DNA of 64,000 nt from Blautia sp. Its GTDB lineage: Bacteria; Bacillota; Clostridia; Lachnospirales; Lachnospiraceae. The stretch spans positions 1 to 64,000 of the forward strand of contig JALEJS010000049.1 in NCBI GenBank assembly GCA_022769545.1. Reading direction: 5' to 3'. Position 1 is the stretch's first letter, and each line of letters begins with the position of its first letter. The position numbers and the translations under genes were made by a program. Of this stretch, positions 1 through 64,000 are shown piece by piece. Under the pieces are notes generated by a model that was not told the origin of the DNA, made no database searches, and was given only the letters and a program-made list of their open reading frames with translations.

Positions 1-19
1 GTTCTAATGTGTATTTCAT
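1..19 (-). CDS. Start of an unidentified gene running off the left edge
   Basis: A minus-strand ATG at 19-17 is followed by codons for Met-Lys-Tyr-Thr-Leu-Glu before the window ends. It is preceded by a perfect AGGAGG site six bases upstream (about 26-31). A TATAAT-like -10 box reads on the minus strand at 85-80, but I see no convincing -35. Six codons do not allow identification. The strong ribosome binding site is the reason for calling it a gene. Confidence 0.5.
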
Positions 20-187
20 GGCAAACCTCCTGTGGAACTGGGAATCAATCATGACTAAATATGAGAGTTCACTGTTTAGATTATAACTCATATGTGTCTA
101 AAAATTGACCCCTCCGTGTCCAAAATTAGTTTACCACTTCAACTGCATTTTATATTTCTGTGACCACAGTCATATTTCAATGCATAT

Positions 188-366
188 TTCGTTGACCAAA
201 ATTCAAGCTTTCCTTATCGCAGTCAATTCTATATACGCAATTCGTTGACCAAAATTCAAGTTTCCCTTATCTCAGTCAACTCTATCTACGCAATTCATTG
301 ATCAAAATTCAAGTTTCCCTTATCTCAGTCAACTCTATCTACGCAATTCGTTGACTAAAATTCAAA
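188..366. repeat. 53-bp tandem repeat, three full copies plus a partial fourth
   Basis: Copies start at 188, 241, 294 and 347, an exact period of 53 bp. Each opens with TTCGTTGACCAAAATTCAAG or a one- or two-base variant. The fourth copy decays after about 20 bases. Copies 2 and 3 are almost identical and copy 1 has more changes. There is no spacer between units and no ORF through them. The array lies between the terminator of the minus-strand lysS fragment and the promoter region of the gene at the left edge. Confidence 0.9.
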
Positions 367-392
367 TATTCATAAATCCAGTCATTATACTC

Positions 393-427
393 AAAAAAAC
401 AACGGGACCGCCGCAGCAGTCCCGTTG
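393..427 (-). terminator. Rho-independent terminator after the lysS C-terminal fragment
   Basis: Arms CAACGGGAC (400-408) and GTCCCGTTG (419-427) pair around a short loop. On the minus strand the stem is followed by a run of seven T. It lies about 30 bases downstream of the stop of the tRNA-binding domain and probably was the original terminator of the greA-lysS operon before the insertion. Confidence 0.85.
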
Positions 428-458
428 TCGACTTTCTCTATATCCAATTTACAATCTT

Positions 459-920
459 CTAGTACAGTTTTGCACCAGCCGGAATATGGTTATCTACCAT
501 AAGAAGGTGAAGCTTCTCTTCTCCCTCCTCTGTATGAATTGCAGAAAGCAACATACCGTTAGATTCAATTCCCATCATCGCTCTTGGCGGAAGGTTTGTG
601 ATCGCGATCAAAGTTTTTCCAACGAGTTCTTCAGGCTCATAGAATGCATGTATTCCGGAAAGGATCGTACGGTCTTTACCTGTTCCGTCATCCAATGTGA
701 ACTGAAGGAGCTTCTTGCTCTTTGGAACTGCTGCGCACTCTTTAACTTTAACTGCTCTGAAGTCTGATTTCGAGAATGTCTCGAAGTCAACACAGTCAGC
801 GAAAAGTGGCTCGATCTCAACTTTAGAGAAATCGATTACTTCTTCCACCGGTGCAGCTGCCGGAGCTGCTGCCTGAACAGCATTGTTTGCCTCATTCTTT
901 GCAGCACCCTGTGTCTTCAT
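459..920 (-). CDS. lysS (3' fragment): Orphan C-terminal tRNA-binding (EMAP-II/Trbp111-type) domain of lysyl-tRNA synthetase
   Basis: The protein has 153 aa. Residues 1-40 are an Ala/Pro-rich linker and residues 43-153 form an OB-fold tRNA-binding domain like the C-terminus of MetG, Trbp111 or CsaA (segments SGIHAFYEPEELVGK, PPRAMMGIESNGM, IPAGAKLY). Its first codons, Met-Lys-Thr with upstream Pro-Thr, lie inside the 18-bp repeat shared with the end of lysS at 22255-22272 and are in the same frame. Joining the two would give one LysS of about 645 aa, which I recall as a usual form in Lachnospiraceae. It is therefore the 3' part of lysS cut off by the element. The ATG used is an internal codon of the old gene. 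The best Shine-Dalgarno, AAGGTG at 943-938, is element-derived and 17 bases away, so translation may be weak. A stand-alone MetG domain is less likely given the in-frame junction. Confidence 0.85.
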   Translation of the reverse strand: MKTQGAAKNEANNAVQAAAPAAAPVEEVIDFSKVEIEPLFADCVDFETFSKSDFRAVKVKECAAVPKSKKLLQFTLDDGTGKDRTILSGIHAFYEPEELVGKTLIAITNLPPRAMMGIESNGMLLSAIHTEEGEEKLHLLMVDNHIPAGAKLY

Positions 921-928
921 CGTCGGGA
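911..928. repeat. attL, 18-bp core
   Basis: The sequence GTGTCTTCATCGTCGGGA is identical to 22255-22272. On the minus strand it encodes the lysS codons Pro-Thr-Met-Lys-Thr. This is the left attachment site of the element. Confidence 0.85.
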
Positions 929-1045
929 GATAAAAAACACCTTATTTCTTATATCTTCATTAGTCTCCATTAGGCTGTTTTTCTGCATTTCTACATTTTC
1001 CCGCAATCCGATATATGTCCAAAAGTCTTTTAAAAATTGAACAAA

Positions 1046-1078
1046 TTGGTACAAAATTGGTACAGGATTGGTACAAAA
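1046..1078. repeat. Left-end 11-bp repeats, probable integrase arm sites
   Basis: Three contiguous 11-mers start at 1046, 1057 and 1068: TTGGTACAAAA, TTGGTACAGGA, TTGGTACAAAA. The period is close to one helical turn. Two more copies in the same orientation lie at the right end (22169-22190). Their position about 120 bp and 80 bp inside the two att cores fits arm-type binding sites of a tyrosine integrase. That role is inferred from position. Confidence 0.65.
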
Positions 1079-1117
1079 CCAAAGCAGATAAAACACGCTT
1101 CAAACCATACCACGTAT

Positions 1118-2302
1118 TTATTCCTTTTCGATCTTCAATTCCGGATTAATGCGTTTCAAGAATAAATGGAATTGCGGAACAGTAAAATCAATCTCACCAT
1201 GTGCAGGAGAATATATCATACCTTTGCTAATCAGCTGGGCTCTTATAGGCGAAATAGTGCTTACCCTATTCCCCATTATTTTTGCCACATTCGAGATTGT
1301 ACATGGCAGATCTCCGCATTTTGCCATCGCAAACAAAAAATCATGCTCTTTCTTCGTGCAGCGATCATATCTCACTTTAAAAAAGCCCTGATCAAGATTT
1401 GTCTGAAACGTAGGAATAACCCTCTGCACGTCTTCCTTAGTAATAATTTCTTTTTCTGTATATTCCCAAACGGTATCACATAATTCCTGGATAAAGTATG
1501 GATAACCCTCACTCCATTTCTTTATCTCATTCACTGCTTCATCTTCAAATAAAACTCCCAAGTCTCTCGCCGGTTCTACAATCGCTTCCGTAGCAGCTGT
1601 GTCTGAGAGCTTTGATACCGGAATATATTTGAAAAGACGTTCCGCATATGACTTCACCTCTCCCAGTATCTTTAAAATCTTCGGCAATCCTGCGCCAAAA
1701 ATGATAACAGGAAGTCTAAGCTGGTTCACGCGGTGCATTGCATTCACTAATGCTTCCATTTCGTCTACTTTCATATACTGCATCTCATCAATAAAGAAAC
1801 ACACCGTTTTCCTTGCCTTCGCCGCCAGTCTTCCCATTGCAACGAACATTTCCGTCAAGTCATCTGCCAAAATTCCAGTAGTAATATAAGCAGAGGGTTC
1901 TGTCATTCCCGCTGTAAACGTCTGATCTTCCGGATTATAGGTTACCTGAAATGCCTGCAAAATCCCCAATGCTTTTTTCCCAAAATCCTTAGCCGATTCT
2001 ATTGCGCTCATCCGGTGAATAAGTTTCTTCGATGCATTTGCAATTTGTATAATAAAACTTTTCTTCTCAGCGATTTCTATATGGGCATATAAAATATTTA
2101 AGTCCTCCGCCTGTTCTTCAACAGCATTCAGCAATACTGTTTTACCCACGCCACGTAAGCCATAATAAACAACCGAATTCTGAGGATATCCTTTTACAAC
2201 GGCCTGCAAAACTTTTTCTGCATTTTCCAGCATTTCATTTCGTCCAGCCAGATAACGCGGCATTGCTCCTGCCCCGGGTGTATACGGTGATGCATATTTC
2301 AT
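1118..2302 (-). CDS. AAA/STAND-like ATP-binding protein at the element's left end
   Basis: The protein has 394 aa and is soluble. Walker A is GLRGVGKT at residues 48-55 and Walker B is VCFFIDE at about 167-173. The C-terminal third looks like a winged-helix domain. The layout resembles archaeal-type or ORC/STAND-like P-loop ATPases that are common in bacterial mobile elements. The gene lies directly inside attL, downstream of the integrase and on the same strand, with the integrase terminator between them. Possible roles are element maintenance, a DNA transaction, or defence, and the sequence does not decide. The start is the Met of MKYASPYTPG, preceded by AAAGGAGGAG about 8 bases upstream. 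Nothing looks truncated. Confidence 0.75.
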   Translation of the reverse strand: MKYASPYTPGAGAMPRYLAGRNEMLENAEKVLQAVVKGYPQNSVVYYGLRGVGKTVLLNAVEEQAEDLNILYAHIEIAEKKSFIIQIANASKKLIHRMSAIESAKDFGKKALGILQAFQVTYNPEDQTFTAGMTEPSAYITTGILADDLTEMFVAMGRLAAKARKTVCFFIDEMQYMKVDEMEALVNAMHRVNQLRLPVIIFGAGLPKILKILGEVKSYAERLFKYIPVSKLSDTAATEAIVEPARDLGVLFEDEAVNEIKKWSEGYPYFIQELCDTVWEYTEKEIITKEDVQRVIPTFQTNLDQGFFKVRYDRCTKKEHDFLFAMAKCGDLPCTISNVAKIMGNRVSTISPIRAQLISKGMIYSPAHGEIDFTVPQFHLFLKRINPELKIEKE

Positions 2303-2382
2303 AATAAAGGCTCCTCCTTTTCTTTTAAATCAATTATATCCTAAATCCCCCAGTGGTACAAGACACTCTTTCAGACATAATT

Positions 2383-2416
2383 AAAAAGGACATTTCCATA
2401 ATCCCGAAAATGCCCT
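2383..2416 (-). terminator. Terminator after the integrase gene
   Basis: On the minus strand AGGGCATTT (2416-2408) pairs with AAATGTCCT (2395-2387), with one G-U pair, and is followed by a T5 run. The stem begins seven bases after the integrase stop codon. Confidence 0.7.
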
Positions 2417-2422
2417 TTCATT

Positions 2423-3661
2423 TTATGCGCCTTTTTTATTCATTTTTTTCTGCAGTTCTGCAAATTCTTTCTGTTTCAATTCCTTTGTCGCATCTGCGTA
2501 GATATTCAGAGTCGTTTTCACATCTTTATGTCCCAATACATCCTGTATCACTTTTATATTTACCCCTTCTTCAATCAGCCTCGTTGTAAAGGTATGCCGA
2601 AGAGAATGACAGCTAAAGTTCGGAAGCAAGACCGGATTTGCCATATTTTTTTCCAATTGAGAATCGTTACAATCCCTGATGATCCTTCTCAGCGCTTTGT
2701 TTAATGTTCCCTGATGCTGCACAGAACCAAATCGATTTACAAAAATGAAATCCGAATAACCATCAACCGTTACATTGCATTGAATCCCATTCTGTTCCTG
2801 ATATCTCTTCTCTTCCAAAAACGCTTCTTTTACGTAATCCAGCATAGGGATTATTCTGTTTCCCGCCACAGTTTTTGGCGTATGTATATTAAAATAGCAG
2901 CCATCCTGAGCATGATTATAATAAACGAGCGTATGGTTCACGTCTATCATCCCCTCTTCCAGATCAATATCGCACCATCGAAGCCCTGTAATCTCTCCGA
3001 CACGCATACCCGTGCCAATCATAACCGCAAAAACAGGATACCAGTGATGGTACCTTGTTTTATCAGATCTTAAGAAATCCATGAAAAGATCCTGTTCCGG
3101 ACTCGTTAATGCTTTCTTATGAACCGCCTTTACATTACGCGACAGTTTTAATTCCTTTAGAGCATTATCCGAAACATTCATTCGCATATACCCATCTTCC
3201 ACTGCAACATCAAGTACCTGATGCAGCACTGTATGAATACTATCTACTGTTGACATTTTCAAATTTCTTTCATCAACAAGCATATTGTAAAACCTTTTAA
3301 TATCTGATTTTCTTAATGTCTGGACTCTAAAGCACCCCAGATTATCGCGCACAAACATATTATACATATAGCAGTAATTCTGGTATGTATTATCCTTTAA
3401 TCCCCGCTTCATATTACACCAAAGTTCAAATACATCATTTATTTTCACATTCTTCGCCTCTGCAAGAATACCGTCACACTTATCCTTAATAATCAGATCT
3501 TCCTTTTCGCGCAGTTCTTCCAGTGTTTTTGCGGTCACACTGTGTCTTTTCCCATTCCGTGTTGTCCAACGATATGTATAATATCCGTCAGCTCTTTGTG
3601 TTTCTCCTGTTCTTAATACTCTGCGCTTATCATCCATTCGCCTGTTTGTTTTAATTGACAT
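2423..3661 (-). CDS. int: Tyrosine recombinase/integrase (Tn916-type)
   Basis: The protein has 412 aa, the usual length for Tn916/phage-type integrases. It has an N-terminal arm-binding region (about 20-60), a core-binding SAM-like domain (about 70-180), and a catalytic domain (about 185-400). The catalytic residues are visible: R220 in GTGMRVGEI, H352 and R355 in HSLRHTF, H378 in LGHKD, and the nucleophile Y388 in LNIYAD. It should catalyse integration and excision between the 18-bp att cores. The Xis gene lies 66 bp upstream on the same strand, and a terminator follows the stop. The gene is complete, so the element could still be active. Confidence 0.95.
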   Translation of the reverse strand: MSIKTNRRMDDKRRVLRTGETQRADGYYTYRWTTRNGKRHSVTAKTLEELREKEDLIIKDKCDGILAEAKNVKINDVFELWCNMKRGLKDNTYQNYCYMYNMFVRDNLGCFRVQTLRKSDIKRFYNMLVDERNLKMSTVDSIHTVLHQVLDVAVEDGYMRMNVSDNALKELKLSRNVKAVHKKALTSPEQDLFMDFLRSDKTRYHHWYPVFAVMIGTGMRVGEITGLRWCDIDLEEGMIDVNHTLVYYNHAQDGCYFNIHTPKTVAGNRIIPMLDYVKEAFLEEKRYQEQNGIQCNVTVDGYSDFIFVNRFGSVQHQGTLNKALRRIIRDCNDSQLEKNMANPVLLPNFSCHSLRHTFTTRLIEEGVNIKVIQDVLGHKDVKTTLNIYADATKELKQKEFAELQKKMNKKGA

Positions 3662-3727
3662 ATTTTTTTCTCCTGATATTTTCTATTACGGAGAAGCACA
3701 GGTACACCTGTACTTCCCGCTTTTCTA

Positions 3728-3928
3728 TCAAATTGAATAGGATTCTTCCAGAAAATGTTCCAGTTTCCGACGCTTAAACATCCGTTTGGTGCCGTTCCAC
3801 AGCACAAATTCGCATCTTTCGCCGGAACTAATATCACGAAGTTTTTGCATTCCAAGCCCTGTATAAGCCGCCGCTTCCTCCAACGTTAATGTAGCTTTTT
3901 CCCAGATCGGGATTTCTTTATTCTTCAT
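3728..3928 (-). CDS. xis: Excisionase (Tn916 Xis family)
   Basis: The protein has 66 aa. It is a small basic winged-helix DNA-binding protein whose order of motifs (IPIWEKATLTLEEAAAYTG near the start, then WNGTKRMFKRRKLEHFLE) matches the Tn916 Xis family. It should bind near the att ends and direct the integrase to excision. It sits directly upstream of int on the same strand, the usual xis-int order. The start is preceded by AAGGAGG 5-6 bases upstream. Confidence 0.88.
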   Translation of the reverse strand: MKNKEIPIWEKATLTLEEAAAYTGLGMQKLRDISSGERCEFVLWNGTKRMFKRRKLEHFLEESYSI

Positions 3929-3980
3929 ATTATCCTCCTTCGTTCATTCCCACCGTTCCCACGGTTCCCACTTTTTGTAC

Positions 3981-5816
3981 TTATATGCCCTGTTCCATTT
4001 CTTTAACCTCTTCAATTTTGTCACAACGGATCCAGAAAAATCGTTGTTGAAGAAATTTGCTTTTTGAAGATATCTTATGCGTTCTGCGCCTTTTTCCACT
4101 TTCAAAAGTAACCCAGATAAAGGAATCAGCATCCAGAAATTCCGCAATTGCTCTGGTAGATGAATATGGAAAAAATATGCCGTGTGATGCACAATAGTTT
4201 TTCGCAGAACGCCATGCCTGTTCTGGCAAAATTCTCAGAAACTCCTCATCGCAAAACACCACCTCCATCTTATTCTCATCATAATAATTAAAATTCAAAT
4301 CGCATACTTCAATGCGTTTTTCCCTGATATCCTGCAGAATCGCTTTCACGATCAAAACAGCCGGACTCTCCTCCCGAACAGCACTCGCATTTTTCAAAAT
4401 AATCTGATAAATGCGAGAAAAATCATCTTCCAGATAACGTTTTGCCGTCGGGGGATCCAAAAACTTCTGTTCCAAAGCATACAGGTAAAATAATTCAAGG
4501 ATACTCCGCATTATCGCCAGTATTTCCCTGCTTCTCGGCATCAATTCTGCAGAATAAGTTACCGTCCGATAACGGTCTAGTATTTCTTTCAGAATCCTCA
4601 TCACCTCTGTCATATTGTCTGACACAAACGTCAGAAAATCATAAATAAAAGTAGGTAAAGCCCAGGTTTCTTGCTGGTATTTTGACAGAACTTCTTTCCT
4701 CACATCCCCCTCCGAAAAGTCCAGCCTAACGATCCTGCTCAAGCTTGAACAAACGCCTGTCAGGTGTTCTCCGGTCAGCAAACAGCAGCCTGTCACCGGC
4801 AGAACTGCCTGTTCGCCGGACACACCATAAGTCGAGCGTTTTCTCGGCACTCTGTCACCGTATGCGCGAATCAAAAGTTCAATCTTCTCTGCCTGTTCTT
4901 TCTCAGAAAACGCATCCCGTTTTGGTGTAATATCATCTACAAGCACCATGGAATCCGCGTGTTTTCCAAGTTCTTCCATAATGGCAATCTTCGTGGAGGA
5001 AAAGTTTATTTCAGCACTCTCTGGCCCTGCAAATATTTTGGAAAACACCCTCCCGCAGCTGGTCTTGAACGAATTCGTTTTCCCAATCAGTGCAACCACA
5101 AAATTCACGGGCACACCCACTTCCTGATAGATCCTGGTCATAACAGAAAGCAATGAATAAAACTGCAAAAAAATGCCATTACTATTTGGAACAATCTCCC
5201 GCATTTTCCAGAATTCCACAAAACTATCCCGCCCCATTTTTACCGGTCGAAGCTCTAATTGATTACCATCCCTTGCGCAAATCTTTGCTCTGGGATCTCC
5301 GATTACCTCATCTCTCGTAACATAAATCCACTTCCCGTCACTGGTCTTTTTCCATCCATTTGTTCGGAAAATATGTTTTTTTTGATAGTTCTCCTGCAAA
5401 ATCAAGTAATTCAAATAGACAGAAAAATTATTTTTTGCTTCTGCACTGTTCTCCAACCACCCTCTTCCATTCGTTGCCTGTTTGATCCACTGATAGCTCT
5501 CCAAATCTTCGATTTTAAGTGTCCAGACATACCTTTTTCCATAAACAATCAGTTCCGTTTCCCATGAGCATTCCTCCATGAAATTTTCATCACCATTCCC
5601 TTCAAAGCAGTCAATATTTTCTGTAATGATGGAAACAGAAAAATTTGTAATAGGCCGGATTTCATTTTTTATCTGACAAAAAATTTTTCCATCTGCTTCG
5701 ATAACCGGACTTTTTAAAGTCATTAAAACAGCCTTCTTTTCAGTGTATCCACAGAATTTTTTAAATGATTCGTAATCCTCTTCCGGAATCATTTCTGGTA
5801 TGAATTTTTTATTCAT
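3981..5816 (-). CDS. DUF927-type P-loop ATPase (helicase-like)
   Basis: The protein has 611 aa. The N-terminal part (1-200) has no motif I can name. Residues 205-420 form a P-loop ATPase core of DUF927 type, with Walker A GKTNSFKTS at 245-253 and an acidic Walker-B-like VLVDD at 291-295. Proteins of this family occur in mobile elements of Clostridia next to integrase genes and are thought to be helicase or replication-initiation factors. That role comes from family knowledge and is not shown here. The start follows a GGAGG site. The gene is read in the same direction as xis and int and is probably the first of that operon. Confidence 0.75.
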   Translation of the reverse strand: MNKKFIPEMIPEEDYESFKKFCGYTEKKAVLMTLKSPVIEADGKIFCQIKNEIRPITNFSVSIITENIDCFEGNGDENFMEECSWETELIVYGKRYVWTLKIEDLESYQWIKQATNGRGWLENSAEAKNNFSVYLNYLILQENYQKKHIFRTNGWKKTSDGKWIYVTRDEVIGDPRAKICARDGNQLELRPVKMGRDSFVEFWKMREIVPNSNGIFLQFYSLLSVMTRIYQEVGVPVNFVVALIGKTNSFKTSCGRVFSKIFAGPESAEINFSSTKIAIMEELGKHADSMVLVDDITPKRDAFSEKEQAEKIELLIRAYGDRVPRKRSTYGVSGEQAVLPVTGCCLLTGEHLTGVCSSLSRIVRLDFSEGDVRKEVLSKYQQETWALPTFIYDFLTFVSDNMTEVMRILKEILDRYRTVTYSAELMPRSREILAIMRSILELFYLYALEQKFLDPPTAKRYLEDDFSRIYQIILKNASAVREESPAVLIVKAILQDIREKRIEVCDLNFNYYDENKMEVVFCDEEFLRILPEQAWRSAKNYCASHGIFFPYSSTRAIAEFLDADSFIWVTFESGKRRRTHKISSKSKFLQQRFFWIRCDKIEEVKEMEQGI

Positions 5817-5895
5817 ATTTTCCTCCTTCGTTTTTTGTACTTTTATTTTATACCCGAATAATATAAATTAGTATTTCATATATGATATACATATA

Positions 5896-5923
5896 TTGAC
5901 TTTTCATTTATTTAAGATAAAAT
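5896..5923 (+). promoter_or_regulatory. Promoter of the 541-aa cargo gene
   Basis: TTGACT (5896-5901) and TAAAAT (5918-5923) are separated by 16 bp. An AAGGAGG ribosome site follows just before the ATG at 5964. The spacer and downstream leader are very AT-rich. Confidence 0.65.
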
Positions 5924-5963
5924 AATCTTATAAATATCAAGCTTATATAAATAAGGAGGTTAT

Positions 5964-7589
5964 ATGGATTTCTTTACGCAATCAACACCAGAAGAACTTC
6001 AAGAAAAAAGGGCTATGCTAAAATACTTTTTCCTAATAGATATTGACGGCATCATTGCCAAAATTAAAGGGAGTGAAGAATACCCTGCTTCTATTTCCTC
6101 AAAACGATCCCCACTATGTTCAGACAAACTATTTAACCTGATATTTCAAACAATTATAGAAGCAACTAATGAATATACATGTATTTTGACATCCCCCGGA
6201 GCTCATTTTTTTGCAGAAAGCGATCTCAAGCCCCTAGACTCACCTGATTCATCCTCCGTACCGAAATGCTATCGTGATGCCATTTATTATTTGCTTCAGT
6301 TGTCTCTTCGGAATCACTGCATAATCCATGGTTCTTTACACAATCCTGCCAATATAGACAGTTTCCGGATACGAAAAAAGGGGAATCCCTCTCCGAATAC
6401 CATAGAAATATGCGCAGCTGAACACTGTTTTTATGAACCGGATCGCAAAAACCACCCCGATAATATTCCCCAGAGCTATAATCAAAAGTACAAGCGGAAA
6501 ATCCCGGACAATTTTTACTCTCAGCAAATCCTGAAGCGTATCGCTGTCAATATTTCAGAAACGGACAATCATTATTTCGTCCCTGCTCCGTCATCGTATT
6601 TTTCGTTTTATTTGTTTTATGAAGATTTTGTTCAGAAATATAATCGGGAAATACAGAAAATTGACTCCCACAGCACATACAGGAAATCTTTATTTAACGC
6701 TTACAATGAGTTATGCGAAAATAGCACAAGGCACAGTTCGCACTTTGACAATAATTACTGCAAATTATTATTTGATTATCCATTGGAATACTATTATGGT
6801 TTCTCTTCTATTCCAGTTTTGGCCAGGTGTCTGGAAAACATCCATAATTGCGATACCCCCAATTCTCTTCATCCGGCGCATATGAAATATATGGAAGGAG
6901 AGCAACTACTGGATATTTTCAAGCAGGTTCTGCAACTGCCAAACGTATATTCCAGGGGGCTTTTTATTCAATATGCCATACAGGCTATAGCAGCGAGCAC
7001 CCATTTTCCACTTTATATGCAGGCTCCAGCAAATTCCTGGGTGACCCAGTACACTACTCTAGAACCCGATGATTTCTCCCGAGGTCATAACATTTCCTTA
7101 TTGCGGAAATTTATTACTACCCTGGATCAATTAATTATTCCCATTTTAGAAAACGCCTGGGATGTTGTAATGTACCATCTGTTTACACGTGACGGCAATA
7201 TTCCACTTTGTGATATTTACAGAGAATATATCAAAGAATATTTACCACTGTTAACCGCAGATTTCACACAATTATCTCTTCAGGAAATGTCTGCATTTTT
7301 TGGGGATTCCAGATATTTAGATTATCAGAAGCTCAATCCACGTCATCTGAACGGTATATTCCAAAGCAAAAAACGCTCACCTATTGACCCCGCTTCACTA
7401 TCCAGAACAACACTATGTAATGTTCAACGTTTAATGGCATCAGAAATCAGCATCAGCCGGGAAAATATGTTTTATCCGGATTTCCCTTTACAATCTTTGA
7501 GCGCTTCCGAGGAGCCATCACAGCACATGAAGTTATTCATTAAAAATCACACAAAGAACATTTATCATTATTTGCACAAATATTCCTAA
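5964..7589 (+). CDS. Unknown 541-aa protein, lone plus-strand cargo gene
   Basis: I do not recognise this protein. It has no signal peptide or membrane segment, is rich in Tyr, Phe, His and Asn, and has no P-loop, nuclease or methylase motif that I can see. The start ATG follows AAGGAGG by five bases. It has its own promoter and ends at a strong bidirectional terminator, so it is a self-contained unit. It is opposite in direction to the genes on both sides. An isolated cargo gene between the integration/ATPase block and prfH-rtcB is a typical place for defence or fitness cargo, but that is inference from position only. Confidence 0.8.
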   Translation: MDFFTQSTPEELQEKRAMLKYFFLIDIDGIIAKIKGSEEYPASISSKRSPLCSDKLFNLIFQTIIEATNEYTCILTSPGAHFFAESDLKPLDSPDSSSVPKCYRDAIYYLLQLSLRNHCIIHGSLHNPANIDSFRIRKKGNPSPNTIEICAAEHCFYEPDRKNHPDNIPQSYNQKYKRKIPDNFYSQQILKRIAVNISETDNHYFVPAPSSYFSFYLFYEDFVQKYNREIQKIDSHSTYRKSLFNAYNELCENSTRHSSHFDNNYCKLLFDYPLEYYYGFSSIPVLARCLENIHNCDTPNSLHPAHMKYMEGEQLLDIFKQVLQLPNVYSRGLFIQYAIQAIAASTHFPLYMQAPANSWVTQYTTLEPDDFSRGHNISLLRKFITTLDQLIIPILENAWDVVMYHLFTRDGNIPLCDIYREYIKEYLPLLTADFTQLSLQEMSAFFGDSRYLDYQKLNPRHLNGIFQSKKRSPIDPASLSRTTLCNVQRLMASEISISRENMFYPDFPLQSLSASEEPSQHMKLFIKNHTKNIYHYLHKYS

Positions 7590-7595
7590 AGCTTA

Positions 7596-7635
7596 AAAAG
7601 CGAAAAGAACCATTTCCCTGGCTCTTTTCGCTTTT
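7596..7635. terminator. Bidirectional terminator between convergent genes
   Basis: Arms AAAAGCGAAAAGA (7596-7608) and TCTTTTCGCTTTT (7623-7635) form a 13-bp stem. T-rich ends appear on both strands. It serves the plus-strand cargo gene and the minus-strand prfH gene. Confidence 0.85.
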
Positions 7636-7673
7636 CACCTTTTCCATTGTACTGAAATTCTGCACGATACTAT

Positions 7674-8297
7674 TCAGGAAATCTCTCCATTTGTAGTCTT
7701 TTCTATATCAGACAGCGCAAAATCTATTCCTTTATAAATCCGCACCGGATTCCCCCGGACGATCCGGTAATGTTCTCTCCATGCATTGTTTACCTGCATC
7801 TTTTTCTCTTCTGTTTCTTTATGCATGAGGATCACCTTCAATTTCTCCAGTGCGTCTTTCCTGTTCAGGTACTGGCTTCTCTCAGAAGTGGATGTTACAC
7901 TGATCCCGGTTGGAACATGTATCAGTCTTACTCCGGTCTCGACTTTGTTAACATTTTGTCCCCCTTTTCCGCCGGAATGAAACCGTTCAAACCGCAGGTC
8001 CTTCTCCTCCAGCCTGTAATCTCCTGTTTTCATCTTCAGAACACTTACATCCACATACCAGTTTTTTCTTTTATGCTCCGGCCGGAACGGGCTTTTACAC
8101 ACCCACTGCACGCTTCCCTCCAGTTCGGACAGATCCTGATCCGTCGAAAAGATGATCGATGTATAACAGTCTTTTCCTGTCTGGCGGCAGGACAGCTGCC
8201 GGATATCCGGGTATTCTTCCTTCAGCGCTCCAAACAGTTTCCCTACAGCCAGCTCACATTCTTTCGGCCCCTGTCCGGAACTGATCTGCAAAACCAT
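7674..8297 (-). CDS. prfH: Peptide chain release factor homolog RF-H
   Basis: The protein has 207 aa. It is a class I release-factor-like protein that keeps the peptidyl-tRNA hydrolysis domain but lacks the codon-recognition domain. The GGQ motif is at 112-114 in the context GGKGGQNVNKVETG, followed by a basic tail. RF-H is reported to act with a partner RtcB ligase on ribosomes whose 16S decoding centre has been cut by ribotoxins, releasing the stalled peptide so that the rRNA can be re-ligated. The gene starts 19 bp after the rtcB stop on the same strand, which is the conserved rtcB-prfH arrangement. It ends near a bidirectional terminator. As cargo of a mobile element it probably protects the host from rRNA-cleaving toxins. 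Confidence 0.92.
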   Translation of the reverse strand: MVLQISSGQGPKECELAVGKLFGALKEEYPDIRQLSCRQTGKDCYTSIIFSTDQDLSELEGSVQWVCKSPFRPEHKRKNWYVDVSVLKMKTGDYRLEEKDLRFERFHSGGKGGQNVNKVETGVRLIHVPTGISVTSTSERSQYLNRKDALEKLKVILMHKETEEKKMQVNNAWREHYRIVRGNPVRIYKGIDFALSDIEKTTNGEIS

Positions 8298-8316
8298 TGC
8301 TTCACGCCTCCTCTCT

Positions 8317-9456
8317 TCATGATCGGCTACTTCCTGCCTTATAATTATATAATGGTTTTAGCAATGCCTCTTCCTGAACGGTTTCTCTGACCGCCTCCTG
8401 TATTTCCAGTCCCCGATAGGCAAACGGGCTCTCATCCAGCGTCTCTTTACTGATACAGGACGAATAGATTCCCTTCATCTCTTTTTTGAACGCTGAGACT
8501 GTATAGCGCGCAGAGACCTCGGTTCTTTTCAAGATCCTTCCTGCCCCATGCGGTGCAGAATAATTCCATTCCGGGTTTCCCAGTCCCCGTCCAAGGATTA
8601 TGCCGTCCCGCATATTGATCGGGATGACCACCTGTTCCCCTTCTCTGGCCGAAACAGCCCCCTTTCTCAGTATGCAGCCCTCCTTTCCCTTCTCCACATA
8701 ATTATGGATACAGGAGAAGGATTCCAGCAGTTTCCATTTCATTCCCTTACAGAGGATATCCAGCATCGTCTTTCTGTTCAGCGCAGCGAATTCCTGTACC
8801 ACCTGCACATCCTCCAGGTATCGGTCCATGATCGTTCCCTCCAGCCAGGTCATCTCATACGGAACCAGAATTCCTTTCTGCTTCAATTCTTCCTGTCCTT
8901 TGGCAAGATAATACTCCGCTACTTCTTTTCCAAGATGCCTGCTCCCCGAATGGATTGCCAGATAATGATTTCCATCCTCATCCTTATCCACCTCTATGAA
9001 ATGGTTTCCTCCGCCCAGCGTCCCAAGGCTCAATGCCGCCTTTTCTTTACGGATCTTCTCATAGCAGTCCAGCCTTGAAAGATCAATATCCTCCATATAA
9101 TGATGCGGGTTCTTCCGCAGGGAAAAGCCGGACGGGATGTTATCCCGGATCACAGCATCCAGTTTCTGGAATTCCATTTTTTTCGTTTTGATCTTTCCCA
9201 TCGTCACACCGCAGCCGATATCAATGCCCACCAGACCGGGCAGAATACGTCTTCCGACAGTCATCGTAAGTCCGATGGGTCCACTCTTTCCCGGATGGCA
9301 GTCCGGCATGATCCGGATACGGCTGTCTTTTGCTGCTTCGTTGTCACAGATCATTTTTATCTGTGCCGCCGTATAATCATCCATAGCAGTCTCCGGATCG
9401 TCTGCCGTAAAGACCACGGCATCTGCATATGTTCCATTTATCTTTCTTATGTTCAT
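8317..9456 (-). CDS. rtcB: RNA-splicing ligase RtcB (RtcB2-type partner of RF-H)
   Basis: The protein has 379 aa, on the short side for RtcB and typical of the prfH-linked type. It has metal-binding and guanylylation motifs: DCHPGKSGPIG (52-62), GIDIGCGV (77-84, Cys82), GGGNHFIEVD (148-157), HSGSRHLG (169-176), and APHGAGR (301-307), where His303 is the expected site of GMP attachment. It joins RNA 2',3'-cyclic phosphate or 3'-phosphate ends to 5'-OH ends using GTP. It is followed by prfH after 19 bp. The pair most likely repairs cleaved 16S rRNA. Substrate assignment is by analogy with the described RtcB2-PrfH pair. Confidence 0.93.
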   Translation of the reverse strand: MNIRKINGTYADAVVFTADDPETAMDDYTAAQIKMICDNEAAKDSRIRIMPDCHPGKSGPIGLTMTVGRRILPGLVGIDIGCGVTMGKIKTKKMEFQKLDAVIRDNIPSGFSLRKNPHHYMEDIDLSRLDCYEKIRKEKAALSLGTLGGGNHFIEVDKDEDGNHYLAIHSGSRHLGKEVAEYYLAKGQEELKQKGILVPYEMTWLEGTIMDRYLEDVQVVQEFAALNRKTMLDILCKGMKWKLLESFSCIHNYVEKGKEGCILRKGAVSAREGEQVVIPINMRDGIILGRGLGNPEWNYSAPHGAGRILKRTEVSARYTVSAFKKEMKGIYSSCISKETLDESPFAYRGLEIQEAVRETVQEEALLKPLYNYKAGSSRS

Positions 9457-9486
9457 AATATGTCCTTTCCACTTACAGGCGGCAAA

Positions 9487-9576
9487 TCAGTTTAACAGTT
9501 CATCGCCTCTGTTCTTTCTAAACATTAATACACTCATCACATCTTCCAGTGTCATAAGATCATCCCATAGTTTCAT
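9487..9576 (-). CDS. Small ORF (29 aa) coupled to the resolvase stop
   Basis: A 29-codon ORF begins MKLWDDLMTLEDVMSV and ends RGDELLN. Its ATG overlaps the resolvase stop codon (TAATG on the minus strand), a classic re-initiation arrangement, and it ends 30 bp before the rtcB start. It is acidic-amphipathic and I know no family. It may be a real small protein or a chance ORF. Confidence 0.35.
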   Translation of the reverse strand: MKLWDDLMTLEDVMSVLMFRKNRGDELLN

Positions 9577-10190
9577 TACCGGGAAGTGTACCTCTTTACA
9601 AGTTCATAGAACGTTGTCCTTTTCAATCCCAGTTTTCCCATCATCTCAACAGCTGTGATTTCACCTTCCTTCCATTTCGCATAATATGCCTCCCATTGAT
9701 CCGGATATTCTGCTTTCGGACGCCCCAAATGTACCTTTTTCAACCTTGCAGCCTCGATCCCTTCCTTTTGCCTTTTCAGGATCATCTCCCGCTCTTGCTG
9801 TGCAATACTGGCCAATACTTCGATCAGTATATTATTGATCATATCCATAATCCATGACTGTCCTTCCGGTACTTCTATCATCGTTGTGGGAAGATCCAGT
9901 ACCATCAGCCGTATCCCGTTTTCCCGGAAATATTCCAGTTCTTTCTTTATATCACTTTTATTTCTTGACAATCGATCAAGTGAACATATGTAAAGGATGT
10001 CCCCCCTCCGTAATCCGAGAACACCTTTCAATGCCTGATAGGATTCTCTTTCCAGATTCTTCCCGCTGGCCTTGTCCACAAGAATGTTTTCCGGTTTTAC
10101 ATATTTTTGTAATTCTAATATCTGCCTGTCCAGATGCTGCTCTTTGCTGCTCACCCTTGCGTAACCGAATATTCTGTTTCCGCCTTCCAT
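9576..10190 (-). CDS. Serine recombinase (resolvase/invertase family)
   Basis: The protein has 204 aa. The catalytic domain has the motif GYARVSSKEQ near residue 9, with the nucleophilic serine in VSS, then SLDRLSRN at about 70-77. The C-terminal helix-turn-helix is at about 160-200, with a GRPKAEYP hinge. The length and layout fit small resolvases of the Tn3/Hin type. It lies inside the element rather than at an end, so it is more likely to resolve dimers or invert an internal segment than to integrate the element. Repeated TTTACGGA motifs just upstream (10235-10324) are candidate res sites. The start is preceded by a GGGAGGAAAA site. Confidence 0.9.
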   Translation of the reverse strand: MEGGNRIFGYARVSSKEQHLDRQILELQKYVKPENILVDKASGKNLERESYQALKGVLGLRRGDILYICSLDRLSRNKSDIKKELEYFRENGIRLMVLDLPTTMIEVPEGQSWIMDMINNILIEVLASIAQQEREMILKRQKEGIEAARLKKVHLGRPKAEYPDQWEAYYAKWKEGEITAVEMMGKLGLKRTTFYELVKRYTSR

Positions 10191-10234
10191 TTTTCCTCCC
10201 TGGCAAATGAAAAATGTTCGTAAAACCCTGTGTT

Positions 10235-10324
10235 TTTACGGATATCTCCGTAAATCTTCCCATAAGTTTTTAGAATACATTTTTCTCTGGTTTTATCATA
10301 TCCGAAAAGGTGTACCTTTACGGA
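10235..10324. promoter_or_regulatory. TTTACGGA inverted/direct repeats upstream of the resolvase gene
   Basis: TTTACGGA-TATC-TCCGTAAA (10235-10254) is a palindrome with 8-bp arms, and a third TTTACGGA lies at 10317-10324. The cluster fills the 174-bp gap between the resolvase gene and the Rad52-like gene. Candidate functions are a res recombination site or an operator. Confidence 0.45.
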
Positions 10325-10364
10325 TGCGCTTACATGTAATAAAATTCCCCTACGTCCCCTTTCT

Positions 10365-11114
10365 TTATGCTACATATGCATCCTTTGTTTTTTCCAAAGC
10401 CTCCAGGGCACGCTCACCCAATATTTTGCTTAATTCTCTGATGTTACTCACCTGATACCGCTCACAAATCTGTTTTTCGCTTACTCCGGTTCGCTCCATC
10501 TCTTCCATCAGTTTTCTTTCCTGCACATAGGTAATACGGTCCGTATTTGCAGAATGTTTTTTCTTATCCTCCACCGATTCTGAATGACTGACGGTATTTT
10601 GATTGTAAGAATAGACAACCTCTTTCCTTTGATTCACAATCTGCAGGCGGCATATATTCTGCCTTTCATCATACGCAATCCTTTCTACTCTGAAACGGTC
10701 TTTTGTCACAAATCGTCCCTTTTCATTATGGATTTCCACTTTCTCTGCCGGAACCCAGATTAACGGAGCTGTATATAATTCCCTCCCGATTCCCCAGTTA
10801 AAACAGGCCCGTTTAAATGCATCACTGGCACTGCCTTTTACCGGCTCTGCAAGCGACGGTGTTCCCACATCCTGCTTGCTGATCCATTCCCCGTTTTCAC
10901 TGCGGATACTGACGGTACAGAACAAGGCTTCTCCCATAAATACATGCTCCCGTTTCCATCCATATATCCCAAATGTTTCATCCAAGATATTCTGATCCAC
11001 ACGGGCATCCTTATAAAGGAGAAGTGTTACCCCCTTTGCGGACACCGATGCAACCCGGCATTCAATCTCATCCGATCTCAATAACCGGATTTCTTTTTTA
11101 CCCTCTTCTTTCAT
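10365..11114 (-). CDS. Rad52/Rad22-like single-strand annealing protein
   Basis: The protein has 249 aa. The N-terminal half (1-160) carries the Rad52-type signature: a GYKxxYV-like segment IYGWKRE followed by GSASDAFKRACFNWGIGREL at about 95-114. Phage and element proteins of this type (Sak/Rad52 group) anneal complementary single strands for recombination. The C-terminal third is charged and probably protein-binding. The ATG overlaps the stop of the DUF5688 gene (ATGA), so the two are translationally coupled. With the YqaJ-type nuclease upstream it forms an exonuclease-annealing pair comparable in logic to lambda Exo-Beta. Confidence 0.82.
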   Translation of the reverse strand: MKEEGKKEIRLLRSDEIECRVASVSAKGVTLLLYKDARVDQNILDETFGIYGWKREHVFMGEALFCTVSIRSENGEWISKQDVGTPSLAEPVKGSASDAFKRACFNWGIGRELYTAPLIWVPAEKVEIHNEKGRFVTKDRFRVERIAYDERQNICRLQIVNQRKEVVYSYNQNTVSHSESVEDKKKHSANTDRITYVQERKLMEEMERTGVSEKQICERYQVSNIRELSKILGERALEALEKTKDAYVA

Positions 11115-12073
11115 CCTTTTCTCCTTCTGTTTCTTCCGTTTTCATCACAGATACCAAATTCTTTTTTATCACGGTCATAACGATACACATGATATGATAA
11201 CCGCTCCTCCGGAGGGACCAGTGTATTGTTCACCGCCTTCAGGCATTCACGTATTTTCCGGATATCCAACTGTCCTTCTGCATGTATCATAGCTTCATGG
11301 ACACTGGTAAACGCAATCAGGAAACTTCCATTCAGAAGCTCTGCGATCCTTTCTGCCACTCCGGGAAGAAATACCGCAGCCGCTCCATCCGATTTTCTGG
11401 CCGTCGTAAGACATGTTCCAGGATATTTCATCATTACACGCATGTCAGGATCCGCGTCCATAAAATCTTCCCCCTGATATTCTTCAGGCCCGGACCACAT
11501 TCCTTCCATACAGAAAAAACGAGGTGGTGCCATTGCTAATGTATTCTTCATTGCGGTCTGAAGCAGTTCTTCCGGAGCAACTCCCCATAATTCCGGATAT
11601 TCCTTTGTAACCATTATACTGACCAGAGAATCCCCCGATTCTCCAGCCCGAAAATACAGGACCAGTGCAATATCCCCCACCGAACAGAAGACTGCATCTG
11701 CAAGCTTCTCCCTGTTCCAGTTCTCATTCATTGGACGAACGAACAGATCCTTTTTAATCTTTCCATAATCCTTCATATCTGCTGCTCTTAAAATATATTC
11801 TGACTTTTCCACACGGCACACTTCTTCCATAATTCCAGCTGCGATATCTTCCATCCGGCATCCGCTCAGATACCGTTCATAGAGATTACGGGCGAATAAT
11901 CCGATTGCCTCTTTCGAACCTTCCCGTTCTGCAACGACAACAAACAGGCGGTCTCCCTTCAATGCAGGAACTTCCCCCTCCCTTTTGAAATAAATGCGTT
12001 TCTGATCAAAGCCTGTTTCTTTTGCCATATATCCGGTCAGTTCCTTTACAAATTCCATATATCCCATCGTCAT
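11111..12073 (-). CDS. DUF5688 family protein
   Basis: A 320-aa soluble protein resembling the DUF5688 family of Lachnospiraceae mobile elements, whose function is unknown. The start is taken at the ATG at 12073 because GGAGG lies eight bases before it. An ATG five codons upstream (12088) has a worse ribosome site. The body has alternating helical segments and no catalytic motif that I recognise. It is coupled by ATGA overlap to the Rad52-like gene and is separated from the YqaJ gene by a terminator, so it may be transcribed from its own promoter or by read-through. Confidence 0.7.
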   Translation of the reverse strand: MTMGYMEFVKELTGYMAKETGFDQKRIYFKREGEVPALKGDRLFVVVAEREGSKEAIGLFARNLYERYLSGCRMEDIAAGIMEEVCRVEKSEYILRAADMKDYGKIKKDLFVRPMNENWNREKLADAVFCSVGDIALVLYFRAGESGDSLVSIMVTKEYPELWGVAPEELLQTAMKNTLAMAPPRFFCMEGMWSGPEEYQGEDFMDADPDMRVMMKYPGTCLTTARKSDGAAAVFLPGVAERIAELLNGSFLIAFTSVHEAMIHAEGQLDIRKIRECLKAVNNTLVPPEERLSYHVYRYDRDKKEFGICDENGRNRRRKG

Positions 12074-12097
12074 AATCTTTTCCTCCATTTCTCCACG

Positions 12098-12133
12098 AAA
12101 AAAGGAAGAAACAGAATTTTATCCGTTTCTTCC
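12098..12133 (-). terminator. Terminator between the YqaJ nuclease and DUF5688 genes
   Basis: On the minus strand GGAAGAAAC (12133-12125) pairs with GTTTCTTCC (12112-12104), followed by T6. It sits in the 112-bp gap between the two genes and may end or attenuate transcription of the upstream DUF932-YqaJ operon. Confidence 0.7.
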
Positions 12134-12185
12134 TCTTCTTTTAATATATATACTCTCATTCCAATAAAATATTTCTCCAGATGCT

Positions 12186-13115
12186 TCATGCTGCTTTTAC
12201 TGTCAGCCGCCTGCTCTGGGTTGTTTTCAGATATTCCCGGTAGATCTCCGGTTTTTCCAGTTTCAGCCGGTCCATATCCATGCGGTTCGTAGAAATATTC
12301 TTCCAGGTTACCCGGTATCCTTCCCCTTCGGCGCACTCTGCCCCTCCAAGATATAGTTTCAATTCCTGGTCGATTTTCCTTTTTTCCATGTCCATCTTAT
12401 CAATCAGTGCAGATAGTTCCATACGGCGCTCAATCTGTTCTTTAAACCCGGACAAAAGGATCGTTTTCCCAGTCTCTGCTTTCTGAAAGTTTTTCAGGAT
12501 CAGTTCATCCGATGCCTCTGACCCATCCGGGGCAGGCATGACCCTCTTTTCAACATGGTTCTTCCAGAAATCCCCTTCCATTTCCCGCAGATTCCGGATA
12601 ACCGTTTCATCCCTTGTCAGCTTCCGAATAATAAAATCCCGCCCGAAAATCAGGGCTGAAATATACCATTCCTCTGCATGGAATACAGACATATAATGGT
12701 AGCACTGCAGCTGATAATGAACCGGAACCTTTCCGTTCTTCCACTGGTCTGCATTGTACGGGCTGACTGTTTTGCACTCCAGGCCCGCCGGTTTCCCGAT
12801 GATCAGACGGTCCGCATCTGCCAGCATATATGGGTGCTCCTCATCATAAAAGATAGCATTTGCCCGGCGAACCCTCATTCCAGTCTCTTCCATAAAGCGC
12901 CTTGCCACATAATCCTCCAGATCACGCCCCTGTTTCATGGCTTCATTATCTTCCATACTGATTTCATCAGATATCTTATCATAATAAACCTTCAGAGGAC
13001 TGCTGTAGGGATTCAGTCCGCACACTGCCCCTGCATCAGAACCGCCAATCCCCCGTTTCCGGAACCTCAGCCATTCTTCTCTGTTAAGGTTTGCTGTGGA
13101 CACCAGTTTTTTCAT
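12186..13115 (-). CDS. YqaJ-type recombinase exonuclease
   Basis: The protein has 309 aa. It is a lambda-exonuclease-fold (PD-(D/E)XK) phage-type nuclease. Visible features are the N-terminal GIGGSDAGAVCGLNPYSSP (about 20-38), the Asp/Glu residues in LADADRL, the GLECKT motif, and YQLQCYHYM. It should digest one strand of a DNA end to give a substrate for the annealing protein encoded downstream. I chose the ATG at 13115 over a longer upstream reading because GGAGG lies ten bases before it and because its ATGA overlaps the stop of the gene upstream. Confidence 0.85.
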   Translation of the reverse strand: MKKLVSTANLNREEWLRFRKRGIGGSDAGAVCGLNPYSSPLKVYYDKISDEISMEDNEAMKQGRDLEDYVARRFMEETGMRVRRANAIFYDEEHPYMLADADRLIIGKPAGLECKTVSPYNADQWKNGKVPVHYQLQCYHYMSVFHAEEWYISALIFGRDFIIRKLTRDETVIRNLREMEGDFWKNHVEKRVMPAPDGSEASDELILKNFQKAETGKTILLSGFKEQIERRMELSALIDKMDMEKRKIDQELKLYLGGAECAEGEGYRVTWKNISTNRMDMDRLKLEKPEIYREYLKTTQSRRLTVKAA

Positions 13116-13447
13116 GAAGCCGCCTCCTCCGTATTCTCCACATAAGCATGTATCAGTTTCCCGGCGGTTCTTCGAATACATCTTCCCAGCTCGACAGAAA
13201 AAGAATCTGCTTCCTTCGTCCATCTTCTGTATAAGTATTCCAGAAGATCCGGAAAGATGATCAGTATCGACAGATCTTCTTCCGGCCATTTCTTCGCAGC
13301 TTCCGTCACGGTATCTATGATTTTTTTCATACAGTTCACCTTATAGGCACTTTGTATGATAACCGTTTTCTCCTGCTCCATCAGCTTCCTGCAAAACAAT
13401 TTATATTCCAGCTCCATCTTATTCTTCAGCAGTTCCCTGTTATCCAT
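13112..13447 (-). CDS. Small helical protein, DUF3848-like
   Basis: The protein has 111 aa and is mostly helical. The pattern of leucine and aromatic positions in the first half (MELEYKLFCRKLMEQEK...SAYKV) resembles DUF3848 proteins, which occur beside recombination genes in Clostridia elements. The match is from memory and weak. It overlaps the YqaJ nuclease gene by four bases (ATGA), and its start is preceded by GAGAGGAGG. It probably belongs to the same recombination operon. Confidence 0.6.
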   Translation of the reverse strand: MDNRELLKNKMELEYKLFCRKLMEQEKTVIIQSAYKVNCMKKIIDTVTEAAKKWPEEDLSILIIFPDLLEYLYRRWTKEADSFSVELGRCIRRTAGKLIHAYVENTEEAAS

Positions 13448-13526
13448 TGTATGTTCCTCCTCTCACCTTACGGTCATAAAGTCTTACCGTCTTCCTTTTT
13501 GTTTTTTGACCCTTCTCCAGAACCAC

Positions 13527-14459
13527 TCATGCTGCCTGCAGTATCTGATATGCTCTGTCGATCAGCGGGTTCCCATCGATCGTTCTGGAAAAAAGATTCT
13601 CTTTATAATTTTCTGTTTTTCTGAGCGGTCTTGCATGGGTGGCAAAATCACTGACCGCATTGATAAACCGGTAGGCATTCTTTCCCACATCCTGCAGGTC
13701 CGGTGCATCAAAATACCGGCACTTCATATCTTCCTGAAGACGCTGCATATTTTTTTCCTGTGTGGAGGATGCCCCGCTTTCTATCGGGAGCAGTACCTCA
13801 ATGTAATCCAGCACCTGCCGGTCTGTCAGTTTTATCCTCCGGAGCGCCTCAAATTCCTTTCCAAGACTGTCCATGTATTTTTCTGCCATGAACAAAGTCT
13901 TCCCTGCTTCCTGTATTTTCCCCTGAATATTTCCGGTATGTATCAAAGACCAGGAACGGCTGGCAGTTGACAGGGCCAGATTCAGCGTATTGCAGCATAC
14001 CACCCTCACCGGGGTTAGTGCCACCTTGACCGCCCCGGAACCATCATGGGTATTTGAGAAAACCAGATACGGGCTGATCCGCTCCCCGGAAATAATGTAC
14101 TCATGTGGAAGCCGGGCAAGGAGCCACACTCTTTTCCCGTTTTGCAGAGATCCTGCCGTTTCATACTGTACACCCTCTCCCAGTAATTCATCTGTAAAAG
14201 CAAACGCTTCCTCGTTCTGGATCACCTTATACCGGTCCGTCACGACTCCCAGTATTCTTCGGTCAAAATCCCTTACATTTGCTTTATAACCCTGAATCAG
14301 TTCCTCTGATCCGGTGTGGATCGGTTCCTGGACTACCTTCCAGTCAAGTCCTGCTAAGATAAGTGCTTCTTTTGAACCGGGAGCTTCGGCCACCCGTGTT
14401 CCCAGACCATGCCACGGCGTCTCCCTTACATAAAACATACTCTCCACTTCTGCTGCCAT
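13527..14459 (-). CDS. DUF932 phage/plasmid-like protein
   Basis: The protein has 310 aa. The N-terminus FYVRETPWHGLGTRV is characteristic of the DUF932 / TIGR03299 family of phage- and plasmid-borne proteins. Mid-protein segments RVVCCNTLNLAL and SRSWSLIHTGNI also match the family. Its function is not established; members often lie beside recombination or replication genes, as here. The start follows GGAGG by eight bases. It heads the recombination operon with the DUF3848-like and YqaJ genes. Confidence 0.85.
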   Translation of the reverse strand: MAAEVESMFYVRETPWHGLGTRVAEAPGSKEALILAGLDWKVVQEPIHTGSEELIQGYKANVRDFDRRILGVVTDRYKVIQNEEAFAFTDELLGEGVQYETAGSLQNGKRVWLLARLPHEYIISGERISPYLVFSNTHDGSGAVKVALTPVRVVCCNTLNLALSTASRSWSLIHTGNIQGKIQEAGKTLFMAEKYMDSLGKEFEALRRIKLTDRQVLDYIEVLLPIESGASSTQEKNMQRLQEDMKCRYFDAPDLQDVGKNAYRFINAVSDFATHARPLRKTENYKENLFSRTIDGNPLIDRAYQILQAA

Positions 14460-14477
14460 TTTTTCATTCCTCCTTTT

Positions 14478-14543
14478 TTATTTTCCTGTAATAATATCAA
14501 TAAGTTTTTGTGCTACGATCCGGATGATAATGATAATCTCCAA
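14478..14543 (-). CDS. Possible 21-aa hydrophobic leader peptide (TTG start)
   Basis: The minus-strand ORF starts TTG at 14543 and reads MEIIIIIRIVAQ... to GK-stop at 14478. A strong GGAGG site lies nine bases before the TTG. The stop is 18 bases before the DUF932 start. The isoleucine-rich sequence could be a membrane micropeptide or a leader peptide. It is too short to be sure. Confidence 0.3.
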   Translation of the reverse strand: MEIIIIIRIVAQKLIDIITGK

Positions 14544-14569
14544 ATGCTATCTCCTCCTTCCTGGACATC

Positions 14570-14600
14570 AAAAAAACAGAACCCCGTAATTGAGGTTCTG
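14570..14600 (-). terminator. Terminator after the YARHG gene
   Basis: CAGAACC (14577-14583) and GGTTCTG (14594-14600) form the stem. On the minus strand it is followed by T7. It separates the YARHG gene from the DUF932 operon. Confidence 0.8.
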
Positions 14601-14650
14601 TCTTGTGGTTCAGATAAATAATATGCAATTGTAAATAATTCCTTTTACAT

Positions 14651-15814
14651 TTACGGCATTCCGGCCACATATCTCTCGCTTGTTCCATTATCAGACCAAT
14701 AGATATGTACTTCCCCATCATAAAATGTCATTGTTCCACGCTCCAGAACAGCGCCCTTCTTGTCACTGATAATTGTTACCGTATTTTCTGAACTCTGTTC
14801 CAATTCGTAAACCATGACTCCTCCTTCATCCGGAGAAACTCTCTCTCGTTTACTCATTTCGAGAATTCCATCATATGACGAATATGAAGGATTTGCCGCA
14901 TAAATCTTTATGATCCGAAACGTATCCGGATTTGTATAGTACCCACCATATACGTCGAATAAATTCCACGTATCCGTATCGGAAGCCGATGGTTCTGACT
15001 GTTCGTTGGATGGAAGTCCATAACCGCCATCTCCACCATTGATACTCAGACATGTACTCAGGAAGTCAATATTATACCGTTCCACTTCCGACAAATAAGA
15101 TTCATCAAAATATTCGTCCGGAGTGTACCATGTTTTTCCGGAAAACAATGCTGCAACCTCCGGCGTCTGAAAAATATATCCGTGTCTGGCATAGATTTCA
15201 TTGATTCCGTATTGGTACATCCATGCCTGATACTGATCCGAATATCCCTGAAACATGTAATTGGAAGAATCCGGAAACAGATAACCGTCAGGTCGGCTGG
15301 TTCCACTATAATCAACGGTGTAATTTGTTCCTTCGCTTATCGGAGCTTCGGCATTCACTTCAGCCTGCACTTCATCCTGAGACGTTTCATATCCCGGAAA
15401 ATCAGCCAGCATGATCGGTGAACCATTACTGTAGTAATCTCCTTCACCCACATCTCCTTCCATAATTGTTTCAATCAGAATCTGTTTATCCTGTTTCGTG
15501 ATGCGGTTCACAATTTGACTGCCCATATGGCCATAAACAGAATATATTCCGTTGTTGTCTTCTGCCACATATAACATTACCGGGTTATAAAAATTTCCAA
15601 TGGAAAACGGCGTACCATTTTCCAGCGTGTATATATAGTTCATCCAGTTTGCATTGCTTTCTCCAAAGGATAGAATCAACTCTCTGGTTCCGTCTTGATC
15701 GATATCATACAATGCATAACTGCCACTTCCGCTATACGCAGCAGCGGTATCCCCAATAACTCCGGCATAGGAATTATACTCTGGCATGGAAGTATAATCC
15801 ACTGGCAAAGACAT
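14651..15814 (-). CDS. Secreted YARHG-domain protein, N-terminus apparently frameshifted
   Basis: The open frame with an ATG has 387 aa. The first half has an EF-hand-like acidic segment (YALYDIDQDGTREL). A YARHG domain follows at about 205-255 (INEIYARHGYIF), a short extracellular domain of unknown role in Firmicutes. The C-terminal 120 aa are beta-rich. The signal peptide is not downstream of this ATG. It lies directly upstream in the same frame (15815-15880) but without a start codon, whereas the good ribosome site and ATG (15911) are in another frame. The copy therefore looks frameshifted and may be non-functional. It is related in domain content to the gene at 62055-63134 outside the element. 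Confidence 0.75.
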   Translation of the reverse strand: MSLPVDYTSMPEYNSYAGVIGDTAAAYSGSGSYALYDIDQDGTRELILSFGESNANWMNYIYTLENGTPFSIGNFYNPVMLYVAEDNNGIYSVYGHMGSQIVNRITKQDKQILIETIMEGDVGEGDYYSNGSPIMLADFPGYETSQDEVQAEVNAEAPISEGTNYTVDYSGTSRPDGYLFPDSSNYMFQGYSDQYQAWMYQYGINEIYARHGYIFQTPEVAALFSGKTWYTPDEYFDESYLSEVERYNIDFLSTCLSINGGDGGYGLPSNEQSEPSASDTDTWNLFDVYGGYYTNPDTFRIIKIYAANPSYSSYDGILEMSKRERVSPDEGGVMVYELEQSSENTVTIISDKKGAVLERGTMTFYDGEVHIYWSDNGTSERYVAGMP

Positions 15815-15911
15815 CTCTTCCGCAGATGTCGTTGCACAACAACAGTATATTATACCTGTCGCTAGAAAAACGATTCTGGCTTCTTTTAACCATTTTCCTT
15901 CTTCTTTTCAT
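15815..15911 (-). other. Displaced start and signal peptide of the YARHG gene
   Basis: The minus-strand ATG at 15911 has GAAGGAAG upstream and reads MKRRRKMVKR, a typical positively charged signal-peptide start, then runs on in a frame unrelated to the YARHG protein. One base to the side, the frame continuous with YARHG reads RIVFLATGIIYCCCATTSA, a hydrophobic core with an AxA-like cleavage site, but has no ATG, GTG or TTG after its upstream stop. One extra base (or two missing) between about 15880 and 15911 explains both. Confidence 0.6.
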
Positions 15912-16164
15912 TTTCAATCCACTTCCTTCTTTCAACAAATTAAATCATTATTTACAGAAGATTCTTTTTCTATATACATTATGTATGTTTCTGACAAGAC
16001 GAACAATTTCATAGCTACGAAAATCATGCCCATCATAATCCTATATAACATCAAATAAATCTGTGTTTCCAACCTAACCTTACAAACCTTTTATTCAGTT
16101 TTCTTTCTTATTCCCGATCCATTGAATGGATAGATTCATTTGACAAATCTTCTCCCTATTCTAT

Positions 16165-17373
16165 TTATTTGATCATTTCTCCCTTTTGCCATTTTCCTGA
16201 ATATTCAATCTCTCCTGTTTCCGTATAAAGAGTTCCTTTTCCATCATATTGACCTTTTTTCATCTCACCTTTATATCTTAATTTGTTTCGTACATATGCT
16301 TTAATATTTCCATTTTCTTTCCCTTTTTTAAATTCCCCAATTCGAATAACTAAATCATTGAATCCCATAATTTCAATTAACTGCTCTTCGTTTTCCAACA
16401 GACATGCCATCGATGATTCATAATCCGGAAAAAGAAAATGTACACCTGTACCTGATTCTTTGCTATCATTAAACTCTCCTATATATTTCATATAATTAAA
16501 ATAATTATTTGCAGCATTTTGCATGTCGTTAAATTCTGCCAAAAGCCGCAAGAACACATCATTGTCTAATTCTTTTCTCGAATAATACTTTATTCCATCA
16601 CCATTATATTTTCCTTTTTCAAATTCCCCAATATATATCGGAACCATTATAGGATTTCCCTCTTTATCTTTACTCACTACATCATAAATTATCCCAAATC
16701 CATGGGGCATATCATTTTTGTATTCTCCTTGATATATGTAATTGGCCCTGTCACTGTTATCCACTATTGTATATTTTTCTTTTCGTTCATAAACATATTG
16801 CCATTCACCGCCTGTTTCAAGTTTTAATCCACGCTCAAGTAATTTTTTCGCCTTTTTCATACACTTCGAAAATGCAGGTTCTATTTCATATAATTCACTA
16901 ATGTAATTTCCAAAATAATCTGTACACCAAATCGAATTAGATAAAATAGAACTTAATTTCAATTCTCGCTCCGTAACCATATCATCATAATCTACAGAAT
17001 AATTCTCTCCTGATGACTGTTCAGGAGAATTATCAATGTATTCATTTGTGTATACGTCATTCTCTGCCATTTGAATATTTTCTTCCTCGTATTTTTCCGT
17101 TGCAATATCAGCATTATTTTTCACTGAATCATTCATACTTCTTGCAATAAATGAAATAACTAAAAAAAACAGAATGGCTCCTACTACAATTTTCCCTTGG
17201 GGTTCTTTCTTTTTTGAATTTTTTTTAACATTCTTTTTGCTTTGTTTTGTATTAATACGGGTAAAATTATTTTTTGTATCCTTATCCCGATCTTCAAAAA
17301 CAATAGGATTTCTGCAATATGGACATATCTTCCACCCGTCCCTCAATTCTTTTCCACAGTTTTTACAATACAT
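16165..17373 (-). CDS. Zinc-ribbon membrane protein with C-terminal MORN repeats
   Basis: The protein has 402 aa. An N-terminal zinc ribbon (CKNCG at 3-7, CPYC at 17-20) is followed by a Lys/Asn-rich linker and one membrane segment at about 63-80 (GAILFFLVISFIAR). From about 210 to the end come MORN-type repeats (YQGEYKNDMPHGFG, YIGEFEKGKYNGDG, YKGEMKKGQYDGKG, YSGKWQKGE), one of which is interrupted by a long insert. MORN repeats often act as scaffold or lipid-contact elements. The start codon directly abuts the stop of the upstream gene, so they are one operon. Function is unknown. The AT-rich codon use differs from most of the element. Confidence 0.8.
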   Translation of the reverse strand: MYCKNCGKELRDGWKICPYCRNPIVFEDRDKDTKNNFTRINTKQSKKNVKKNSKKKEPQGKIVVGAILFFLVISFIARSMNDSVKNNADIATEKYEEENIQMAENDVYTNEYIDNSPEQSSGENYSVDYDDMVTERELKLSSILSNSIWCTDYFGNYISELYEIEPAFSKCMKKAKKLLERGLKLETGGEWQYVYERKEKYTIVDNSDRANYIYQGEYKNDMPHGFGIIYDVVSKDKEGNPIMVPIYIGEFEKGKYNGDGIKYYSRKELDNDVFLRLLAEFNDMQNAANNYFNYMKYIGEFNDSKESGTGVHFLFPDYESSMACLLENEEQLIEIMGFNDLVIRIGEFKKGKENGNIKAYVRNKLRYKGEMKKGQYDGKGTLYTETGEIEYSGKWQKGEMIK

Positions 17374-18918
17374 TTATTTTACCTCTTCTCCACAAAACGG
17401 ACAATACAGTACATCATTAGGTATTTTTTCTCCACATATAGAACACCTAATAGAATCAAAAGATCCATTATGTAACAATCTAGCCTTTTTTTCATATTCT
17501 TTTTTTATCTGTTGATAATCAGACTCTGCTTGTTTACATTCCTTTAATTCAAGGTATGTATTTAATACAATTATTCCTGCTATTACCAGAAGTATAATAC
17601 CAAATATTATATTTATTGCAAGTGCAGCACTACTTGCCAAAAGTCCAATAAGAATATTTCTTTTTAATACTCTTTTTACCTTTGGTATCCCCTTGCTTTT
17701 TTTCCTCATTTCTTGACATTCATATTCAATCTGATCGCTCAATTTTTTTAACTCTGCAATGGCTTCTTGCGTTCTCCAATTGTACTTGTCAAATTTTTCT
17801 TTAGCCTGATATTTCTCTAAAGCTGTTGTACCTTCCAAATATTTTCGAATTTCTAAAACCTCTTCTTTTACCAAATTTGCATGTTGAACAGATTTATACT
17901 CTTTTCCATCAAAGCTTCTATTTCGTACATCTCTCGCTTGATCACGATTTTCATATAATATACCATTTACAGTACGTTCAGCTTTGTCAATCTCCTCTAG
18001 TCTCTTTTTTATATCTCCTAAATACGAGTTTTCCGAATCATCGACACCATAATAATTTCCCGCTTCTCTAATTATTTTATCCATTTGGAAAAGTTGTTCT
18101 TCTGAAAGATCTGTCCATGCCTTTCCCCTCATATTCTCTGGAATAGTTTCTCCTAATAAAACAATTTTATATGAAGCAACAATTTCTTTCATTCCCAGAT
18201 ATTGCATTACTTTTTCTATTTCTTTCTTTTGGTCTCCAAATCTCTTTATTAATTCAAAATAGGAATAAGGGTAACATGGAAAAGTAGTTAGATTTTCAAT
18301 ATAGTCTCCTATATTTCTTTCACTTATTCCTGCTTTCTCAATATTTCCGGAAATTGTCAAAAACTTTGGAAAATCATATTTTTTTTCCATTACCCGATTT
18401 TTGTTTATTACGTCAACTACATCTATGCAAAGATGCGCCATATTCTTTAAGCCAATTTCATCACATACTTTCTCAATAATATTTTTGTCTTTTCTAATTA
18501 ATAGCAACCATTGGTACACTTCCATTTTATTATAATCAACTTTTCTATACCATAAAGAATTATAATATTCTGCTAATTTAAATCCTTCCATATTTCCTAA
18601 CGAACAAAACCACTTCTTTTTCAAATACTGATATAAATCATTTCTATCTAAAGTATAAATTCTATGTTCGATCAAATAATTCCAAAAAACTCCAAACATC
18701 GCACTTTGAATAGATAAAAGATATATTGCTAACTCGGAAATTTTTTCATTCGCATTTTTTTCTGAAATGACATTTGCAACTTCTATACAATGCTCCTTAA
18801 ACTCATTCAATTTTTCAGTACCTACATCTGTACTTTTCCAATAGAAGTTTCCAAACTCTTTATCTTCTTCACTTAATACTAATTCATAGCCATAAATTTT
18901 AAAAAAATTTTTTTTCAT
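17374..18918 (-). CDS. Large protein with coiled coil, membrane hairpin and C-terminal zinc ribbon
   Basis: The protein has 514 aa. The first 270 residues are soluble, mostly helical and rich in aromatic residues. A charged coiled-coil-like region at about 300-410 (KKRLEEIDKAERTV..., QEAIAELKKLSDQIE) follows. Two close hydrophobic segments at about 420-460 form a membrane hairpin. The end is a zinc ribbon (CSICG and CPFCG). The terminal ribbon resembles the N-terminal ribbon of the protein encoded next in the operon. The start has AGGAGG six bases upstream. I do not recognise the family. Confidence 0.75.
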   Translation of the reverse strand: MKKNFFKIYGYELVLSEEDKEFGNFYWKSTDVGTEKLNEFKEHCIEVANVISEKNANEKISELAIYLLSIQSAMFGVFWNYLIEHRIYTLDRNDLYQYLKKKWFCSLGNMEGFKLAEYYNSLWYRKVDYNKMEVYQWLLLIRKDKNIIEKVCDEIGLKNMAHLCIDVVDVINKNRVMEKKYDFPKFLTISGNIEKAGISERNIGDYIENLTTFPCYPYSYFELIKRFGDQKKEIEKVMQYLGMKEIVASYKIVLLGETIPENMRGKAWTDLSEEQLFQMDKIIREAGNYYGVDDSENSYLGDIKKRLEEIDKAERTVNGILYENRDQARDVRNRSFDGKEYKSVQHANLVKEEVLEIRKYLEGTTALEKYQAKEKFDKYNWRTQEAIAELKKLSDQIEYECQEMRKKSKGIPKVKRVLKRNILIGLLASSAALAINIIFGIILLVIAGIIVLNTYLELKECKQAESDYQQIKKEYEKKARLLHNGSFDSIRCSICGEKIPNDVLYCPFCGEEVK

Positions 18919-18946
18919 ATTATCCTCCTAAATCCCATAATCCCAA

Positions 18947-19120
18947 TTAATAAATTAATATTTTTATAATTGCAATTGGAATCAAAATCCACCCTAAGAT
19001 AAATCCTACAGCAATTCTCTGAAAAAAAATCCCCTGCCATGTACCAATTAGAATCCGATTTGCATATATTGTTTTCCCTGTCGCCCAATAACCTAAAATT
19101 AAATATAAGACCAGAATCAT
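18947..19120 (-). CDS. Small two-span membrane protein (57 aa)
   Basis: The ORF has 57 codons and starts MILVLYLILGYWATG. Two hydrophobic stretches (residues 2-12 and about 37-56) are separated by a short polar loop. It lies 28 bp upstream of the 514-aa gene on the same strand. GGAAGG and a G-rich stretch precede the ATG. A longer reading in another frame across this region is polar and much less protein-like. It is probably the first gene of the three-gene cassette 19120-16165. Confidence 0.6.
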   Translation of the reverse strand: MILVLYLILGYWATGKTIYANRILIGTWQGIFFQRIAVGFILGWILIPIAIIKILIY

Positions 19121-19234
19121 CCCCCACGCCTTCCTGTTACTAATATTTTTATAGTTATAAATAATTATACTATATCTATAAAAATATTACAATTAGAACA
19201 AATTATTTATGGATTGATTTAAGGATTGATTTTT

Positions 19235-19555
19235 ATGGATACGGTAGATTTTAAACGAATTAGTAAAAAATTAAAGGAACTCAGGATATCAAAAGGACTC
19301 ACGCAGGAATATGTTGCCAATATGGCGGATGTAAACACCAGTCATATCAGCAACATAGAGAACAACCGTGTTAAAGTTTCTTTGAACACACTGGTACAAA
19401 TATGTAATGCTTTAGATACTACAGTAGACTACGTATTGAGTGACGAGTACCTTAACTCATCGTCTGCATTAGATCAAAACATTTTAAATGAATTGCAGAA
19501 ATGCAATAAGGATACCAAAGAACGCATTTTAAAAATTATTCAAATTCTCCAGTAA
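19235..19555 (+). CDS. XRE-family transcriptional regulator
   Basis: The protein has 106 aa. The HTH_3 domain at about 8-62 has the standard pattern LKELRISKGLTQEYVANM, then SHISNIENNRVKVSLNTL. The C-terminal 40 aa are helical. The ATG at 19235 has AAGG 10 bases upstream, and a TTG three codons earlier is less likely. The gene is divergent from the membrane/zinc-ribbon cassette with a 114-bp AT-rich gap between them, so it probably controls that cassette, itself, or both. It converges with the small gene at 19560. Confidence 0.88.
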   Translation: MDTVDFKRISKKLKELRISKGLTQEYVANMADVNTSHISNIENNRVKVSLNTLVQICNALDTTVDYVLSDEYLNSSSALDQNILNELQKCNKDTKERILKIIQILQ

Positions 19556-19559
19556 GATA

Positions 19560-19856
19560 TTATTTTTCATCCCAGAGTTTTCCACATTCCATCAGTAAAT
19601 TTACTGCATATGTGAATCCACAGAGGAATCCTGTCTTTTCAGAAATTGTCAACAACTCATATAAAGAATCCGACAATTCGTCATCTGCCATCATTTTTTT
19701 ATGAGCAAATCGTTCTATTATGCCCAGAACTTTTTTCTCACTTTTTTTGCGATTATTCTGAATAAATTCCGTTTCCTGTATTGTCTGATATATGTTATCA
19801 AGAATATTTTTCATATGTATTTCCACTTCCTCCTCGTTCATTTTTATCTCATTCAT
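19560..19856 (-). CDS. Small helical protein, DUF6809-like
   Basis: The protein has 98 aa. Residues 15-23 (MKNILDNIY) and the end (GFLCGFTYAVNLLMEC) follow the pattern of DUF6809 proteins, which often start at that internal Met. The true start may therefore be 19814. It has no known function and stops four bases after the convergent XRE gene. The match is from memory of the family and is weak. Confidence 0.55.
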   Translation of the reverse strand: MNEIKMNEEEVEIHMKNILDNIYQTIQETEFIQNNRKKSEKKVLGIIERFAHKKMMADDELSDSLYELLTISEKTGFLCGFTYAVNLLMECGKLWDEK

Positions 19857-19952
19857 TTATACCGTTTCCACCTGCAATTTAGAGAAATCAAGCAGAAGGA
19901 TTTCTTCTGCTTGACCAGCTTCTACAACTTTCCCCTTCAGAATGCAGTTGTT

Positions 19953-20267
19953 TTATCCCGGAAAATCGGCGGTTAAGTTCCGCAAGGTGGCTGCTATCTC
20001 ATTCGCCGCATTTCTGGCATTTCCAATGCAACGCAGGATGATTAGCAAAGAGTTATTATCATCATTTTCTCTTAGAAAATCCTTCATTACATCCCACGCG
20101 TCACTTAGTTCGGTGTATACTTCTTGCCATTCGCATATCCAATTATTGTCTTTACATTGCTGCAACCGCTTTTCCCATTCTTCCTCACAAACTTCAAATG
20201 ATTTACACAAATTTGTTTCTGAAAAATCATCCGATAAATTTTGCAAAAATAATTCAGACAGATACAT
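19953..20267 (-). CDS. Unknown small acidic protein
   Basis: A 104-aa acidic, helical protein with several Trp and Cys residues (EEEWEKRLQQCKDNNWICEWQ at about 28-48). It has an excellent ribosome site (GGGAGG, six bases before ATG). It lies upstream of the DUF6809-like gene on the same strand with a 96-bp gap. I do not recognise it. Anti-restriction or accessory roles are possible but unsupported. Confidence 0.6.
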   Translation of the reverse strand: MYLSELFLQNLSDDFSETNLCKSFEVCEEEWEKRLQQCKDNNWICEWQEVYTELSDAWDVMKDFLRENDDNNSLLIILRCIGNARNAANEIAATLRNLTADFPG

Positions 20268-20810
20268 TTTTTACCTCCCAATAATTCTTATTTTTCTCGA
20301 AATCTACTTCTAAAAATGCAGTAAAGGTGTCACAAATTCTTTTTTTCCTAGATAATTCATTTTTCACACTCAAATGTAGATATCAAGATATTATTTTTTT
20401 ATCATATTCTGACCGAAAAAAATGTCGAATATGGTTTCATATCCGTACTTTCGTCAACGCTTTTCTACGCTTTTTCGAGATATTCTAAGAAAACGCATAT
20501 GAGACTTAACATGCGATTCCAGTTATCAAAATCACTGCACATACTCGCAAAACGTTTATCGCAACTGGAAATAGGACTCCCGCAAAGATGAGTCTGTCAT
20601 TCCTCACCATTTATAGCAGTAAAAGACTTTTTCACCTGAAATAAGCACTTTTCAGATTCTTTCTTCCGCTTACAAACGTCTCTATCCTTTTTATACATAT
20701 TCCAGAAGTCGCTATGCTACATAAGTAGTTTCTATTCAAAATTTTTCATCTATATTTATACTTTTCAATACCACAAAATAATTTTTCACAACACAACAAA
20801 CCATTAAATA

Positions 20811-20858
20811 AAGCATAGCAATATGTGCAGTCTCTTTTTGGACCACACCGCTATGCTT
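20811..20858. repeat. 9-bp inverted repeat near the mob genes
   Basis: AAGCATAGC (20811-20819) and GCTATGCTT (20850-20858) are perfect complements separated by 30 bases. It is a candidate relaxosome binding site in the presumed oriT region. Confidence 0.4.
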
Positions 20859-20891
20859 GCTTGGATATCCCTCAGGAATCCATATTATTAG

Positions 20892-20935
20892 GGACCGGAC
20901 CCCAAAGGAGTCCGGATCCTATAAAAATTTTTTTT
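20892..20935 (+). terminator. Terminator-like hairpin just before the mob ribosome site
   Basis: CCGGAC (20895-20900) pairs with GTCCGG (20910-20915), with extra pairing outside, and a T8 run follows at 20928-20935. Only five bases later comes AAAGGAG, the ribosome site of the MobC-like gene. This could attenuate transcription of the mob genes. Confidence 0.55.
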
Positions 20936-20950
20936 GAAAGGAGTAATTAC

Positions 20951-21271
20951 ATGGAAGAAAAAACAAAAATAATTAAAACTCGTGTTACGCAGGCAGAATA
21001 TGAAAAGGTTAAGGAAAAAGCACTGGAAAATAACATTTCTATCAGCGAACATCTAAGACATAATTTACTGTCTGCCCAACCAATTAATCCATTATACAGC
21101 AGCTCCGTCCACGATTATATGGTTTGCATCATGATATGCCGTGACCTGCTTGCCTCGCAAAACAATTCTCATGTTGATCCACAGGAATTGCGCAAAAGAA
21201 TGGTTTCAATTTTAGACAAGGAGTTGGTAATGTTATGGCGTATCTTAAATTCGTCCCAAACAAATATTTGA
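20951..21271 (+). CDS. MobC-like relaxosome accessory protein (ribbon-helix-helix)
   Basis: The protein has 106 aa. The N-terminal ribbon-helix-helix pattern (IIKTRVTQAEYEKVKEKA, then ISISEHLRHNLL) matches MobC-type mobilization proteins, which bind oriT and help the relaxase. The start is fixed by AAAGGAG eight bases upstream; an upstream in-frame extension runs through the terminator hairpin and is unlikely. The gene overlaps the relaxase gene by 37 bases. Confidence 0.78.
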   Translation: MEEKTKIIKTRVTQAEYEKVKEKALENNISISEHLRHNLLSAQPINPLYSSSVHDYMVCIMICRDLLASQNNSHVDPQELRKRMVSILDKELVMLWRILNSSQTNI

Positions 21272-21795
21272 CAAGTAACGATGTAAAAGCATTATTAAAT
21301 TATTGCATATCTCCTGATCGGAATCCCTATTACACTTCCAGTATTGCACACAATAGCTATGACGAAATAGAATATTATACTTTCAATTTCTGCTATCCTC
21401 ATTTTTATCATCACAAGCAAGGAAAAACCATATGCTACCATTATGTACTTTCCTTTGATCTGAACAATGAAATATCAAGGTTGGAAAAACTTTCTCTGGA
21501 TTCGCTCTTTTGCTATTTGGGTACCATGCCTGAGGTAAAAGGCCTGAACTTATTTTTCAGCGTTCACAGAACCAAATACGGATTACCCAAACATATCCAT
21601 ATCCTGGTCAGTTCAACCAATCCGGACAGCGGAAAATCTGCCTTCATCAATTTTGAATGTTTAAAATATCAAATTGGAGAGATTTTGGCAGATTTCAATA
21701 TTGCATTAGCCGGATACAGCTATTGCACTGCAAACGGTTATATAAACCGCGGTAATTATTCTCCCGAAAATCTTTACCTGGAGAATTTCCTGTAA
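21235..21795 (+). CDS. mobA: Compact MOBP-type relaxase
   Basis: The protein has 186 aa, much shorter than usual relaxases of 300 aa or more. Motif I looks like ALLNYCISPDRN, with Tyr23 as the probable nucleophile. The three-histidine motif is clear: H111, H120 and H122 in GLPKHIHILVSSTN, with a conserved Asn at 129. The family should nick oriT and stay attached to the 5' end. The protein seems to hold only the catalytic domain, with no primase or helicase tail. It overlaps the MobC-like gene and is followed by a strong terminator. A relaxase without coupling-protein genes in the element supports mobilization by a helper. Confidence 0.78.
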   Translation: MAYLKFVPNKYLTSNDVKALLNYCISPDRNPYYTSSIAHNSYDEIEYYTFNFCYPHFYHHKQGKTICYHYVLSFDLNNEISRLEKLSLDSLFCYLGTMPEVKGLNLFFSVHRTKYGLPKHIHILVSSTNPDSGKSAFINFECLKYQIGEILADFNIALAGYSYCTANGYINRGNYSPENLYLENFL

Positions 21796-21798
21796 TTT

Positions 21799-21832
21799 AA
21801 CACAGAGGGTAATTCATTTTACCCTCTGTGTT
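21799..21832. terminator. Bidirectional terminator after the relaxase gene
   Basis: AACACAGAGGGT (21799-21810) and ACCCTCTGTGTT (21821-21832) form a 12-bp stem between the convergent relaxase and HTH genes. Its right arm overlaps the last codons of the HTH gene. Confidence 0.75.
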
Positions 21833-22002
21833 TCCCGCCTGACATAATCAATGATTTCTTCTTTCGCAACTTTCCAGTGTCTTCCTTCTTTATATCCCTT
21901 TAATTTACGTTCACGCAATAAACTGTATAATCTGCTTTTTCCAATTCTTAATGCTTCACATGCTTCCTCAACGGTCATCACGCTTTCATACTGTTCAAAC
22001 AC
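21814..22002 (-). CDS. Small HTH DNA-binding protein (excisionase/MerR-like)
   Basis: The protein has 62 aa. The helix-turn-helix pattern SVMTVEEACEALRIGKSRL, then YKEGRHWKVAKEEIIDYV, is of the HTH_17 / excisionase-like type. Its start has AGGAGGTGA upstream. It lies 250 bp from attR. It could be a second directionality factor, a regulator of mob or int genes, or an unrelated regulator. The element already has a Tn916-type Xis at the other end. Confidence 0.8.
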   Translation of the reverse strand: MFEQYESVMTVEEACEALRIGKSRLYSLLRERKLKGYKEGRHWKVAKEEIIDYVRRETQRVK

Positions 22003-22090
22003 CTTAAATCACCTCCTGCATTTAATAAAATGTTTTAAAAATGAAATACGCCCTTCCATGTGATTCACTTTTTCATATGGTTATTCACCC

Positions 22091-22130
22091 AAAAAAGTCC
22101 GCAGGCTGTACGTCACCTGCGGACTTTTTA
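22091..22130. terminator. Bidirectional terminator near attR
   Basis: AGTCCGCAGG (22096-22105) and CCTGCGGACT (22116-22125) form a perfect 10-bp stem with A6 to the left and T5 to the right. It isolates the element's right end from transcription in either direction. Confidence 0.75.
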
Positions 22131-22168
22131 TCATATCTCTTTAAAACTCTGCATATTTTTTGTTTTTT

Positions 22169-22190
22169 TTGGTACAAAATTGGTACAAAC
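22169..22190. repeat. Right-end 11-bp repeats, probable integrase arm sites
   Basis: TTGGTACAAAA (22169-22179) is followed directly by TTGGTACAAAC (22180-22190). These are the same repeat, period and orientation as at 1046-1078. Confidence 0.65.
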
Positions 22191-22243
22191 CACCATTTTT
22201 CGGCCTGGCAAAGGGGCTCCAAACCCTTGATTTTACTGGCTTT

Positions 22244-23734
22244 TTACTTGTCCAGTGTCTTCATCGTCGGGAAGAGCAGCACATCGCGAATCGCCGCACT
22301 GTCTGTCAGAAGCATGCACATACGGTCGATTCCGAAGCCGATGCCTCCTGTGGGCGGCATGCCGACCATCAGTGCATTCATGAAATCATCGTCGGTGGTG
22401 TTTGCTTCCTCGTCGCCCTGCGCGAGAAGCTCTTCCTGTGCCTTAAAGCGCTCCAGCTGATCGATGGGGTCGTTCAGCTCGGAGTAGGCGTTTGCCATCT
22501 CCCATCCGTTCATGAAGAACTCAAAACGCTCCACATATTCCGGATTATCCGGTTTCTTCTTCGTCAGCGGAGAAATTTCGATCGGATGATCCATAACAAA
22601 GGTCGGCTGAATCATGTGTTCCTCTGCAAATTCCTCAAAGAACAGATTCAGGATATCACCTTTCTTATGTCTTTCTTCATATTCCACGTGATGCTCCTTT
22701 GCAGCGGCTCTCGCCTCCTCCAGTGTGTGGATTTCATTGAAATCAACGCCGGAGTATTTCTTAACCGCATCCACCATGGTGATGCGCTCGAACGGCTTGC
22801 CAAGGTCCATCTCGATTCCGTTATATACGATCTTCGTGGTTCCCAGAACCTCCTGTGCCACATAGCGGTACAGGTTTTCTGTCAGATCCATCATGCCATG
22901 ATAGTCTGTATATGCCTGGTACAGCTCCATCAGAGTGAATTCCGGATTGTGGCGGGTATCCAGACCCTCATTACGGAATACACGGCCGATTTCGTAAACG
23001 CGCTCCATGCCGCCTACGATCAGACGTTTCAGATACAGCTCCAGGGAGATCCGAAGCTTAAAGTCCTCATCCAATGCATTGAAATGTGTCTCGAACGGTC
23101 TCGCGGAAGCACCGCCGGCATTTGCCACCAGCATCGGTGTCTCCACTTCCATGAATCCCTGTCCATCCAGGTAGCGGCGGATCGCACTGAGAATTTTGGA
23201 ACGCTTGATGAAGGTGTCTTTCACCTCCGGGTTCATGATCAGATCCACATATCTCTGGCGATAGCGCATGTCTCTGTCTGTCAGTCCGTGGAATTTCTCC
23301 GGAAGTACCTGCAGACTCTTGGAAAGAAGTGTCACCTCTGCAGCATGGATGGAAATTTCTCCGGTTTTGGTCTTAAAGACCTCACCGCGGATACCGATCA
23401 GATCGCCCACATCCAGCTTTTTGAAATCCTTATACGGCTCTTCACCCACACTGTCCCTTGCCACATAGGACTGAATCGTTCCCTGAAGATCCTGCACATG
23501 GCAAAAAGAAGCTTTTCCCATGACACGTTTGGACATCATTCGTCCTGCAACGGTTACGGTTTTGCCTTCCAGGCTTTCAAACTGATCCTTAACTTCCTGA
23601 CTGTGATGTGATACATCATATTTTACGATTTTAAAAGGATCTTTTCCGTTTGCCTGCAGATCCGCCAGCTTCTCGCGGCGAACCTTCAGCAGCTGGTTCA
23701 AATCCTGTTCCGGCTTCTTCTGCTGTTCTGCCAT
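22244..23734 (-). CDS. lysS: Lysyl-tRNA synthetase, class II catalytic core
   Basis: The protein has 496 aa. It has an OB-fold anticodon-binding domain (about 60-150) and a class II catalytic domain with motif 2 ([15 protein letters not shown]) and motif 3 ([10 protein letters not shown], then [10 protein letters not shown]). It charges tRNA-Lys in the cytoplasm. The protein ends MKTLDK; the last three residues come from the mobile element. Outside the other end of the element lies the missing C-terminal tRNA-binding domain in the same frame. The host enzyme thus seems to be in two pieces. The catalytic core has the normal length of short-form bacterial LysRS (about 500 aa) and should be active. 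It lies 67 bp downstream of greA in one operon. Confidence 0.95.
22255..22272. repeat. attR, 18-bp core inside the lysS 3' end
   Basis: Identical to 911-928. On the minus strand it covers the codons for Pro-Thr-Met-Lys-Thr of LysS. The next three codons, Leu-Asp-Lys, and the stop are supplied by the element. Confidence 0.85.
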
Positions 23735-23801
23735 GTTCTATCTCTCCTCTTCTCTTTTATTATTTCCCACTTACAGAAGTGGGAATCTTCTTCACCTGAG
23801 A

Positions 23802-24284
23802 TTAAACCTGTCTCTGGATCTCCAGAATCTTATACTGCATAACACCGGTGGGCAGTTCAACATCCACCACATCTCCGGTCTTTGCGCCGATCAGGGCCTT
23901 TCCTACCGGGGATTCGTTGGAAATTTTTCCCTGAAGGCTGTTCGCCTCTGTGGAACCCACGATTTTCAGCTCCATCTCTTCCTCAAATTCCATATCGTAT
24001 ACGCGGACCTTGCATCCAACGCTGATTTTATCCAGGTCTACTTCATCCTCAACCACAACCTCTGCGTTTTTCAGGATCTTTTCGATTTCCTCAATACGCG
24101 CCTCAATATCTCTCTGTTCATCCTTCGCTGCATCGTACTCTGCATTTTCAGACAGGTCACCCTGCTCTCTTGCCTCTTTGATCTTTTCTGCAACTTCTTT
24201 TCTTTTTACAACCTTCAGATCATGCAGCTCATCCTCTAATTTGCGAAGACCTGCATAAGTCAGTAAATTCTTCTTCTCTTCCAT
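23802..24284 (-). CDS. greA: Transcription elongation factor GreA
   Basis: The protein has 160 aa, the standard length. The N-terminal coiled coil is at about 5-75 (GLRKLEDELHDLK, QGDLSENAEYDAAKDEQ), with the acidic tip residues that enter the RNA polymerase secondary channel and trigger cleavage of backtracked RNA. The C-terminal FKBP-like domain includes SNESPVGKALIGAKTGD. The gene is first in the greA-lysS operon behind a consensus promoter (24382-24410) and a hairpin-bearing leader. Confidence 0.95.
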   Translation of the reverse strand: MEEKKNLLTYAGLRKLEDELHDLKVVKRKEVAEKIKEAREQGDLSENAEYDAAKDEQRDIEARIEEIEKILKNAEVVVEDEVDLDKISVGCKVRVYDMEFEEEMELKIVGSTEANSLQGKISNESPVGKALIGAKTGDVVDVELPTGVMQYKILEIQRQV

Positions 24285-24332
24285 TTGATTTACTTCCTTT
24301 CAACAACCGGAGTTCATGCTTTATTATTGCTT

Positions 24333-24354
24333 TTGCACCTGCGGGCAGGTGCAA
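24333..24354. repeat. Perfect palindrome in the greA leader
   Basis: TTGCACCTGC (24333-24342) and GCAGGTGCAA (24345-24354) pair around two bases. It lies 49 bases upstream of the greA start within the transcribed leader. It has no T-run on the minus strand, so it is more likely an mRNA-stability or regulatory hairpin, or a protein-binding site, than a terminator. Confidence 0.55.
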
Positions 24355-24381
24355 TATCACTAGGATATTCACAATTTCAAT

Positions 24382-24410
24382 ATTATACCCAAAAGAAAAA
24401 GGCTTGTCAA
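24382..24410 (-). promoter_or_regulatory. Consensus sigma-A promoter of greA-lysS
   Basis: On the minus strand TTGACA (24410-24405) and TATAAT (24387-24382) are exactly 17 bases apart. Both boxes match consensus fully. Confidence 0.85.
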
Positions 24411-24519
24411 GCTCGGTTATACTCGGATATAATGACGTTGGGGTCCAAAGATCCCCCACGGATTGTTTCGCATTTCATGCTCCCACAATCCTGCAAAACA
24501 TTCGGAAAGGATTTTTTTT

Positions 24520-25593
24520 ATGAACCTGAAGCAAAAACTGAAAAATATAGACTGCGGCACCTTCAGCACCTACCGCGGTGAGCTCATGGGGCTTGCCATC
24601 ATCAGTATCATGATTTTCCATTTTACCAGTGACATTACAAGGGACACTGCATCGCCGCTGCGCTATTCTCTGTGCAGCTGGTACAATTCACTGGTCAGCA
24701 GCATCGGCGTGGAAGTATTCCTTTTTCTCTCCGGAATGGGATTGTATTTCTCTCTTCGAAACAAGCCGGACATCCATGCGTTTTACCGGAAACGCCTGGT
24801 GCGTATTCTGATTCCCTATATGTTATATGCACCCATCGCATGGATTATTATCGACTGTGTTATTTCTCACCTTTCCCTCGCATGGGTCGTATATGATGTT
24901 ACCATGCTTTCCTTCTGGTTCCAGGGAAGAAAAACCATCTGGTTCATCACATTGATTCTGATCCTCTACATGGTATTTCCTCTGATTTACAACCTTGTGG
25001 AATCCAGACGGCCGACGCTGAACACGCTGATCACTTTTGCCGTGATCGCTTTTATCCTGGAGTGCTATCACCGTGCAAATCCGGCCAGCTACGATATGAC
25101 CTCTATCGCGCTCACCAGAATTCCGATTTTTATCGCCGGTGCCTACTTTGGACGAAAAGTATATGAGAAAGCCCGGCTCACACCGCCCATGGTGATTCTT
25201 GCCTTGGCCGGTCTCGCCCTGAAAGCTGTCAAGCTGTATTTCAACCACATCGGACTGAGAAACCTTCCGGCTTCCCTCGCCACGCTGTCGCAATATATGT
25301 CTTATTATTCCCGCTACCTGGCAGCATGGTATTCTCTGGGACTGATCCTTGCAGCCACTGTCATTCTGGCCCTGCTTCCCATGAAGCGCCTGAAAAAACT
25401 GCTTCGGGCAGCCGGGAAGCTTTCTCTGGAACTGTACATTGTCCACATCACGATCCGCAGAATGCTGGTGTTATCCCCATATCCGGTGCAGTCACTGAAG
25501 TGGTACTGCGGAGTCATTCTTCTGACCATTCCGGTATCCCTGCTCCTTCACCATGTCAGTGACCGGATTCAGCAGAAGCTTCTCAGCCGCTAA
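24520..25593 (+). CDS. Membrane acyltransferase (acyltransferase 3 family)
   Basis: The protein has 357 aa and about ten membrane segments. The N-terminal FSTYRGELMGLAIISIMIFHF contains the His of the acyltransferase-3 family (OatA/WecH-like). It probably transfers an acetyl or other acyl group to a surface sugar; the substrate cannot be seen. The ATG at 24520 follows GGAAAGG by ten bases, and a longer upstream reading lacks a ribosome site. The gene converges with the surface-polymer operon, so it may modify the same polymer, but its own promoter region is separate. Confidence 0.82.
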   Translation: MNLKQKLKNIDCGTFSTYRGELMGLAIISIMIFHFTSDITRDTASPLRYSLCSWYNSLVSSIGVEVFLFLSGMGLYFSLRNKPDIHAFYRKRLVRILIPYMLYAPIAWIIIDCVISHLSLAWVVYDVTMLSFWFQGRKTIWFITLILILYMVFPLIYNLVESRRPTLNTLITFAVIAFILECYHRANPASYDMTSIALTRIPIFIAGAYFGRKVYEKARLTPPMVILALAGLALKAVKLYFNHIGLRNLPASLATLSQYMSYYSRYLAAWYSLGLILAATVILALLPMKRLKKLLRAAGKLSLELYIVHITIRRMLVLSPYPVQSLKWYCGVILLTIPVSLLLHHVSDRIQQKLLSR

Positions 25594-25640
25594 GACCCAT
25601 AGGCGGCACGCTCATACCCATAGACAACACACTCATACAC

Positions 25641-25681
25641 AAAAATGGCAGCGATTCCATAACCTGCGCGGAATCACTGCC
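25641..25681 (-). terminator. Terminator of the surface-polymer operon
   Basis: GGCAGCGATTCC (25647-25658) and GGAATCACTGCC (25670-25681) form a 12-bp stem. In the minus-strand RNA the one mismatch becomes a U-G pair, and T5 follows. Confidence 0.8.
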
Positions 25682-25717
25682 AAAGGGAGTGGTCTTTTTT
25701 TTCTTCTGCCTTTTCAA

Positions 25718-26773
25718 TTATCTCAGCCGTCCGGCTTCTTTTTCAATTTCCAGATAGTCTATCATTCTCCGGAAACCTTCTTCAATCGTATACTGGGGTG
25801 CCCAGCCAAGTCCTCTCAGCCGGCTGCTGTCCAGAATTCCCAGCGTAAACGGTGCACAGCCCTTTGTTCCCCCTTCCGGAATCTGCAGTTCCAGCTTCAG
25901 CTTCCGCTCCGGAGTAATGCGGATCAGAAGCTCTGCCAGCTCCCGGATGGAAACCTTCGCACGCTCATCGGCCATATTGTAAGCAAGCTCATTGCCCTTC
26001 AGCAGTGCATGGAACATTCCGCTGACCACATCGCTGATGTAGGTGTACGTCCGGACCGCTGCCCCTTCGCTTTTCATGACAATGTTTTCATTGAAGATAA
26101 TATTTTTCAGAAAATCCGCCTGCACGCGGCCGTCATAAATGGACATTCCCGGCCCGTAAGTATGCGCCGGTCTGGCAGCCATGGCCCGGAGTCCATACTG
26201 TGCCCGGAAGGATGCACACATCGTCTCTGCCGCCTTTTTCCCTTCCGGATAACAGGATCTTGGATCCAGAGGATCCACAAACCCATAGGTATCCTCTGTA
26301 AACATCTCCTGGTCAGGTCCCGGCTGGCCGTAGATTTCTCTGGAGGATACAAACATATAGCCCTCCGCATTTTTTTCTCTGGCAAGCGAAAGTGTGTAGA
26401 ATGCCCCCAGCGTATTGGCTGCCACAGTGCCCACCGGATCATCCTTCATGATCACCGGGCTGGCCGGGCTGGCCGCATGGATGATATAGTGGACGTCCTG
26501 CTCCAGCTTCATCGGCTGTGTCACATCATGGCAGATAATTTCCACACAGGAGGCTTCGGCAATCTCCTTTTCAACCTTCTTCGCATTTCGAACCACGCCG
26601 ATCACGTGCACATTCATATGCTTCATCTCATTCAGCATAACCAGGGTCCGCACCAGGTAAGAGCCGATCATCCCGCTTGCACCGGTCACCATCACCGTCT
26701 TGTTTTTGAGCTTTTCCCATGGAATATCCTGGTTTACCACATTCCGTGCATCTTCTTCCAAAATTCTGTTCAT
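25718..26773 (-). CDS. NAD-dependent sugar epimerase/dehydratase (extended SDR)
   Basis: The protein has 351 aa. The Rossmann motif TGASGMIG lies near residues 30-37 and the catalytic pair near 170 (Ser in VSSREIYG, Tyr-x3-Lys in CYPEGKKAAE). It resembles UDP-glucuronate decarboxylase / dTDP-glucose dehydratase-type enzymes, but the substrate cannot be deduced. The ATG at 26773 is chosen because AAGGAG lies seven bases upstream; a GTG five codons earlier is poorer. It is the last gene of the operon and should supply an activated sugar for the polymer. Confidence 0.82.
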   Translation of the reverse strand: MNRILEEDARNVVNQDIPWEKLKNKTVMVTGASGMIGSYLVRTLVMLNEMKHMNVHVIGVVRNAKKVEKEIAEASCVEIICHDVTQPMKLEQDVHYIIHAASPASPVIMKDDPVGTVAANTLGAFYTLSLAREKNAEGYMFVSSREIYGQPGPDQEMFTEDTYGFVDPLDPRSCYPEGKKAAETMCASFRAQYGLRAMAARPAHTYGPGMSIYDGRVQADFLKNIIFNENIVMKSEGAAVRTYTYISDVVSGMFHALLKGNELAYNMADERAKVSIRELAELLIRITPERKLKLELQIPEGGTKGCAPFTLGILDSSRLRGLGWAPQYTIEEGFRRMIDYLEIEKEAGRLR

Positions 26774-26784
26774 ATCCGTCTCCT

Positions 26785-28506
26785 TCACTTTTTTCCGAGA
26801 ATGATCTCATCTATGATCCTGTCACTGGCATAGCCATCTGTCCGGTCAAAAGAGTTTTCAATAAAAACCCGGCGTCTCTCTTCTTCAAAATCCTGATTTT
26901 TAATGGTGTCCAGTACCTCATCAAATGTCGTGCAGATTTTTCCGGGAGCAAATTCCTCCAGTCTCCGGTGTACCCCTCTGGTCAGCTGGTAGAAATCTTT
27001 GTCGAAAGCGTAAAAAATCATCGGTTTGTTCTGCAGAGAAAATTCATAAATATTGGAGGAGAAATCTGTGATCAGGATCTCCGTCACATAAAACAGCTCA
27101 TTGATATCCGTTCCTTTTGAAAAGTCGTAAATCCGGTCGCGGTATTCCTGCGGGATTTCCGGAATCTCACGGACAAAAGGATGCATTTTGATCACAAAGG
27201 CATACTCATCCCCGCACATTTCATAGGCAGCCGCAAAGTTCACCTTATCCCATGGATAATACGCGGTCTTCTGTCCATTTCCCCGGAAGGTCGGTGCAAA
27301 CAGAATGATTTTTTTCTCCTTCAGCTGCGGATATTTTTCATAGAATTCTTTCCGAAAGGCCTCTGCCTTTTCCGGCACCATGTAGCCGTCCAGACGGGGA
27401 AGACCATACGGAAGAATGTGATCCTTGGGAATCCCGAAAACCTCCTCATACACCGGAATCAGTCCACGCGCACCCACGATGGCATAATCGTATCTCCGGT
27501 GACAGGAATCGGTGGCATGGGGAGACCCGGTTTTTCCGAATCTGGAATATCCCACGGATTTAAAGCCGACACCTGCATGCCAGAGCTGAATCAGCTTCGT
27601 ACTGTCAATCAGGTCAACCGTCTGAAAAATGGGAACGTAATCATCCACAAAAATATAATCCTGCCGTGCAATCAGAAACAGCAGCCGGAACCAGCTCTTC
27701 GCCTGACGGATGATTCCATCCTCCAGAGTTTTGGAAAAGGAGTAGGAAATTGTGTATTCTTTATCCAGCCCCCGCTCCTTCAGACGGTCATCCAGTGCCT
27801 TCAGATTCCCCCCGATGGGTGTTCTGGTCTCCGACATCAGCAGAATATGCTTTCCGTCCCGCTTCTGTATCTTACACATGATCTGGTAGATCATGTTATA
27901 AATCCGCTTGGAGCTTCGAATCATGATTCCGCGGAGATGACTTTTCATTCCGGTGGTCTCAGCAAACACATCCCGTTTTGCCTGTTTTTTATTTTCCTTC
28001 ATATAGCTGGCATTGATATAGAGAAACATTTCTTCGTCACCGTAGACGATCACCGGCGGCTTTTCCGGATTTTCATTCATTTCCCTGGTCAGCCCTTCCC
28101 CGTTCCGGATTCCGAAGGTGACAACATAAGCGTAATGCTCCGCACAGTACCGGTATACTTTATCCAGGGCGTCCAGTCCGTAGCCGCATTCCGGCAGGAT
28201 CCGCAGAGGATCCGCCTGCTGTGTCGCCTTATTCACGCAGATCAGAAGCCATTTCCCGCTTGGAAGCAGCTTCAGCGAGGGAATATTCACCACATTCATA
28301 ACAATCTCATTTCCGTCAAATTCCAGCGGATAGCGTTCTCCCGTCACCTTTCCCACATAATAGTCATAGTCCCGGAGATTTTCCCCACTGACTTCCATAT
28401 GAAGATAAATATGCTCCCACCATATTTTTTTTACCGCGATGGGAGATGGATTGGAAACACAGAAATTTCCGTTCCGGATTCTTTTCTTTTTCACTCTTTG
28501 TACCAC
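26785..28506 (-). CDS. CDP-ribitol/CDP-glycerol phosphotransferase (TarL/TagF-like)
   Basis: The protein has 573 aa. It has an N-terminal region of about 190 aa and a C-terminal CDP-glycerol glycerophosphotransferase domain (about 215-570), with the family segments LIQLWHAGVGFKSVGYSRFG, LFAPTFRGNG, KMHPFVRE and LITDFSSN. Such enzymes polymerise ribitol-phosphate or glycerol-phosphate units on the inner membrane face. The TarI-like gene in the same operon points to CDP-ribitol as donor. It overlaps the LicD gene upstream. The start is a GTG at 28506 or, as a GTGA overlap, at 28494. Confidence 0.88.
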   Translation of the reverse strand: MVQRVKKKRIRNGNFCVSNPSPIAVKKIWWEHIYLHMEVSGENLRDYDYYVGKVTGERYPLEFDGNEIVMNVVNIPSLKLLPSGKWLLICVNKATQQADPLRILPECGYGLDALDKVYRYCAEHYAYVVTFGIRNGEGLTREMNENPEKPPVIVYGDEEMFLYINASYMKENKKQAKRDVFAETTGMKSHLRGIMIRSSKRIYNMIYQIMCKIQKRDGKHILLMSETRTPIGGNLKALDDRLKERGLDKEYTISYSFSKTLEDGIIRQAKSWFRLLFLIARQDYIFVDDYVPIFQTVDLIDSTKLIQLWHAGVGFKSVGYSRFGKTGSPHATDSCHRRYDYAIVGARGLIPVYEEVFGIPKDHILPYGLPRLDGYMVPEKAEAFRKEFYEKYPQLKEKKIILFAPTFRGNGQKTAYYPWDKVNFAAAYEMCGDEYAFVIKMHPFVREIPEIPQEYRDRIYDFSKGTDINELFYVTEILITDFSSNIYEFSLQNKPMIFYAFDKDFYQLTRGVHRRLEEFAPGKICTTFDEVLDTIKNQDFEEERRRVFIENSFDRTDGYASDRIIDEIILGKK

Positions 28507-29324
28507 ACTTTCATTCTATGATCAATCTGCTTCTCTTTCGGGGGAAGCTTCCAAAAATCCCCGTAAATCTGTCCCAGATACACATCCCATCTGCGGGGCG
28601 CATAATATTGCTTTCCCTCAAATGTTACTTTTGTAAGCGGCAGCACATCCGTCCTCAGGCAGCGTTCTCCGCTGCCGTATATTCCATACGTGATCGCTCC
28701 CACATATCTGGAGGTATCATAATCATATTTTCTGGCGATCCGGTCAATTTTATCCACGATGCGCCAGCTCCCCACCACCTTCATCAGCAGAATCACCGGC
28801 ATTTTCGCCAGCATCCGAAGCGGGGAGGTCCCTTTTCCCAGACGGGCCCTTCCGTTCAGGGCCAGATAGCGCAGCCGTTTCATCTGCCCGGCCAGTTTTT
28901 CTGCTTCCCGGTCATCCTCCGGCCAGCCGTCCTGAGGAAAAATGTCAATAAAAAGATTCAGGATCCGTCCTTCCTCCCGGATATACTGAGAGGTTTCCTT
29001 TTCCAGACGGGTCCTCGTGTTCAGCAATTCACAGTAAGCATTATAAAGCTTCCGGTTTCTGTCTGAAACCGGCTTCAGATCTTTTGAAACAGGCTCCTTT
29101 TCCACAAGCTTCAGGAAACGTTCATAATCCGGACGCGGCATTCCCACATCAATGTCATCGTCCCAGGGAATAAAGCCCTGATGACGCACCGCACCCAGAA
29201 GCGTTCCGCCCACAAGATAATAACGCAGCCCATGCTTTTCACAATACGCCGTAAACTGGTCCAGCATTTCCAAAAGCAGCTGCTGCGTTTCTTTTTTTGA
29301 TAATAATTTTTCTCCGGTATTCAT
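28491..29324 (-). CDS. LicD-family phosphotransferase (second of two)
   Basis: The protein has 277 aa. The nucleotidyltransferase-like LicD signature YYLVGGTLLGAVRHQGFIPW followed by DDDIDVGMPRPDY spans about 36-68, with the metal-binding acidic cluster. LicD proteins transfer phosphocholine or related phospho-groups from a CDP-linked donor to surface sugars. Its stop overlaps the TarL-like start, and it is 12 bp downstream of the other LicD gene. Confidence 0.88.
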   Translation of the reverse strand: MNTGEKLLSKKETQQLLLEMLDQFTAYCEKHGLRYYLVGGTLLGAVRHQGFIPWDDDIDVGMPRPDYERFLKLVEKEPVSKDLKPVSDRNRKLYNAYCELLNTRTRLEKETSQYIREEGRILNLFIDIFPQDGWPEDDREAEKLAGQMKRLRYLALNGRARLGKGTSPLRMLAKMPVILLMKVVGSWRIVDKIDRIARKYDYDTSRYVGAITYGIYGSGERCLRTDVLPLTKVTFEGKQYYAPRRWDVYLGQIYGDFWKLPPKEKQIDHRMKVWYKE

Positions 29325-29336
29325 TTTTTGCTCCGC

Positions 29337-30230
29337 TTAAAGTTTCAGTTTGTATACCACATGGTGCTCCCGCTGCTCCTCCGGCGGCAGCTTTCTGTAA
29401 TCTCCATACAGGTTTTTCAGGTAATGGTCATAATCCCCTGTAACCGGAAACATTCTGTCTTCAAATTTCATCGGCACTGTTTTTAAGAAGGATTCCCTTC
29501 GGTACAGTTCCCCGAAAAAGTGTTTTCTTCCCGACGGCACCACCACATACCCGGAATTCTCGTCTTTGCAACGCATCATACACTTCTGAATTTTTTCATA
29601 CCAGAAACGATGCGCCGGTGCGGCCAGCATTCCCAGAAACCCTTTCATGCGGAAAACCAGACGCGCTTTTGTGTTGCCGTCTGCCAGCGCAAGGAACTCC
29701 TCACGCCACGCATACATGCGATAGCACGACAGAATCAGCAGCCCCAGTTCGGACAGGATTCCGTGGAGCTTTCGTTTCACCGGATTGTCATATGTGTTTT
29801 CAATGGGAAAAATATCTACCTTCACGCCGCAGCGGTCCTCCCGCTGGGCCTGAAACTCCCGGAATATCGTTCCGTTTTTGTGGATCTGAACAAAGGAGCT
29901 CAGATACCCTTCCGTGCGCAGAGGCGCCTCGATATAATATTTATCTCCGTAACGGCGCTGCATCTCGTCCAGAAGCGGATCGATATACCTGCGCGGGACA
30001 TTGAAATCCAGGTCGTCATCCCAGGGAATAAAGCCATGGTGACGCACTGCTCCCAGTGCAGACCCGCCGCCAAGCATATACGGAATTTTATTTTCCTCAC
30101 ACACAGCCGCCACATCGCAGGCAATTTCCAGCGTGATGTTCTTCACGGCATCGATCTCTTCCTGTGTCAGGCGCTTGGCTTTTGACGAGAGCTGTGTTTT
30201 AAAAATTTTGTTGGTCTCTAAAATCGGCAT
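29337..30230 (-). CDS. LicD-family phosphotransferase (first of two)
   Basis: The protein has 297 aa. The signature YMLGGGSALGAVRHHGFIPW with DDDLDFNVPRRY lies near residues 47-79. It differs considerably from the adjacent LicD paralogue (LGGGS rather than VGGTL, different C-terminus), so the pair probably adds groups at two positions or to two acceptors. The ATG at 30230 is chosen: GGAG lies seven bases upstream and it follows the TarI stop by two bases. A longer reading would overlap the TarI gene. Confidence 0.88.
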   Translation of the reverse strand: MPILETNKIFKTQLSSKAKRLTQEEIDAVKNITLEIACDVAAVCEENKIPYMLGGGSALGAVRHHGFIPWDDDLDFNVPRRYIDPLLDEMQRRYGDKYYIEAPLRTEGYLSSFVQIHKNGTIFREFQAQREDRCGVKVDIFPIENTYDNPVKRKLHGILSELGLLILSCYRMYAWREEFLALADGNTKARLVFRMKGFLGMLAAPAHRFWYEKIQKCMMRCKDENSGYVVVPSGRKHFFGELYRRESFLKTVPMKFEDRMFPVTGDYDHYLKNLYGDYRKLPPEEQREHHVVYKLKL

Positions 30231-30232
30231 AA

Positions 30233-31000
30233 TTACGCTCCGCCGTTCTTCCATTTTGCATTCAGGTAATCGGTCAGCCCCAGCCCAAATGCCTGCTCAT
30301 TTTCTTTATACTGGATCAGGGCACGGAACATATATACGTCCTCCGGTGTGGTTACCTTGATGTTTCCCCGGTTTCCCTGCACCATGTGCACCTCTTTTCC
30401 CAGCGTTTTCATAATCGTGCAGGCATCTACCATATTGGTATATCCATTCTCCGACTGGCGGATCTGGTCATGTGCCTCCAGAATATCCTGCAGATGAAAG
30501 CTCTGAGGCGCCTGTGCCGCAAAGGTCTCTTTCCGGAAGGGCACATGCTTCACCTGCTCTCCGTCCTCGCTGAGAAGAATGGTTTCATAGCAAGGCGTAC
30601 AGGTAATGGCACTTCCGTATTTCTGAACACTTTCCACATTTTCCGTGATCACATCATAGGAGACAAAGGGACGCACGCCGTCGTGAAGCAGCACAATGGA
30701 ATCTCCCGGATTTTCCTCTGCCGCTCTTTTCAGTGCGATATAGATGGAATCCTGGGCCGTCTCTCCCCCCGCCATAATTCCGCAGACCTTCGTCAGATGA
30801 TAATCCTCGGTCAGCCGCTGCATATACGGGATGTAATCCTTTATTATGGAAATATAGATTTTGTCAATTTTCTTGTGGAACTCAAACAGCTGAAGTGTAT
30901 GAATAATAATCGGCTTTCCATTCACTTCCAGAAATTGCTTGGGAATGCCGCTTCCCATGCGGACACCGCTGCCGCCCGCAAAGATAATCGCTATATTCAT
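30233..31000 (-). CDS. tarI: Ribitol-5-phosphate cytidylyltransferase-like (TarI/IspD family)
   Basis: The protein has 255 aa. The nucleotide-binding signature FAGGSGVRMGSGIPKQFL lies at about 7-24, with LLHDGVRPF near 104-112 and KVTTPEDVYMF near 214-224. The family makes CDP-activated sugar alcohols (TarI) or CDP-methylerythritol (IspD). I prefer TarI because the gene sits with LicD and TarL-like genes. No TarJ-type reductase for ribulose-5-phosphate is in this operon, so that step would be encoded elsewhere. Confidence 0.85.
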   Translation of the reverse strand: MNIAIIFAGGSGVRMGSGIPKQFLEVNGKPIIIHTLQLFEFHKKIDKIYISIIKDYIPYMQRLTEDYHLTKVCGIMAGGETAQDSIYIALKRAAEENPGDSIVLLHDGVRPFVSYDVITENVESVQKYGSAITCTPCYETILLSEDGEQVKHVPFRKETFAAQAPQSFHLQDILEAHDQIRQSENGYTNMVDACTIMKTLGKEVHMVQGNRGNIKVTTPEDVYMFRALIQYKENEQAFGLGLTDYLNAKWKNGGA

Positions 31001-31009
31001 AACATTCTC

Positions 31010-32497
31010 CTATCTCACCGCATTAATTTTTTCTTCTCCTGCATAAAAGGAAACCGCATCCACCACATTTTCCTTTTCATTGTCATACACCACGAAATTA
31101 ATTCCAAGACGGTTTACCGCCTTTTCTTTCCCGTCGATCACAATGGAACAGGTTTCCCCTGCATCTGCACCGCTGCTGCTGATGACATAATTGCTTCGTC
31201 CCTCTCTCAGAAGTCCCTGCAGAGATACGGTTTCCACCTGAAGCTTCTCCTGCACGCCATCCGAAGAGATCACTGCACAGTAGCTGCAGGTGGGATATCC
31301 GGTCAGATCTGTCTCCAGACCAAGCTCCTTCATCTTTTTCACCATCTCCGGACGGATATTTTCCGCACCGCTTCCTTTTACCGCCACAAAAACCGTATAA
31401 CGGTCACTGTCCTTAATCCGGTCTATATATTCGGAGAAATCTTCCGTCCAGGCAAGCTGACAGTTGTTCACCACCGCTCTGTATTCCTCTTCTCCGGCAT
31501 TCCACTCCTCATCCGTATGGGCTTCCAGCCCGTATTCCTCAGACAGTACCTTTCCCACATAATCCGTGATTTTTGCCGCTCCCACAAAGTTGCAGTGCTT
31601 GTTGTCCGCCATGTCTTCACTGTAGACCAGGCCGGCATCCTCATAGAGCGTCTTTTCATTGAAATCCAGAAGCTTCAGATCATATTCACGGGTATAATCC
31701 TTCAGTGTATTGTACTGTTCCACACGCCGGGCCTCATAAGGTACGTTCATAAGAATCAGATCTATGTTCTCATCTCTGCACAGACGGACCATTCTCTGGA
31801 AATATTCCAGCATCAGAGAATGGAACGCTTCTCTCTCCTCCGAGCTGCCCTCCTCATACGGTTCAAAATCACTTTCATACTTTGAGTTCAGCGCCGTATA
31901 TCCTTTCAGGGCCGGGTTGTCATCCAGTTTTCCGTAAGAGAAATCATCCTCATCCAGATCAACCCAGCGGCTGTGGAAACGGATATTCGGCAGATAATAG
32001 CTGGCAATGCTCTCCTCCGGATCCAGCGCACAGACGGTTCGGATCGCTTCCCGCTTCACCGGTCCCCATTTCATGAAATCCAGAACATATCTGGTATATG
32101 GCTCCGAGGAATTCAGTGCCTCCTCCGGCATATAATCAAACAGAACATACGTCTCCAGCACCACCGCTTTGGGAGACTGAAAACGCAGTGCTTCTTTCAG
32201 AAGGAAATAGGACATCACCACGTTCTGACGGGCACTGCCGAGATTATAACTGGTAATTCCGTAATCGTCATACAGCACCTGAGGAATCAGCGTTGACGCC
32301 GAACGGCTGCTTCCCAGGAACAGTACGTCAACAGATTCCTCCGGAAGATTATAAAAATTCAGAAACGTATTGGAAGAAGTCCATGTTTCATTATAGCCTC
32401 GTTTTTCCACAAGGATCCTGTTCACTCCAAACAGACAGATTCCCAGGATTGCCAGAAATATCACACACTTCAGGGCAAACTTTATTTTTCTCAGCAC
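31010..32497 (-). CDS. SGNH-hydrolase-like surface polymer acylation protein (DltD/AlgX-like)
   Basis: The protein has 495 aa. One N-terminal membrane anchor (about 7-25, FALKCVIFLAILGICLFG) precedes an extracellular SGNH-like domain with VLFLGSSRSAS carrying the candidate Ser, and a later Asp-x2-His-like segment (DNKHCNF). It is paired with an MBOAT gene, as in DltB/DltD or alginate acetylation systems, so it probably finishes O-acyl or D-alanyl transfer outside the membrane. The start is taken as GTG at 32497, with GGAGG eight bases upstream and one base after the MBOAT stop; an ATG at 32512 has a poor ribosome site. Confidence 0.8.
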   Translation of the reverse strand: MLRKIKFALKCVIFLAILGICLFGVNRILVEKRGYNETWTSSNTFLNFYNLPEESVDVLFLGSSRSASTLIPQVLYDDYGITSYNLGSARQNVVMSYFLLKEALRFQSPKAVVLETYVLFDYMPEEALNSSEPYTRYVLDFMKWGPVKREAIRTVCALDPEESIASYYLPNIRFHSRWVDLDEDDFSYGKLDDNPALKGYTALNSKYESDFEPYEEGSSEEREAFHSLMLEYFQRMVRLCRDENIDLILMNVPYEARRVEQYNTLKDYTREYDLKLLDFNEKTLYEDAGLVYSEDMADNKHCNFVGAAKITDYVGKVLSEEYGLEAHTDEEWNAGEEEYRAVVNNCQLAWTEDFSEYIDRIKDSDRYTVFVAVKGSGAENIRPEMVKKMKELGLETDLTGYPTCSYCAVISSDGVQEKLQVETVSLQGLLREGRSNYVISSSGADAGETCSIVIDGKEKAVNRLGINFVVYDNEKENVVDAVSFYAGEEKINAVR

Positions 32498-32498
32498 G

Positions 32499-33947
32499 TT
32501 AAAATCCTCCATAGATAAAGTCCTGTGCATTGAAGCCATATCCATAGGTTCCAAACACAACTACGACAAGAATGATTCCGATATACAGCACCCACCGGAC
32601 GATCAGCGGCTGACGAAGCACCCAGTTCCGGATACACATTTTCTCCTGTGTCAGGCTGACCTTGATCAGAAGGAGAATGGATGAGATCAGAACAACCCAT
32701 TCCTTCCATTCCAGGCCCAGAGTAAACAGGGAATCATCAAACAGAATCCACGGATTAAATACCGTAAACATAGACCGCAGCACGGAAATTCCCTCTTCCA
32801 TCGTCGACGCACGGAAAATCATTACGGAAATCAGAAACCAGAAAAAGACACCCGCCCTCTGGATCAGCTTCTGGCACGCACCGTCCTTCTCAAATCCCAT
32901 CAGCTCATACAGCTTCGCTTTTGGCTTCGCCGTGAGATCTCCCACAAGCTGATAAATCGCCTGCATCAGCCCCCATACAATGTATGTCATGCCGGCTGCG
33001 CCGTGCCAGATGCCGCTGATGACAAAGACCACAATCAGATTCAGGTATTTCCGGATCTTCCCATGGCGATTTCCTCCCAGCGGAATGTAGATATAATCTC
33101 TCAGCCATGCACCAAGAGTAATGTGCCATCTTCCCCACAGTTCTTTGATGGAACGGGACAAAAACGGCTGTCGGAAATTATCTGTCAGGCGGATGCCAAA
33201 CAGTCCTGCAATCCCCTGTGCAAGACACACGCACGCCAGAAAGTCCGTGTACAGCTGCACCACGTACAGACAGCCGGCAACCCAGAAATAGGTACCTGCA
33301 TAAATTTCCTGATTTCCAAACACGGTATTTACAACGATTGCTGCCTTATCTGCGATCATAAATTTCAGAAAAAATCCCCACAGCATCAGCTGCAGTCCCT
33401 TGGTCACTTTCCGCGGTTCAAACAGCTGTCCGTCAAACAGCTGATTTCCCAGCTGCTCATACCGCGGAATCGGGCCCTGAATAATCTGCGGAAAGAAAGA
33501 AACGAAAAGCGTATATTTCAGAAGATTTTTCTGTGCCTTAATTTTCCCTCTGTAAACATCCACCAGGTAGGCAACCACCTGCAGTGTAAAAAACGACAGA
33601 CCCAACGGGACGATCCAGTAGGTGGTGTCTCCCTTCAGAAGATTTTCAATCACAAAGGCACTGTTTTTCACCGCCAGAAGGGGCAGCAGCACCAGAACGA
33701 TTCCAAAAAACAACACCAGCCCGGCCAGGAATTTTCCCTTTTTGCGCAAGGCACCTACAGCCACCGCAAACAGATAGCTGACCAGAACCACAGCAAACAG
33801 CACCGCCAGCCCCTCCAGAGATACAAACGCATAAAATGCGATACTTCCCACCAGAAGGATGCCCCATCGCTTTCTCAAAGGGAAAATATAGTAAAGCAGC
33901 AGTATCACTGCCAAAAAGATGTAAAAATTAAGTGATACAAAATCCAT
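32499..33947 (-). CDS. MBOAT-family membrane O-acyltransferase (DltB/AlgI-like)
   Basis: The protein has 482 aa and about 11 membrane segments. Conserved MBOAT features are QGPIPRYEQLG, LWGRWHITLGAWLRDYIYIP followed by LGGNRHG, and the catalytic His in SGIWHGAAG near residue 330. It passes an acyl group across the membrane to an extracellular partner. The following SGNH gene is that partner. There are no DltA or DltC genes, so O-acetylation is at least as likely as D-alanylation. The ATG at 33947 follows AAGGAGAAGGAA. It is the first gene of the operon. Confidence 0.88.
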   Translation of the reverse strand: MDFVSLNFYIFLAVILLLYYIFPLRKRWGILLVGSIAFYAFVSLEGLAVLFAVVLVSYLFAVAVGALRKKGKFLAGLVLFFGIVLVLLPLLAVKNSAFVIENLLKGDTTYWIVPLGLSFFTLQVVAYLVDVYRGKIKAQKNLLKYTLFVSFFPQIIQGPIPRYEQLGNQLFDGQLFEPRKVTKGLQLMLWGFFLKFMIADKAAIVVNTVFGNQEIYAGTYFWVAGCLYVVQLYTDFLACVCLAQGIAGLFGIRLTDNFRQPFLSRSIKELWGRWHITLGAWLRDYIYIPLGGNRHGKIRKYLNLIVVFVISGIWHGAAGMTYIVWGLMQAIYQLVGDLTAKPKAKLYELMGFEKDGACQKLIQRAGVFFWFLISVMIFRASTMEEGISVLRSMFTVFNPWILFDDSLFTLGLEWKEWVVLISSILLLIKVSLTQEKMCIRNWVLRQPLIVRWVLYIGIILVVVVFGTYGYGFNAQDFIYGGF

Positions 33948-34041
33948 TTCCTTCTCCTTATGTGTTTGCCCGGCCGATTCGCCCTGTGGCATCTTTTTTA
34001 ACTAATTATTAATGTTTTTAACAATAGTTTAAACCAGTTTA

Positions 34042-34070
34042 ATAATATCGCAAAACCACAGGATATTCAA
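34042..34070 (-). promoter_or_regulatory. Probable promoter of the surface-polymer operon
   Basis: On the minus strand TTGAAT (34070-34065) and TATTAT (34047-34042) are 17 bases apart. The -35 overlaps the last codon of dusB. It lies about 95 bases before the MBOAT start. Confidence 0.55.
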
Positions 34071-35068
34071 CTGTTTTTTTCTCCCAGCCGCCTGCCGCGG
34101 CCATCTTCCAGATTTTCCAGAAGGTTTTCCAGCTGTTCCAGACTCTCAATGGTGTTGGATTCTCTGCGCAGCGCAGCGCTGTGCGGCATGCCTGCCGTAT
34201 ACCAGGCCACATGCTTGCGCATCTCCCGGATTCCCACTGCTTCTCCTTTACGCTCTGTCTGCAGTCTTGCATGACGCAGAATCATGTCACGGATCTCTGC
34301 GACAGACGGACCGGGCATTTTTTCCCCACAGGAAAAATAGTGGTTCATCTCGCGGAAGATCCATGGATTCCCGCGGACCGCCCTGCCGATCATCACTGCG
34401 TCGCAGCCCGTCTGACGCATCAGCTCCATCGCCCTTTCCGGCGAATCCACGTCCCCGTTTCCGATCACCGGGATGGACACTGCCTCCTTAATGCGGGCAA
34501 TGGTTTCCCAGTCTGCTTTTCCGGAATAATACTGCTGCCTTGTTCTTCCGTGTACCGCAAGCGCCGCAGCCCCCGCATCCTCAATTCGCTTCGCGATGTC
34601 AATGATATCCACCGGAGCATTCTCAAATCCGATCCGGATCTTGGCGGTAACCGGCTTGCGGATTGCACCGGAAAGACTTTTCACAATTTCCCAGATCCGT
34701 TCCGGCTGCTTCAGAAGCGCCGAGCCTTCCCCGTTATTTACCACCTTCGGAACCGGACATCCCATATTGACATCCAGAATATCAAAGGGTCTTTCCTCAA
34801 TGCTTCTGGCCACTTCTCCCATCAGCTTCGGATCATTTCCGAAAAGCTGCATGGAGACAGGATGCTCCCCCGGGTCGATCTCCATCAGCGCCTCGGTATT
34901 CCTGTTGTGAAAGGAGATCGCTTTCGCACTCACCATCTCCATACATATCAGACCGGCTCCCTGTTCTTTGCATAACCTGCGAAATGGCAGGTCTGTCACA
35001 CCTGCCATTGGAGCCAGTACAAATGGATTATCAATCGTCACATTTCCGATCTTCCACTTCATCTGCAT
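34067..35068 (-). CDS. dusB: tRNA-dihydrouridine synthase
   Basis: The protein has 333 aa. It is a TIM-barrel FMN enzyme that reduces uridines in the tRNA D-loop using NADPH. Family motifs are LAPMAGVTDLPFRRLC (about 18-33), MGCPVPKV near 102 (with the catalytic Cys), HGRTRQQ near 174, and GNGDVDSPE near 203. Length and motifs fit the DusB type. It is read with the small conserved gene upstream. Confidence 0.92.
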   Translation of the reverse strand: MQMKWKIGNVTIDNPFVLAPMAGVTDLPFRRLCKEQGAGLICMEMVSAKAISFHNRNTEALMEIDPGEHPVSMQLFGNDPKLMGEVARSIEERPFDILDVNMGCPVPKVVNNGEGSALLKQPERIWEIVKSLSGAIRKPVTAKIRIGFENAPVDIIDIAKRIEDAGAAALAVHGRTRQQYYSGKADWETIARIKEAVSIPVIGNGDVDSPERAMELMRQTGCDAVMIGRAVRGNPWIFREMNHYFSCGEKMPGPSVAEIRDMILRHARLQTERKGEAVGIREMRKHVAWYTAGMPHSAALRRESNTIESLEQLENLLENLEDGRGRRLGEKNS

Positions 35069-35092
35069 ATTCGTCCTCTTGTCTCATTTCTG

Positions 35093-35434
35093 TCAGGCAT
35101 CTTCCTCCGGAAGGTCTCCCAGGAAAAAGACTCTGTAATACATTTCCAGCGATTCCAGAAGCTCTCGCTTTTCCTGTCTCAGCTGTTTGATCTTCAGCGC
35201 ACTTCCGATTTCATCGTAACGGGCATCCGCCTCCAGTGCCTCCGTCCGGAACTGAAGCCGGCCTTCCTCATCGAATTCCAGCGTCAGTACTCCACCCACT
35301 TCTTCGGTATATAACACACAGAGAATCTGCAGTTCCTGCTTCACATGCTCCGGAAGAGAAGAAAAGTCCGGATTAAAATAATATTTCTGTTCATATGCGC
35401 TGGCACCGCAAAGCACCACATTTTCCTGATACAT
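35093..35434 (-). CDS. Small conserved protein, DUF6145-like
   Basis: The protein has 113 aa. The N-terminus MYQENVVLCGASAYEQKYYF and the acidic beta-rich middle resemble the DUF6145 family that I recall from Lachnospiraceae, usually beside dus genes. Function is unknown. It lies 13 bp downstream of argF and 24 bp upstream of dusB. Confidence 0.7.
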   Translation of the reverse strand: MYQENVVLCGASAYEQKYYFNPDFSSLPEHVKQELQILCVLYTEEVGGVLTLEFDEEGRLQFRTEALEADARYDEIGSALKIKQLRQEKRELLESLEMYYRVFFLGDLPEEDA

Positions 35435-35447
35435 ATTCTACCTCTTA

Positions 35448-36443
35448 TCAGCCTTCATAACCCAGTGTCGCAGCCATCACAGCTTTGATGGTATGCATAC
35501 GGTTTTCTGCTTCCTCAAATACCAGAGACTGCGCAGACTCAAACACTTCATCGGTTACTTCCATGTCCGTAAGTCCGAACCGCGCTCCCATCTCTGCGCC
35601 AATCGTGGTCTTCAGATCATGGAACGCCGGGAGGCAGTGCAGGAAGATGGCATTTTCGCCGGCATTTCTCATCACATCCATAGTAACCTTGTAAGGAGTA
35701 AGATCACGGATTCGCTCTTCCCATACCGCATCCGGCTCTCCCATGGACACCCATACATCGGTGTAAATGACATCTGCATTTCTGGTGCCTTCTGCCACAT
35801 CCTCGGTCAGCGTGATCGTTCCTCCGGAAGCGGCTGCATATTCCCGGCACTGCTCTACCAGTTCTTCCGCCGGAAAATATTTTTTCGTCGTACATGCCAC
35901 AAAGTGCATACCAAGCTTGCTGCAGGCAACCATCAGAGAATTTCCCATATTGTACCGGGCATCTCCCATGTAGACAAGCCGGCGGCCCTTCAGGTCTCCA
36001 AAATGTTCCCGGATGGTAAGCATATCTGCCAGCATCTGCGTCGGATGATACTCATTGGTCAGTCCGTTCCACACCGGAACTCCTGCATATTTTGCCAGTT
36101 CTTCCACGATTTCCTGCCCGAAGCCGCGGTATTCGATTCCGTCATACATTCTTCCCAGCACTCTGGCCGTATCTGCAATACTTTCCTTCTTGCCAATCTG
36201 AGAGCCGGTCGGATCAAGATAAGTTGTTCCCATTCCCAGGTCATGTGCTGCCACTTCGAAGGAGCAGCGGGTTCTGGTACTGGTTTTCTCAAAAATCAGC
36301 GCGATGTTTTTTCCTCTGAAATATTCATGCAGCTCTCCGGCCTTTTTCTTCGCCTTAAATTCTGCAGAAAGATCGATGAGGTAAGTGATTTCTTCCGGTG
36401 TAAAGTCCTTCAGTGTCAAAAAGTTTCTTCCATACAAATTCAT
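35448..36443 (-). CDS. argF: Ornithine carbamoyltransferase
   Basis: The protein has 331 aa, the usual length. The carbamoyl-phosphate motif [11 protein letters not shown] lies at about 55-65, the ornithine-binding HCLPAFHD near 270-277, and VWVSMGEPD near 230-238. It makes citrulline from ornithine and carbamoyl phosphate, either for arginine synthesis or in reverse in the deiminase pathway. No other arg or arc gene is adjacent, so the direction cannot be told from context. The ribosome site is GGAGAGAGG. Confidence 0.95.
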
Positions 36444-36501
36444 AATCCTCTCTCCTCTTGCTTGTATTTTCTGTAAAAGATCTGTCCGTCAAGGTCTCCG
36501 T

Positions 36502-37278
36502 CTACCGACGCCGCTGACGGGCCGCCTCGTACATCAGGATTCCTGCTGCCATCGCCGCATTCAGCGATTCCACCTGCCCGCTCATGGGGATCCGTATCCA
36601 TGTATCTGCTGTCCAAGCCGCCTCTTCGGTCAGTCCTTTTCCTTCATTTCCGATAAAAAACGCACTTCCCTGCGTATAATCCTCTTTGTCATAGGTGTTT
36701 TTTCCCTGCAGATGAGCCGCATAGGTCCGGATGCTTCTGGACCGGAACGCCTCACTCAGAGACGCCACATCCTCAACATACACAAATGGCATTCGGTAAA
36801 CAGAGCCCATTGTGGAGCGGATCACCTTCGGATTGGTGATGTCCACACAGTTTCGTGTGAGCAGAACGCCGCTGATTCCGGCACCTTCTCCTGTCCGGAA
36901 TATGGTTCCCGCGTTTCCCGGATCCTGCAGATCCTCCAAAACCATCAGAAGAGGATTCTCCCTGTCCAGAATTTCCTCCAGACGATACTCCGGCGTTTTC
37001 AGCACGGTAAGGATTCCCTGCGGGGTCTGCGTATCACTCATCTGACGGAATACCGGTTCCGCCACAATCTCATATGGAAGCCTTCGGACCTGTGCCATCA
37101 GCTCTGCATCACCGGTCAGAGCTTCCGACACATAAACCTTTTCGATCCACTCTGACGGCGCCTCCGAAAACATTTTTCGCCCTTCGGCCACAAACACGCC
37201 CTGCTCCCGGCGGGCCTTTCCCCTCCGGTTCAGCTGTATGATATTTTTAACCTGTCCGTTTGATGCACTGGTGATCAT
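36502..37278 (-). CDS. TrmH/SpoU-family RNA 2'-O-methyltransferase
   Basis: The protein has 258 aa. It has an N-terminal substrate-binding domain (about 1-95) and a SPOUT knot domain with the three standard motifs: LEDLQDPGNAGTIFRT, FFIGNEGKGL and IPMSGQVESLNAAMAAGILM. It methylates a ribose 2'-OH in rRNA or tRNA; the exact target cannot be read. It lies 24 bp downstream of ktrA. Confidence 0.9.
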   Translation of the reverse strand: MITSASNGQVKNIIQLNRRGKARREQGVFVAEGRKMFSEAPSEWIEKVYVSEALTGDAELMAQVRRLPYEIVAEPVFRQMSDTQTPQGILTVLKTPEYRLEEILDRENPLLMVLEDLQDPGNAGTIFRTGEGAGISGVLLTRNCVDITNPKVIRSTMGSVYRMPFVYVEDVASLSEAFRSRSIRTYAAHLQGKNTYDKEDYTQGSAFFIGNEGKGLTEEAAWTADTWIRIPMSGQVESLNAAMAAGILMYEAARQRRR

Positions 37279-37302
37279 CCGTCTCCCCCTGATTTTCTGA
37301 TG

Positions 37303-37986
37303 CTAAAACCTAATCTCGCCCATTTCTCCTTTACGCAGAAACGGTCTGGCATTCAGATCGGAATTCCTGCCGACTGCAACCAGACAGCAGCCCTTCTCCA
37401 GCGGTTTTTCCGGATGTACATTCACATCAATGTCCTCTTTTTTTCGAATTCCGATAATATTTATATGGTATTTTTCCCTCACACGGATCTCCTTCAGCGT
37501 CTTTCCGACCCATTCCTCGGGGATGATAAACTGGGCGACACTGAAATTGGGCGAAAGCTCAAACACATCCACAAGCCCGGTCGTCAGAATGTTTCTCGCC
37601 ACCCGATACCCCATGGCATGTTCCGGAAAAATCACCTGGGTTGCGCCGATTTTTTTCAGGATCCGCCCCTGGAGATCTCCGGCCGCTTTCGCAATCACAT
37701 AGGGAACTCCAAGCTCGACCACCTGCATGGTCGCCGTAATGCTGGCTTCCAGGTTTTCAGACACCGCAATGATCGCAGCATCTGCATTTCCCACTCCCAG
37801 CGATTTAAGCACGCCGGGCTCACTCACATCGGCCCGCACTGCGTAGGTCACCTTTTCTGCTATATCCTGTATTTTTTCATCATCATTGTCGACTGCCATC
37901 ACTTCACAGCCTGCCTGTGCAAGCGTGCATGCCACAGTCATGCCGAACTGTCCCAGTCCGATGACTGCATAGACCTTATGATTCAT
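37303..37986 (-). CDS. ktrA: Potassium uptake regulatory subunit KtrA/TrkA
   Basis: The protein has 227 aa. It has an RCK_N Rossmann domain (VIGLGQFG at about 8-15, Asp33 in VDNDDEK) and an RCK_C domain (about 140-210). It forms a cytoplasmic ring that gates the KtrB channel in response to nucleotides. It lies 21 bp after ktrB in the same operon, the usual pairing. Confidence 0.92.
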   Translation of the reverse strand: MNHKVYAVIGLGQFGMTVACTLAQAGCEVMAVDNDDEKIQDIAEKVTYAVRADVSEPGVLKSLGVGNADAAIIAVSENLEASITATMQVVELGVPYVIAKAAGDLQGRILKKIGATQVIFPEHAMGYRVARNILTTGLVDVFELSPNFSVAQFIIPEEWVGKTLKEIRVREKYHINIIGIRKKEDIDVNVHPEKPLEKGCCLVAVGRNSDLNARPFLRKGEMGEIRF

Positions 37987-38007
37987 ACATATCCTCCTGT
38001 AAAACCG

Positions 38008-39384
38008 TCAACCGATCATCATATCCTCTGCCGCAAGACTGGTTGTGTCCGTTCTTTGCTGCGCTGCAGACAGAACCGCCGTTCCCAGCGTAATCGGGCC
38101 GATTCTTCCCAGATACATCGTCAGTATCACCACCCATTTACCGGCAGTGGGAAGCATCCCGGTAAGTCCGCGGGACAGTCCCACGGTTGCCGCCGCAGAG
38201 ACTGCTTCATATAAAATATCCGCCAGTGACGCTTCCGGCATGATCACTGCAAGAAGGGTCGAAGATAACAGAACCACCAGAAGCCCCATCATCAGCACAA
38301 CCACTGCCGAACGCACATAAGTATTCCGGATCCTCCTGTGATGGACTTCAATATCCCGCCGGCCGCGCAGATTGGACATTGCCGCCAGCGCCATCACCGC
38401 CACCGTCGTTGTCTTCACTCCTCCGGCAGTTCCCATGGGCGATCCGCCAATAAACATCCAGATCAGACACATGATCACACTGGCCGATGACAGGCCGCCC
38501 TGAGACACCGTAAAAAAACCGGCCGTCCGCGTAGTCACCGACTGAAACAGTGATGCCATGAGCTTTTCTCCCAGAGACAGGTCCTTCATGGTCGACGGGT
38601 TTTGATATTCAAACAGAAAGATCAGAACCGTACCCGCAACCACCAGACCGGCCGTCATTTCCAGAACGATCTTGCTGTGCAGGCGAAGGCTGCCAAAGAT
38701 TCTTCCAAGCGGAAGCTCTCTGCGAAAAGCTCTCCGGACATTCTTCGCCAGATCCCACCACACCGTAAATCCCAGACCGGACAGAATGACCAGACCGATG
38801 GTGATCAGATTGACCAGCGGATCCTTCACATAAGGCGCAAGGCTGCCGTCCCCCAGGATATCGATTCCGGCATTGCAGAATGCGGATACCGATGTAAACA
38901 CAGAGTACAGGATGCCTCTTCCCCACCCGTACTCCGGAACAAACCGGAAGCAGTAGAAAAACGCACCTGCCGCCTCGGCTCCGAACACGCAGAGGACAAT
39001 ACGGCGTACCAGACGTACCATACCCTCCATCTCTGAAAGATTATAAGATTCCTTGATAATTCTCCGGCTGCGCAGCCCGATTCTTTTGTGAAGTACCGCA
39101 AAGATGATGGTGGCAATGGATATGACTCCGATTCCTCCGATCTGAATCAGAAGAAAAATGACGATCTTTCCAAATGCCGACCAGTGAGATGCCGTTGTCA
39201 CTGTCGTCAGCCCGGTCACGCACGTGGACGTAGCCGCTGTAAACATGGCATCCGTAAAAGATGTGCGGCAGCCCTCAGCCGCGCAGACAGGAAGCCAGAG
39301 AATTAGTCCTCCTACAAAAATCACCCCCGCAAAACCGAGGGCAATTATTTGTGGAGTATTCAGTTTCCGTAATATTTTTTTCAT
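38008..39384 (-). CDS. ktrB: Potassium uptake membrane subunit KtrB/TrkH
   Basis: The protein has 458 aa. Four M1-P-M2 repeats are visible as pore segments such as TSTCVTGLTT, SAFCNAGIDIL, TTRTAGFF and ATVGLSRGLTG, with the single selectivity-filter glycine per repeat typical of Ktr/Trk. It carries K+ (with Na+ in many Ktr systems) into the cell. Its ATG overlaps the pfkA stop (ATGA), so its translation is coupled to phosphofructokinase. Confidence 0.93.
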   Translation of the reverse strand: MKKILRKLNTPQIIALGFAGVIFVGGLILWLPVCAAEGCRTSFTDAMFTAATSTCVTGLTTVTTASHWSAFGKIVIFLLIQIGGIGVISIATIIFAVLHKRIGLRSRRIIKESYNLSEMEGMVRLVRRIVLCVFGAEAAGAFFYCFRFVPEYGWGRGILYSVFTSVSAFCNAGIDILGDGSLAPYVKDPLVNLITIGLVILSGLGFTVWWDLAKNVRRAFRRELPLGRIFGSLRLHSKIVLEMTAGLVVAGTVLIFLFEYQNPSTMKDLSLGEKLMASLFQSVTTRTAGFFTVSQGGLSSASVIMCLIWMFIGGSPMGTAGGVKTTTVAVMALAAMSNLRGRRDIEVHHRRIRNTYVRSAVVVLMMGLLVVLLSSTLLAVIMPEASLADILYEAVSAAATVGLSRGLTGMLPTAGKWVVILTMYLGRIGPITLGTAVLSAAQQRTDTTSLAAEDMMIG

Positions 39385-40382
39385 TTTTTCGCATTCTTGT
39401 CATAATTGTGAGACAGAGAATTACATACCTCCCACATATACGGAGATACATTTTTCTGCATGGCAAGTGCTTCATTAATATCAAAATCAACAAAGTCTCC
39501 ATGACGATATCCTACCACACGGCAGCTCTTGCCCTGAAGCAGAAGATCCACTGCCATGGCACCCATCATGGATGCATAAACGCGGTCCTTACATGTGGGG
39601 CTTCCGCCTCGCTGCATGTGACCGAGAATGGTCGCACGGGTCTCAATACCGGTAGCTGCCTCAATACGTTTTGCCATTGCCTCGGAATGTCCGATTCCTT
39701 CTGCATTGATGATGATATGATGCTTCTTGCCTTTCTTACGGCTGTCAATAATGTTGTTGATCAGTCTCTGTTCATCATAATCATATTTTTCCGGAATCAG
39801 GATATCCTCTGCTCCGTTGGCAATACCGCACCACAGCGCGAGATATCCGGCACCGCGTCCCATAACCTCAATAATGCTGCACCGCTCATGAGATGTGGAA
39901 GTGTCACGCACCTTGTCGATGGCCTCCATTGCAGTATTTACAGCCGTGTCAAATCCGATGGTATACTCTGTACATGCGATATCCAGATCGATGGTTCCGG
40001 GAACACCGATGGTATTGATTCCCAGATTCGCAAGCTTCTGCGCACCTGCGAAAGAACCGTCACCGCCGATGACAACCAGTCCGTCAATGCCGTGCTTCCT
40101 GCAAACCGCAGCGCCTCTCTTCTGTCCTTCCTCTGTACGGAATTCCGCACAACGCGCAGTATAAAGAATGGTACCGCCGCGCTCGATGGTATCGGAAACA
40201 TCCTTTGCCGACATGTCCGTGATTTCTTCATTCAAAAGACCGTTATACCCTTTGTAAATTCCTTTCACATTTAAACCACTGCTCAATCCGCGTCTGACAA
40301 CGGCACGGATCGCTGCATTCATACCGGGAGCATCTCCGCCGCTGGTCAAAACGCCGATGGTCTTGATTTTTTTCTCTGCCAT
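39381..40382 (-). CDS. pfkA: 6-phosphofructokinase (ATP type)
   Basis: The protein has 333 aa. The motifs are TSGGDAPGMNAAIRA near the start, GGDGSFAGA (Gly at the ATP-determining site, so ATP rather than PPi), the catalytic PGTIDLDIACTEYTIGFDTA, and EVMGRGAGYLAL. The catalytic Asp pair is kept, although the residue between them is Leu in place of the usual Asn of GTIDND. This is likely a lineage variant and not a defect. The ATG at 40382 follows GGAGG; an upstream extension is unlikely. It overlaps ktrB by four bases and lies about 70 bp after dnaE. Confidence 0.95.
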   Translation of the reverse strand: MAEKKIKTIGVLTSGGDAPGMNAAIRAVVRRGLSSGLNVKGIYKGYNGLLNEEITDMSAKDVSDTIERGGTILYTARCAEFRTEEGQKRGAAVCRKHGIDGLVVIGGDGSFAGAQKLANLGINTIGVPGTIDLDIACTEYTIGFDTAVNTAMEAIDKVRDTSTSHERCSIIEVMGRGAGYLALWCGIANGAEDILIPEKYDYDEQRLINNIIDSRKKGKKHHIIINAEGIGHSEAMAKRIEAATGIETRATILGHMQRGGSPTCKDRVYASMMGAMAVDLLLQGKSCRVVGYRHGDFVDFDINEALAMQKNVSPYMWEVCNSLSHNYDKNAKK

Positions 40383-40451
40383 GATATATTCCTCCAAGTT
40401 CTTCTGAATCCAACTGGTGTTACACATATTCGCTAACAGTTTAATGCATTT

Positions 40452-43400
40452 TTATAAGTTTTTCAATACCATTTGCACAACTTTAACATTGTTTTTCCCA
40501 TACCGTTCTTCCAGCTCTTCCACCCAGAAATCCTGTATGTTCACCTGATATCCTGCCGGAAGACGCTTCATTGCCTTGATGTCCTTCAGGTAGATCACCA
40601 CACTGTCTTTCCCCGCATGCTCACGAACTGCCTCCAGCAGCTGCTGTTCCTGATTCAGATAATCCTGCTTGTCCGCAAACTGCAGCCACAGCTCTCTTGG
40701 CATATCTTCAAAAGTCCTTGCCTTTTCCAGGATCAGCTTGCTTGCCTTGTCATCCTCTGCCGACACCCTGCCCTGAATGAATAATTTTGCATCTGTATTC
40801 AGAACACTCTGATATTTCTCATAATCCTTCGGAAAAACAACAATCTCCACGGTTCCCACCCGATCCTCCACGGTAAGAAACGCCATCACTTTATTAGTCT
40901 TTGTATATTTCACCGTTTTATCCGTGATCATTCCGCCGATCACAGCTTTCTGACCATCCGCCACCCGCGGCATATGCGTTTCTTCATCCGGCTGGAAATC
41001 CGCAGTTCTGGCCGTGATCATCTTCTCCATGATCCCCCGGTATTTCTCCAGCGGATGACCGCTCAGATAGATTCCCAGCACCTCTTTCTCAAATGCGAGG
41101 ATCGTCTCCTTGTCATATTCCTCCACATCCGGCATCCGGATTTCAAATTCTTTTTTATCTTCCTCACTGGCAATGTCAAACAGGCTGAGCTGCCCCGCCA
41201 TCGTATGCTTCCGGTCCTGATTGATTCCGTCCACGATCTGTACATAAACCATCATCTTCTGACGTCGGCTCCCCTCCAGACAGTCCAGTGCTCCGGATTT
41301 TATAAAGTTTTCAATGGCTCGTTTATTGATCTGTCCGCTGTTTCTCTCAATGAAATCTTTCAGCGAACGGAACAGTCCGTTTTCCCGGCGTTCCTGTACG
41401 ATCGCCTCTATGACAGGACGTCCCACACTTTTGATTGCCGAAAGGCCATAACGGATAGAGCCGTCATGAACAGAAAAGCCATAGACCCCGCAGTTGATAT
41501 CCGGCGGGAGAATGCGGATTCCCATCTGGCGGCAGACCAGAATATACTCTGCCACCTTCGACGGCATTTCAATCACAGACGTCATAAGCGCCGCCATAAA
41601 TTCCACCGGGTAGTAATACTTCAGATAAGCCGTCTGATAGGACACCACCGCATACGCTGCCGCGTGAGATTTGTTAAAGGCGTATTTGGCAAAATCTGTC
41701 ATATCGTCATAAATCTTGTTCGCTGTTTTTTCCGGAATTCCATTGGCAATACATCCGGGGACGCCTTCTTCCTCATTTCCATATACAAAGTTCCGGCGTT
41801 CCTTTTCCATCACTGCAGCTTTTTTCTTGGACATGGCACGCCGCACCAGATCGCTCCGTCCCAGGCTGTAGCCCGCCAGACTGCGGACAATCTGCATCAC
41901 CTGCTCCTGGTAAACGATGCACCCGTAGGTCGGCTTCAGAATGGGCTCCATCTGCGGACAGTCATAGCGGATCGTATCCGGACGGTTTTTTCCGCGGATG
42001 TACTGAGGGATAAAGTCCATCGGACCCGGACGATAAAGGGAAATTCCCGCGATCATATCCTCCAGACTCTGAGGCTTAAGCTCCTTCATGAAGTTTTTCA
42101 TTCCTCCGCTTTCCAGCTGGAACACACCGTCGGTATGACCGGTTCCCAGAGATGCCAGCACCTTCTTGTCATCATAATCAATCCGGGCCATATCCAGTTC
42201 TTTCCCTGTATCCTCCCGGATCAGCTGCACCGCATTCTGGATCACCGTCAGCGTACGCAGTCCCAGGAAGTCCATCTTCAGAAGTCCCAGCTCCTCCAGC
42301 GTAGTCATGGTAAACTGCGTGGTGATCGATCCGTCCTGCGCTCTCGAGAGAGGAACGTACTCATCCACACTCTTCTGACTGATCACCACACCGGCTGCAT
42401 GCATGGAGGTATGACGCGGAAGTCCCTCCAGCCGTTTTGCCATATCGATCAGGTGGTGCACCTCTTCCTGCTCCTCGTACGCCTTTTTCAGTTCCGGATT
42501 CATCTGCAGCGCCTTGTCGATCGTCATGTTCAGTTCCTGCGGAATCATTTTGGCGATAGCGTCACACTGTGCATAGGGAAGGTCCAGAACGCGTCCCACA
42601 TCCCGGATCACACCCCGGGCCGCCAGTGTACCGAAGGTGACGATCTGCACCACCCGGTCCTTTCCATATTTTCGCACAACGTAATCGATGACCTCCTGCC
42701 GCCGTTCGAAACAGAAATCCACGTCGATATCCGGCATGGACACTCGCTCCGGATTCAGAAAGCGCTCAAACAGAAGATCATATTTGATGGGATCCAGCTG
42801 CGTGATCCCCAGGGTATAGGCAACCAGACTTCCCGCTGCCGATCCCCTTCCCGGCCCCACCATGATATCATGATCCCTGGCATATTTGATAAAGTCCCAC
42901 ACGATGAGGAAGTAATCCACATATCCCATGTTTTTGATGGTGGAAAGCTCATATTCCAGCCGCTCCCGCAGTTCCTGCGTGACCGGCTGATACAGCCGTT
43001 CCAGTCCCTCAAAGCACAGCTTGTTGAGATATTCCCAGGAAGTATAGCCTTCCGGCACATCGTATTTCGGCAGCTTGGTCACACCGAATTCAATTTCCAC
43101 ATGACAGCGCCGGGCAATTTTTTCCGTATTTTCCAGGGCCTCCAGGGCATACGGGAACAGCTTCGCCATTTCCTGTGCCGATTTCACATAATATTGTCCG
43201 CCCTCATAGCGCATACGGTCTTCATCTGCCAGCTTTTTGCCGGTCTGAAGACAGAGCAGGATATCGTGAGGGCCTGCATCCTCCGCCATCGTATAATGCA
43301 CGTCATTGGTTGCCACCAGATCGATGCCCGTTTCCTGGTGCATGCGCAGAAGCTGCTGATTGACCATCTGCTGCTCCGGGATCCCGTGATCCTGCAGTTC

Positions 43401-43919
43401 CAGGAAGAAATTTCCTTTTCCGAAAATATCCTGATAGCGCAGCGCCGCCGCCTTTGCATCTTCATACATTCCACGGCCCAGATAACGCGCCACCTCTCCT
43501 GCCAGACAGGCACTCAGCGCAATAATCCCCTCGTGATACTGTGTAAGCACCTCCAGATCCACACGGGGCTTATAATAAAAGCCATCCACAAACCCCTTCG
43601 ACACGATCTTCATCAGGTTGCTGTAGCCTTTGTTGTTCTCCGCCAGAAGCACCAGGTGATAATACCTGTCCTCCCCGCTTCCGATTTCCCGGTCAAACCG
43701 GGAACCCGGCGCCACATAAACCTCACAGCCCAGTATGGGATTGATCCCGGCCTCCTTCGCCGCACGGTAGAAATCGATCACTCCGTACATGACGCCGTGG
43801 TCTGTGATGGCGGCACTGTCCATTCCCAGTTCCTTCACACGGGCCACATATTCTTTTATTTTGTTGGATCCATCCAGAAGACTGTATTCTGTATGAACAT
43901 GAAGATGGGCAAATTCCAT
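40452..43919 (-). CDS. dnaE: DNA polymerase III alpha subunit DnaE
   Basis: The protein has 1155 aa. It has an N-terminal PHP domain (HLHVHTEYSLLDG, ITDHGVMYG), a palm/catalytic region with MPDIDVDFCFERR near 397-409 and the third Asp further on, a helix-hairpin-helix region, and a C-terminal OB-fold. It is the DnaE (not PolC) type, the usual length for Firmicutes DnaE1/DnaE3. It lies 28 bp downstream of the cvfB-like gene and upstream of pfkA, a gene order seen in Clostridia. Confidence 0.96.
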   Translation of the reverse strand: MEFAHLHVHTEYSLLDGSNKIKEYVARVKELGMDSAAITDHGVMYGVIDFYRAAKEAGINPILGCEVYVAPGSRFDREIGSGEDRYYHLVLLAENNKGYSNLMKIVSKGFVDGFYYKPRVDLEVLTQYHEGIIALSACLAGEVARYLGRGMYEDAKAAALRYQDIFGKGNFFLELQDHGIPEQQMVNQQLLRMHQETGIDLVATNDVHYTMAEDAGPHDILLCLQTGKKLADEDRMRYEGGQYYVKSAQEMAKLFPYALEALENTEKIARRCHVEIEFGVTKLPKYDVPEGYTSWEYLNKLCFEGLERLYQPVTQELRERLEYELSTIKNMGYVDYFLIVWDFIKYARDHDIMVGPGRGSAAGSLVAYTLGITQLDPIKYDLLFERFLNPERVSMPDIDVDFCFERRQEVIDYVVRKYGKDRVVQIVTFGTLAARGVIRDVGRVLDLPYAQCDAIAKMIPQELNMTIDKALQMNPELKKAYEEQEEVHHLIDMAKRLEGLPRHTSMHAAGVVISQKSVDEYVPLSRAQDGSITTQFTMTTLEELGLLKMDFLGLRTLTVIQNAVQLIREDTGKELDMARIDYDDKKVLASLGTGHTDGVFQLESGGMKNFMKELKPQSLEDMIAGISLYRPGPMDFIPQYIRGKNRPDTIRYDCPQMEPILKPTYGCIVYQEQVMQIVRSLAGYSLGRSDLVRRAMSKKKAAVMEKERRNFVYGNEEEGVPGCIANGIPEKTANKIYDDMTDFAKYAFNKSHAAAYAVVSYQTAYLKYYYPVEFMAALMTSVIEMPSKVAEYILVCRQMGIRILPPDINCGVYGFSVHDGSIRYGLSAIKSVGRPVIEAIVQERRENGLFRSLKDFIERNSGQINKRAIENFIKSGALDCLEGSRRQKMMVYVQIVDGINQDRKHTMAGQLSLFDIASEEDKKEFEIRMPDVEEYDKETILAFEKEVLGIYLSGHPLEKYRGIMEKMITARTADFQPDEETHMPRVADGQKAVIGGMITDKTVKYTKTNKVMAFLTVEDRVGTVEIVVFPKDYEKYQSVLNTDAKLFIQGRVSAEDDKASKLILEKARTFEDMPRELWLQFADKQDYLNQEQQLLEAVREHAGKDSVVIYLKDIKAMKRLPAGYQVNIQDFWVEELEERYGKNNVKVVQMVLKNL

Positions 43920-43947
43920 TCTTTCACCTCCCGCATCCGGACCTGTC

Positions 43948-44796
43948 TCAGGAATTCTCCCCGGTGAGATAGATCCGTCTGTCCCGGATCTCCACCCTTC
44001 CTTCCTTCATCAGATGTCCTACCGCACGCTTAAACGCATTCTTGCTCAGTCCGAATTCCCGTTTGATCACCTCCGGAGAGGCCTTGTCATCAAACGGCAG
44101 AACGCCGGCAAATTCTTCCAGCACCTGCAGTACATTTTCTGCATCCTCATGAATCTGGATATACGCCTTTTCCCGGTCACTGACATTCATCTTTCCGTCT
44201 TCCTTCACTTCTGTGACACGCAGCTCCAGAATATTTCCCGGACGGTATTTTCCCTTCGCCTCTCTGGCAGGAATCAGTGCGGAATACCGGTCATCCACTG
44301 CCACAAAAACGCCAAAGCGCTCGCTGATCTCATAAACTCTTCCCTTTACCTGATCACCCACAACATACGGTGTCGCTGTCGAAAGATAATGGTACACCTT
44401 CATCGTCGCGCAAAGGCGGCTGCTCTTGTCCACATAGACTGCCACAAGGCACCTTTCCCCCTCATGCACCCTGGCAGTCTGTTCGTGGTAGGGAAGCAGA
44501 AGATCCTTTTCCAGTCCCCAGTCAAGAAACGCGCCGATCTTTGTCACCTGCTTTACCTCCAGGACACCCACCTGCCCCACGGTCAGCAGAGGGGCTCGGG
44601 TCGTTGCGATGAAGCGGTCCCTGGAATCTTTATAAAGGAAGATTTCCAGCCGGTCGCCCTCTTTCGTTCCCTCCGGTACCTGTTTCGCCGGAAGAAGAAC
44701 CCGGTCTTTTGCTTCTGCCTGCGGTTTTTCCGCCAGATATACACCGAAATCAACGGTCTTTACTACGATCAGTGTCTGTTTTTTTCCTAATTCCAT
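43948..44796 (-). CDS. cvfB: S1-like RNA-binding regulator CvfB
   Basis: The protein has 282 aa. It has three S1/OB-like modules (about 5-60, 65-130, 140-210; for example GVLEVKQVTKIGAFLDWGLEKD and GRVYEISERFGVFVAVDD) and a C-terminal winged helix (about 220-280). This matches the CvfB/YitL family, which binds RNA and influences virulence or metabolic gene expression in Firmicutes. It is immediately upstream of dnaE. Confidence 0.9.
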   Translation of the reverse strand: MELGKKQTLIVVKTVDFGVYLAEKPQAEAKDRVLLPAKQVPEGTKEGDRLEIFLYKDSRDRFIATTRAPLLTVGQVGVLEVKQVTKIGAFLDWGLEKDLLLPYHEQTARVHEGERCLVAVYVDKSSRLCATMKVYHYLSTATPYVVGDQVKGRVYEISERFGVFVAVDDRYSALIPAREAKGKYRPGNILELRVTEVKEDGKMNVSDREKAYIQIHEDAENVLQVLEEFAGVLPFDDKASPEVIKREFGLSKNAFKRAVGHLMKEGRVEIRDRRIYLTGENS

Positions 44797-44852
44797 GTTG
44801 GTCTCTCCGTTCTGTTGTTTTATGTTTTATTTCCCGGTCCACCGTCCGGATC

Positions 44853-45557
44853 CTACCGGAACTCCACGATGGCATAGGGTTTGTTCTCTCTGTCTTCCAG
44901 AAGCACCGTCACCTGATCCCTCTGCACACTCACAGACGGGCGGATTTCATCATGCAGTCTGGCCTGGGCCTTATATTCCGCCCGCATCTGATGCACGGCA
45001 AAACCATCCGGAAGGTAATCTTCCGCCATTCGGATGTACTGTCCGTTATTTACATGATGATTGGTATCCAGATGGTGCTTCTGTACCACAAAAGCCTCCC
45101 TGGGCACCCACTGTTCCGGCAGGCGGATTTTCCGCGGCGCATATTCCATATCCAGCTTTTCGTCCAGATCATAGCCTTTTATGTCTTCCTCTGTGATTCT
45201 GGCAGGCATCTGCGCCCGGGTGTCAAAATTGGTCCAGAACGTATTCGCCCATGCCAGACACTCTCCCTCTTTTGTTTCCATATAATAGTTACGCATTCCC
45301 ATCACACTGTGGAAATCATAAGGCGCGGTCACCGTTACGACCTCTTCCCCCAGCCTGGGATAACGGCTGACCACAATCTGCCATGCCGCCAGTATCCACG
45401 CCCGGTTTCTCTTTTTCAGGACTTCCATCCCCTGTCCGATATCCTCGGACTGAAACGTGCCGCAGTCCTGAAAATAATCCAGAAGTGCCGGAAGCGTCAG
45501 ACATCCGTTTTCTCCGATTTCGCTGTACCGGATACGGCTCTCAAAACGATAGCTCAT
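44853..45557 (-). CDS. Acyl-ACP thioesterase
   Basis: The protein has 234 aa. It has two hot-dog domains. The catalytic segment NHHVNNGQYIRMAEDYLP lies near residues 165-182, with conserved Asn and His. It releases free fatty acids from acyl-ACP. It belongs to the bacterial FatA-like family common in anaerobic Firmicutes. It starts 6 bp after the stop of the rhamnose mutarotase gene. Confidence 0.9.
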   Translation of the reverse strand: MSYRFESRIRYSEIGENGCLTLPALLDYFQDCGTFQSEDIGQGMEVLKKRNRAWILAAWQIVVSRYPRLGEEVVTVTAPYDFHSVMGMRNYYMETKEGECLAWANTFWTNFDTRAQMPARITEEDIKGYDLDEKLDMEYAPRKIRLPEQWVPREAFVVQKHHLDTNHHVNNGQYIRMAEDYLPDGFAVHQMRAEYKAQARLHDEIRPSVSVQRDQVTVLLEDRENKPYAIVEFR

Positions 45558-45562
45558 TCTTT

Positions 45563-46222
45563 CTACTTCCCTTCATGCCATGCCAGGCGCACACTTGCAC
45601 TGTGATGCTCTTTCGTCATCCAGTCCACATCGTTTGTGATCCAGTCCATGATTCCCAGCTGGCGCGTTTCCCATGCGATGGTATTTTCCCGTGCTTCCGG
45701 GGTTTCCTCCACCTCCATGGTCGTATCGATCTCATCATACCCGAAGATATATCCTCCGGCACTCCAGATACTGAAGTTGCTGTCCGGACCCGGATCCACC
45801 GTATCTCCCCGCTGCGCGATCAGCGCATCGTGTCTTGCCTTATATTCTTCCTCACACCCCGGTTTCAGTCTGGTCATAAACATCCGGTGACGGATCAGCT
45901 CCTTGCTTTCCCGCACGATCCCGAAATTGTGGTACATCAGACGCATGTCCTCTCCCGGCGTGGAGATCCACTGAAACGTATCTGCAATTTCTGCAGTAAG
46001 GCGCTCCTTCACTGCCTGTTCCTCCTCGCGGATCACTGCGCCATCCGCATTCTCATAATACCCGAAAATCAGTGCATCGGTATTCCAGATGCTGAAATTC
46101 CGGATTCCGTTTCGATCCAGATAAGCAGTAAGCTCTCCCCAGATCTCTCCCAGTTTTCTGCGGTAGGTATTCATCTGCCCCTGTTTCACTTCCATTGCAA
46201 ATGCATGTCTTTCCATAATCAT
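45563..46222 (-). CDS. Tandem L-rhamnose mutarotase-like protein (two RhaM domains)
   Basis: The protein has 219 aa, about twice RhaM. Two dimeric-ferredoxin-fold repeats are visible. The first begins ERHAFAMEVKQGQMNTYRRK and has FSIWNTDALIFGYYE; the second begins IRHRMFMTRLKPGCEEEYKA and has FSIWSAGGYIFGYDE. RhaM interconverts alpha and beta anomers of L-rhamnose and works as a dimer, so a fused pair would make the dimer within one chain. No rhamnose catabolic genes are adjacent. The fusion is intact, with no stop between the halves. The sugar may not be rhamnose. Confidence 0.82.
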   Translation of the reverse strand: MIMERHAFAMEVKQGQMNTYRRKLGEIWGELTAYLDRNGIRNFSIWNTDALIFGYYENADGAVIREEEQAVKERLTAEIADTFQWISTPGEDMRLMYHNFGIVRESKELIRHRMFMTRLKPGCEEEYKARHDALIAQRGDTVDPGPDSNFSIWSAGGYIFGYDEIDTTMEVEETPEARENTIAWETRQLGIMDWITNDVDWMTKEHHSASVRLAWHEGK

Positions 46223-46290
46223 GATTCTCCTTAAATTATTTTTTCTTCATGTCTCAGAATCTTCCATTGAAATGAATTTGTCTGCGTATC

Positions 46291-48678
46291 TCAAAATCTT
46301 AATACCTGTTTCAGCTTCTGTATCCCGTATTCTCCTCCGGTTCCGGTACTGATAATATACAAATCATACGTTCCATGCGCAAGCCCCTCCAGCGGGATTC
46401 CCACGCCATAAAAACCGCCGCCGGAAATCTGCGCCACAGTCATCGGGAAATACCAGGTCTCTTTGGATTCCCCCACTGCCGCCAGGCTCACAGATTCTGT
46501 GACAATATCCTTTCCCAGATAGGCTCTTCCGTACAGAGAAATGGTATCGTCATCCATATGCAGATCATAGACCGAGACTTTCTCAAATCCTCCGGAAATT
46601 TCTTCTCCCGGCGGCGTTCCTTCTTCCCACGCATCTTTTGCATATTGATGCACTTCCACCCCGGAGCTGTGCATATCTGCCGAGAAGGTCATATTGCAGA
46701 TCCGGACAGCCGTCGCACGGTAATTTCCTTCTTTGATGTCCGCAAGTGTATACCAGGAAACCACCTTCCCCTGTGCGTCCACCTCAATCACACTGGAGCG
46801 ATCCTCCATCAGCTTGTTCTGGCACCGGAAGGCACCCAGATAATGACCGTTTTCCTCCAGATATTGTGTGCTTCCGAAGGTTCTGGAATACAGGCGGACA
46901 CCTTCCTCTCTCCCAAATTCAAATACCGTGGAAACGGTCCTCTTTTCTTCATCTACACGCAGCCGTACCATGCGGCTGTAATATGGCCCCCGATCCTGTT
47001 CCTTGTCATAGGTGCGCGAAACATAACGGCTGCTTCCGTTATCAAAAATCGTAAAATCCATGGTGGTATCCGTTCCGGAAACATACATCATATCATGCTG
47101 ACAGTAAAACCAGTCAAACGTCTCATCCGCCAGGATCAGATAAGGAATCGCCTTTTCCTGCCATGCAGTAATCGTCCCGTCCTCTTCCACCGTACCTGCC
47201 GGTGTGAGAATCCACCTTGGTTCCTGTGTATCATAGTCCAGGCAGATCAGCATATGCTGATTGCGAAGAGAAAGCAGCAGGCAGTTTCTTTCCTCCACAT
47301 ACTGGATGCTGTTGGGATGCGCCCAGTCTTCCTCTTCTTTGCTCCTGGGATTGATATTGCCCACAGACGGATCCAGCCAGGCTACCTGATTCAGATCCAT
47401 ATATACAAACATTTCTCCTGTATCAGGATTCACGTCCAGAATTTCATTTTTTCCCCCGTCATGTCCTCCAAAATACAGCAGATGACCATTTGGCAGGATC
47501 TCAATGGAATGGTGTGCACAGAAACCATCGTAGGAAAATTCTGCCGTAATTTTTCCCAGCCAGGTCATGTGCATAAGCTGTGCGCCGTTGCGGTACGGAG
47601 ATCCGTTGGTCGTTCCGCAGGTAAACCAGAAGCCGCTCCCGGTTTCATCCAATGTGAACGCGCCGGAAACCGCATCCGTATACCATTTTTCATCTATGTA
47701 CCAGCGGATTTCTCCCTCCTGGTCAAACATGGTGTACCACCCGTCCTGAACCAGGTACAGCTGATCCTCCAGGGCTGTTTCTTCCGAATTGGTTCTGTCC
47801 AGCTTCTCGATCGGAGTGATTTTTTCCGGAAGAGGCCCTGTCTCAATGACAAAGGTCTGTGTTTCTTCTCCGGCTGTGATCACAACCGTATTCTCGTAAT
47901 CCGCATACAAACCGTAAATCGTCACCTGATGATGCGTTTGCTTTTCGGAAACGGTATAGGAAATATCCGTCTCCTGTGTTTTTCCTTTTACCAGAACCTG
48001 CACCTCGCAGGAGTCTTCCGTCTCAAACAGCGCCAGCGCCGTCAGAGGAGCATTGCCGTAGGGATCCGAAATAATCTGCGCATTCTGCAGGTTCGCCCCG
48101 CCGTTCTTCTTGTAAGCTGCCAGAAGCTCCACGTCTGTGTCCTCCATCTGCTGTACCGTCGATGCCAGCCGGGGCACCGTGTATTCACTTTCTCCATACG
48201 TCTCTGTTCGATCTTCCCCGCAGCGAATATACCAGTCTGCCGGATCCGGATCCTCCAGAAGGGCTTTTGGTACCTGGAAGCACATTTCCCCATATGTGCC
48301 GGTCAGCAGCGTCCGGGAAAGCGGGTTCATGTTGTGATCTGTCAGGAAGGAATCATCCGCCATCCGGTCATAGCTTTCATCTCCGATGCAAAGCTGCGCG
48401 GCAGAGGTATCCAGACAATCTCCCCCTGTCACATTCCTGACTGCCTGCAGGGTCACAACTACATAACCGTTCCCCTCATCCGGCTCATTCAGATATTCCA
48501 CCGTTTCCTTGTTTCCATCATCCAGCGTAACCGTTTTTGTCGTATGCATTTTTTCAAACAGCCGGACATCCAGCAGCGAAACAGTCCAGATGTCTTCTGC
48601 CTTTACCTTCCGGGACTGCAAAAGGCATCCCGCCAGCACAAGCATCACAAATACAAATGAGAAAAAACGCCTGTTCAT
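46291..48678 (-). CDS. Arylsulfate sulfotransferase-like lipoprotein (AssT family)
   Basis: The protein has 795 aa. It has a lipoprotein signal with lipobox VLAGC (Cys18), an N-terminal beta-rich region (about 25-290), and a propeller-type ASST domain (about 300-700), including the His-bearing GHLLYFGGHDGG, DWAHPNSIQY and YCQHDMMYVSG segments. AssT moves a sulfate from one phenol to another without PAPS. In gut anaerobes such enzymes act on dietary or host phenol sulfates. The start has GGAGG ten bases upstream. It stands alone and is divergent from the siroheme-reductase-like gene. Confidence 0.85.
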   Translation of the reverse strand: MNRRFFSFVFVMLVLAGCLLQSRKVKAEDIWTVSLLDVRLFEKMHTTKTVTLDDGNKETVEYLNEPDEGNGYVVVTLQAVRNVTGGDCLDTSAAQLCIGDESYDRMADDSFLTDHNMNPLSRTLLTGTYGEMCFQVPKALLEDPDPADWYIRCGEDRTETYGESEYTVPRLASTVQQMEDTDVELLAAYKKNGGANLQNAQIISDPYGNAPLTALALFETEDSCEVQVLVKGKTQETDISYTVSEKQTHHQVTIYGLYADYENTVVITAGEETQTFVIETGPLPEKITPIEKLDRTNSEETALEDQLYLVQDGWYTMFDQEGEIRWYIDEKWYTDAVSGAFTLDETGSGFWFTCGTTNGSPYRNGAQLMHMTWLGKITAEFSYDGFCAHHSIEILPNGHLLYFGGHDGGKNEILDVNPDTGEMFVYMDLNQVAWLDPSVGNINPRSKEEEDWAHPNSIQYVEERNCLLLSLRNQHMLICLDYDTQEPRWILTPAGTVEEDGTITAWQEKAIPYLILADETFDWFYCQHDMMYVSGTDTTMDFTIFDNGSSRYVSRTYDKEQDRGPYYSRMVRLRVDEEKRTVSTVFEFGREEGVRLYSRTFGSTQYLEENGHYLGAFRCQNKLMEDRSSVIEVDAQGKVVSWYTLADIKEGNYRATAVRICNMTFSADMHSSGVEVHQYAKDAWEEGTPPGEEISGGFEKVSVYDLHMDDDTISLYGRAYLGKDIVTESVSLAAVGESKETWYFPMTVAQISGGGFYGVGIPLEGLAHGTYDLYIISTGTGGEYGIQKLKQVLRF

Positions 48679-48873
48679 TTACAGATATCCTCCATCTATT
48701 CCTGTTTTCCCTGTCGTTCTTCCGTTTCAATACCATTTATAGTATCATATTTCCGCCGGACTGTCATCCCGGAAATCCTTTCCCTATTTCATTTTCTGTG
48801 CTACAATATCCCCTGTAAAAGTGTGAAAAATACCTGAAACCCAAAAATCAGTTCTACAGGAGATAACAAAAAA

Positions 48874-50235
48874 ATGACCGATGAAATAAAGAAAATATAC
48901 CGTTCAACCCCGGAAAATGACCTCGTCGCCGAGCTCTGCTTCTATGGAAAAATGGACATGGATCAGCTCGACTTTATGGTAACGGTCATCCGGGAGCGAA
49001 AGCTTGCCAGGACCTATCTGACAGAAGCCGGAAATATCCGTCTTGTACATTTGACGCCGGAAGCTCTGGATGGGGTCCTTAAGGATGCCCGGAATGCAGA
49101 CATCCCTGTAACGGAAGGCAGCTTCCGGCCCCCCGTTCAGGTATTCTGCCCGGCACTGTCCGGCATGAAAGAGGATGAAATTTTCGACGTCGCCCCCTAT
49201 GCCGCGAAGACCCGAGAATACCTCCAGACCCTGCCGGCTCAGACCGGCCAGGACGCTGCAGCCTTCCGGATTTATTTCGCCGGCTGTGAACAGGATCTTT
49301 CTGATGCAGAGGACTGTGACATGATCTTTCTGGCCGTGGAAAAAGACCTGTTCCGGATTCTCATCCGCGACACACAGGGAATTCTTTTTCCCCTCACTCC
49401 CAAAACCACAGCCGCACGTTTTCTTTCCTATGTAAAAGCTGCGCTTTCACTGAGACAGACCGAACGGACTGCCGAAGCATACCCTGCTGCCTTCTGGAGT
49501 GCCATGAATGCACTGAGTGACGACGACCGCGCAGATGTGCCGGTGGAAGAACCGGTCATCCAGAAAACCGGAAAGGGTGATTTCACCTGCGGTCCTCAGG
49601 TTTACAAACAAAAGCAGCCGGATCTGTACGCCGCGGTAAGCCATCCCTATGCCGGGGTGGTCCCGGTATCCTACTGGAAAAAGCTGCAGACGATCCTGAC
49701 CGGGAATGAATATACCGACGTGGAGATCCGTATGGACCGGAAACGGACACTGTATATCTGCAACCTTCTGGCAGACGAAGTCCATCTTCCTCTCACGGCG
49801 CTTCCTGAGACCGCCTACACCTCTGCCGAGCGTTCCGGGGTCAGCGACCGCTGCGGCGTCTGCCCGGCCGGCACTGCGGATCCTCAGCTGTTTGTCAGCA
49901 CCATGCTGAAGGGGCTTCGCCAGCTCCGCCTGACAGAAAAGGTTCTTCCCTCCTTCACACTCTCCGGCTGCCCTTGCTGCTGCCCGGATGTACCCCGGGA
50001 GGATCTGATTTTCATCATGCAGAAAGAAAGCCCGGAAGATCTTCCGGAAGGCCAGTATTGTCAGGTCATTCTGCATGCAGATCACGACCGTGATCTGGGA
50101 TACATCCTCTACAAAAATGCATTCCCGTTCCTCATGGCACTGGGCTCTCTGGTTCAGGCCTCCGGGATGATTTTCCCCCAGTGGTATCCTCAGAACATGG
50201 AACTGCTGCCGCGCCTGACAGCCCTCTATCGATAG
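48874..50235 (+). CDS. Nitrite/sulfite-reductase-like protein with degenerate cluster motifs
   Basis: The protein has 453 aa. The spacing of two half-units resembles the siroheme nitrite/sulfite reductase fold. In the second half, DRCGVCPAG (Cys327, Cys330) and LSGCPCCCPD (Cys366 to Cys370, C-x3-C) lie where the family has C-x5-C and C-x3-C. The first half has FAGCEQDLSDAEDCDMIF (Cys138) at the equivalent place with the other cysteines lost. The first Cys pair is C-x2-C, so cluster or siroheme binding is uncertain. No cys, nir or asr genes are adjacent. It is cytosolic. It could be a real reductase of unusual type or a repurposed fold, and the assignment is tentative. Confidence 0.55.
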   Translation: MTDEIKKIYRSTPENDLVAELCFYGKMDMDQLDFMVTVIRERKLARTYLTEAGNIRLVHLTPEALDGVLKDARNADIPVTEGSFRPPVQVFCPALSGMKEDEIFDVAPYAAKTREYLQTLPAQTGQDAAAFRIYFAGCEQDLSDAEDCDMIFLAVEKDLFRILIRDTQGILFPLTPKTTAARFLSYVKAALSLRQTERTAEAYPAAFWSAMNALSDDDRADVPVEEPVIQKTGKGDFTCGPQVYKQKQPDLYAAVSHPYAGVVPVSYWKKLQTILTGNEYTDVEIRMDRKRTLYICNLLADEVHLPLTALPETAYTSAERSGVSDRCGVCPAGTADPQLFVSTMLKGLRQLRLTEKVLPSFTLSGCPCCCPDVPREDLIFIMQKESPEDLPEGQYCQVILHADHDRDLGYILYKNAFPFLMALGSLVQASGMIFPQWYPQNMELLPRLTALYR

Positions 50236-50276
50236 ATACCTTTCAGAAAATGACAGAACGTGCCCCCGCCGGGCGC

Positions 50277-50319
50277 ACAAAAGAGAAGCCTGCCGGAACA
50301 GCACATCCGGGCAGGCTTC
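50277..50319 (-). terminator. Terminator after the aldolase operon
   Basis: GAAGCCTGCC (50285-50294) and GGCAGGCTTC (50310-50319) form a 10-bp stem. On the minus strand TCTCTTTT follows. It also separates the convergent siroheme-reductase-like gene. Confidence 0.75.
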
Positions 50320-50340
50320 ATCCATAAAAGTGAGGATTTA

Positions 50341-51294
50341 TTAAATATTTTTCGTCTTTTTGATTTCCGCAATTACCATCTCCACGATGCGGTTCACATC
50401 CACACCATTCACTGCAGCGGACGGATTCAGACGGTCAGCAGCTTTCCCAACGCTGGAAAACAGCTTCATTTTTTTCATCGTCTCCTGTTTTACCGCTTCT
50501 ACCGCAGCAGGAATCAGATCGATAATTCCTTTGCTCATATACTCAAATTTCTTAAACTCTGCTTCTACTGCAGCCACATTGATATCTGTGAAGATATTTA
50601 CCTTGCTGATTCCTTCCTGGATCGCCCGTCTGAAATCCGAGTCTGTCAGTCCGGAGCCCCCATGCAGCACCAGCGGAACATCTACCGTGTCTGCAATGGT
50701 ACGGATTCTGTCGAAGTCCAGCTTCGGCGGAAGCTTATAAGCGCCATGTGCCGTTCCCACCGCAATTGCAAGCGCATCCACACCGGTTTTATCCACAAAA
50801 TCCTTTGCCATTTTCGGATCTGTGTAATATTTGGAAGGATCATCCAGCCTGGAGCTTCCCTCTGCGGAGCCCTCGTTATCTCCCACATGACCAAGCTCGC
50901 CTTCGATGGTCGCGCCATAGGAATGGGCAATGTCTGCCATTTCCTTCACCTTTTTCACGTTTTCGTCATAGGAATCTGTGGAACAATCATACATAATCGA
51001 GGAAAATCCCAGTTCCAGAGCTTTCAGGCAGGTTTCTTTATTCAATCCGTGATCCAGATGAATGACCACCGGAACATTTGCCTTCTTCGCCATCGGAAGA
51101 AGGTAATAGGAAACCTCCTCCAGCGGGCCATAGGGAAGCAGAACCTCCGCCGTCCCCATAATTACGGGTGACTGTGTAGCCTCTGCCGCCGCAATGATTC
51201 CTCTGGCAAGCTCCAGATTCACTGCGTTAAAAAGACCAACAGCATACTTTCCCCCCTTGGCCGGGAGAAGCACCTGATTCATATTTACTAACAT
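50341..51294 (-). CDS. Class II ketose-bisphosphate aldolase
   Basis: The protein has 317 aa. It is a zinc aldolase of the FbaA/GatY/KbaY family with IHLDHG (about 82-87, catalytic Asp and first zinc His), GELGHVGDNEGS, GTAHGAY and LHGGSGL, which give the other metal ligands and the phosphate-binding loop. It cleaves a ketose (bis)phosphate to DHAP and an aldehyde. It is last in the dehydrogenase-ROK-kinase-aldolase operon, so its substrate is probably the ketose-phosphate made by the PfkB kinase 13 bp upstream. Confidence 0.92.
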   Translation of the reverse strand: MLVNMNQVLLPAKGGKYAVGLFNAVNLELARGIIAAAEATQSPVIMGTAEVLLPYGPLEEVSYYLLPMAKKANVPVVIHLDHGLNKETCLKALELGFSSIMYDCSTDSYDENVKKVKEMADIAHSYGATIEGELGHVGDNEGSAEGSSRLDDPSKYYTDPKMAKDFVDKTGVDALAIAVGTAHGAYKLPPKLDFDRIRTIADTVDVPLVLHGGSGLTDSDFRRAIQEGISKVNIFTDINVAAVEAEFKKFEYMSKGIIDLIPAAVEAVKQETMKKMKLFSSVGKAADRLNPSAAVNGVDVNRIVEMVIAEIKKTKNI

Positions 51295-51307
51295 AAGTAT
51301 CTACTCC

Positions 51308-52429
51308 TTACTCATATTTTTTCCAGCCTGCATCGATCCTTTTCTTTAACTCATCAAGACTTTTCAGACCGCTCAGCGCATCGTATGCCGCCACACAGGA
51401 TGCTCCCGTGGCAGCTGCCAGGTGCACGCAGTCCTCCAGGCTGTACCCGTCCAGCATCGCTGTAAGAAACGCCGCAATCGTCGTATCACCTGCACCGGTT
51501 CCTGACAGAACCTGATCCGGAACATAGCTCTTTTCAAATCCTTCCTGATCTGCCCAGGCTTCACAGTCCAGTTCTGCTCTGCTGCTGATTTTCTCCAGTG
51601 TCTCCTTTGGCGCAGTACGGTAATACAGGCCCGGTGCACCGCACTTAATCAGTAGAACCTTTGCCCCCAGTTCCATACATCTGTCTGCCAGCGGACGGAT
51701 ATCCGTCTCCGGATCAAGAACTTCTGTGATATCTCTTCCCGCCGCACGCTCCTGCCACTGGAGGAAACGTTCCCGATCCAGCATATAACAAAGCTCCTCC
51801 ACACTTGGTACAAAAAAGTCCGTGAGCGGAATCGCTTTTTCCAGAATTTTATCCCACCTGGCCTGTCCGACCTCCGCGGAAGGATCCACCGCGGCCAGAT
51901 CCAGAGAAACCGCAGCTCCGGCATCCCCAGCCTTTTTCAGAAGCTTTATCAGCTCTGCTCCCTCTTCGAGATACATTTTCCTCATAAGAGGCGGATATCC
52001 GAAATGAAACAGTGCCGCATCCGTCAGCTCTGTATCCCTGATATCTTCGGCAAGAAAGGTATTGTTTGCTCCATTGTGATGAAGGAAAATCCTGTCGATT
52101 CCCGGAATCGCCAGAATGACAGAGTAAGAGGTCGACTCTCCCTCTCCCACGATCAGGCCGTCTGACGCACCGTAATCCTCCAGCGTTTTCTTTACCAGAT
52201 TCCCGAATGCGTCATCCCCGATTTTTCCCGCAAGCGAGACATTCGCACCGAGAATTTTCATCGCCAGTCCGGTATTGGATACCGATCCGCCGGTATGTAC
52301 ATCCGCCGCCTCCATGTTGATCAGTTTCCCCGGCTTCAGCAGATCGCTGACCTTATGGCTGCCGCCCACAGGAAAAACAGGCGTGATGTCCAGACAAATA
52401 TGACCTGCCGATATAACTTTTTTCTTCAA
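51308..52429 (-). CDS. PfkB-family carbohydrate kinase
   Basis: The protein has about 373 aa, longer than typical ribokinases (about 310). The N-terminal GHICLDITPVFPVGG, substrate-site segment NTGLAMKILGANVSLAGKIG, and the C-terminal GTGAGDTTIAAF with the catalytic Asp are all present. It phosphorylates a sugar using ATP. I prefer a TTG start at 52429 because GAGGTGA lies about five bases upstream; GTG at 52447 is the alternative. The length and neighbour aldolase suggest a ketose kinase giving a 1-phosphate. Confidence 0.85.
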   Translation of the reverse strand: MKKKVISAGHICLDITPVFPVGGSHKVSDLLKPGKLINMEAADVHTGGSVSNTGLAMKILGANVSLAGKIGDDAFGNLVKKTLEDYGASDGLIVGEGESTSYSVILAIPGIDRIFLHHNGANNTFLAEDIRDTELTDAALFHFGYPPLMRKMYLEEGAELIKLLKKAGDAGAAVSLDLAAVDPSAEVGQARWDKILEKAIPLTDFFVPSVEELCYMLDRERFLQWQERAAGRDITEVLDPETDIRPLADRCMELGAKVLLIKCGAPGLYYRTAPKETLEKISSRAELDCEAWADQEGFEKSYVPDQVLSGTGAGDTTIAAFLTAMLDGYSLEDCVHLAAATGASCVAAYDALSGLKSLDELKKRIDAGWKKYE

Positions 52430-52510
52430 TTTGCTCACCTCACACACCCCGCGAATTTTCTTTCCGGTCTAAATTCGATGCTCCCGCAATTTTGCATCTT
52501 TTCTATATCT

Positions 52511-53623
52511 CTATATCGCATTGATAAACTCATCAATAAAATAAAGTGCTGCTCCCACTGCCGATGATTCATATTTGAAAAAGCAGGTCTTAATAAAACT
52601 GCCGTCCGTCTCAAATGTACTGCGTTCCACCACCAGCCTGCGCAGCTCGCCTATATGCTTTTCCATAAAACCGCCCACATAGCCTCCCAGGATCACATCA
52701 CAGTTCAGCATATTGTTCAGATTATTGATCACAACGGACAGATAATGAATATACTGCTGCCACTCTGCCGCACACTCCTCATCCCCGGCTTCCAGGAGTT
52801 CAAAAAAGCGCTTCAGGTCCCCGTCCGTGTGATTCGACAGGTTCTGGGCATTGCAGTATGCATCCACGCAGCCCTTTTTTCCACAGTAGCATGGCCTTCC
52901 GTCAATCTCCAGTGTCATATGGCCAACCTCTCCGCTGAACCGCTGCTCCCCGTAATAGATCTCATTGTTCATCAGAACCGCACCGCCCACACTGTTGCTC
53001 AGGGACAGATACACCATGTTTTCCACATGCTTCGCATGCCAGAGCTCCGCATATCCTCCCGCCTTGGAATCATTAAAGATCGCATAAGGATAAGAAAGGC
53101 GATTTCTGAGGTCCTCATAGATCGTTCGGACATCCACGATCGGCGCATAATGAATCGTCCGGTTGTCTTTGTCAATGATTGCGGGAATGCTGATCCCCAC
53201 TCCCAGAATCATCTCCGGAGAAACCTTTCCCGACTCTGCCACATGATCCACCAGAGAACTCAGCTTCTGATAATATGCCTCCGTTGGCTCAAACCGCATC
53301 CTCAGCCGAAGAGAATAGATCAGCTCCCCCGCCAGATTTACCAGCACACCGCTGATATGATTCTTTGTAATATCAATTCCAATGGCATATTTTGCATTCA
53401 TATTACAGCAAATTGCCTTTGCTTTCCGCCCACCTGTTGACTCAAAAGTGCCGTTCACATAGATTAGATTTCTCTCAAAAAGCTCCGCCAGATTCTGTGT
53501 GATCGTCGGCATGCTAAGTCCAAGCCCTCTGGCTATCTCAAGTTTTGAAATCTTTTTTTCCTGATAAATATACCGAAAAATATTATTCCTGTTTTTCTGC
53601 TTGATTTCTATTGCATTCGCCAC
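52511..53623 (-). CDS. ROK-family transcriptional regulator
   Basis: The protein has 370 aa. It has an N-terminal winged helix (about 8-65, KLEIARGLGLSMPTITQNLAE) and a ROK sugar-binding domain with GIDITKNHISGVLVNLAG and the zinc motif CYCGKKGCVDAYC near 250, preceded by GEVGHMTLEI. It is of the XylR/NagC type and probably represses the divergent transport and catabolic operons until the sugar or polyol (or its phosphate) is present. It lies between the dehydrogenase and kinase genes on the same strand. Confidence 0.92.
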   Translation of the reverse strand: MANAIEIKQKNRNNIFRYIYQEKKISKLEIARGLGLSMPTITQNLAELFERNLIYVNGTFESTGGRKAKAICCNMNAKYAIGIDITKNHISGVLVNLAGELIYSLRLRMRFEPTEAYYQKLSSLVDHVAESGKVSPEMILGVGISIPAIIDKDNRTIHYAPIVDVRTIYEDLRNRLSYPYAIFNDSKAGGYAELWHAKHVENMVYLSLSNSVGGAVLMNNEIYYGEQRFSGEVGHMTLEIDGRPCYCGKKGCVDAYCNAQNLSNHTDGDLKRFFELLEAGDEECAAEWQQYIHYLSVVINNLNNMLNCDVILGGYVGGFMEKHIGELRRLVVERSTFETDGSFIKTCFFKYESSAVGAALYFIDEFINAI

Positions 53624-53836
53624 TTTCAGTGCTCTCCCGTTTCCTGATTTTTGCTTTTACCCTGATATAAAACGCCTGAATCCATTGTAACAAATTACCA
53701 TTACAATCGCAAGCGTCCCCCTGGCCGCAATATGGAAAGTTTATCTCCAAGTCTCACATGCATTCGACCCGAGCCACTGCAGAGCAGCATTTTCACCCGC
53801 AAAGAAGATTTCCCGAAAGCAGTCACCTGAAAAGCA

Positions 53837-54883
53837 TCAGCAGATTTTTACAACTGCCTTCACAATATCCGCCTTGTTGTTTACACTGCTGTCCATTGCA
53901 TTCTGAATGTCGTCCAGATCAAAGACATCTGTCACGATTCCTTTCAGATTTACCTTTCCATCTGCAACGGCCTTAATTGCCAATGGGTAAATATGACGAT
54001 AGCGGAATACCGATTTAATGGTAATTTCCTTATCAAGAATCATACTCATCGGAATGTTCATGTTGCCGGACGGGCTGTAGCCTACCTGTACCAGTGTTCC
54101 GTCCTTCACCAGCATCCGGATTCCCTGTCCGGTACAGATTTCCGATCCGGAAGTCTCGATCACAAGATCACATCCACGGCCGCCGGTCAGCTTCATCACT
54201 TCCTCAACGGCGTCCTTTTCCTTTCCGTTGATCACACCGGTTGCACCCAGCTCCATTGCCTTATCCAGACGTTTCTGCATAATATCAACCACATAAACCT
54301 CGGATACCCCCAGTGCCTTTAACGCCATCATGGAAACAAGTCCGATGCATCCGGAGCCTGTCACCACGGCCACCTGTCCCATATGTGCACCGCCCTGCTT
54401 TGCTGCATGGAAGCCAACTGCCAGCGGCTCGATCAGCGCACCTTCCATCGTATCCACATTCTCCGGGAGCTTGAAGCACAGATCTGCCTCATGTGCCACA
54501 TATTCCTGGAAGACACCGTCTACCGGAGGTGTTGCAAAGAAAACAACATCCGGGCAGAGATTATAGCGGCCGGTCTTGCAGAATTCGCAATGTCCGCAGG
54601 TTTTTCCCGGTTCCAGGGCTACCTTGTCACCAACCTTCAGATGCTTCACATCTTTTCCGACTTCCACAACAACGCCTCCCGGCTCATGTCCCAGAACGAA
54701 CGGCGGCTCTACAATATAATCACCGATTCTTCCGTTTTCATAATAATGAAGATCGGATCCACAGATTCCTACGTATTCCAGTTTTACCAGCACCTCGTCA
54801 TCCTTCGGAACTGGAATCGGCCGTTCCTCAAATCCCATCTTTCCAATTCCGTTCATCACAGCAACTTTCATTGTTCCTTCCAT
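53837..54883 (-). CDS. Zinc-dependent polyol dehydrogenase (sorbitol/xylitol type)
   Basis: The protein has 348 aa. It is a medium-chain zinc alcohol dehydrogenase. The catalytic zinc site is [11 protein letters not shown] and GHEPGG, the structural zinc loop is [15 protein letters not shown], and the Rossmann motif is GSGCIG. It is closest by pattern to sorbitol, xylitol or L-iditol dehydrogenases, which oxidise a polyol to a ketose with NAD+. I chose the ATG at 54883 because GGAGG lies eight bases before it. It is first in the minus operon, divergent from the ABC importer. Confidence 0.9.
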
Positions 54884-54925
54884 GTTCTTATCCTCCATTC
54901 TGATTTATTGAAAATGTTTCTTGCG

Positions 54926-54950
54926 CTTTTATAAAACTGTTTTTATAAAG
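54926..54950. promoter_or_regulatory. AT-rich palindrome in the divergent promoter region
   Basis: CTTTTATAAAAC (54926-54937) and TTTTTATAAAG (54940-54950) are nearly complementary. It lies 42 bp upstream of the dehydrogenase start and is a candidate operator, for example for the ROK protein. Confidence 0.4.
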
Positions 54951-54985
54951 TTTTTTATCATGATAGACGATTTCCCATGAGAAAT

Positions 54986-55018
54986 CAAGTGTTGTTTTTT
55001 CATCAAATACACCACTTG
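54986..55018. promoter_or_regulatory. Inverted repeat CAAGTGTTG / CACCACTTG
   Basis: The arms 54986-54994 and 55010-55018 match in eight of nine pairs. It lies between the two divergent transcription units and 46 bp upstream of the plus -35 box. Candidate operator. Confidence 0.4.
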
Positions 55019-55063
55019 TTTTTATGCACTTCGACTAATTTTTGTTGTAATAAAGATTTTCTA

Positions 55064-55092
55064 TTGACATTATTACCCCCTCCCACTATAAT
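55064..55092 (+). promoter_or_regulatory. Consensus promoter of the sugar ABC transporter operon
   Basis: TTGACA (55064-55069) and TATAAT (55087-55092) are exactly 17 bases apart. Such a perfect promoter upstream of a catabolic operon implies that a repressor controls it. Confidence 0.85.
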
Positions 55093-55224
55093 AAAACCAC
55101 TTACAAAAAGTCTTTTCCAAAATAGTATATCTAATGTGTTACATCAATGTATTATATCAAAGAAAGCATTGAACAGCACGCCGGAAGAAAAGGCTCTTCG
55201 ATATCAAAAATGGAGGTGCATGAG

Positions 55225-56742
55225 ATGGCCGATAATCAAACAGTACTGGAACTGCAGCACATTTCCAAAAGCTTTCCCGGTGTAAAGGCTCTGGATGATG
55301 TTAACTTCCGTCTGAAAAAAGGAACGGTCCATGTATTATGCGGGGAAAACGGAGCCGGAAAATCCACACTGATGAAAATCATCGATGGCATTTACCAGGC
55401 CGACGAGGGGAATATCTTTATCAACGGAGAAAAAGTCACCATCAAGGATCCCATCCACGCAAAAGCAAACGGAATTGCAATGATTTTCCAGGAACTTTCC
55501 TATGTCCCGGATCTGACTCTGGAGGAAAACCTCTGCCTTGGAAACTGGCCCAAAAAAGGCGGCCGCATCGACTGGAAAGCCATCCGGCAGAAAACCGTCA
55601 GCCTTCTGTCTCAGGAAGGTCTGCATTACGCGCCGGATACCAGGCTTCGCAGCCTGAGCGTTTCTGACATCCAGATGATCGAGATTCTGAAGGCAGTTTC
55701 CTATGATGCCAAAATTATCATCATGGACGAGCCCACTTCTGCCATTACCAATAAAGAAGTGGAAATTCTTTTTGAGAAGATCGCACAGCTGAAAGCCCGT
55801 GGCTGCAGCATTATTTACATTTCTCACAAGATGGATGAAATCTTCCGAATTGCCGACGAGATCACCGTGTTCCGTGACGGCAAATCCATCATTACAAAGG
55901 ATGCAAAGGATCTCACCATCGACCAGGTCGTGGAATATATGGTCGGGCGTAAGATCGAAAACCAGTATCCGAAGGAATATACCGAAATCGGAGATACCAT
56001 CCTGGAGGTCAGCGGCCTTTCTCAGCCCGGCATTTTCGAAAATGTCAGCTTCCATGTTAATGCCGGAGAAATCGTTGGCTTTGCCGGACTGATGGGGGCC
56101 GGACGTACCGAAATCATGCGGGCCATTTTCGGACTGGATCCCTATTCCGCAGGAACCATCAAAATCGAGGGAAAAGAAGTTCAGATCAAAAATGTACGGC
56201 AGGCCATCAAAAACGGTCTGGCAATGCTCACCGAGGACCGGCGGCGAACCGGCATCGTACCGATCCTGAGCGTGAAATATAACGCGACCATGGCATCCAT
56301 GGATCAGATCATTTACAAAGGACGGCTTCACACGGATGTGGAAACCCGTATTGCCCAGGAGTCCTGCGGCAGCATGAATGTCAAGACGCCAAGTCTGGAT
56401 ACCCGCATTGCCAACCTCAGCGGCGGCAATCAGCAGAAGGTCATTCTGGCGAAATGGCTTCTCTGTGATCCCAAAATCCTGATCGCAGACGAACCTACCC
56501 GCGGAATCGATGTGGGAGCCAAAAGAGAAATCTATGAGCTGATGAATAAATTTGCCGCAAAAGGAAAAGGAATCATCATGATTTCCTCCGAGCTTCCGGA
56601 GCTGATCGGTATCTGCGACAGAATATACGTTATCAGCGAAGGGCGGATTGCAGGAATGCTCACCCGTCCGGAATTTTCACAGGAATCAATCATGCAGTAC
56701 GCCGTATCCGGTACAGAAAAAGCAAAGGAGGCTTCCGTCTAA
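55225..56742 (+). CDS. Sugar ABC transporter ATP-binding protein (RbsA/MglA type)
   Basis: The protein has 505 aa and two fused ABC modules. The first has Walker A GENGAGKST near 38-46 and MDEPTSA. The second has a degenerate Walker A (GLMGAGRTE), signature LSGGNQQK, and ADEPTRGIDVG. This is the CUT2 layout for pentoses, hexoses and polyols. The ATG at 55225 has GGAGGT upstream; earlier in-frame codons lack one. Its stop overlaps the permease start (TAATG). Confidence 0.92.
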   Translation: MADNQTVLELQHISKSFPGVKALDDVNFRLKKGTVHVLCGENGAGKSTLMKIIDGIYQADEGNIFINGEKVTIKDPIHAKANGIAMIFQELSYVPDLTLEENLCLGNWPKKGGRIDWKAIRQKTVSLLSQEGLHYAPDTRLRSLSVSDIQMIEILKAVSYDAKIIIMDEPTSAITNKEVEILFEKIAQLKARGCSIIYISHKMDEIFRIADEITVFRDGKSIITKDAKDLTIDQVVEYMVGRKIENQYPKEYTEIGDTILEVSGLSQPGIFENVSFHVNAGEIVGFAGLMGAGRTEIMRAIFGLDPYSAGTIKIEGKEVQIKNVRQAIKNGLAMLTEDRRRTGIVPILSVKYNATMASMDQIIYKGRLHTDVETRIAQESCGSMNVKTPSLDTRIANLSGGNQQKVILAKWLLCDPKILIADEPTRGIDVGAKREIYELMNKFAAKGKGIIMISSELPELIGICDRIYVISEGRIAGMLTRPEFSQESIMQYAVSGTEKAKEASV

Positions 56743-57704
56743 TGAACACCAAATCATTTGATTTCAGAAAAATCTTACAAAAATACAGCATTGTGCTGGT
56801 TCTCATTGTCATAATGATTGCCTGCACCATCGCCAACAGCAGTTTCCTGACCGCAAACAACCTGATCAACGTCTGTCGTCAGCAGTCCGTTATCATCATC
56901 CTTGCCTTCGGCGAAATGATTCTGATCATCTGCGGACATCTGGACCTGTCCTGCGGTTCCGTCATCGCGCTGGCCGGAGTCCTCTCCGTTTCCAGCTATA
57001 AGGCAACACACAGCATGCTTCTTGCTTTTGTGGTTGCGATTGCAGTTTCTGTAGGCGTAAACTTCCTGAACGGCCTTATGGTTACCAGGTTTATGACGCC
57101 GGCGTTCATCGCCACTCTGGCCACCCAGACAATGGCCCGTGGTGCTGCCCTTTACATCACCAACGGTCAGAATATTTATGAAATCGGAAATTATACCATC
57201 GTTGGACAGGGTTCCATCGGCATCATCCCGATTCCGGTCATCTTCATGTTCTGCATCTTTATCATTATGGCGTACATGATGCGTCATACCCGTCTGGGAC
57301 GTTCCACTTATGCCGTAGGCGGAAATATTGAAGCTGCAAATGCGGCCGGTATCAACACAAAAATGGTCACCATGAAGGCCTATCTGCTGAATGGTGTTCT
57401 GGTAGGCATTGCTGCTGTCCTCTTTATGTCCCGTGTCAACGGCGGTCTTCCCGCAGGTGCATCCGGATATGAAATGGATGGTCTTACCGCAACCATCGTC
57501 GGCGGAACCAGCTTTACCGGCGGTATCGGAACTCCCTGGGGAACCGTAGTCGGTGCGTTTGTTGTCGGTTTTCTTGGCAATGTTATGAACCTGATGTCCA
57601 TCGACTCCTACATCCAGCAGATCATCAAAGGTGCGATCATCGCCTTTGCCGTTATCTGGGACATCACTTCCAAGTCACGCCAGACTTATAAAAAAGGCAA
57701 ATAA
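56742..57704 (+). CDS. Sugar ABC transporter permease (RbsC type)
   Basis: The protein has 320 aa and about eight to ten membrane segments. The family EAA-like region GGNIEAANAAGINT near 192-205 and the GTSFTGGIGTPWGT stretch near 252-265 are present. It forms the CUT2 channel with the ATPase encoded one base upstream. Confidence 0.92.
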   Translation: MNTKSFDFRKILQKYSIVLVLIVIMIACTIANSSFLTANNLINVCRQQSVIIILAFGEMILIICGHLDLSCGSVIALAGVLSVSSYKATHSMLLAFVVAIAVSVGVNFLNGLMVTRFMTPAFIATLATQTMARGAALYITNGQNIYEIGNYTIVGQGSIGIIPIPVIFMFCIFIIMAYMMRHTRLGRSTYAVGGNIEAANAAGINTKMVTMKAYLLNGVLVGIAAVLFMSRVNGGLPAGASGYEMDGLTATIVGGTSFTGGIGTPWGTVVGAFVVGFLGNVMNLMSIDSYIQQIIKGAIIAFAVIWDITSKSRQTYKKGK

Positions 57705-57783
57705 ATCATTCCGATAATTCACTCTGCAGGCCGCAGGGTAAGTTATAAAAAAAAATTAATATTTTAAAAATGGAGGTAGCAAA

Positions 57784-58830
57784 ATGAAAAAAAGAATCGC
57801 AAAAGTGTTATGTGCAGCAGTATTGGGCGGATCACTTGCCGTAACCGGATTGTCCAGCGTGGCAATGGCATCTGAAGGTGGAGACGAGACCTTCAAAGTA
57901 GCGTATATCGCACGTAATCAGTCTGACCCGTTTGCAGCAGAGCTGGTTAACCAGTTCACAAAGCAGGCAGAGGATTATGCAGACACCTTTACTCTGGATA
58001 CCTTTGACTCTCAGGCAGACAGTGAAAAAGAAAACTCCATCATCGAAGACTGTATCACAAAACAGTATGACTGTATCATCATTCAGCCAAACGATGGCAA
58101 CTTACAGCTTCCATACTGCCAGAAGATCCTGGACGCAGGCATCTACTGCATCACCACAAACGCAGCAATCCGTGAGCTGGAAGGCGGCTCCTGGGTTGAC
58201 GGTGACCCGTATGCACAGGGCGAAGCTATCGCAAAGCTTGCTGCAGAGCAGGTTCCGGAAGGCGGCACCGTTGGTATTCTGAACTGTATGCCTGGCAACT
58301 TCCACACCACATCCCGTTATGAAGCAATCAAAGCAGAATTCATCGACAAACGTGATGACGTCAACATCATCGGCGACTATATGGAAGAAGAAGCTACAGA
58401 AGCAGCCGCTATGGCAACCATGGAAGACTGGGCAACTTCTTACGGACGTATCGACTGTATGCTTACCACCGCTGACCTTCTTGGAAACGGCGCTTACGAA
58501 GCAGTAAAAGACGATCCGACTTACGACGGAATGCTTGTTTACTCTGTAGACTGTCTGGCAAAAACCGTTCTTGAAATCAAAGACGGTGTATACACCGCAG
58601 CTGTATACCAGAACCCGCCGGCACTTGCAGCAGCAAACCTGAAAGCAGCTTATGACCTTCTTACAGGTGCTGAGACCGTTGTCAATGAATCCGTTGATTC
58701 CTTACTGTGTACAGCAGACAACGTAGATCAGTTCATCCAGATGTACATCGAGCAGGGCCAGATCACAGCAGAAGAAGCTGCAGAGCATGGCTATGAAGAA
58801 GGCAGCGCAACATCTATCCTCGCTGAATAA
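57784..58830 (+). CDS. Sugar-binding protein of the ABC transporter
   Basis: The protein has 348 aa. It has an N-terminal signal peptide (about 1-30) ending AMASEG and a periplasmic-binding-protein type I fold (FKVAYIARNQSDPFAAELVNQF, then IIIQPNDGN). A clear lipobox is not seen: the only early Cys (residue 10) is before the hydrophobic core, so how it is held at the cell surface is not obvious. It starts after GGAGGT, 79 bp after the permease. Codon use (GCA, GAA, GAC, CTT) looks biased, as in highly expressed genes. Confidence 0.88.
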   Translation: MKKRIAKVLCAAVLGGSLAVTGLSSVAMASEGGDETFKVAYIARNQSDPFAAELVNQFTKQAEDYADTFTLDTFDSQADSEKENSIIEDCITKQYDCIIIQPNDGNLQLPYCQKILDAGIYCITTNAAIRELEGGSWVDGDPYAQGEAIAKLAAEQVPEGGTVGILNCMPGNFHTTSRYEAIKAEFIDKRDDVNIIGDYMEEEATEAAAMATMEDWATSYGRIDCMLTTADLLGNGAYEAVKDDPTYDGMLVYSVDCLAKTVLEIKDGVYTAAVYQNPPALAAANLKAAYDLLTGAETVVNESVDSLLCTADNVDQFIQMYIEQGQITAEEAAEHGYEEGSATSILAE

Positions 58831-58871
58831 AGAGAAAAAAACCTGCCAGTTTTTACCATCTTTATCATTCC

Positions 58872-58898
58872 GTGCTTCCCCGTTTATCGGGGAAGCAC
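58872..58898 (+). other. Strong hairpin after the binding-protein gene
   Basis: GTGCTTCCCCG (58872-58882) and CGGGGAAGCAC (58888-58898) form a perfect 11-bp stem with a five-base loop and no T-run. It probably protects the upstream mRNA from 3' decay or reduces read-through into the SDR gene, giving high binding protein and less dehydrogenase. Confidence 0.6.
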
Positions 58899-58951
58899 AA
58901 AATCATGAAGCATTATATTAACAACTATTAACAACTTAAAGGAGTCTGCTT

Positions 58952-59716
58952 ATGTATTTAGAAGAAATATTCGGACTTTCCGGAAAAACAGCCGTTGTCA
59001 CCGGAGCCGGACGCGGTATCGGACAGGTAATCGCACTTGGTCTGGCGAAGGCAGGTGCTGAGATCGTTATCATCAGCAGAAGCGGCGCTGAGGAAACCGT
59101 CCGCATGATCACAGAAGCCGGCGGCAGTGCGTATGACCTGCGCGCCGATGTAACAAAAGAAGAAGAGGTGGATGCTGCTGTTGCAGAAATTCTGAAGCGT
59201 TCCGGAAAAATTGATATTCTTTTCAACAATGCCGGAATCTGCATCCACAAAGACACGCTGGAGGCTTCCATCGAAGAATGGAGAAGCGTGATTGACACCA
59301 ACCTTACCGGAGAATATATCATGGCAAGAGCCGTCGGCAGAACCATGATTGAAAAAGGAATCAGGGGATCCATCGTCAATATGGCTTCCATGTCCGGTAC
59401 CATTGTAAACATTCCGCAGTGGCAGGCTTCCTACAACGCATCCAAAGCCGGTGTCATCCACCTGACGAAATCCCTTGCAGCAGAATGGATCGGCTATGGA
59501 ATCCGCGTAAACAGCTTAAGTCCCGGATATATCGCCACACCGATGTCAGCAGACGTACCTCAGGATCTGAAGGATGCCTGGGAACCGCTGATGCCGATGC
59601 ATCGCATGGGCGAGCCGGAAGAGCTGATCCCGGCAATCCTGTATATGGTGAGCCCGGCTGCCGGATATACCACCGGAACCGATATTATCGTAGACGGCGG
59701 CTACACTTGCATTTAA
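58952..59716 (+). CDS. Short-chain dehydrogenase (polyol/gluconate type)
   Basis: The protein has 254 aa. It is a classical SDR with TGAGRGIG (17-24), NNAG (92-95), catalytic Ser in NMASMSG, and YNASK (Tyr161, Lys165). The end TTGTDIIVDGGYTCI is typical. It oxidises or reduces a sugar or polyol with NAD(P). It lies 121 bp after the binding-protein gene and is probably part of the transporter operon. With the zinc dehydrogenase it gives the regulon two redox enzymes, suggesting two polyol substrates or two oxidation steps. Confidence 0.88.
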   Translation: MYLEEIFGLSGKTAVVTGAGRGIGQVIALGLAKAGAEIVIISRSGAEETVRMITEAGGSAYDLRADVTKEEEVDAAVAEILKRSGKIDILFNNAGICIHKDTLEASIEEWRSVIDTNLTGEYIMARAVGRTMIEKGIRGSIVNMASMSGTIVNIPQWQASYNASKAGVIHLTKSLAAEWIGYGIRVNSLSPGYIATPMSADVPQDLKDAWEPLMPMHRMGEPEELIPAILYMVSPAAGYTTGTDIIVDGGYTCI

Positions 59717-59903
59717 TTCGTTACTGTTCGCTCCGTTCAGTAACATTAATCCCTCTTTTCAGGTCGAACACACGCAAGACCTGGCGGGCCGCAGATGCGG
59801 CCCATGGGATTTCCCGCCGCTGATGCAACTAAAGCTCTCGTTTATAGCCGAACGGATGCCCAAAAAGTTCCCAAAAAATAAATACATTTTTTCAAAAAAA
59901 GGC
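59717..59903. other. Non-coding region with hairpins
   Basis: GTTACTG/CAGTAAC (about 59728-59752), AGGTC/GACCT, and GGGCCGC/GCGGCCC hairpins lie in the 250 bases after the SDR gene. None has a good T-run. They probably end or protect the operon transcript. No gene is seen. Confidence 0.45.
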
Positions 59904-59932
59904 TTGCATTTTTTCTCCCACTGTTATATAAT
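59904..59932 (+). promoter_or_regulatory. Promoter of tRNA-Gln
   Basis: TTGCAT (59904-59909) and TATAAT (59927-59932) are exactly 17 bases apart. The tRNA begins 38 bases further on. Confidence 0.8.
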
Positions 59933-59970
59933 ACAATTCGTCGCAAGCGATGCGGCAACAAAAAAGACAT

Positions 59971-60042
59971 AGGGCTATCGCCAAACGGTAAGGCAACGGA
60001 CTCTGACTCCGTCATTTCAAGGTTCGAATCCTTGTAGCCCTG
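59971..60042 (+). tRNA. glnV-like: tRNA-Gln (anticodon CUG)
   Basis: The acceptor arms AGGGCTA (59971-59977) and TAGCCCT (60035-60041) pair. The anticodon arm is ACGGA-CTCTGAC-TCCGT, with anticodon CTG at 60003-60005. The T arm carries GGTTCGAATCC. The 3' CCA is not encoded. The anticodon is CUG, so this is the minor glutamine tRNA for CAG. Confidence 0.95.
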
Positions 60043-60048
60043 CTGAAA

Positions 60049-60074
60049 AGAGCACTCAGATGAGTGCTCTTTTT
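60049..60074 (+). terminator. Terminator of tRNA-Gln
   Basis: AGAGCACTCA (60049-60058) pairs with TGAGTGCTCT (60061-60070), followed by T4. It lies seven bases after the tRNA. Confidence 0.85.
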
Positions 60075-60097
60075 CGTTGAAAGTATCAATTCTCCAA

Positions 60098-62029
60098 TCA
60101 CTGAGGTTTTTCGACAATGATAAAACAATTGCTGTCCGGATAACGGATGATTTCCTGGTTTTGGTTCATCAATGTAACCATTGGCTCGAGATGGACCTGA
60201 TAATCCTTTTCAAAATAAGATTCTGCAACAAGAATATTTGCCCCTAACTCTCTAAAGAAGGATACAAACTCATCCATCGTAAAATAACCAAATTGTTCCT
60301 TTACTTCATTAAAATAGCTTGCCGGCCCCCATGTAAGCGTATACATAAATTCTCTTATGAAATTGATATCTGCGGAAACGAGAGCACCTTCCGGTGTTTC
60401 AGACACTGAAATATTTTTTCTGTCATATTCTTTTAATCCTTTGAAATCCCGACAATAATTATCAAAGAAATCTTTTGCCTCCGGCGTTTTTATTAATAAC
60501 AGACAGGTATCCGAAGAAGGTGTTTTGACACCATCCCTAATCAGAATTCTTCCGCCCGGAACAATCGATTCGTAAGCATTTTTTAATGCTTTCTTCACGG
60601 ATTCAATGTCAAAATGTCCGTTTTCCCCTTCTGTATAGGAGTAGATTTCGTGAAGGATCGAACTGAAAATAACGGTTGAACAAGGGCTGAAACAGGAATC
60701 CACAAAGTTGTGCTCTTTTACTTCCCATGAACGGTTTTCCTTTGACTTCTTCTTTTTCAGGGTTTCAATAACCGTTGAAGATACATCCGTTCCGAAAACA
60801 GACTTGTTCGGGTATCTTTCTTCCAGCATATTTAATAAAATCCCGGAACCAGAACCAACATCCACCAGCGTGTCGCCTTTGACATAATTGATCAGGTCTC
60901 CCTTTCTGCTGGAAGAAATATCGTTCATGGTATCAAGATAAGACTCCTCATTATTCAATCTGTCGAATGTGTCATGTCTGAAGTCAAAGAAATCAAAGAG
61001 CATAACGATAGCCTGCTCATAGCTGATATCTCCCGAAAGCTCTGCCTCGTCGCAGAACTCTACCAGTTTTTCACAGGTTTTGCTCAGTTTGAAATTAACA
61101 AAAAGTACATTGTCTTCTATGGAAAACTGAATGTCGACATGTCTGTTTGACCCTGTCTTTATAAAGCTTTCAATGATTCTTTTTTTGTAAATATTTACAT
61201 GCTTATTACCTTTGTAATCATAATACAGAAAATCGGATATCCTCTTAAAGTTAATATCATCAACGTTGTCGTATTTATCCGCTTCTTTAACAGCAAGCTT
61301 CATGATTGCCAAAAACACACTGTCCGAGAAAGATTCAAGCGCGATGTGCGGGAACCAGAAGCAGTACTTATCGGCATCTTCTATAACTTCAGAGCCAAAA
61401 TCCGGCTTTATCCTGCGAAATCTGTCAGCAACCGAGAAATTTACTTTTTTATCCGGAATCCGACGAATGATATCACAGACTTCATCTTTTACAGAATTCC
61501 AAAGCTGCTCGTTTACACCAAAGATAACTGCCCCTACAAGGTTTTCAAACATATGAAAGATATCCTGCTGATGATACGAACATCCGTAAGCTCCAAGCAG
61601 AAGATCCTCATAAAATCTGTATACCGGTTCAAACGACTTTTCGGATATTTCTCCTCTTAAATACTGTCCGATCGTTCCATGTATCTTTATCATATCAGAT
61701 ACGATATTTTTCATGCTGTCACTATCTTCAGAGTATAGCTTATAAATCTCTGCAGAACCCAGATTATGAATCGAAAGATTAAATCCTGCTTCTTTCCAGG
61801 CACTTCTTTTTGATTCATTTCCACATTTGGCAACTTCGGACCATTGCAGAGTTCTTTTTACCATCATGTTAAGAGATGAGGGTTTTCCACAGGTAATCAG
61901 ATACTCAATTGTCCTGAGTACATATTCCAGAGTCTCTAAGCCGTTTATTTCTGCAAGAGAACCCACCCGTTCCAAATTCACCTCTTTATTTCCCTCAACC
62001 AACAGTGTAAACCATTTTTCCTTTTTCAT
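60098..62029 (-). CDS. Large SAM-dependent methyltransferase
   Basis: The protein has 643 aa. The first 400 residues are helical and unknown to me. A class I methyltransferase domain follows at about 405-560, with the SAM motif LVDVGSGSG and the acidic GTDVS loop, then VIFSSILHEIYSY and GGRILIRDG. The C-terminus (about 560-643) is a further helical part. It could modify a small molecule or a protein; the substrate is unknown. I use the ATG at 62029, with AAAGG 12 bases upstream, because a longer reading would run back across the end of the YARHG gene. It is 25 bp downstream of that gene and may share its transcript. Confidence 0.75.
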   Translation of the reverse strand: MKKEKWFTLLVEGNKEVNLERVGSLAEINGLETLEYVLRTIEYLITCGKPSSLNMMVKRTLQWSEVAKCGNESKRSAWKEAGFNLSIHNLGSAEIYKLYSEDSDSMKNIVSDMIKIHGTIGQYLRGEISEKSFEPVYRFYEDLLLGAYGCSYHQQDIFHMFENLVGAVIFGVNEQLWNSVKDEVCDIIRRIPDKKVNFSVADRFRRIKPDFGSEVIEDADKYCFWFPHIALESFSDSVFLAIMKLAVKEADKYDNVDDINFKRISDFLYYDYKGNKHVNIYKKRIIESFIKTGSNRHVDIQFSIEDNVLFVNFKLSKTCEKLVEFCDEAELSGDISYEQAIVMLFDFFDFRHDTFDRLNNEESYLDTMNDISSSRKGDLINYVKGDTLVDVGSGSGILLNMLEERYPNKSVFGTDVSSTVIETLKKKKSKENRSWEVKEHNFVDSCFSPCSTVIFSSILHEIYSYTEGENGHFDIESVKKALKNAYESIVPGGRILIRDGVKTPSSDTCLLLIKTPEAKDFFDNYCRDFKGLKEYDRKNISVSETPEGALVSADINFIREFMYTLTWGPASYFNEVKEQFGYFTMDEFVSFFRELGANILVAESYFEKDYQVHLEPMVTLMNQNQEIIRYPDSNCFIIVEKPQ

Positions 62030-62054
62030 TTGTGCGTTATCCTTTCCCTGCCGA

Positions 62055-63134
62055 TTACCAGTCAAAATAATTAGTTCCTTCTTCAAGAACCGTCTCCGGC
62101 GCGCCATTCCAGGACTCATAGATTCGGTTGAATTCCACCTCCGAAATGCGGGCATCATCCAGAGAATAGTCACATCCGGTGTTCATTCCCCGTGTATTCG
62201 ATTCCTCATGATATGTATAATCATGCTGAACCAGGGACGTGAGCCTATGAAGAACTCCATCGGAAAGGATATAATAATTCGTATTCACAAAATCATATCC
62301 CACCAATGACTTCTCCACGCGATCAATCAGCACAGTACCATATACGCTCTCTACAAGCCCCAGAGAATTGCGGGAATTTCCTGGTTTCACAGGAATATCC
62401 TGTCCCAGTTCTATCGCTGTTCCATTTTTATAGGTGAATAATTTCCAGTGCCATTCCGATTCCCCCGTGAATCCGTATTCCAGCCACTCCGGTATTCCGT
62501 CCTGGTTCATATCAAAGGCGTAGTAAGAGCCCGCCCTCATCATTTCTCCAGAGGAAGTCTCCAATTCCACCGCCTGTGACGGTGAATTTGTGAAATTATG
62601 CAGGTAATAGAGGAACGCCTCATTCTCTCCCCACTCTTCAAACATTCCAGCCTCGTCCATATCCTGATAAGGACTGTCAAAAACCGTATACGTACCAGCC
62701 AGTTCTATATCATACCCGGGCGAGTCCAGCGGATATCCTCCCTGCGACAGTTCATGCTCCCGCGCATAAAGCAAATCCACATTTGCCTTCTCTATTTCCG
62801 ACAGCTGCGTATTATCAAAGTTATCTACCACCGCCAGACTTCCGCGCCAGCTTTTCGAACCGAAATACGCCTGCAGCTCATCGGATTGAAATACATATCC
62901 ATGACGTGCAAAAATCTCATTTCTGGCATAATTCAGCTGCTGAAGTGACAGCCCGGCGATTTCGCTCTCCGAATACATACGCGTATCACTTTCCGGAAGT
63001 ATAAATTCACTGTAGCTTTGCTCTTCTGCCAGCACCTGCGAAGACTCACATACGCCAGACAGTCCCATAGCTGCCAACACCCCAGCCAGCAAAACAGCTG
63101 CCCGCACCACCTGTTTTTTCATCTTTTCATCCAT
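62055..63134 (-). CDS. Secreted YARHG-domain protein
   Basis: The protein has 359 aa. It has a signal peptide (about 1-36; VLLAGVLAAMGLSGVCES...VLAEE). A YARHG domain at about 65-120 (LNYARNEIFARHGYVFQSDELQ, then FGSKSWRG) is followed by an EF-hand-like acidic segment (YAFDMNQDGIPEWLEYG) and a beta-rich tail. It has the same parts as the element-borne gene at 14651 but in a different order, and here the start and signal peptide are intact. Its role outside the cell is unknown. Confidence 0.82.
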   Translation of the reverse strand: MDEKMKKQVVRAAVLLAGVLAAMGLSGVCESSQVLAEEQSYSEFILPESDTRMYSESEIAGLSLQQLNYARNEIFARHGYVFQSDELQAYFGSKSWRGSLAVVDNFDNTQLSEIEKANVDLLYAREHELSQGGYPLDSPGYDIELAGTYTVFDSPYQDMDEAGMFEEWGENEAFLYYLHNFTNSPSQAVELETSSGEMMRAGSYYAFDMNQDGIPEWLEYGFTGESEWHWKLFTYKNGTAIELGQDIPVKPGNSRNSLGLVESVYGTVLIDRVEKSLVGYDFVNTNYYILSDGVLHRLTSLVQHDYTYHEESNTRGMNTGCDYSLDDARISEVEFNRIYESWNGAPETVLEEGTNYFDW

Positions 63135-63272
63135 AGTTTATACCTGGCGCCAATAGCGTCCCATCTTACCTCCCAAACAATTTTTTCCAGAATAACTTCT
63201 TCCGGGATTTCCTGATCATACACATCCGATTATTCCATCAATATGATAAGTTGTCCGACAAATGGACATTTC

Positions 63273-64000
63273 TTAATATAAAACATTCCTTATCCTCGAC
63301 TTCGTATATGCACTGCTGGATGAAGCAACCGCCTTTTTACTGGAATAATAATATTTCATGATTCTCCCGGAGGTTATTACATAGTATACACAGGTGCGTT
63401 CAAGTCCGACCATCAAATTACTTCCCTTAATGGTCGCAAGCTTCTTTGCATTGCTTCCATTCAGGCTGCATCTGTATATTTTCTGTATATAAGTATTTCC
63501 GGATCTGGAATATACAGAGTAGTAAATCATCCCCTTAATAATTTTGACTGCAGTACAACAGGAAATGGTCTTCACGACTTTTCCTGTGGACAGATTATAA
63601 ATTCTAAGAGTGGTTGGACCGGGGTCTCCCCGCACATTCATTACTGCCATATAGTTTTTATACTGCCGTGCATCTCCTGCACCGTTCAATGAATAAATCC
63701 GTATTCTCTTTCCGGTTTTTACATTCTGCTTATAAGTTTTCAGCGTCTCACGATAGTATTCTCCTACCGAATAATAGACGTACCCTTTATAGTATCCAAG
63801 AAAATTGTGTAATTTGGCAGGCGCACAGATTTTCCTTTTCACTCCGGTTTTTAGATTATATGAATTAATTCTGCCGCCGGAATTACATTCATAGTAATAT
63901 ACAATGTCTCCAATTGCCACCGTCGTCCCCGCCGAACTGGAAATTTTGCGCTGTACACCTCTGGAATTCTTGACATACAATGTCCAGTTCGTCACATCCC
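63273..64000 (-). CDS. Propeller-like repeat protein (DUF5050-type), partial at the right edge
   Basis: The reading frame is open to the window edge, so the true start lies beyond 64000; a GTG at 63995 is internal. It shows at least five degenerate beta repeats of about 45 aa with YY(S/Y)V and IYNL/IYRCS turns (GDIVYYYECN, GYVYYSVGEYY, GMIYYSVYS, CVYYVITSG), like DUF5050 or other low-complexity propellers. It is Tyr-, Lys- and Ser-rich, probably secreted, and its function is unknown. Confidence 0.7.
   Translation of the reverse strand, partial: DVTNWTLYVKNSRGVQRKISSSAGTTVAIGDIVYYYECNSGGRINSYNLKTGVKRKICAPAKLHNFLGYYKGYVYYSVGEYYRETLKTYKQNVKTGKRIRIYSLNGAGDARQYKNYMAVMNVRGDPGPTTLRIYNLSTGKVVKTISCCTAVKIIKGMIYYSVYSRSGNTYIQKIYRCSLNGSNAKKLATIKGSNLMVGLERTCVYYVITSGRIMKYYYSSKKAVASSSSAYTKSRIRNVLY

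Follow-up and report, generated by a model that had tools for sequence, protein, structure and literature searches.

We confirm that, in the window (the whole 64,000-nucleotide stretch of Blautia sp. DNA analysed here), lysS is interrupted by a mobile element at the boundary between the catalytic core of lysyl-tRNA synthetase (LysRS) and its C-terminal tRNA-binding domain (CTD). Comparison with lysS loci that house related elements in other gut bacteria suggests a wider pattern in which travelling DNA appears to rebuild an essential enzyme: elements at lysS swap the CTD, drop it or seem to supply it separately. We consider it very probable that these elements carry a lysS 3' cassette of their own, that integration joins the core to this cassette and displaces the resident end, and that the window represents the type III arrangement described below.

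Organization of the split lysS locus

The interrupting DNA is an integrative element of 21.3 kb that encodes a Tn916-type integrase and is bounded by exact 18-bp repeats within lysS (TCCCGACGATGAAGACAC, minus strand). The copies, at 911-928 and 22255-22272, are spaced 21,344 bp apart, and the repeat extends to 21 bp with one mismatch. A sequence-only reading of this DNA had proposed that the repeats encode the same five LysS residues in the same frame, that the LysS core lies outside the right end and a linker with a tRNA-binding domain outside the left, and that the core gains a new stop from the element; all of this holds. Both copies code for P-T-M-K-T in the LysS frame; the core with its stub, comprising an anticodon-binding OB fold and a class II core, exceeds the cut-offs of both NCBIfam NF001756 and TIGR00499, while the domain on the other side matches Pfam tRNA_bind; and the core now ends in TLDK followed by a stop. 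The lysS-derived features are:

398..429, minus strand: terminator-like hairpin of 14 pairs, 3' of the orphan (hairpin scan)
459..920, minus strand: orphan CTD, the tRNA-binding domain displaced together with the LysRS linker; probably silent (Pfam tRNA_bind; identity to LysS tails)
911..928: orphan-side att repeat (12/13 positions of the published consensus)
22244..22254, minus strand: element-borne stub completing T-L-D-K and a stop (sequence; comparison with other stubs)
22244..23734, minus strand: lysS catalytic core with the element-borne stub (Pfam, NCBIfam; sole LysS of the genome)
22255..22272: core-side att repeat, P-T-M-K-T in the LFPTMK motif (repeat scan; published consensus)

The flanks joined in silico give a single 643-aa lysS frame free of stops, which the element shortens from 643 to 496 codons; the original protein end is not rebuilt. 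Relatives have uninterrupted lysS frames of about 640-700 codons, in line with the roughly 645 codons predicted. This LysS is the only one in the window's own genome, where the remaining matches are only 27-38% identical. Directly after the stub, inside the element, lies an end sequence (CCAGTAAAATCAAGGGTTT) that recurs after other stubs.

The vanD islands Tn6711-Tn6713 and ICEVREfm_vanD reside in Enterococcus lysS, and the portions of the two reports drawn on here give the att consensus TTCCC[g/a/c]AC[a/g]ATGA and a site 17 bp from the gene end (PMC8301612, PMC10765050). The window element shares this 13-bp consensus, which its core-side copy (attL, TTCCCGACGATGA) fits at 13/13 positions. Since the att core matches the published site of these islands, the site is not new. 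The proposal that the element targets a domain boundary is thus correct as to the split between core and CTD, but the site itself is the published lysS att near the gene end, and this end coincides with a domain boundary here because the host LysRS carries an extra CTD.

The window genome is a metagenome bin of 50 contigs with 91% completeness, so that the split might be put down to an assembly artefact; however, the same layout is present in single-contig genomes such as G017, G333, G344, G358 and G385, and we regard this explanation as extremely improbable.

Gene content of the element

The remaining features bear on the class of the element:

1046..1075: two 19-bp repeats, one exact and one 89% (repeat scan)
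1118..2302, minus strand: AAA ATPase gene between integrase and orphan (Pfam AAA_16)
2423..3661, minus strand: Tn916-type tyrosine integrase (Pfam Phage_integrase, Integrase_DNA)
20825..21271, plus strand: NikA-like mobilization protein (Pfam PF21983)
21235..21795, plus strand: 186-aa ORF (no Pfam or NCBIfam match)
21814..22002, minus strand: excisionase-type small HTH protein (Pfam HTH_17; TIGR01764 above cut-off)
22169..22187: third copy of the 19-bp repeat, exact, at the opposite element end (repeat scan)

The element has a tyrosine integrase near one end, direct repeats in lysS with the published att core and an excisionase gene, as expected of a lysS-site integrative element, and the 19-bp repeats are likely the arm sites of the integrase. 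Conjugation (type IV secretion) genes were not detected in the Pfam scan, which covered 20 proteins of the window, 18 of these from the element, and took in only some of the small ORFs. Likewise, the ORFs scanned with Pfam and NCBIfam include the NikA-like protein and no relaxase family, though at a guess the 186-aa ORF could encode a small relaxase. The element is likely a mobilizable element rather than an integrative and conjugative element (ICE) in the strict sense.

The displaced CTD

The orphan CTD matches Pfam tRNA_bind with an E-value of 6.7e-25 and is related by sequence to Trbp111, MetRS beta, CsaA/YgjH and EMAP-type domains, a family in which stand-alone forms exist. It is nevertheless of the LysRS type, unlike the Trbp111/MetRS beta group: it shares 88% identity with fused LysS C-termini of the genus and 36% with the MetG-like match in the window genome, 'MetG-like' being our reading of matches at 35-44% identity. 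The concern that it might align better to MetG is thereby answered, and its assignment as a MetRS-type C-terminal domain was rejected, its score against TIGR00399 (110.4 bits) also being under the curated cut-off of 116.65. The hairpin at 398..429 is likely the original lysS terminator.

The orphan had been credited with a possible element-derived ribosome site, which we do not find: no in-frame start of the window orphan has a Shine-Dalgarno match of four or more bases, and a promoter scan of 300-1300 found no promoter-like site on its strand. Among att-derived orphans, only 2 of 51 have a Shine-Dalgarno sequence at the att ATG, as against 545 of 5,023 random ATGs. A host running a two-piece LysRS, with the orphan expressed and acting in trans, is therefore unlikely in the window, even though the orphan retains an intact frame and is similar to stand-alone tRNA-binding proteins and, in five relatives, free-standing CTD genes are found with a short LysRS in every case (5/5). 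No relaxation of selection on orphans is apparent in comparison with the nearest fused CTDs (median omega 0.097 vs 0.104, p 0.54), though this comparison says little either way.

Integration and excision could also toggle LysRS between its fused and short forms as a means of regulation; in favour one may cite the excisionase-type gene, an empty site that would be in frame, and the circularisation of Tn6711 and Tn6713 at the lysS site detected by PCR (PMC8301612, PMC10765050, in the portions used here). No excised form turned up at the window locus, however, there is no sign of regulated excision, and elements are stacked up to three deep at the lysS loci compared, where one excision cannot restore all stacked orphans; this reading seems to us slightly less probable still than a two-piece enzyme.

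Unfused CTDs and integrases in relatives

Among 157 CTDs compared, 61 are unfused, and a Tn916-type integrase lies within 2.6 kb upstream of 44 of these, compared with none of 94 fused CTDs; the att codons are present in 56 of the 61. All 12 orphan CTDs counted at the genus level sit behind a same-strand Tn916-type integrase, and every same-contig orphan that could be paired with lysS (23/23, from 19 genomes) is downstream of it on the same strand. Displaced stubs are likewise found behind integrases (G051 and G033). The 17 unfused CTDs that lack such an integrase within 2.6 kb comprise six with less than 1.3 kb of upstream DNA, one with an integrase 2.9 kb away, three free-standing genes and seven that are unexplained. 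On its own the att pattern is weak: across 64 genomes it gave 43 matches and its reversed control 19, and several extra matches in G020, G011, G057 and G059 were rejected as att sites.

Some short-LysRS genomes, for example G046, G051 and G020, have no lysS-type CTD at the threshold used, and absence of the CTD thus looks tolerated. Element-free relatives with a short LysS and a separate tRNA-binding gene would have spoken against the proposed split. In part this is what is seen, as short-LysS relatives do exist, but in those inspected the gene stops at that same att site, in several cases within an element-like end.

In phage and plasmid collections, LysS-type CTDs occur in faecal 'phage' records that are short and unannotated and in a few records labelled as plasmids; among these is MT839044, in which integrase, att and CTD occur together; these were left out of the counts because contamination with bacterial DNA is possible. 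Viral contigs gave two CTD matches and one stub match, of which at least two of the three are lysS itself.

Exchange of tails between cores

Related elements carry a whole replacement CTD in frame with the lysS core, and near-identical cores with different CTDs occur alongside diverged cores with near-identical CTDs. In 79 of 3,636 pairs the similarity of the CTD DNA exceeds that of the cores by more than 10 points, and the reverse case, near-identical cores with less alike CTDs, accounts for 63. In the pairs inspected (the pair of G001 with Clostridium CAG:678 and two GAM79 pairs) similarity breaks at the att.

Alternatively, CTDs may have been inherited with their cores, the incongruence reflecting only stronger conservation of the CTD protein. 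The CTD is indeed very conserved, and the closest named one (L116) is 98% identical in amino acids yet saturated at silent sites; amino-acid identity was therefore dropped as proof of transfer in favour of pairs compared at the DNA level. Clade tests give a mixed picture. When all 41 rows are included, core groups A and B are rejected by the CTD (p-AU 1.4e-7 and 0.011 for protein, 1.5e-5 and 1.1e-5 for DNA) but not by the core (0.28, 0.11), although neither group forms a clade in the best tree of the core; when the rows are restricted to A and B, there is no rejection by the CTD (0.53 protein, 0.073 DNA). Against co-inheritance, core and CTD differ sharply from each other in silent-site identity, some pairs in one direction and some in the other, and element ends 3' of the stop travel together with the CTD. 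Co-inheritance is contradicted for the pairs listed and very improbable as a general account, though other lineages may fit it.

Proposed mechanism and relation to known elements

We hypothesize that integrative elements take the LFPTMK codons of LysRS as their att site and bring their own lysS 3' cassette. Integration, presumably driven by the integrase, would join the host core in frame to the cassette and displace the resident 3' end across the element to a position behind the integrase gene. A type I cassette, with linker and CTD, swaps the domain; a type II cassette is a stub, accompanied elsewhere in the element by a separate CTD gene that has a ribosome site of its own and presumably supplies the domain in trans; and a type III cassette is a stub alone. 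The repeats, the cassettes, the displaced CTDs and the exchange of tails are read directly from the sequences. The window element fits type III, its LysRS ending in TLDK and the old CTD remaining as a probably silent spare that excision could restore.

Streptococcal ICEs insert in the lysS 3' end with a tyrosine integrase and 13-17-bp direct repeats, and the sections used here state that the end of the protein is hardly modified (Ambroset et al. 2016, PMC4701971). Integrase class, target gene and short direct repeats are thus common to both, but the change described here affects an entire folded domain, which is swapped, dropped or displaced. The streptococcal ICEs with serine integrases at rumA exchange the 3' part of their target gene and alter its C-terminus (PMC4701971). 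As described there, the exchange is reciprocal with the integrase gene itself and involves no domain cassette, unlike the tyrosine integrase plus cassette of the lysS elements. Blautia has been named a possible source of the vanD islands (PMC8301612, PMC10765050). No CTD cassette is described for these islands in the portions used.

Insertions that supply a replacement end for an essential or conserved gene include e14 in icd and SXT in prfC, where the replacement ends are short or near-equivalent rather than alternatives between presence and absence of a domain. The lysS att site is already published; in-frame replacement of the whole CTD by related elements, or any CTD exchange at lysS, we did not find in the literature searched, which took in neither subscription journals nor preprints.

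Implications

Because the end of the target is restored, integration at gene ends is usually viewed as neutral. At lysS the part concerned is a folded domain that binds RNA and belongs to an essential aminoacyl-tRNA synthetase; it is swapped, dropped or, apparently, relocated to a gene of its own. The annotation of a LysRS as 'short' or 'long' can be a consequence of which element resides in the gene. We tentatively suggest, as a possibility less probable than not, that mobile elements rather than the host own the LysRS tRNA-binding domain in Lachnospiraceae and other Clostridia, that these elements compete at one att by overwriting each other's domains, and that some have turned the domain into a separate gene within the element, in which case the host would need the element for full LysRS activity, in an addiction-like or translation-tuning relationship. 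The loci offer a mechanism for domain shuffling in essential genes via site-specific recombination, and a natural series of LysRS forms for asking what the appended tRNA-binding domain does.

Structure of the split lysS

In the window, lysS is parted by an integrative element between its catalytic core and its tRNA-binding C-terminal domain (CTD), as a reading of the sequence alone had proposed.

22244-23734, minus strand: lysS core, outside one repeat copy
459-920, minus strand: tRNA-binding domain (the orphan; Pfam tRNA_bind), outside the other repeat copy

Two copies of TCCCGACGATGAAGACAC lie 21,344 bp apart between core and orphan, which use the same codons at the repeat; the orphan carries the frame onward, and the flanks joined in silico give 643 codons, open throughout. 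This core is the sole high-identity LysS match in its own genome. The orphan is not of MetG type, a possibility that had been raised against the split, since it is up to 88% identical to the fused LysS tails of the genus (core and CTD in one frame) versus 36% to the MetG-like match in its own genome. Some three imperfect copies of a repeat unit of 50-60 bp containing GTTGACCAAAATTCAAG were noted by eye at 176-372, just past the likely lysS terminator.

This element has an integrase of the Tn916 type and, at the end next to the core, an excisionase-type gene. The 19-mer TTGGTACAAAATTGGTACA is exact at both element ends, with one further 89% copy, as might be expected of integrase arm sites. The element, which is likely of the mobilizable class, contains a NikA-like gene, and no relaxase or secretion families were recognised among its scanned ORFs. 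It also harbors, on the minus strand, a gene for peptide chain release factor H (scoring above the TIGR03072 cut-off) adjoining an RtcB-type RNA ligase gene (7674-9456), and consecutive Resolvase, Rad52-type annealing protein, DUF5688, YqaJ exonuclease and DUF932 genes (9576-14459), which look like a phage- or plasmid-like recombination block.

Displaced domains in relatives

Searches of 64 genomes of the genus with the CTD as query found 12 orphan CTDs (rows of at least 68% identity, frames of 157-271 codons; short fragments in genomes G009, G044 and G021 left out) alongside many fused ones. All 12 follow a same-strand Tn916-type integrase, which is 2.9 kb away in contig 138 of genome G001 and 1.5 kb away, with one gene between, in the window. 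They start at CCGAC[AG]ATGAAR wherever the site is legible; the G016 orphan has lost this start. Of the 157 distinct CTDs over all loci collected, 94 are fused and 61 unfused, and 2 are cut. A same-strand integrase is present no more than 2.6 kb upstream of 44 of the 61 unfused CTDs and of none of the 94 fused ones; 56 of the 61 unfused retain codons of the integration site (att), which overlies the LysRS motif LFPTMK. Among the 17 unfused CTDs without such an integrase, six have less than 1.3 kb of upstream DNA, one has it at 2.9 kb, three are free-standing genes and seven are unexplained.

All 23 same-contig orphans that could be paired among the matches listed (19 genomes) lie downstream of lysS on the same strand, stacked in threes in G208 and in twos in G017 and G135. 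The core is short in five of these 19 genomes, window included, and stub tails (short element-borne ends that give LysRS a new stop, as in the window's element) are likewise displaced in G051 and G033. Core matches were obtained in 50 of the 64 genomes; of the 47 usable frames, 28 are fused, 19 are short, and of the short ones at least three (G030, G050, G055) run into contig ends. A family sample of 397 genomes has a LysS-type CTD in 142 and a LysS core in 347 at the thresholds used, and its LysS frames, among the matches listed, form two size classes of about 485-570 and 636-730 codons.

Three other arrangements were observed. Loci L056 (G009:C4:2573447-2573542) and L051 (G044:C15:52054-52149) are isolated last 32 CTD codons (94% identity) and may mark a second att site close to the true lysS end. 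In L241 (G409:C33) the CTD follows the LysS core in a different frame, apparently cut off by a linker frameshift. In L067 (G038:C71) a short lysS is directly followed by the gene of a different tyrosine recombinase (Phage_integrase, Phage_int_SAM_5).

Because ParA/ParB-type genes trail both fused (G017, G044) and short (G028, G022, G051) lysS, related backbones bear either cassette, i.e., a CTD or a stub as the element-borne lysS 3' end. The ParA proteins are 34-51% identical among G017, G028, G022 and G051 (that of G044 left out), and the end sequence around CCAGTA...GGGTTTGCGG is common to stubs from different genera.

Exchange of C-terminal domains

We compared 3,636 CTD pairs for which both host cores are known, the pairs not being independent. 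In 79 pairs (42 distinct CTDs) the CTD DNA exceeds the core DNA in identity by more than 10 points, with a four-fold identity above 0.62, and 63 pairs (21 distinct CTDs) show the opposite; G009 and G044 share 97% of core and 78% of CTD DNA, and G003 and G034 94% and 72%, respectively. The clearest case is that of G001 and Clostridium sp. CAG:678, with CTD DNA 96% identical (four-fold 0.83 of 53 sites), a further 228 bp past the stop at 95.6%, and cores at 62% (four-fold 0.33). At CTGTTCCCCACAATGAAA, which is the att site, identity in this pair jumps from about 0.6 to 0.98. The att break is also seen in Lachnospiraceae bacterium GAM79 against loci L150 and L135. The fourth pair inspected, which involves Haloimpatiens, has differing linkers and a less distinct break. 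As CTD and post-stop DNA stay alike and the break falls at att, the travelling unit is the CTD plus the element end.

Trees were used to test two groups named from the core search: A has 9 rows at 85-91% identity to the window's core, and B has 12 at 72-76%. On all 41 rows, monophyly of A and of B is rejected by the CTD (p-AU 1.4e-7 and 0.011 for protein; 1.5e-5 and 1.1e-5 for DNA) but not by the core (0.28 and 0.11). However, the best core tree places other organisms inside both groups, and when only A and B rows are used the CTD does not reject the clades (0.53 for protein, 0.073 for DNA), so the exchange claim rests on the pairs rather than the trees. Vertical inheritance of CTDs with their cores, with which the restricted test would agree, retains a small share of the probability.

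A 98% amino-acid CTD match in an Oscillospiraceae MAG was set aside as evidence of recent transfer, its silent sites being saturated. Fused LysS with the same CTD type and cores 54-55% identical to the window's occur in L147 and L168 (uncultured Phascolarctobacterium) and L176 (Erysipelotrichaceae), which may be binning errors.

A probably silent orphan, and separate CTD genes

The suggestion that the host runs a two-piece LysRS with the orphan expressed is unlikely here: the window's orphan has no Shine-Dalgarno (SD) match at any in-frame start and the promoter scan found no promoter-like site on its strand in 300-1300, so it is most likely silent. Among 51 att-derived orphans with ATG at the site (five without ATG, and repeats, left out), an SD precedes the att ATG in two, versus 545 of 5,023 random ATGs, i.e., more rarely than at random, and any in-frame start in 12; by a looser rule, an SD is found in 67 of 86 fused lysS genes. 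Omega is equally low in orphans (0.097) and fused CTDs (0.104), which decides nothing, since low omega fits a short stay as an orphan but also function.

CTD genes lacking att codons are present in five genomes, G443, G232 (two), G290, G327 and G166. The five of the first four genomes have a 5-base SD match, and that of G166 has AGGAG about 12 bases ahead of its ATG (by eye); -10-like boxes were also noticed by eye. The gene lies downstream of lysS on the same strand at 4.8-4.9 kb in G443 and G166 and about 69 kb in G327. LysRS is short in all five genomes, which alone is only suggestive because more than half of the family frames among the matches listed are short (by eye). The better argument is location inside lysS elements: the G443 gene sits behind ParA, ParB and RepA_N genes, and its stretch is shared with G232 (95.7% over 6.1 kb), where it comes after an integrase and a stub att. 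These observations are suggestive of separate genes that would supply the CTD in trans.

Relationship to known lysS-site elements

The core of the att site is the same as the 13-bp repeat described for Enterococcus lysS-site elements (PMC10765050, PMC8301612). Streptococcal ICEs also target lysS (PMC4701971). In both hosts the site is close to the end of the gene, and PCR detected circular forms of two Enterococcus islands. The literature searched (subscription journals and preprints being outside its scope) yielded no account of CTD exchange at lysS. We classify the window's element as a lysS-site integrative element, a known kind, whereas the domain cassettes carried by its relatives appear to be new.
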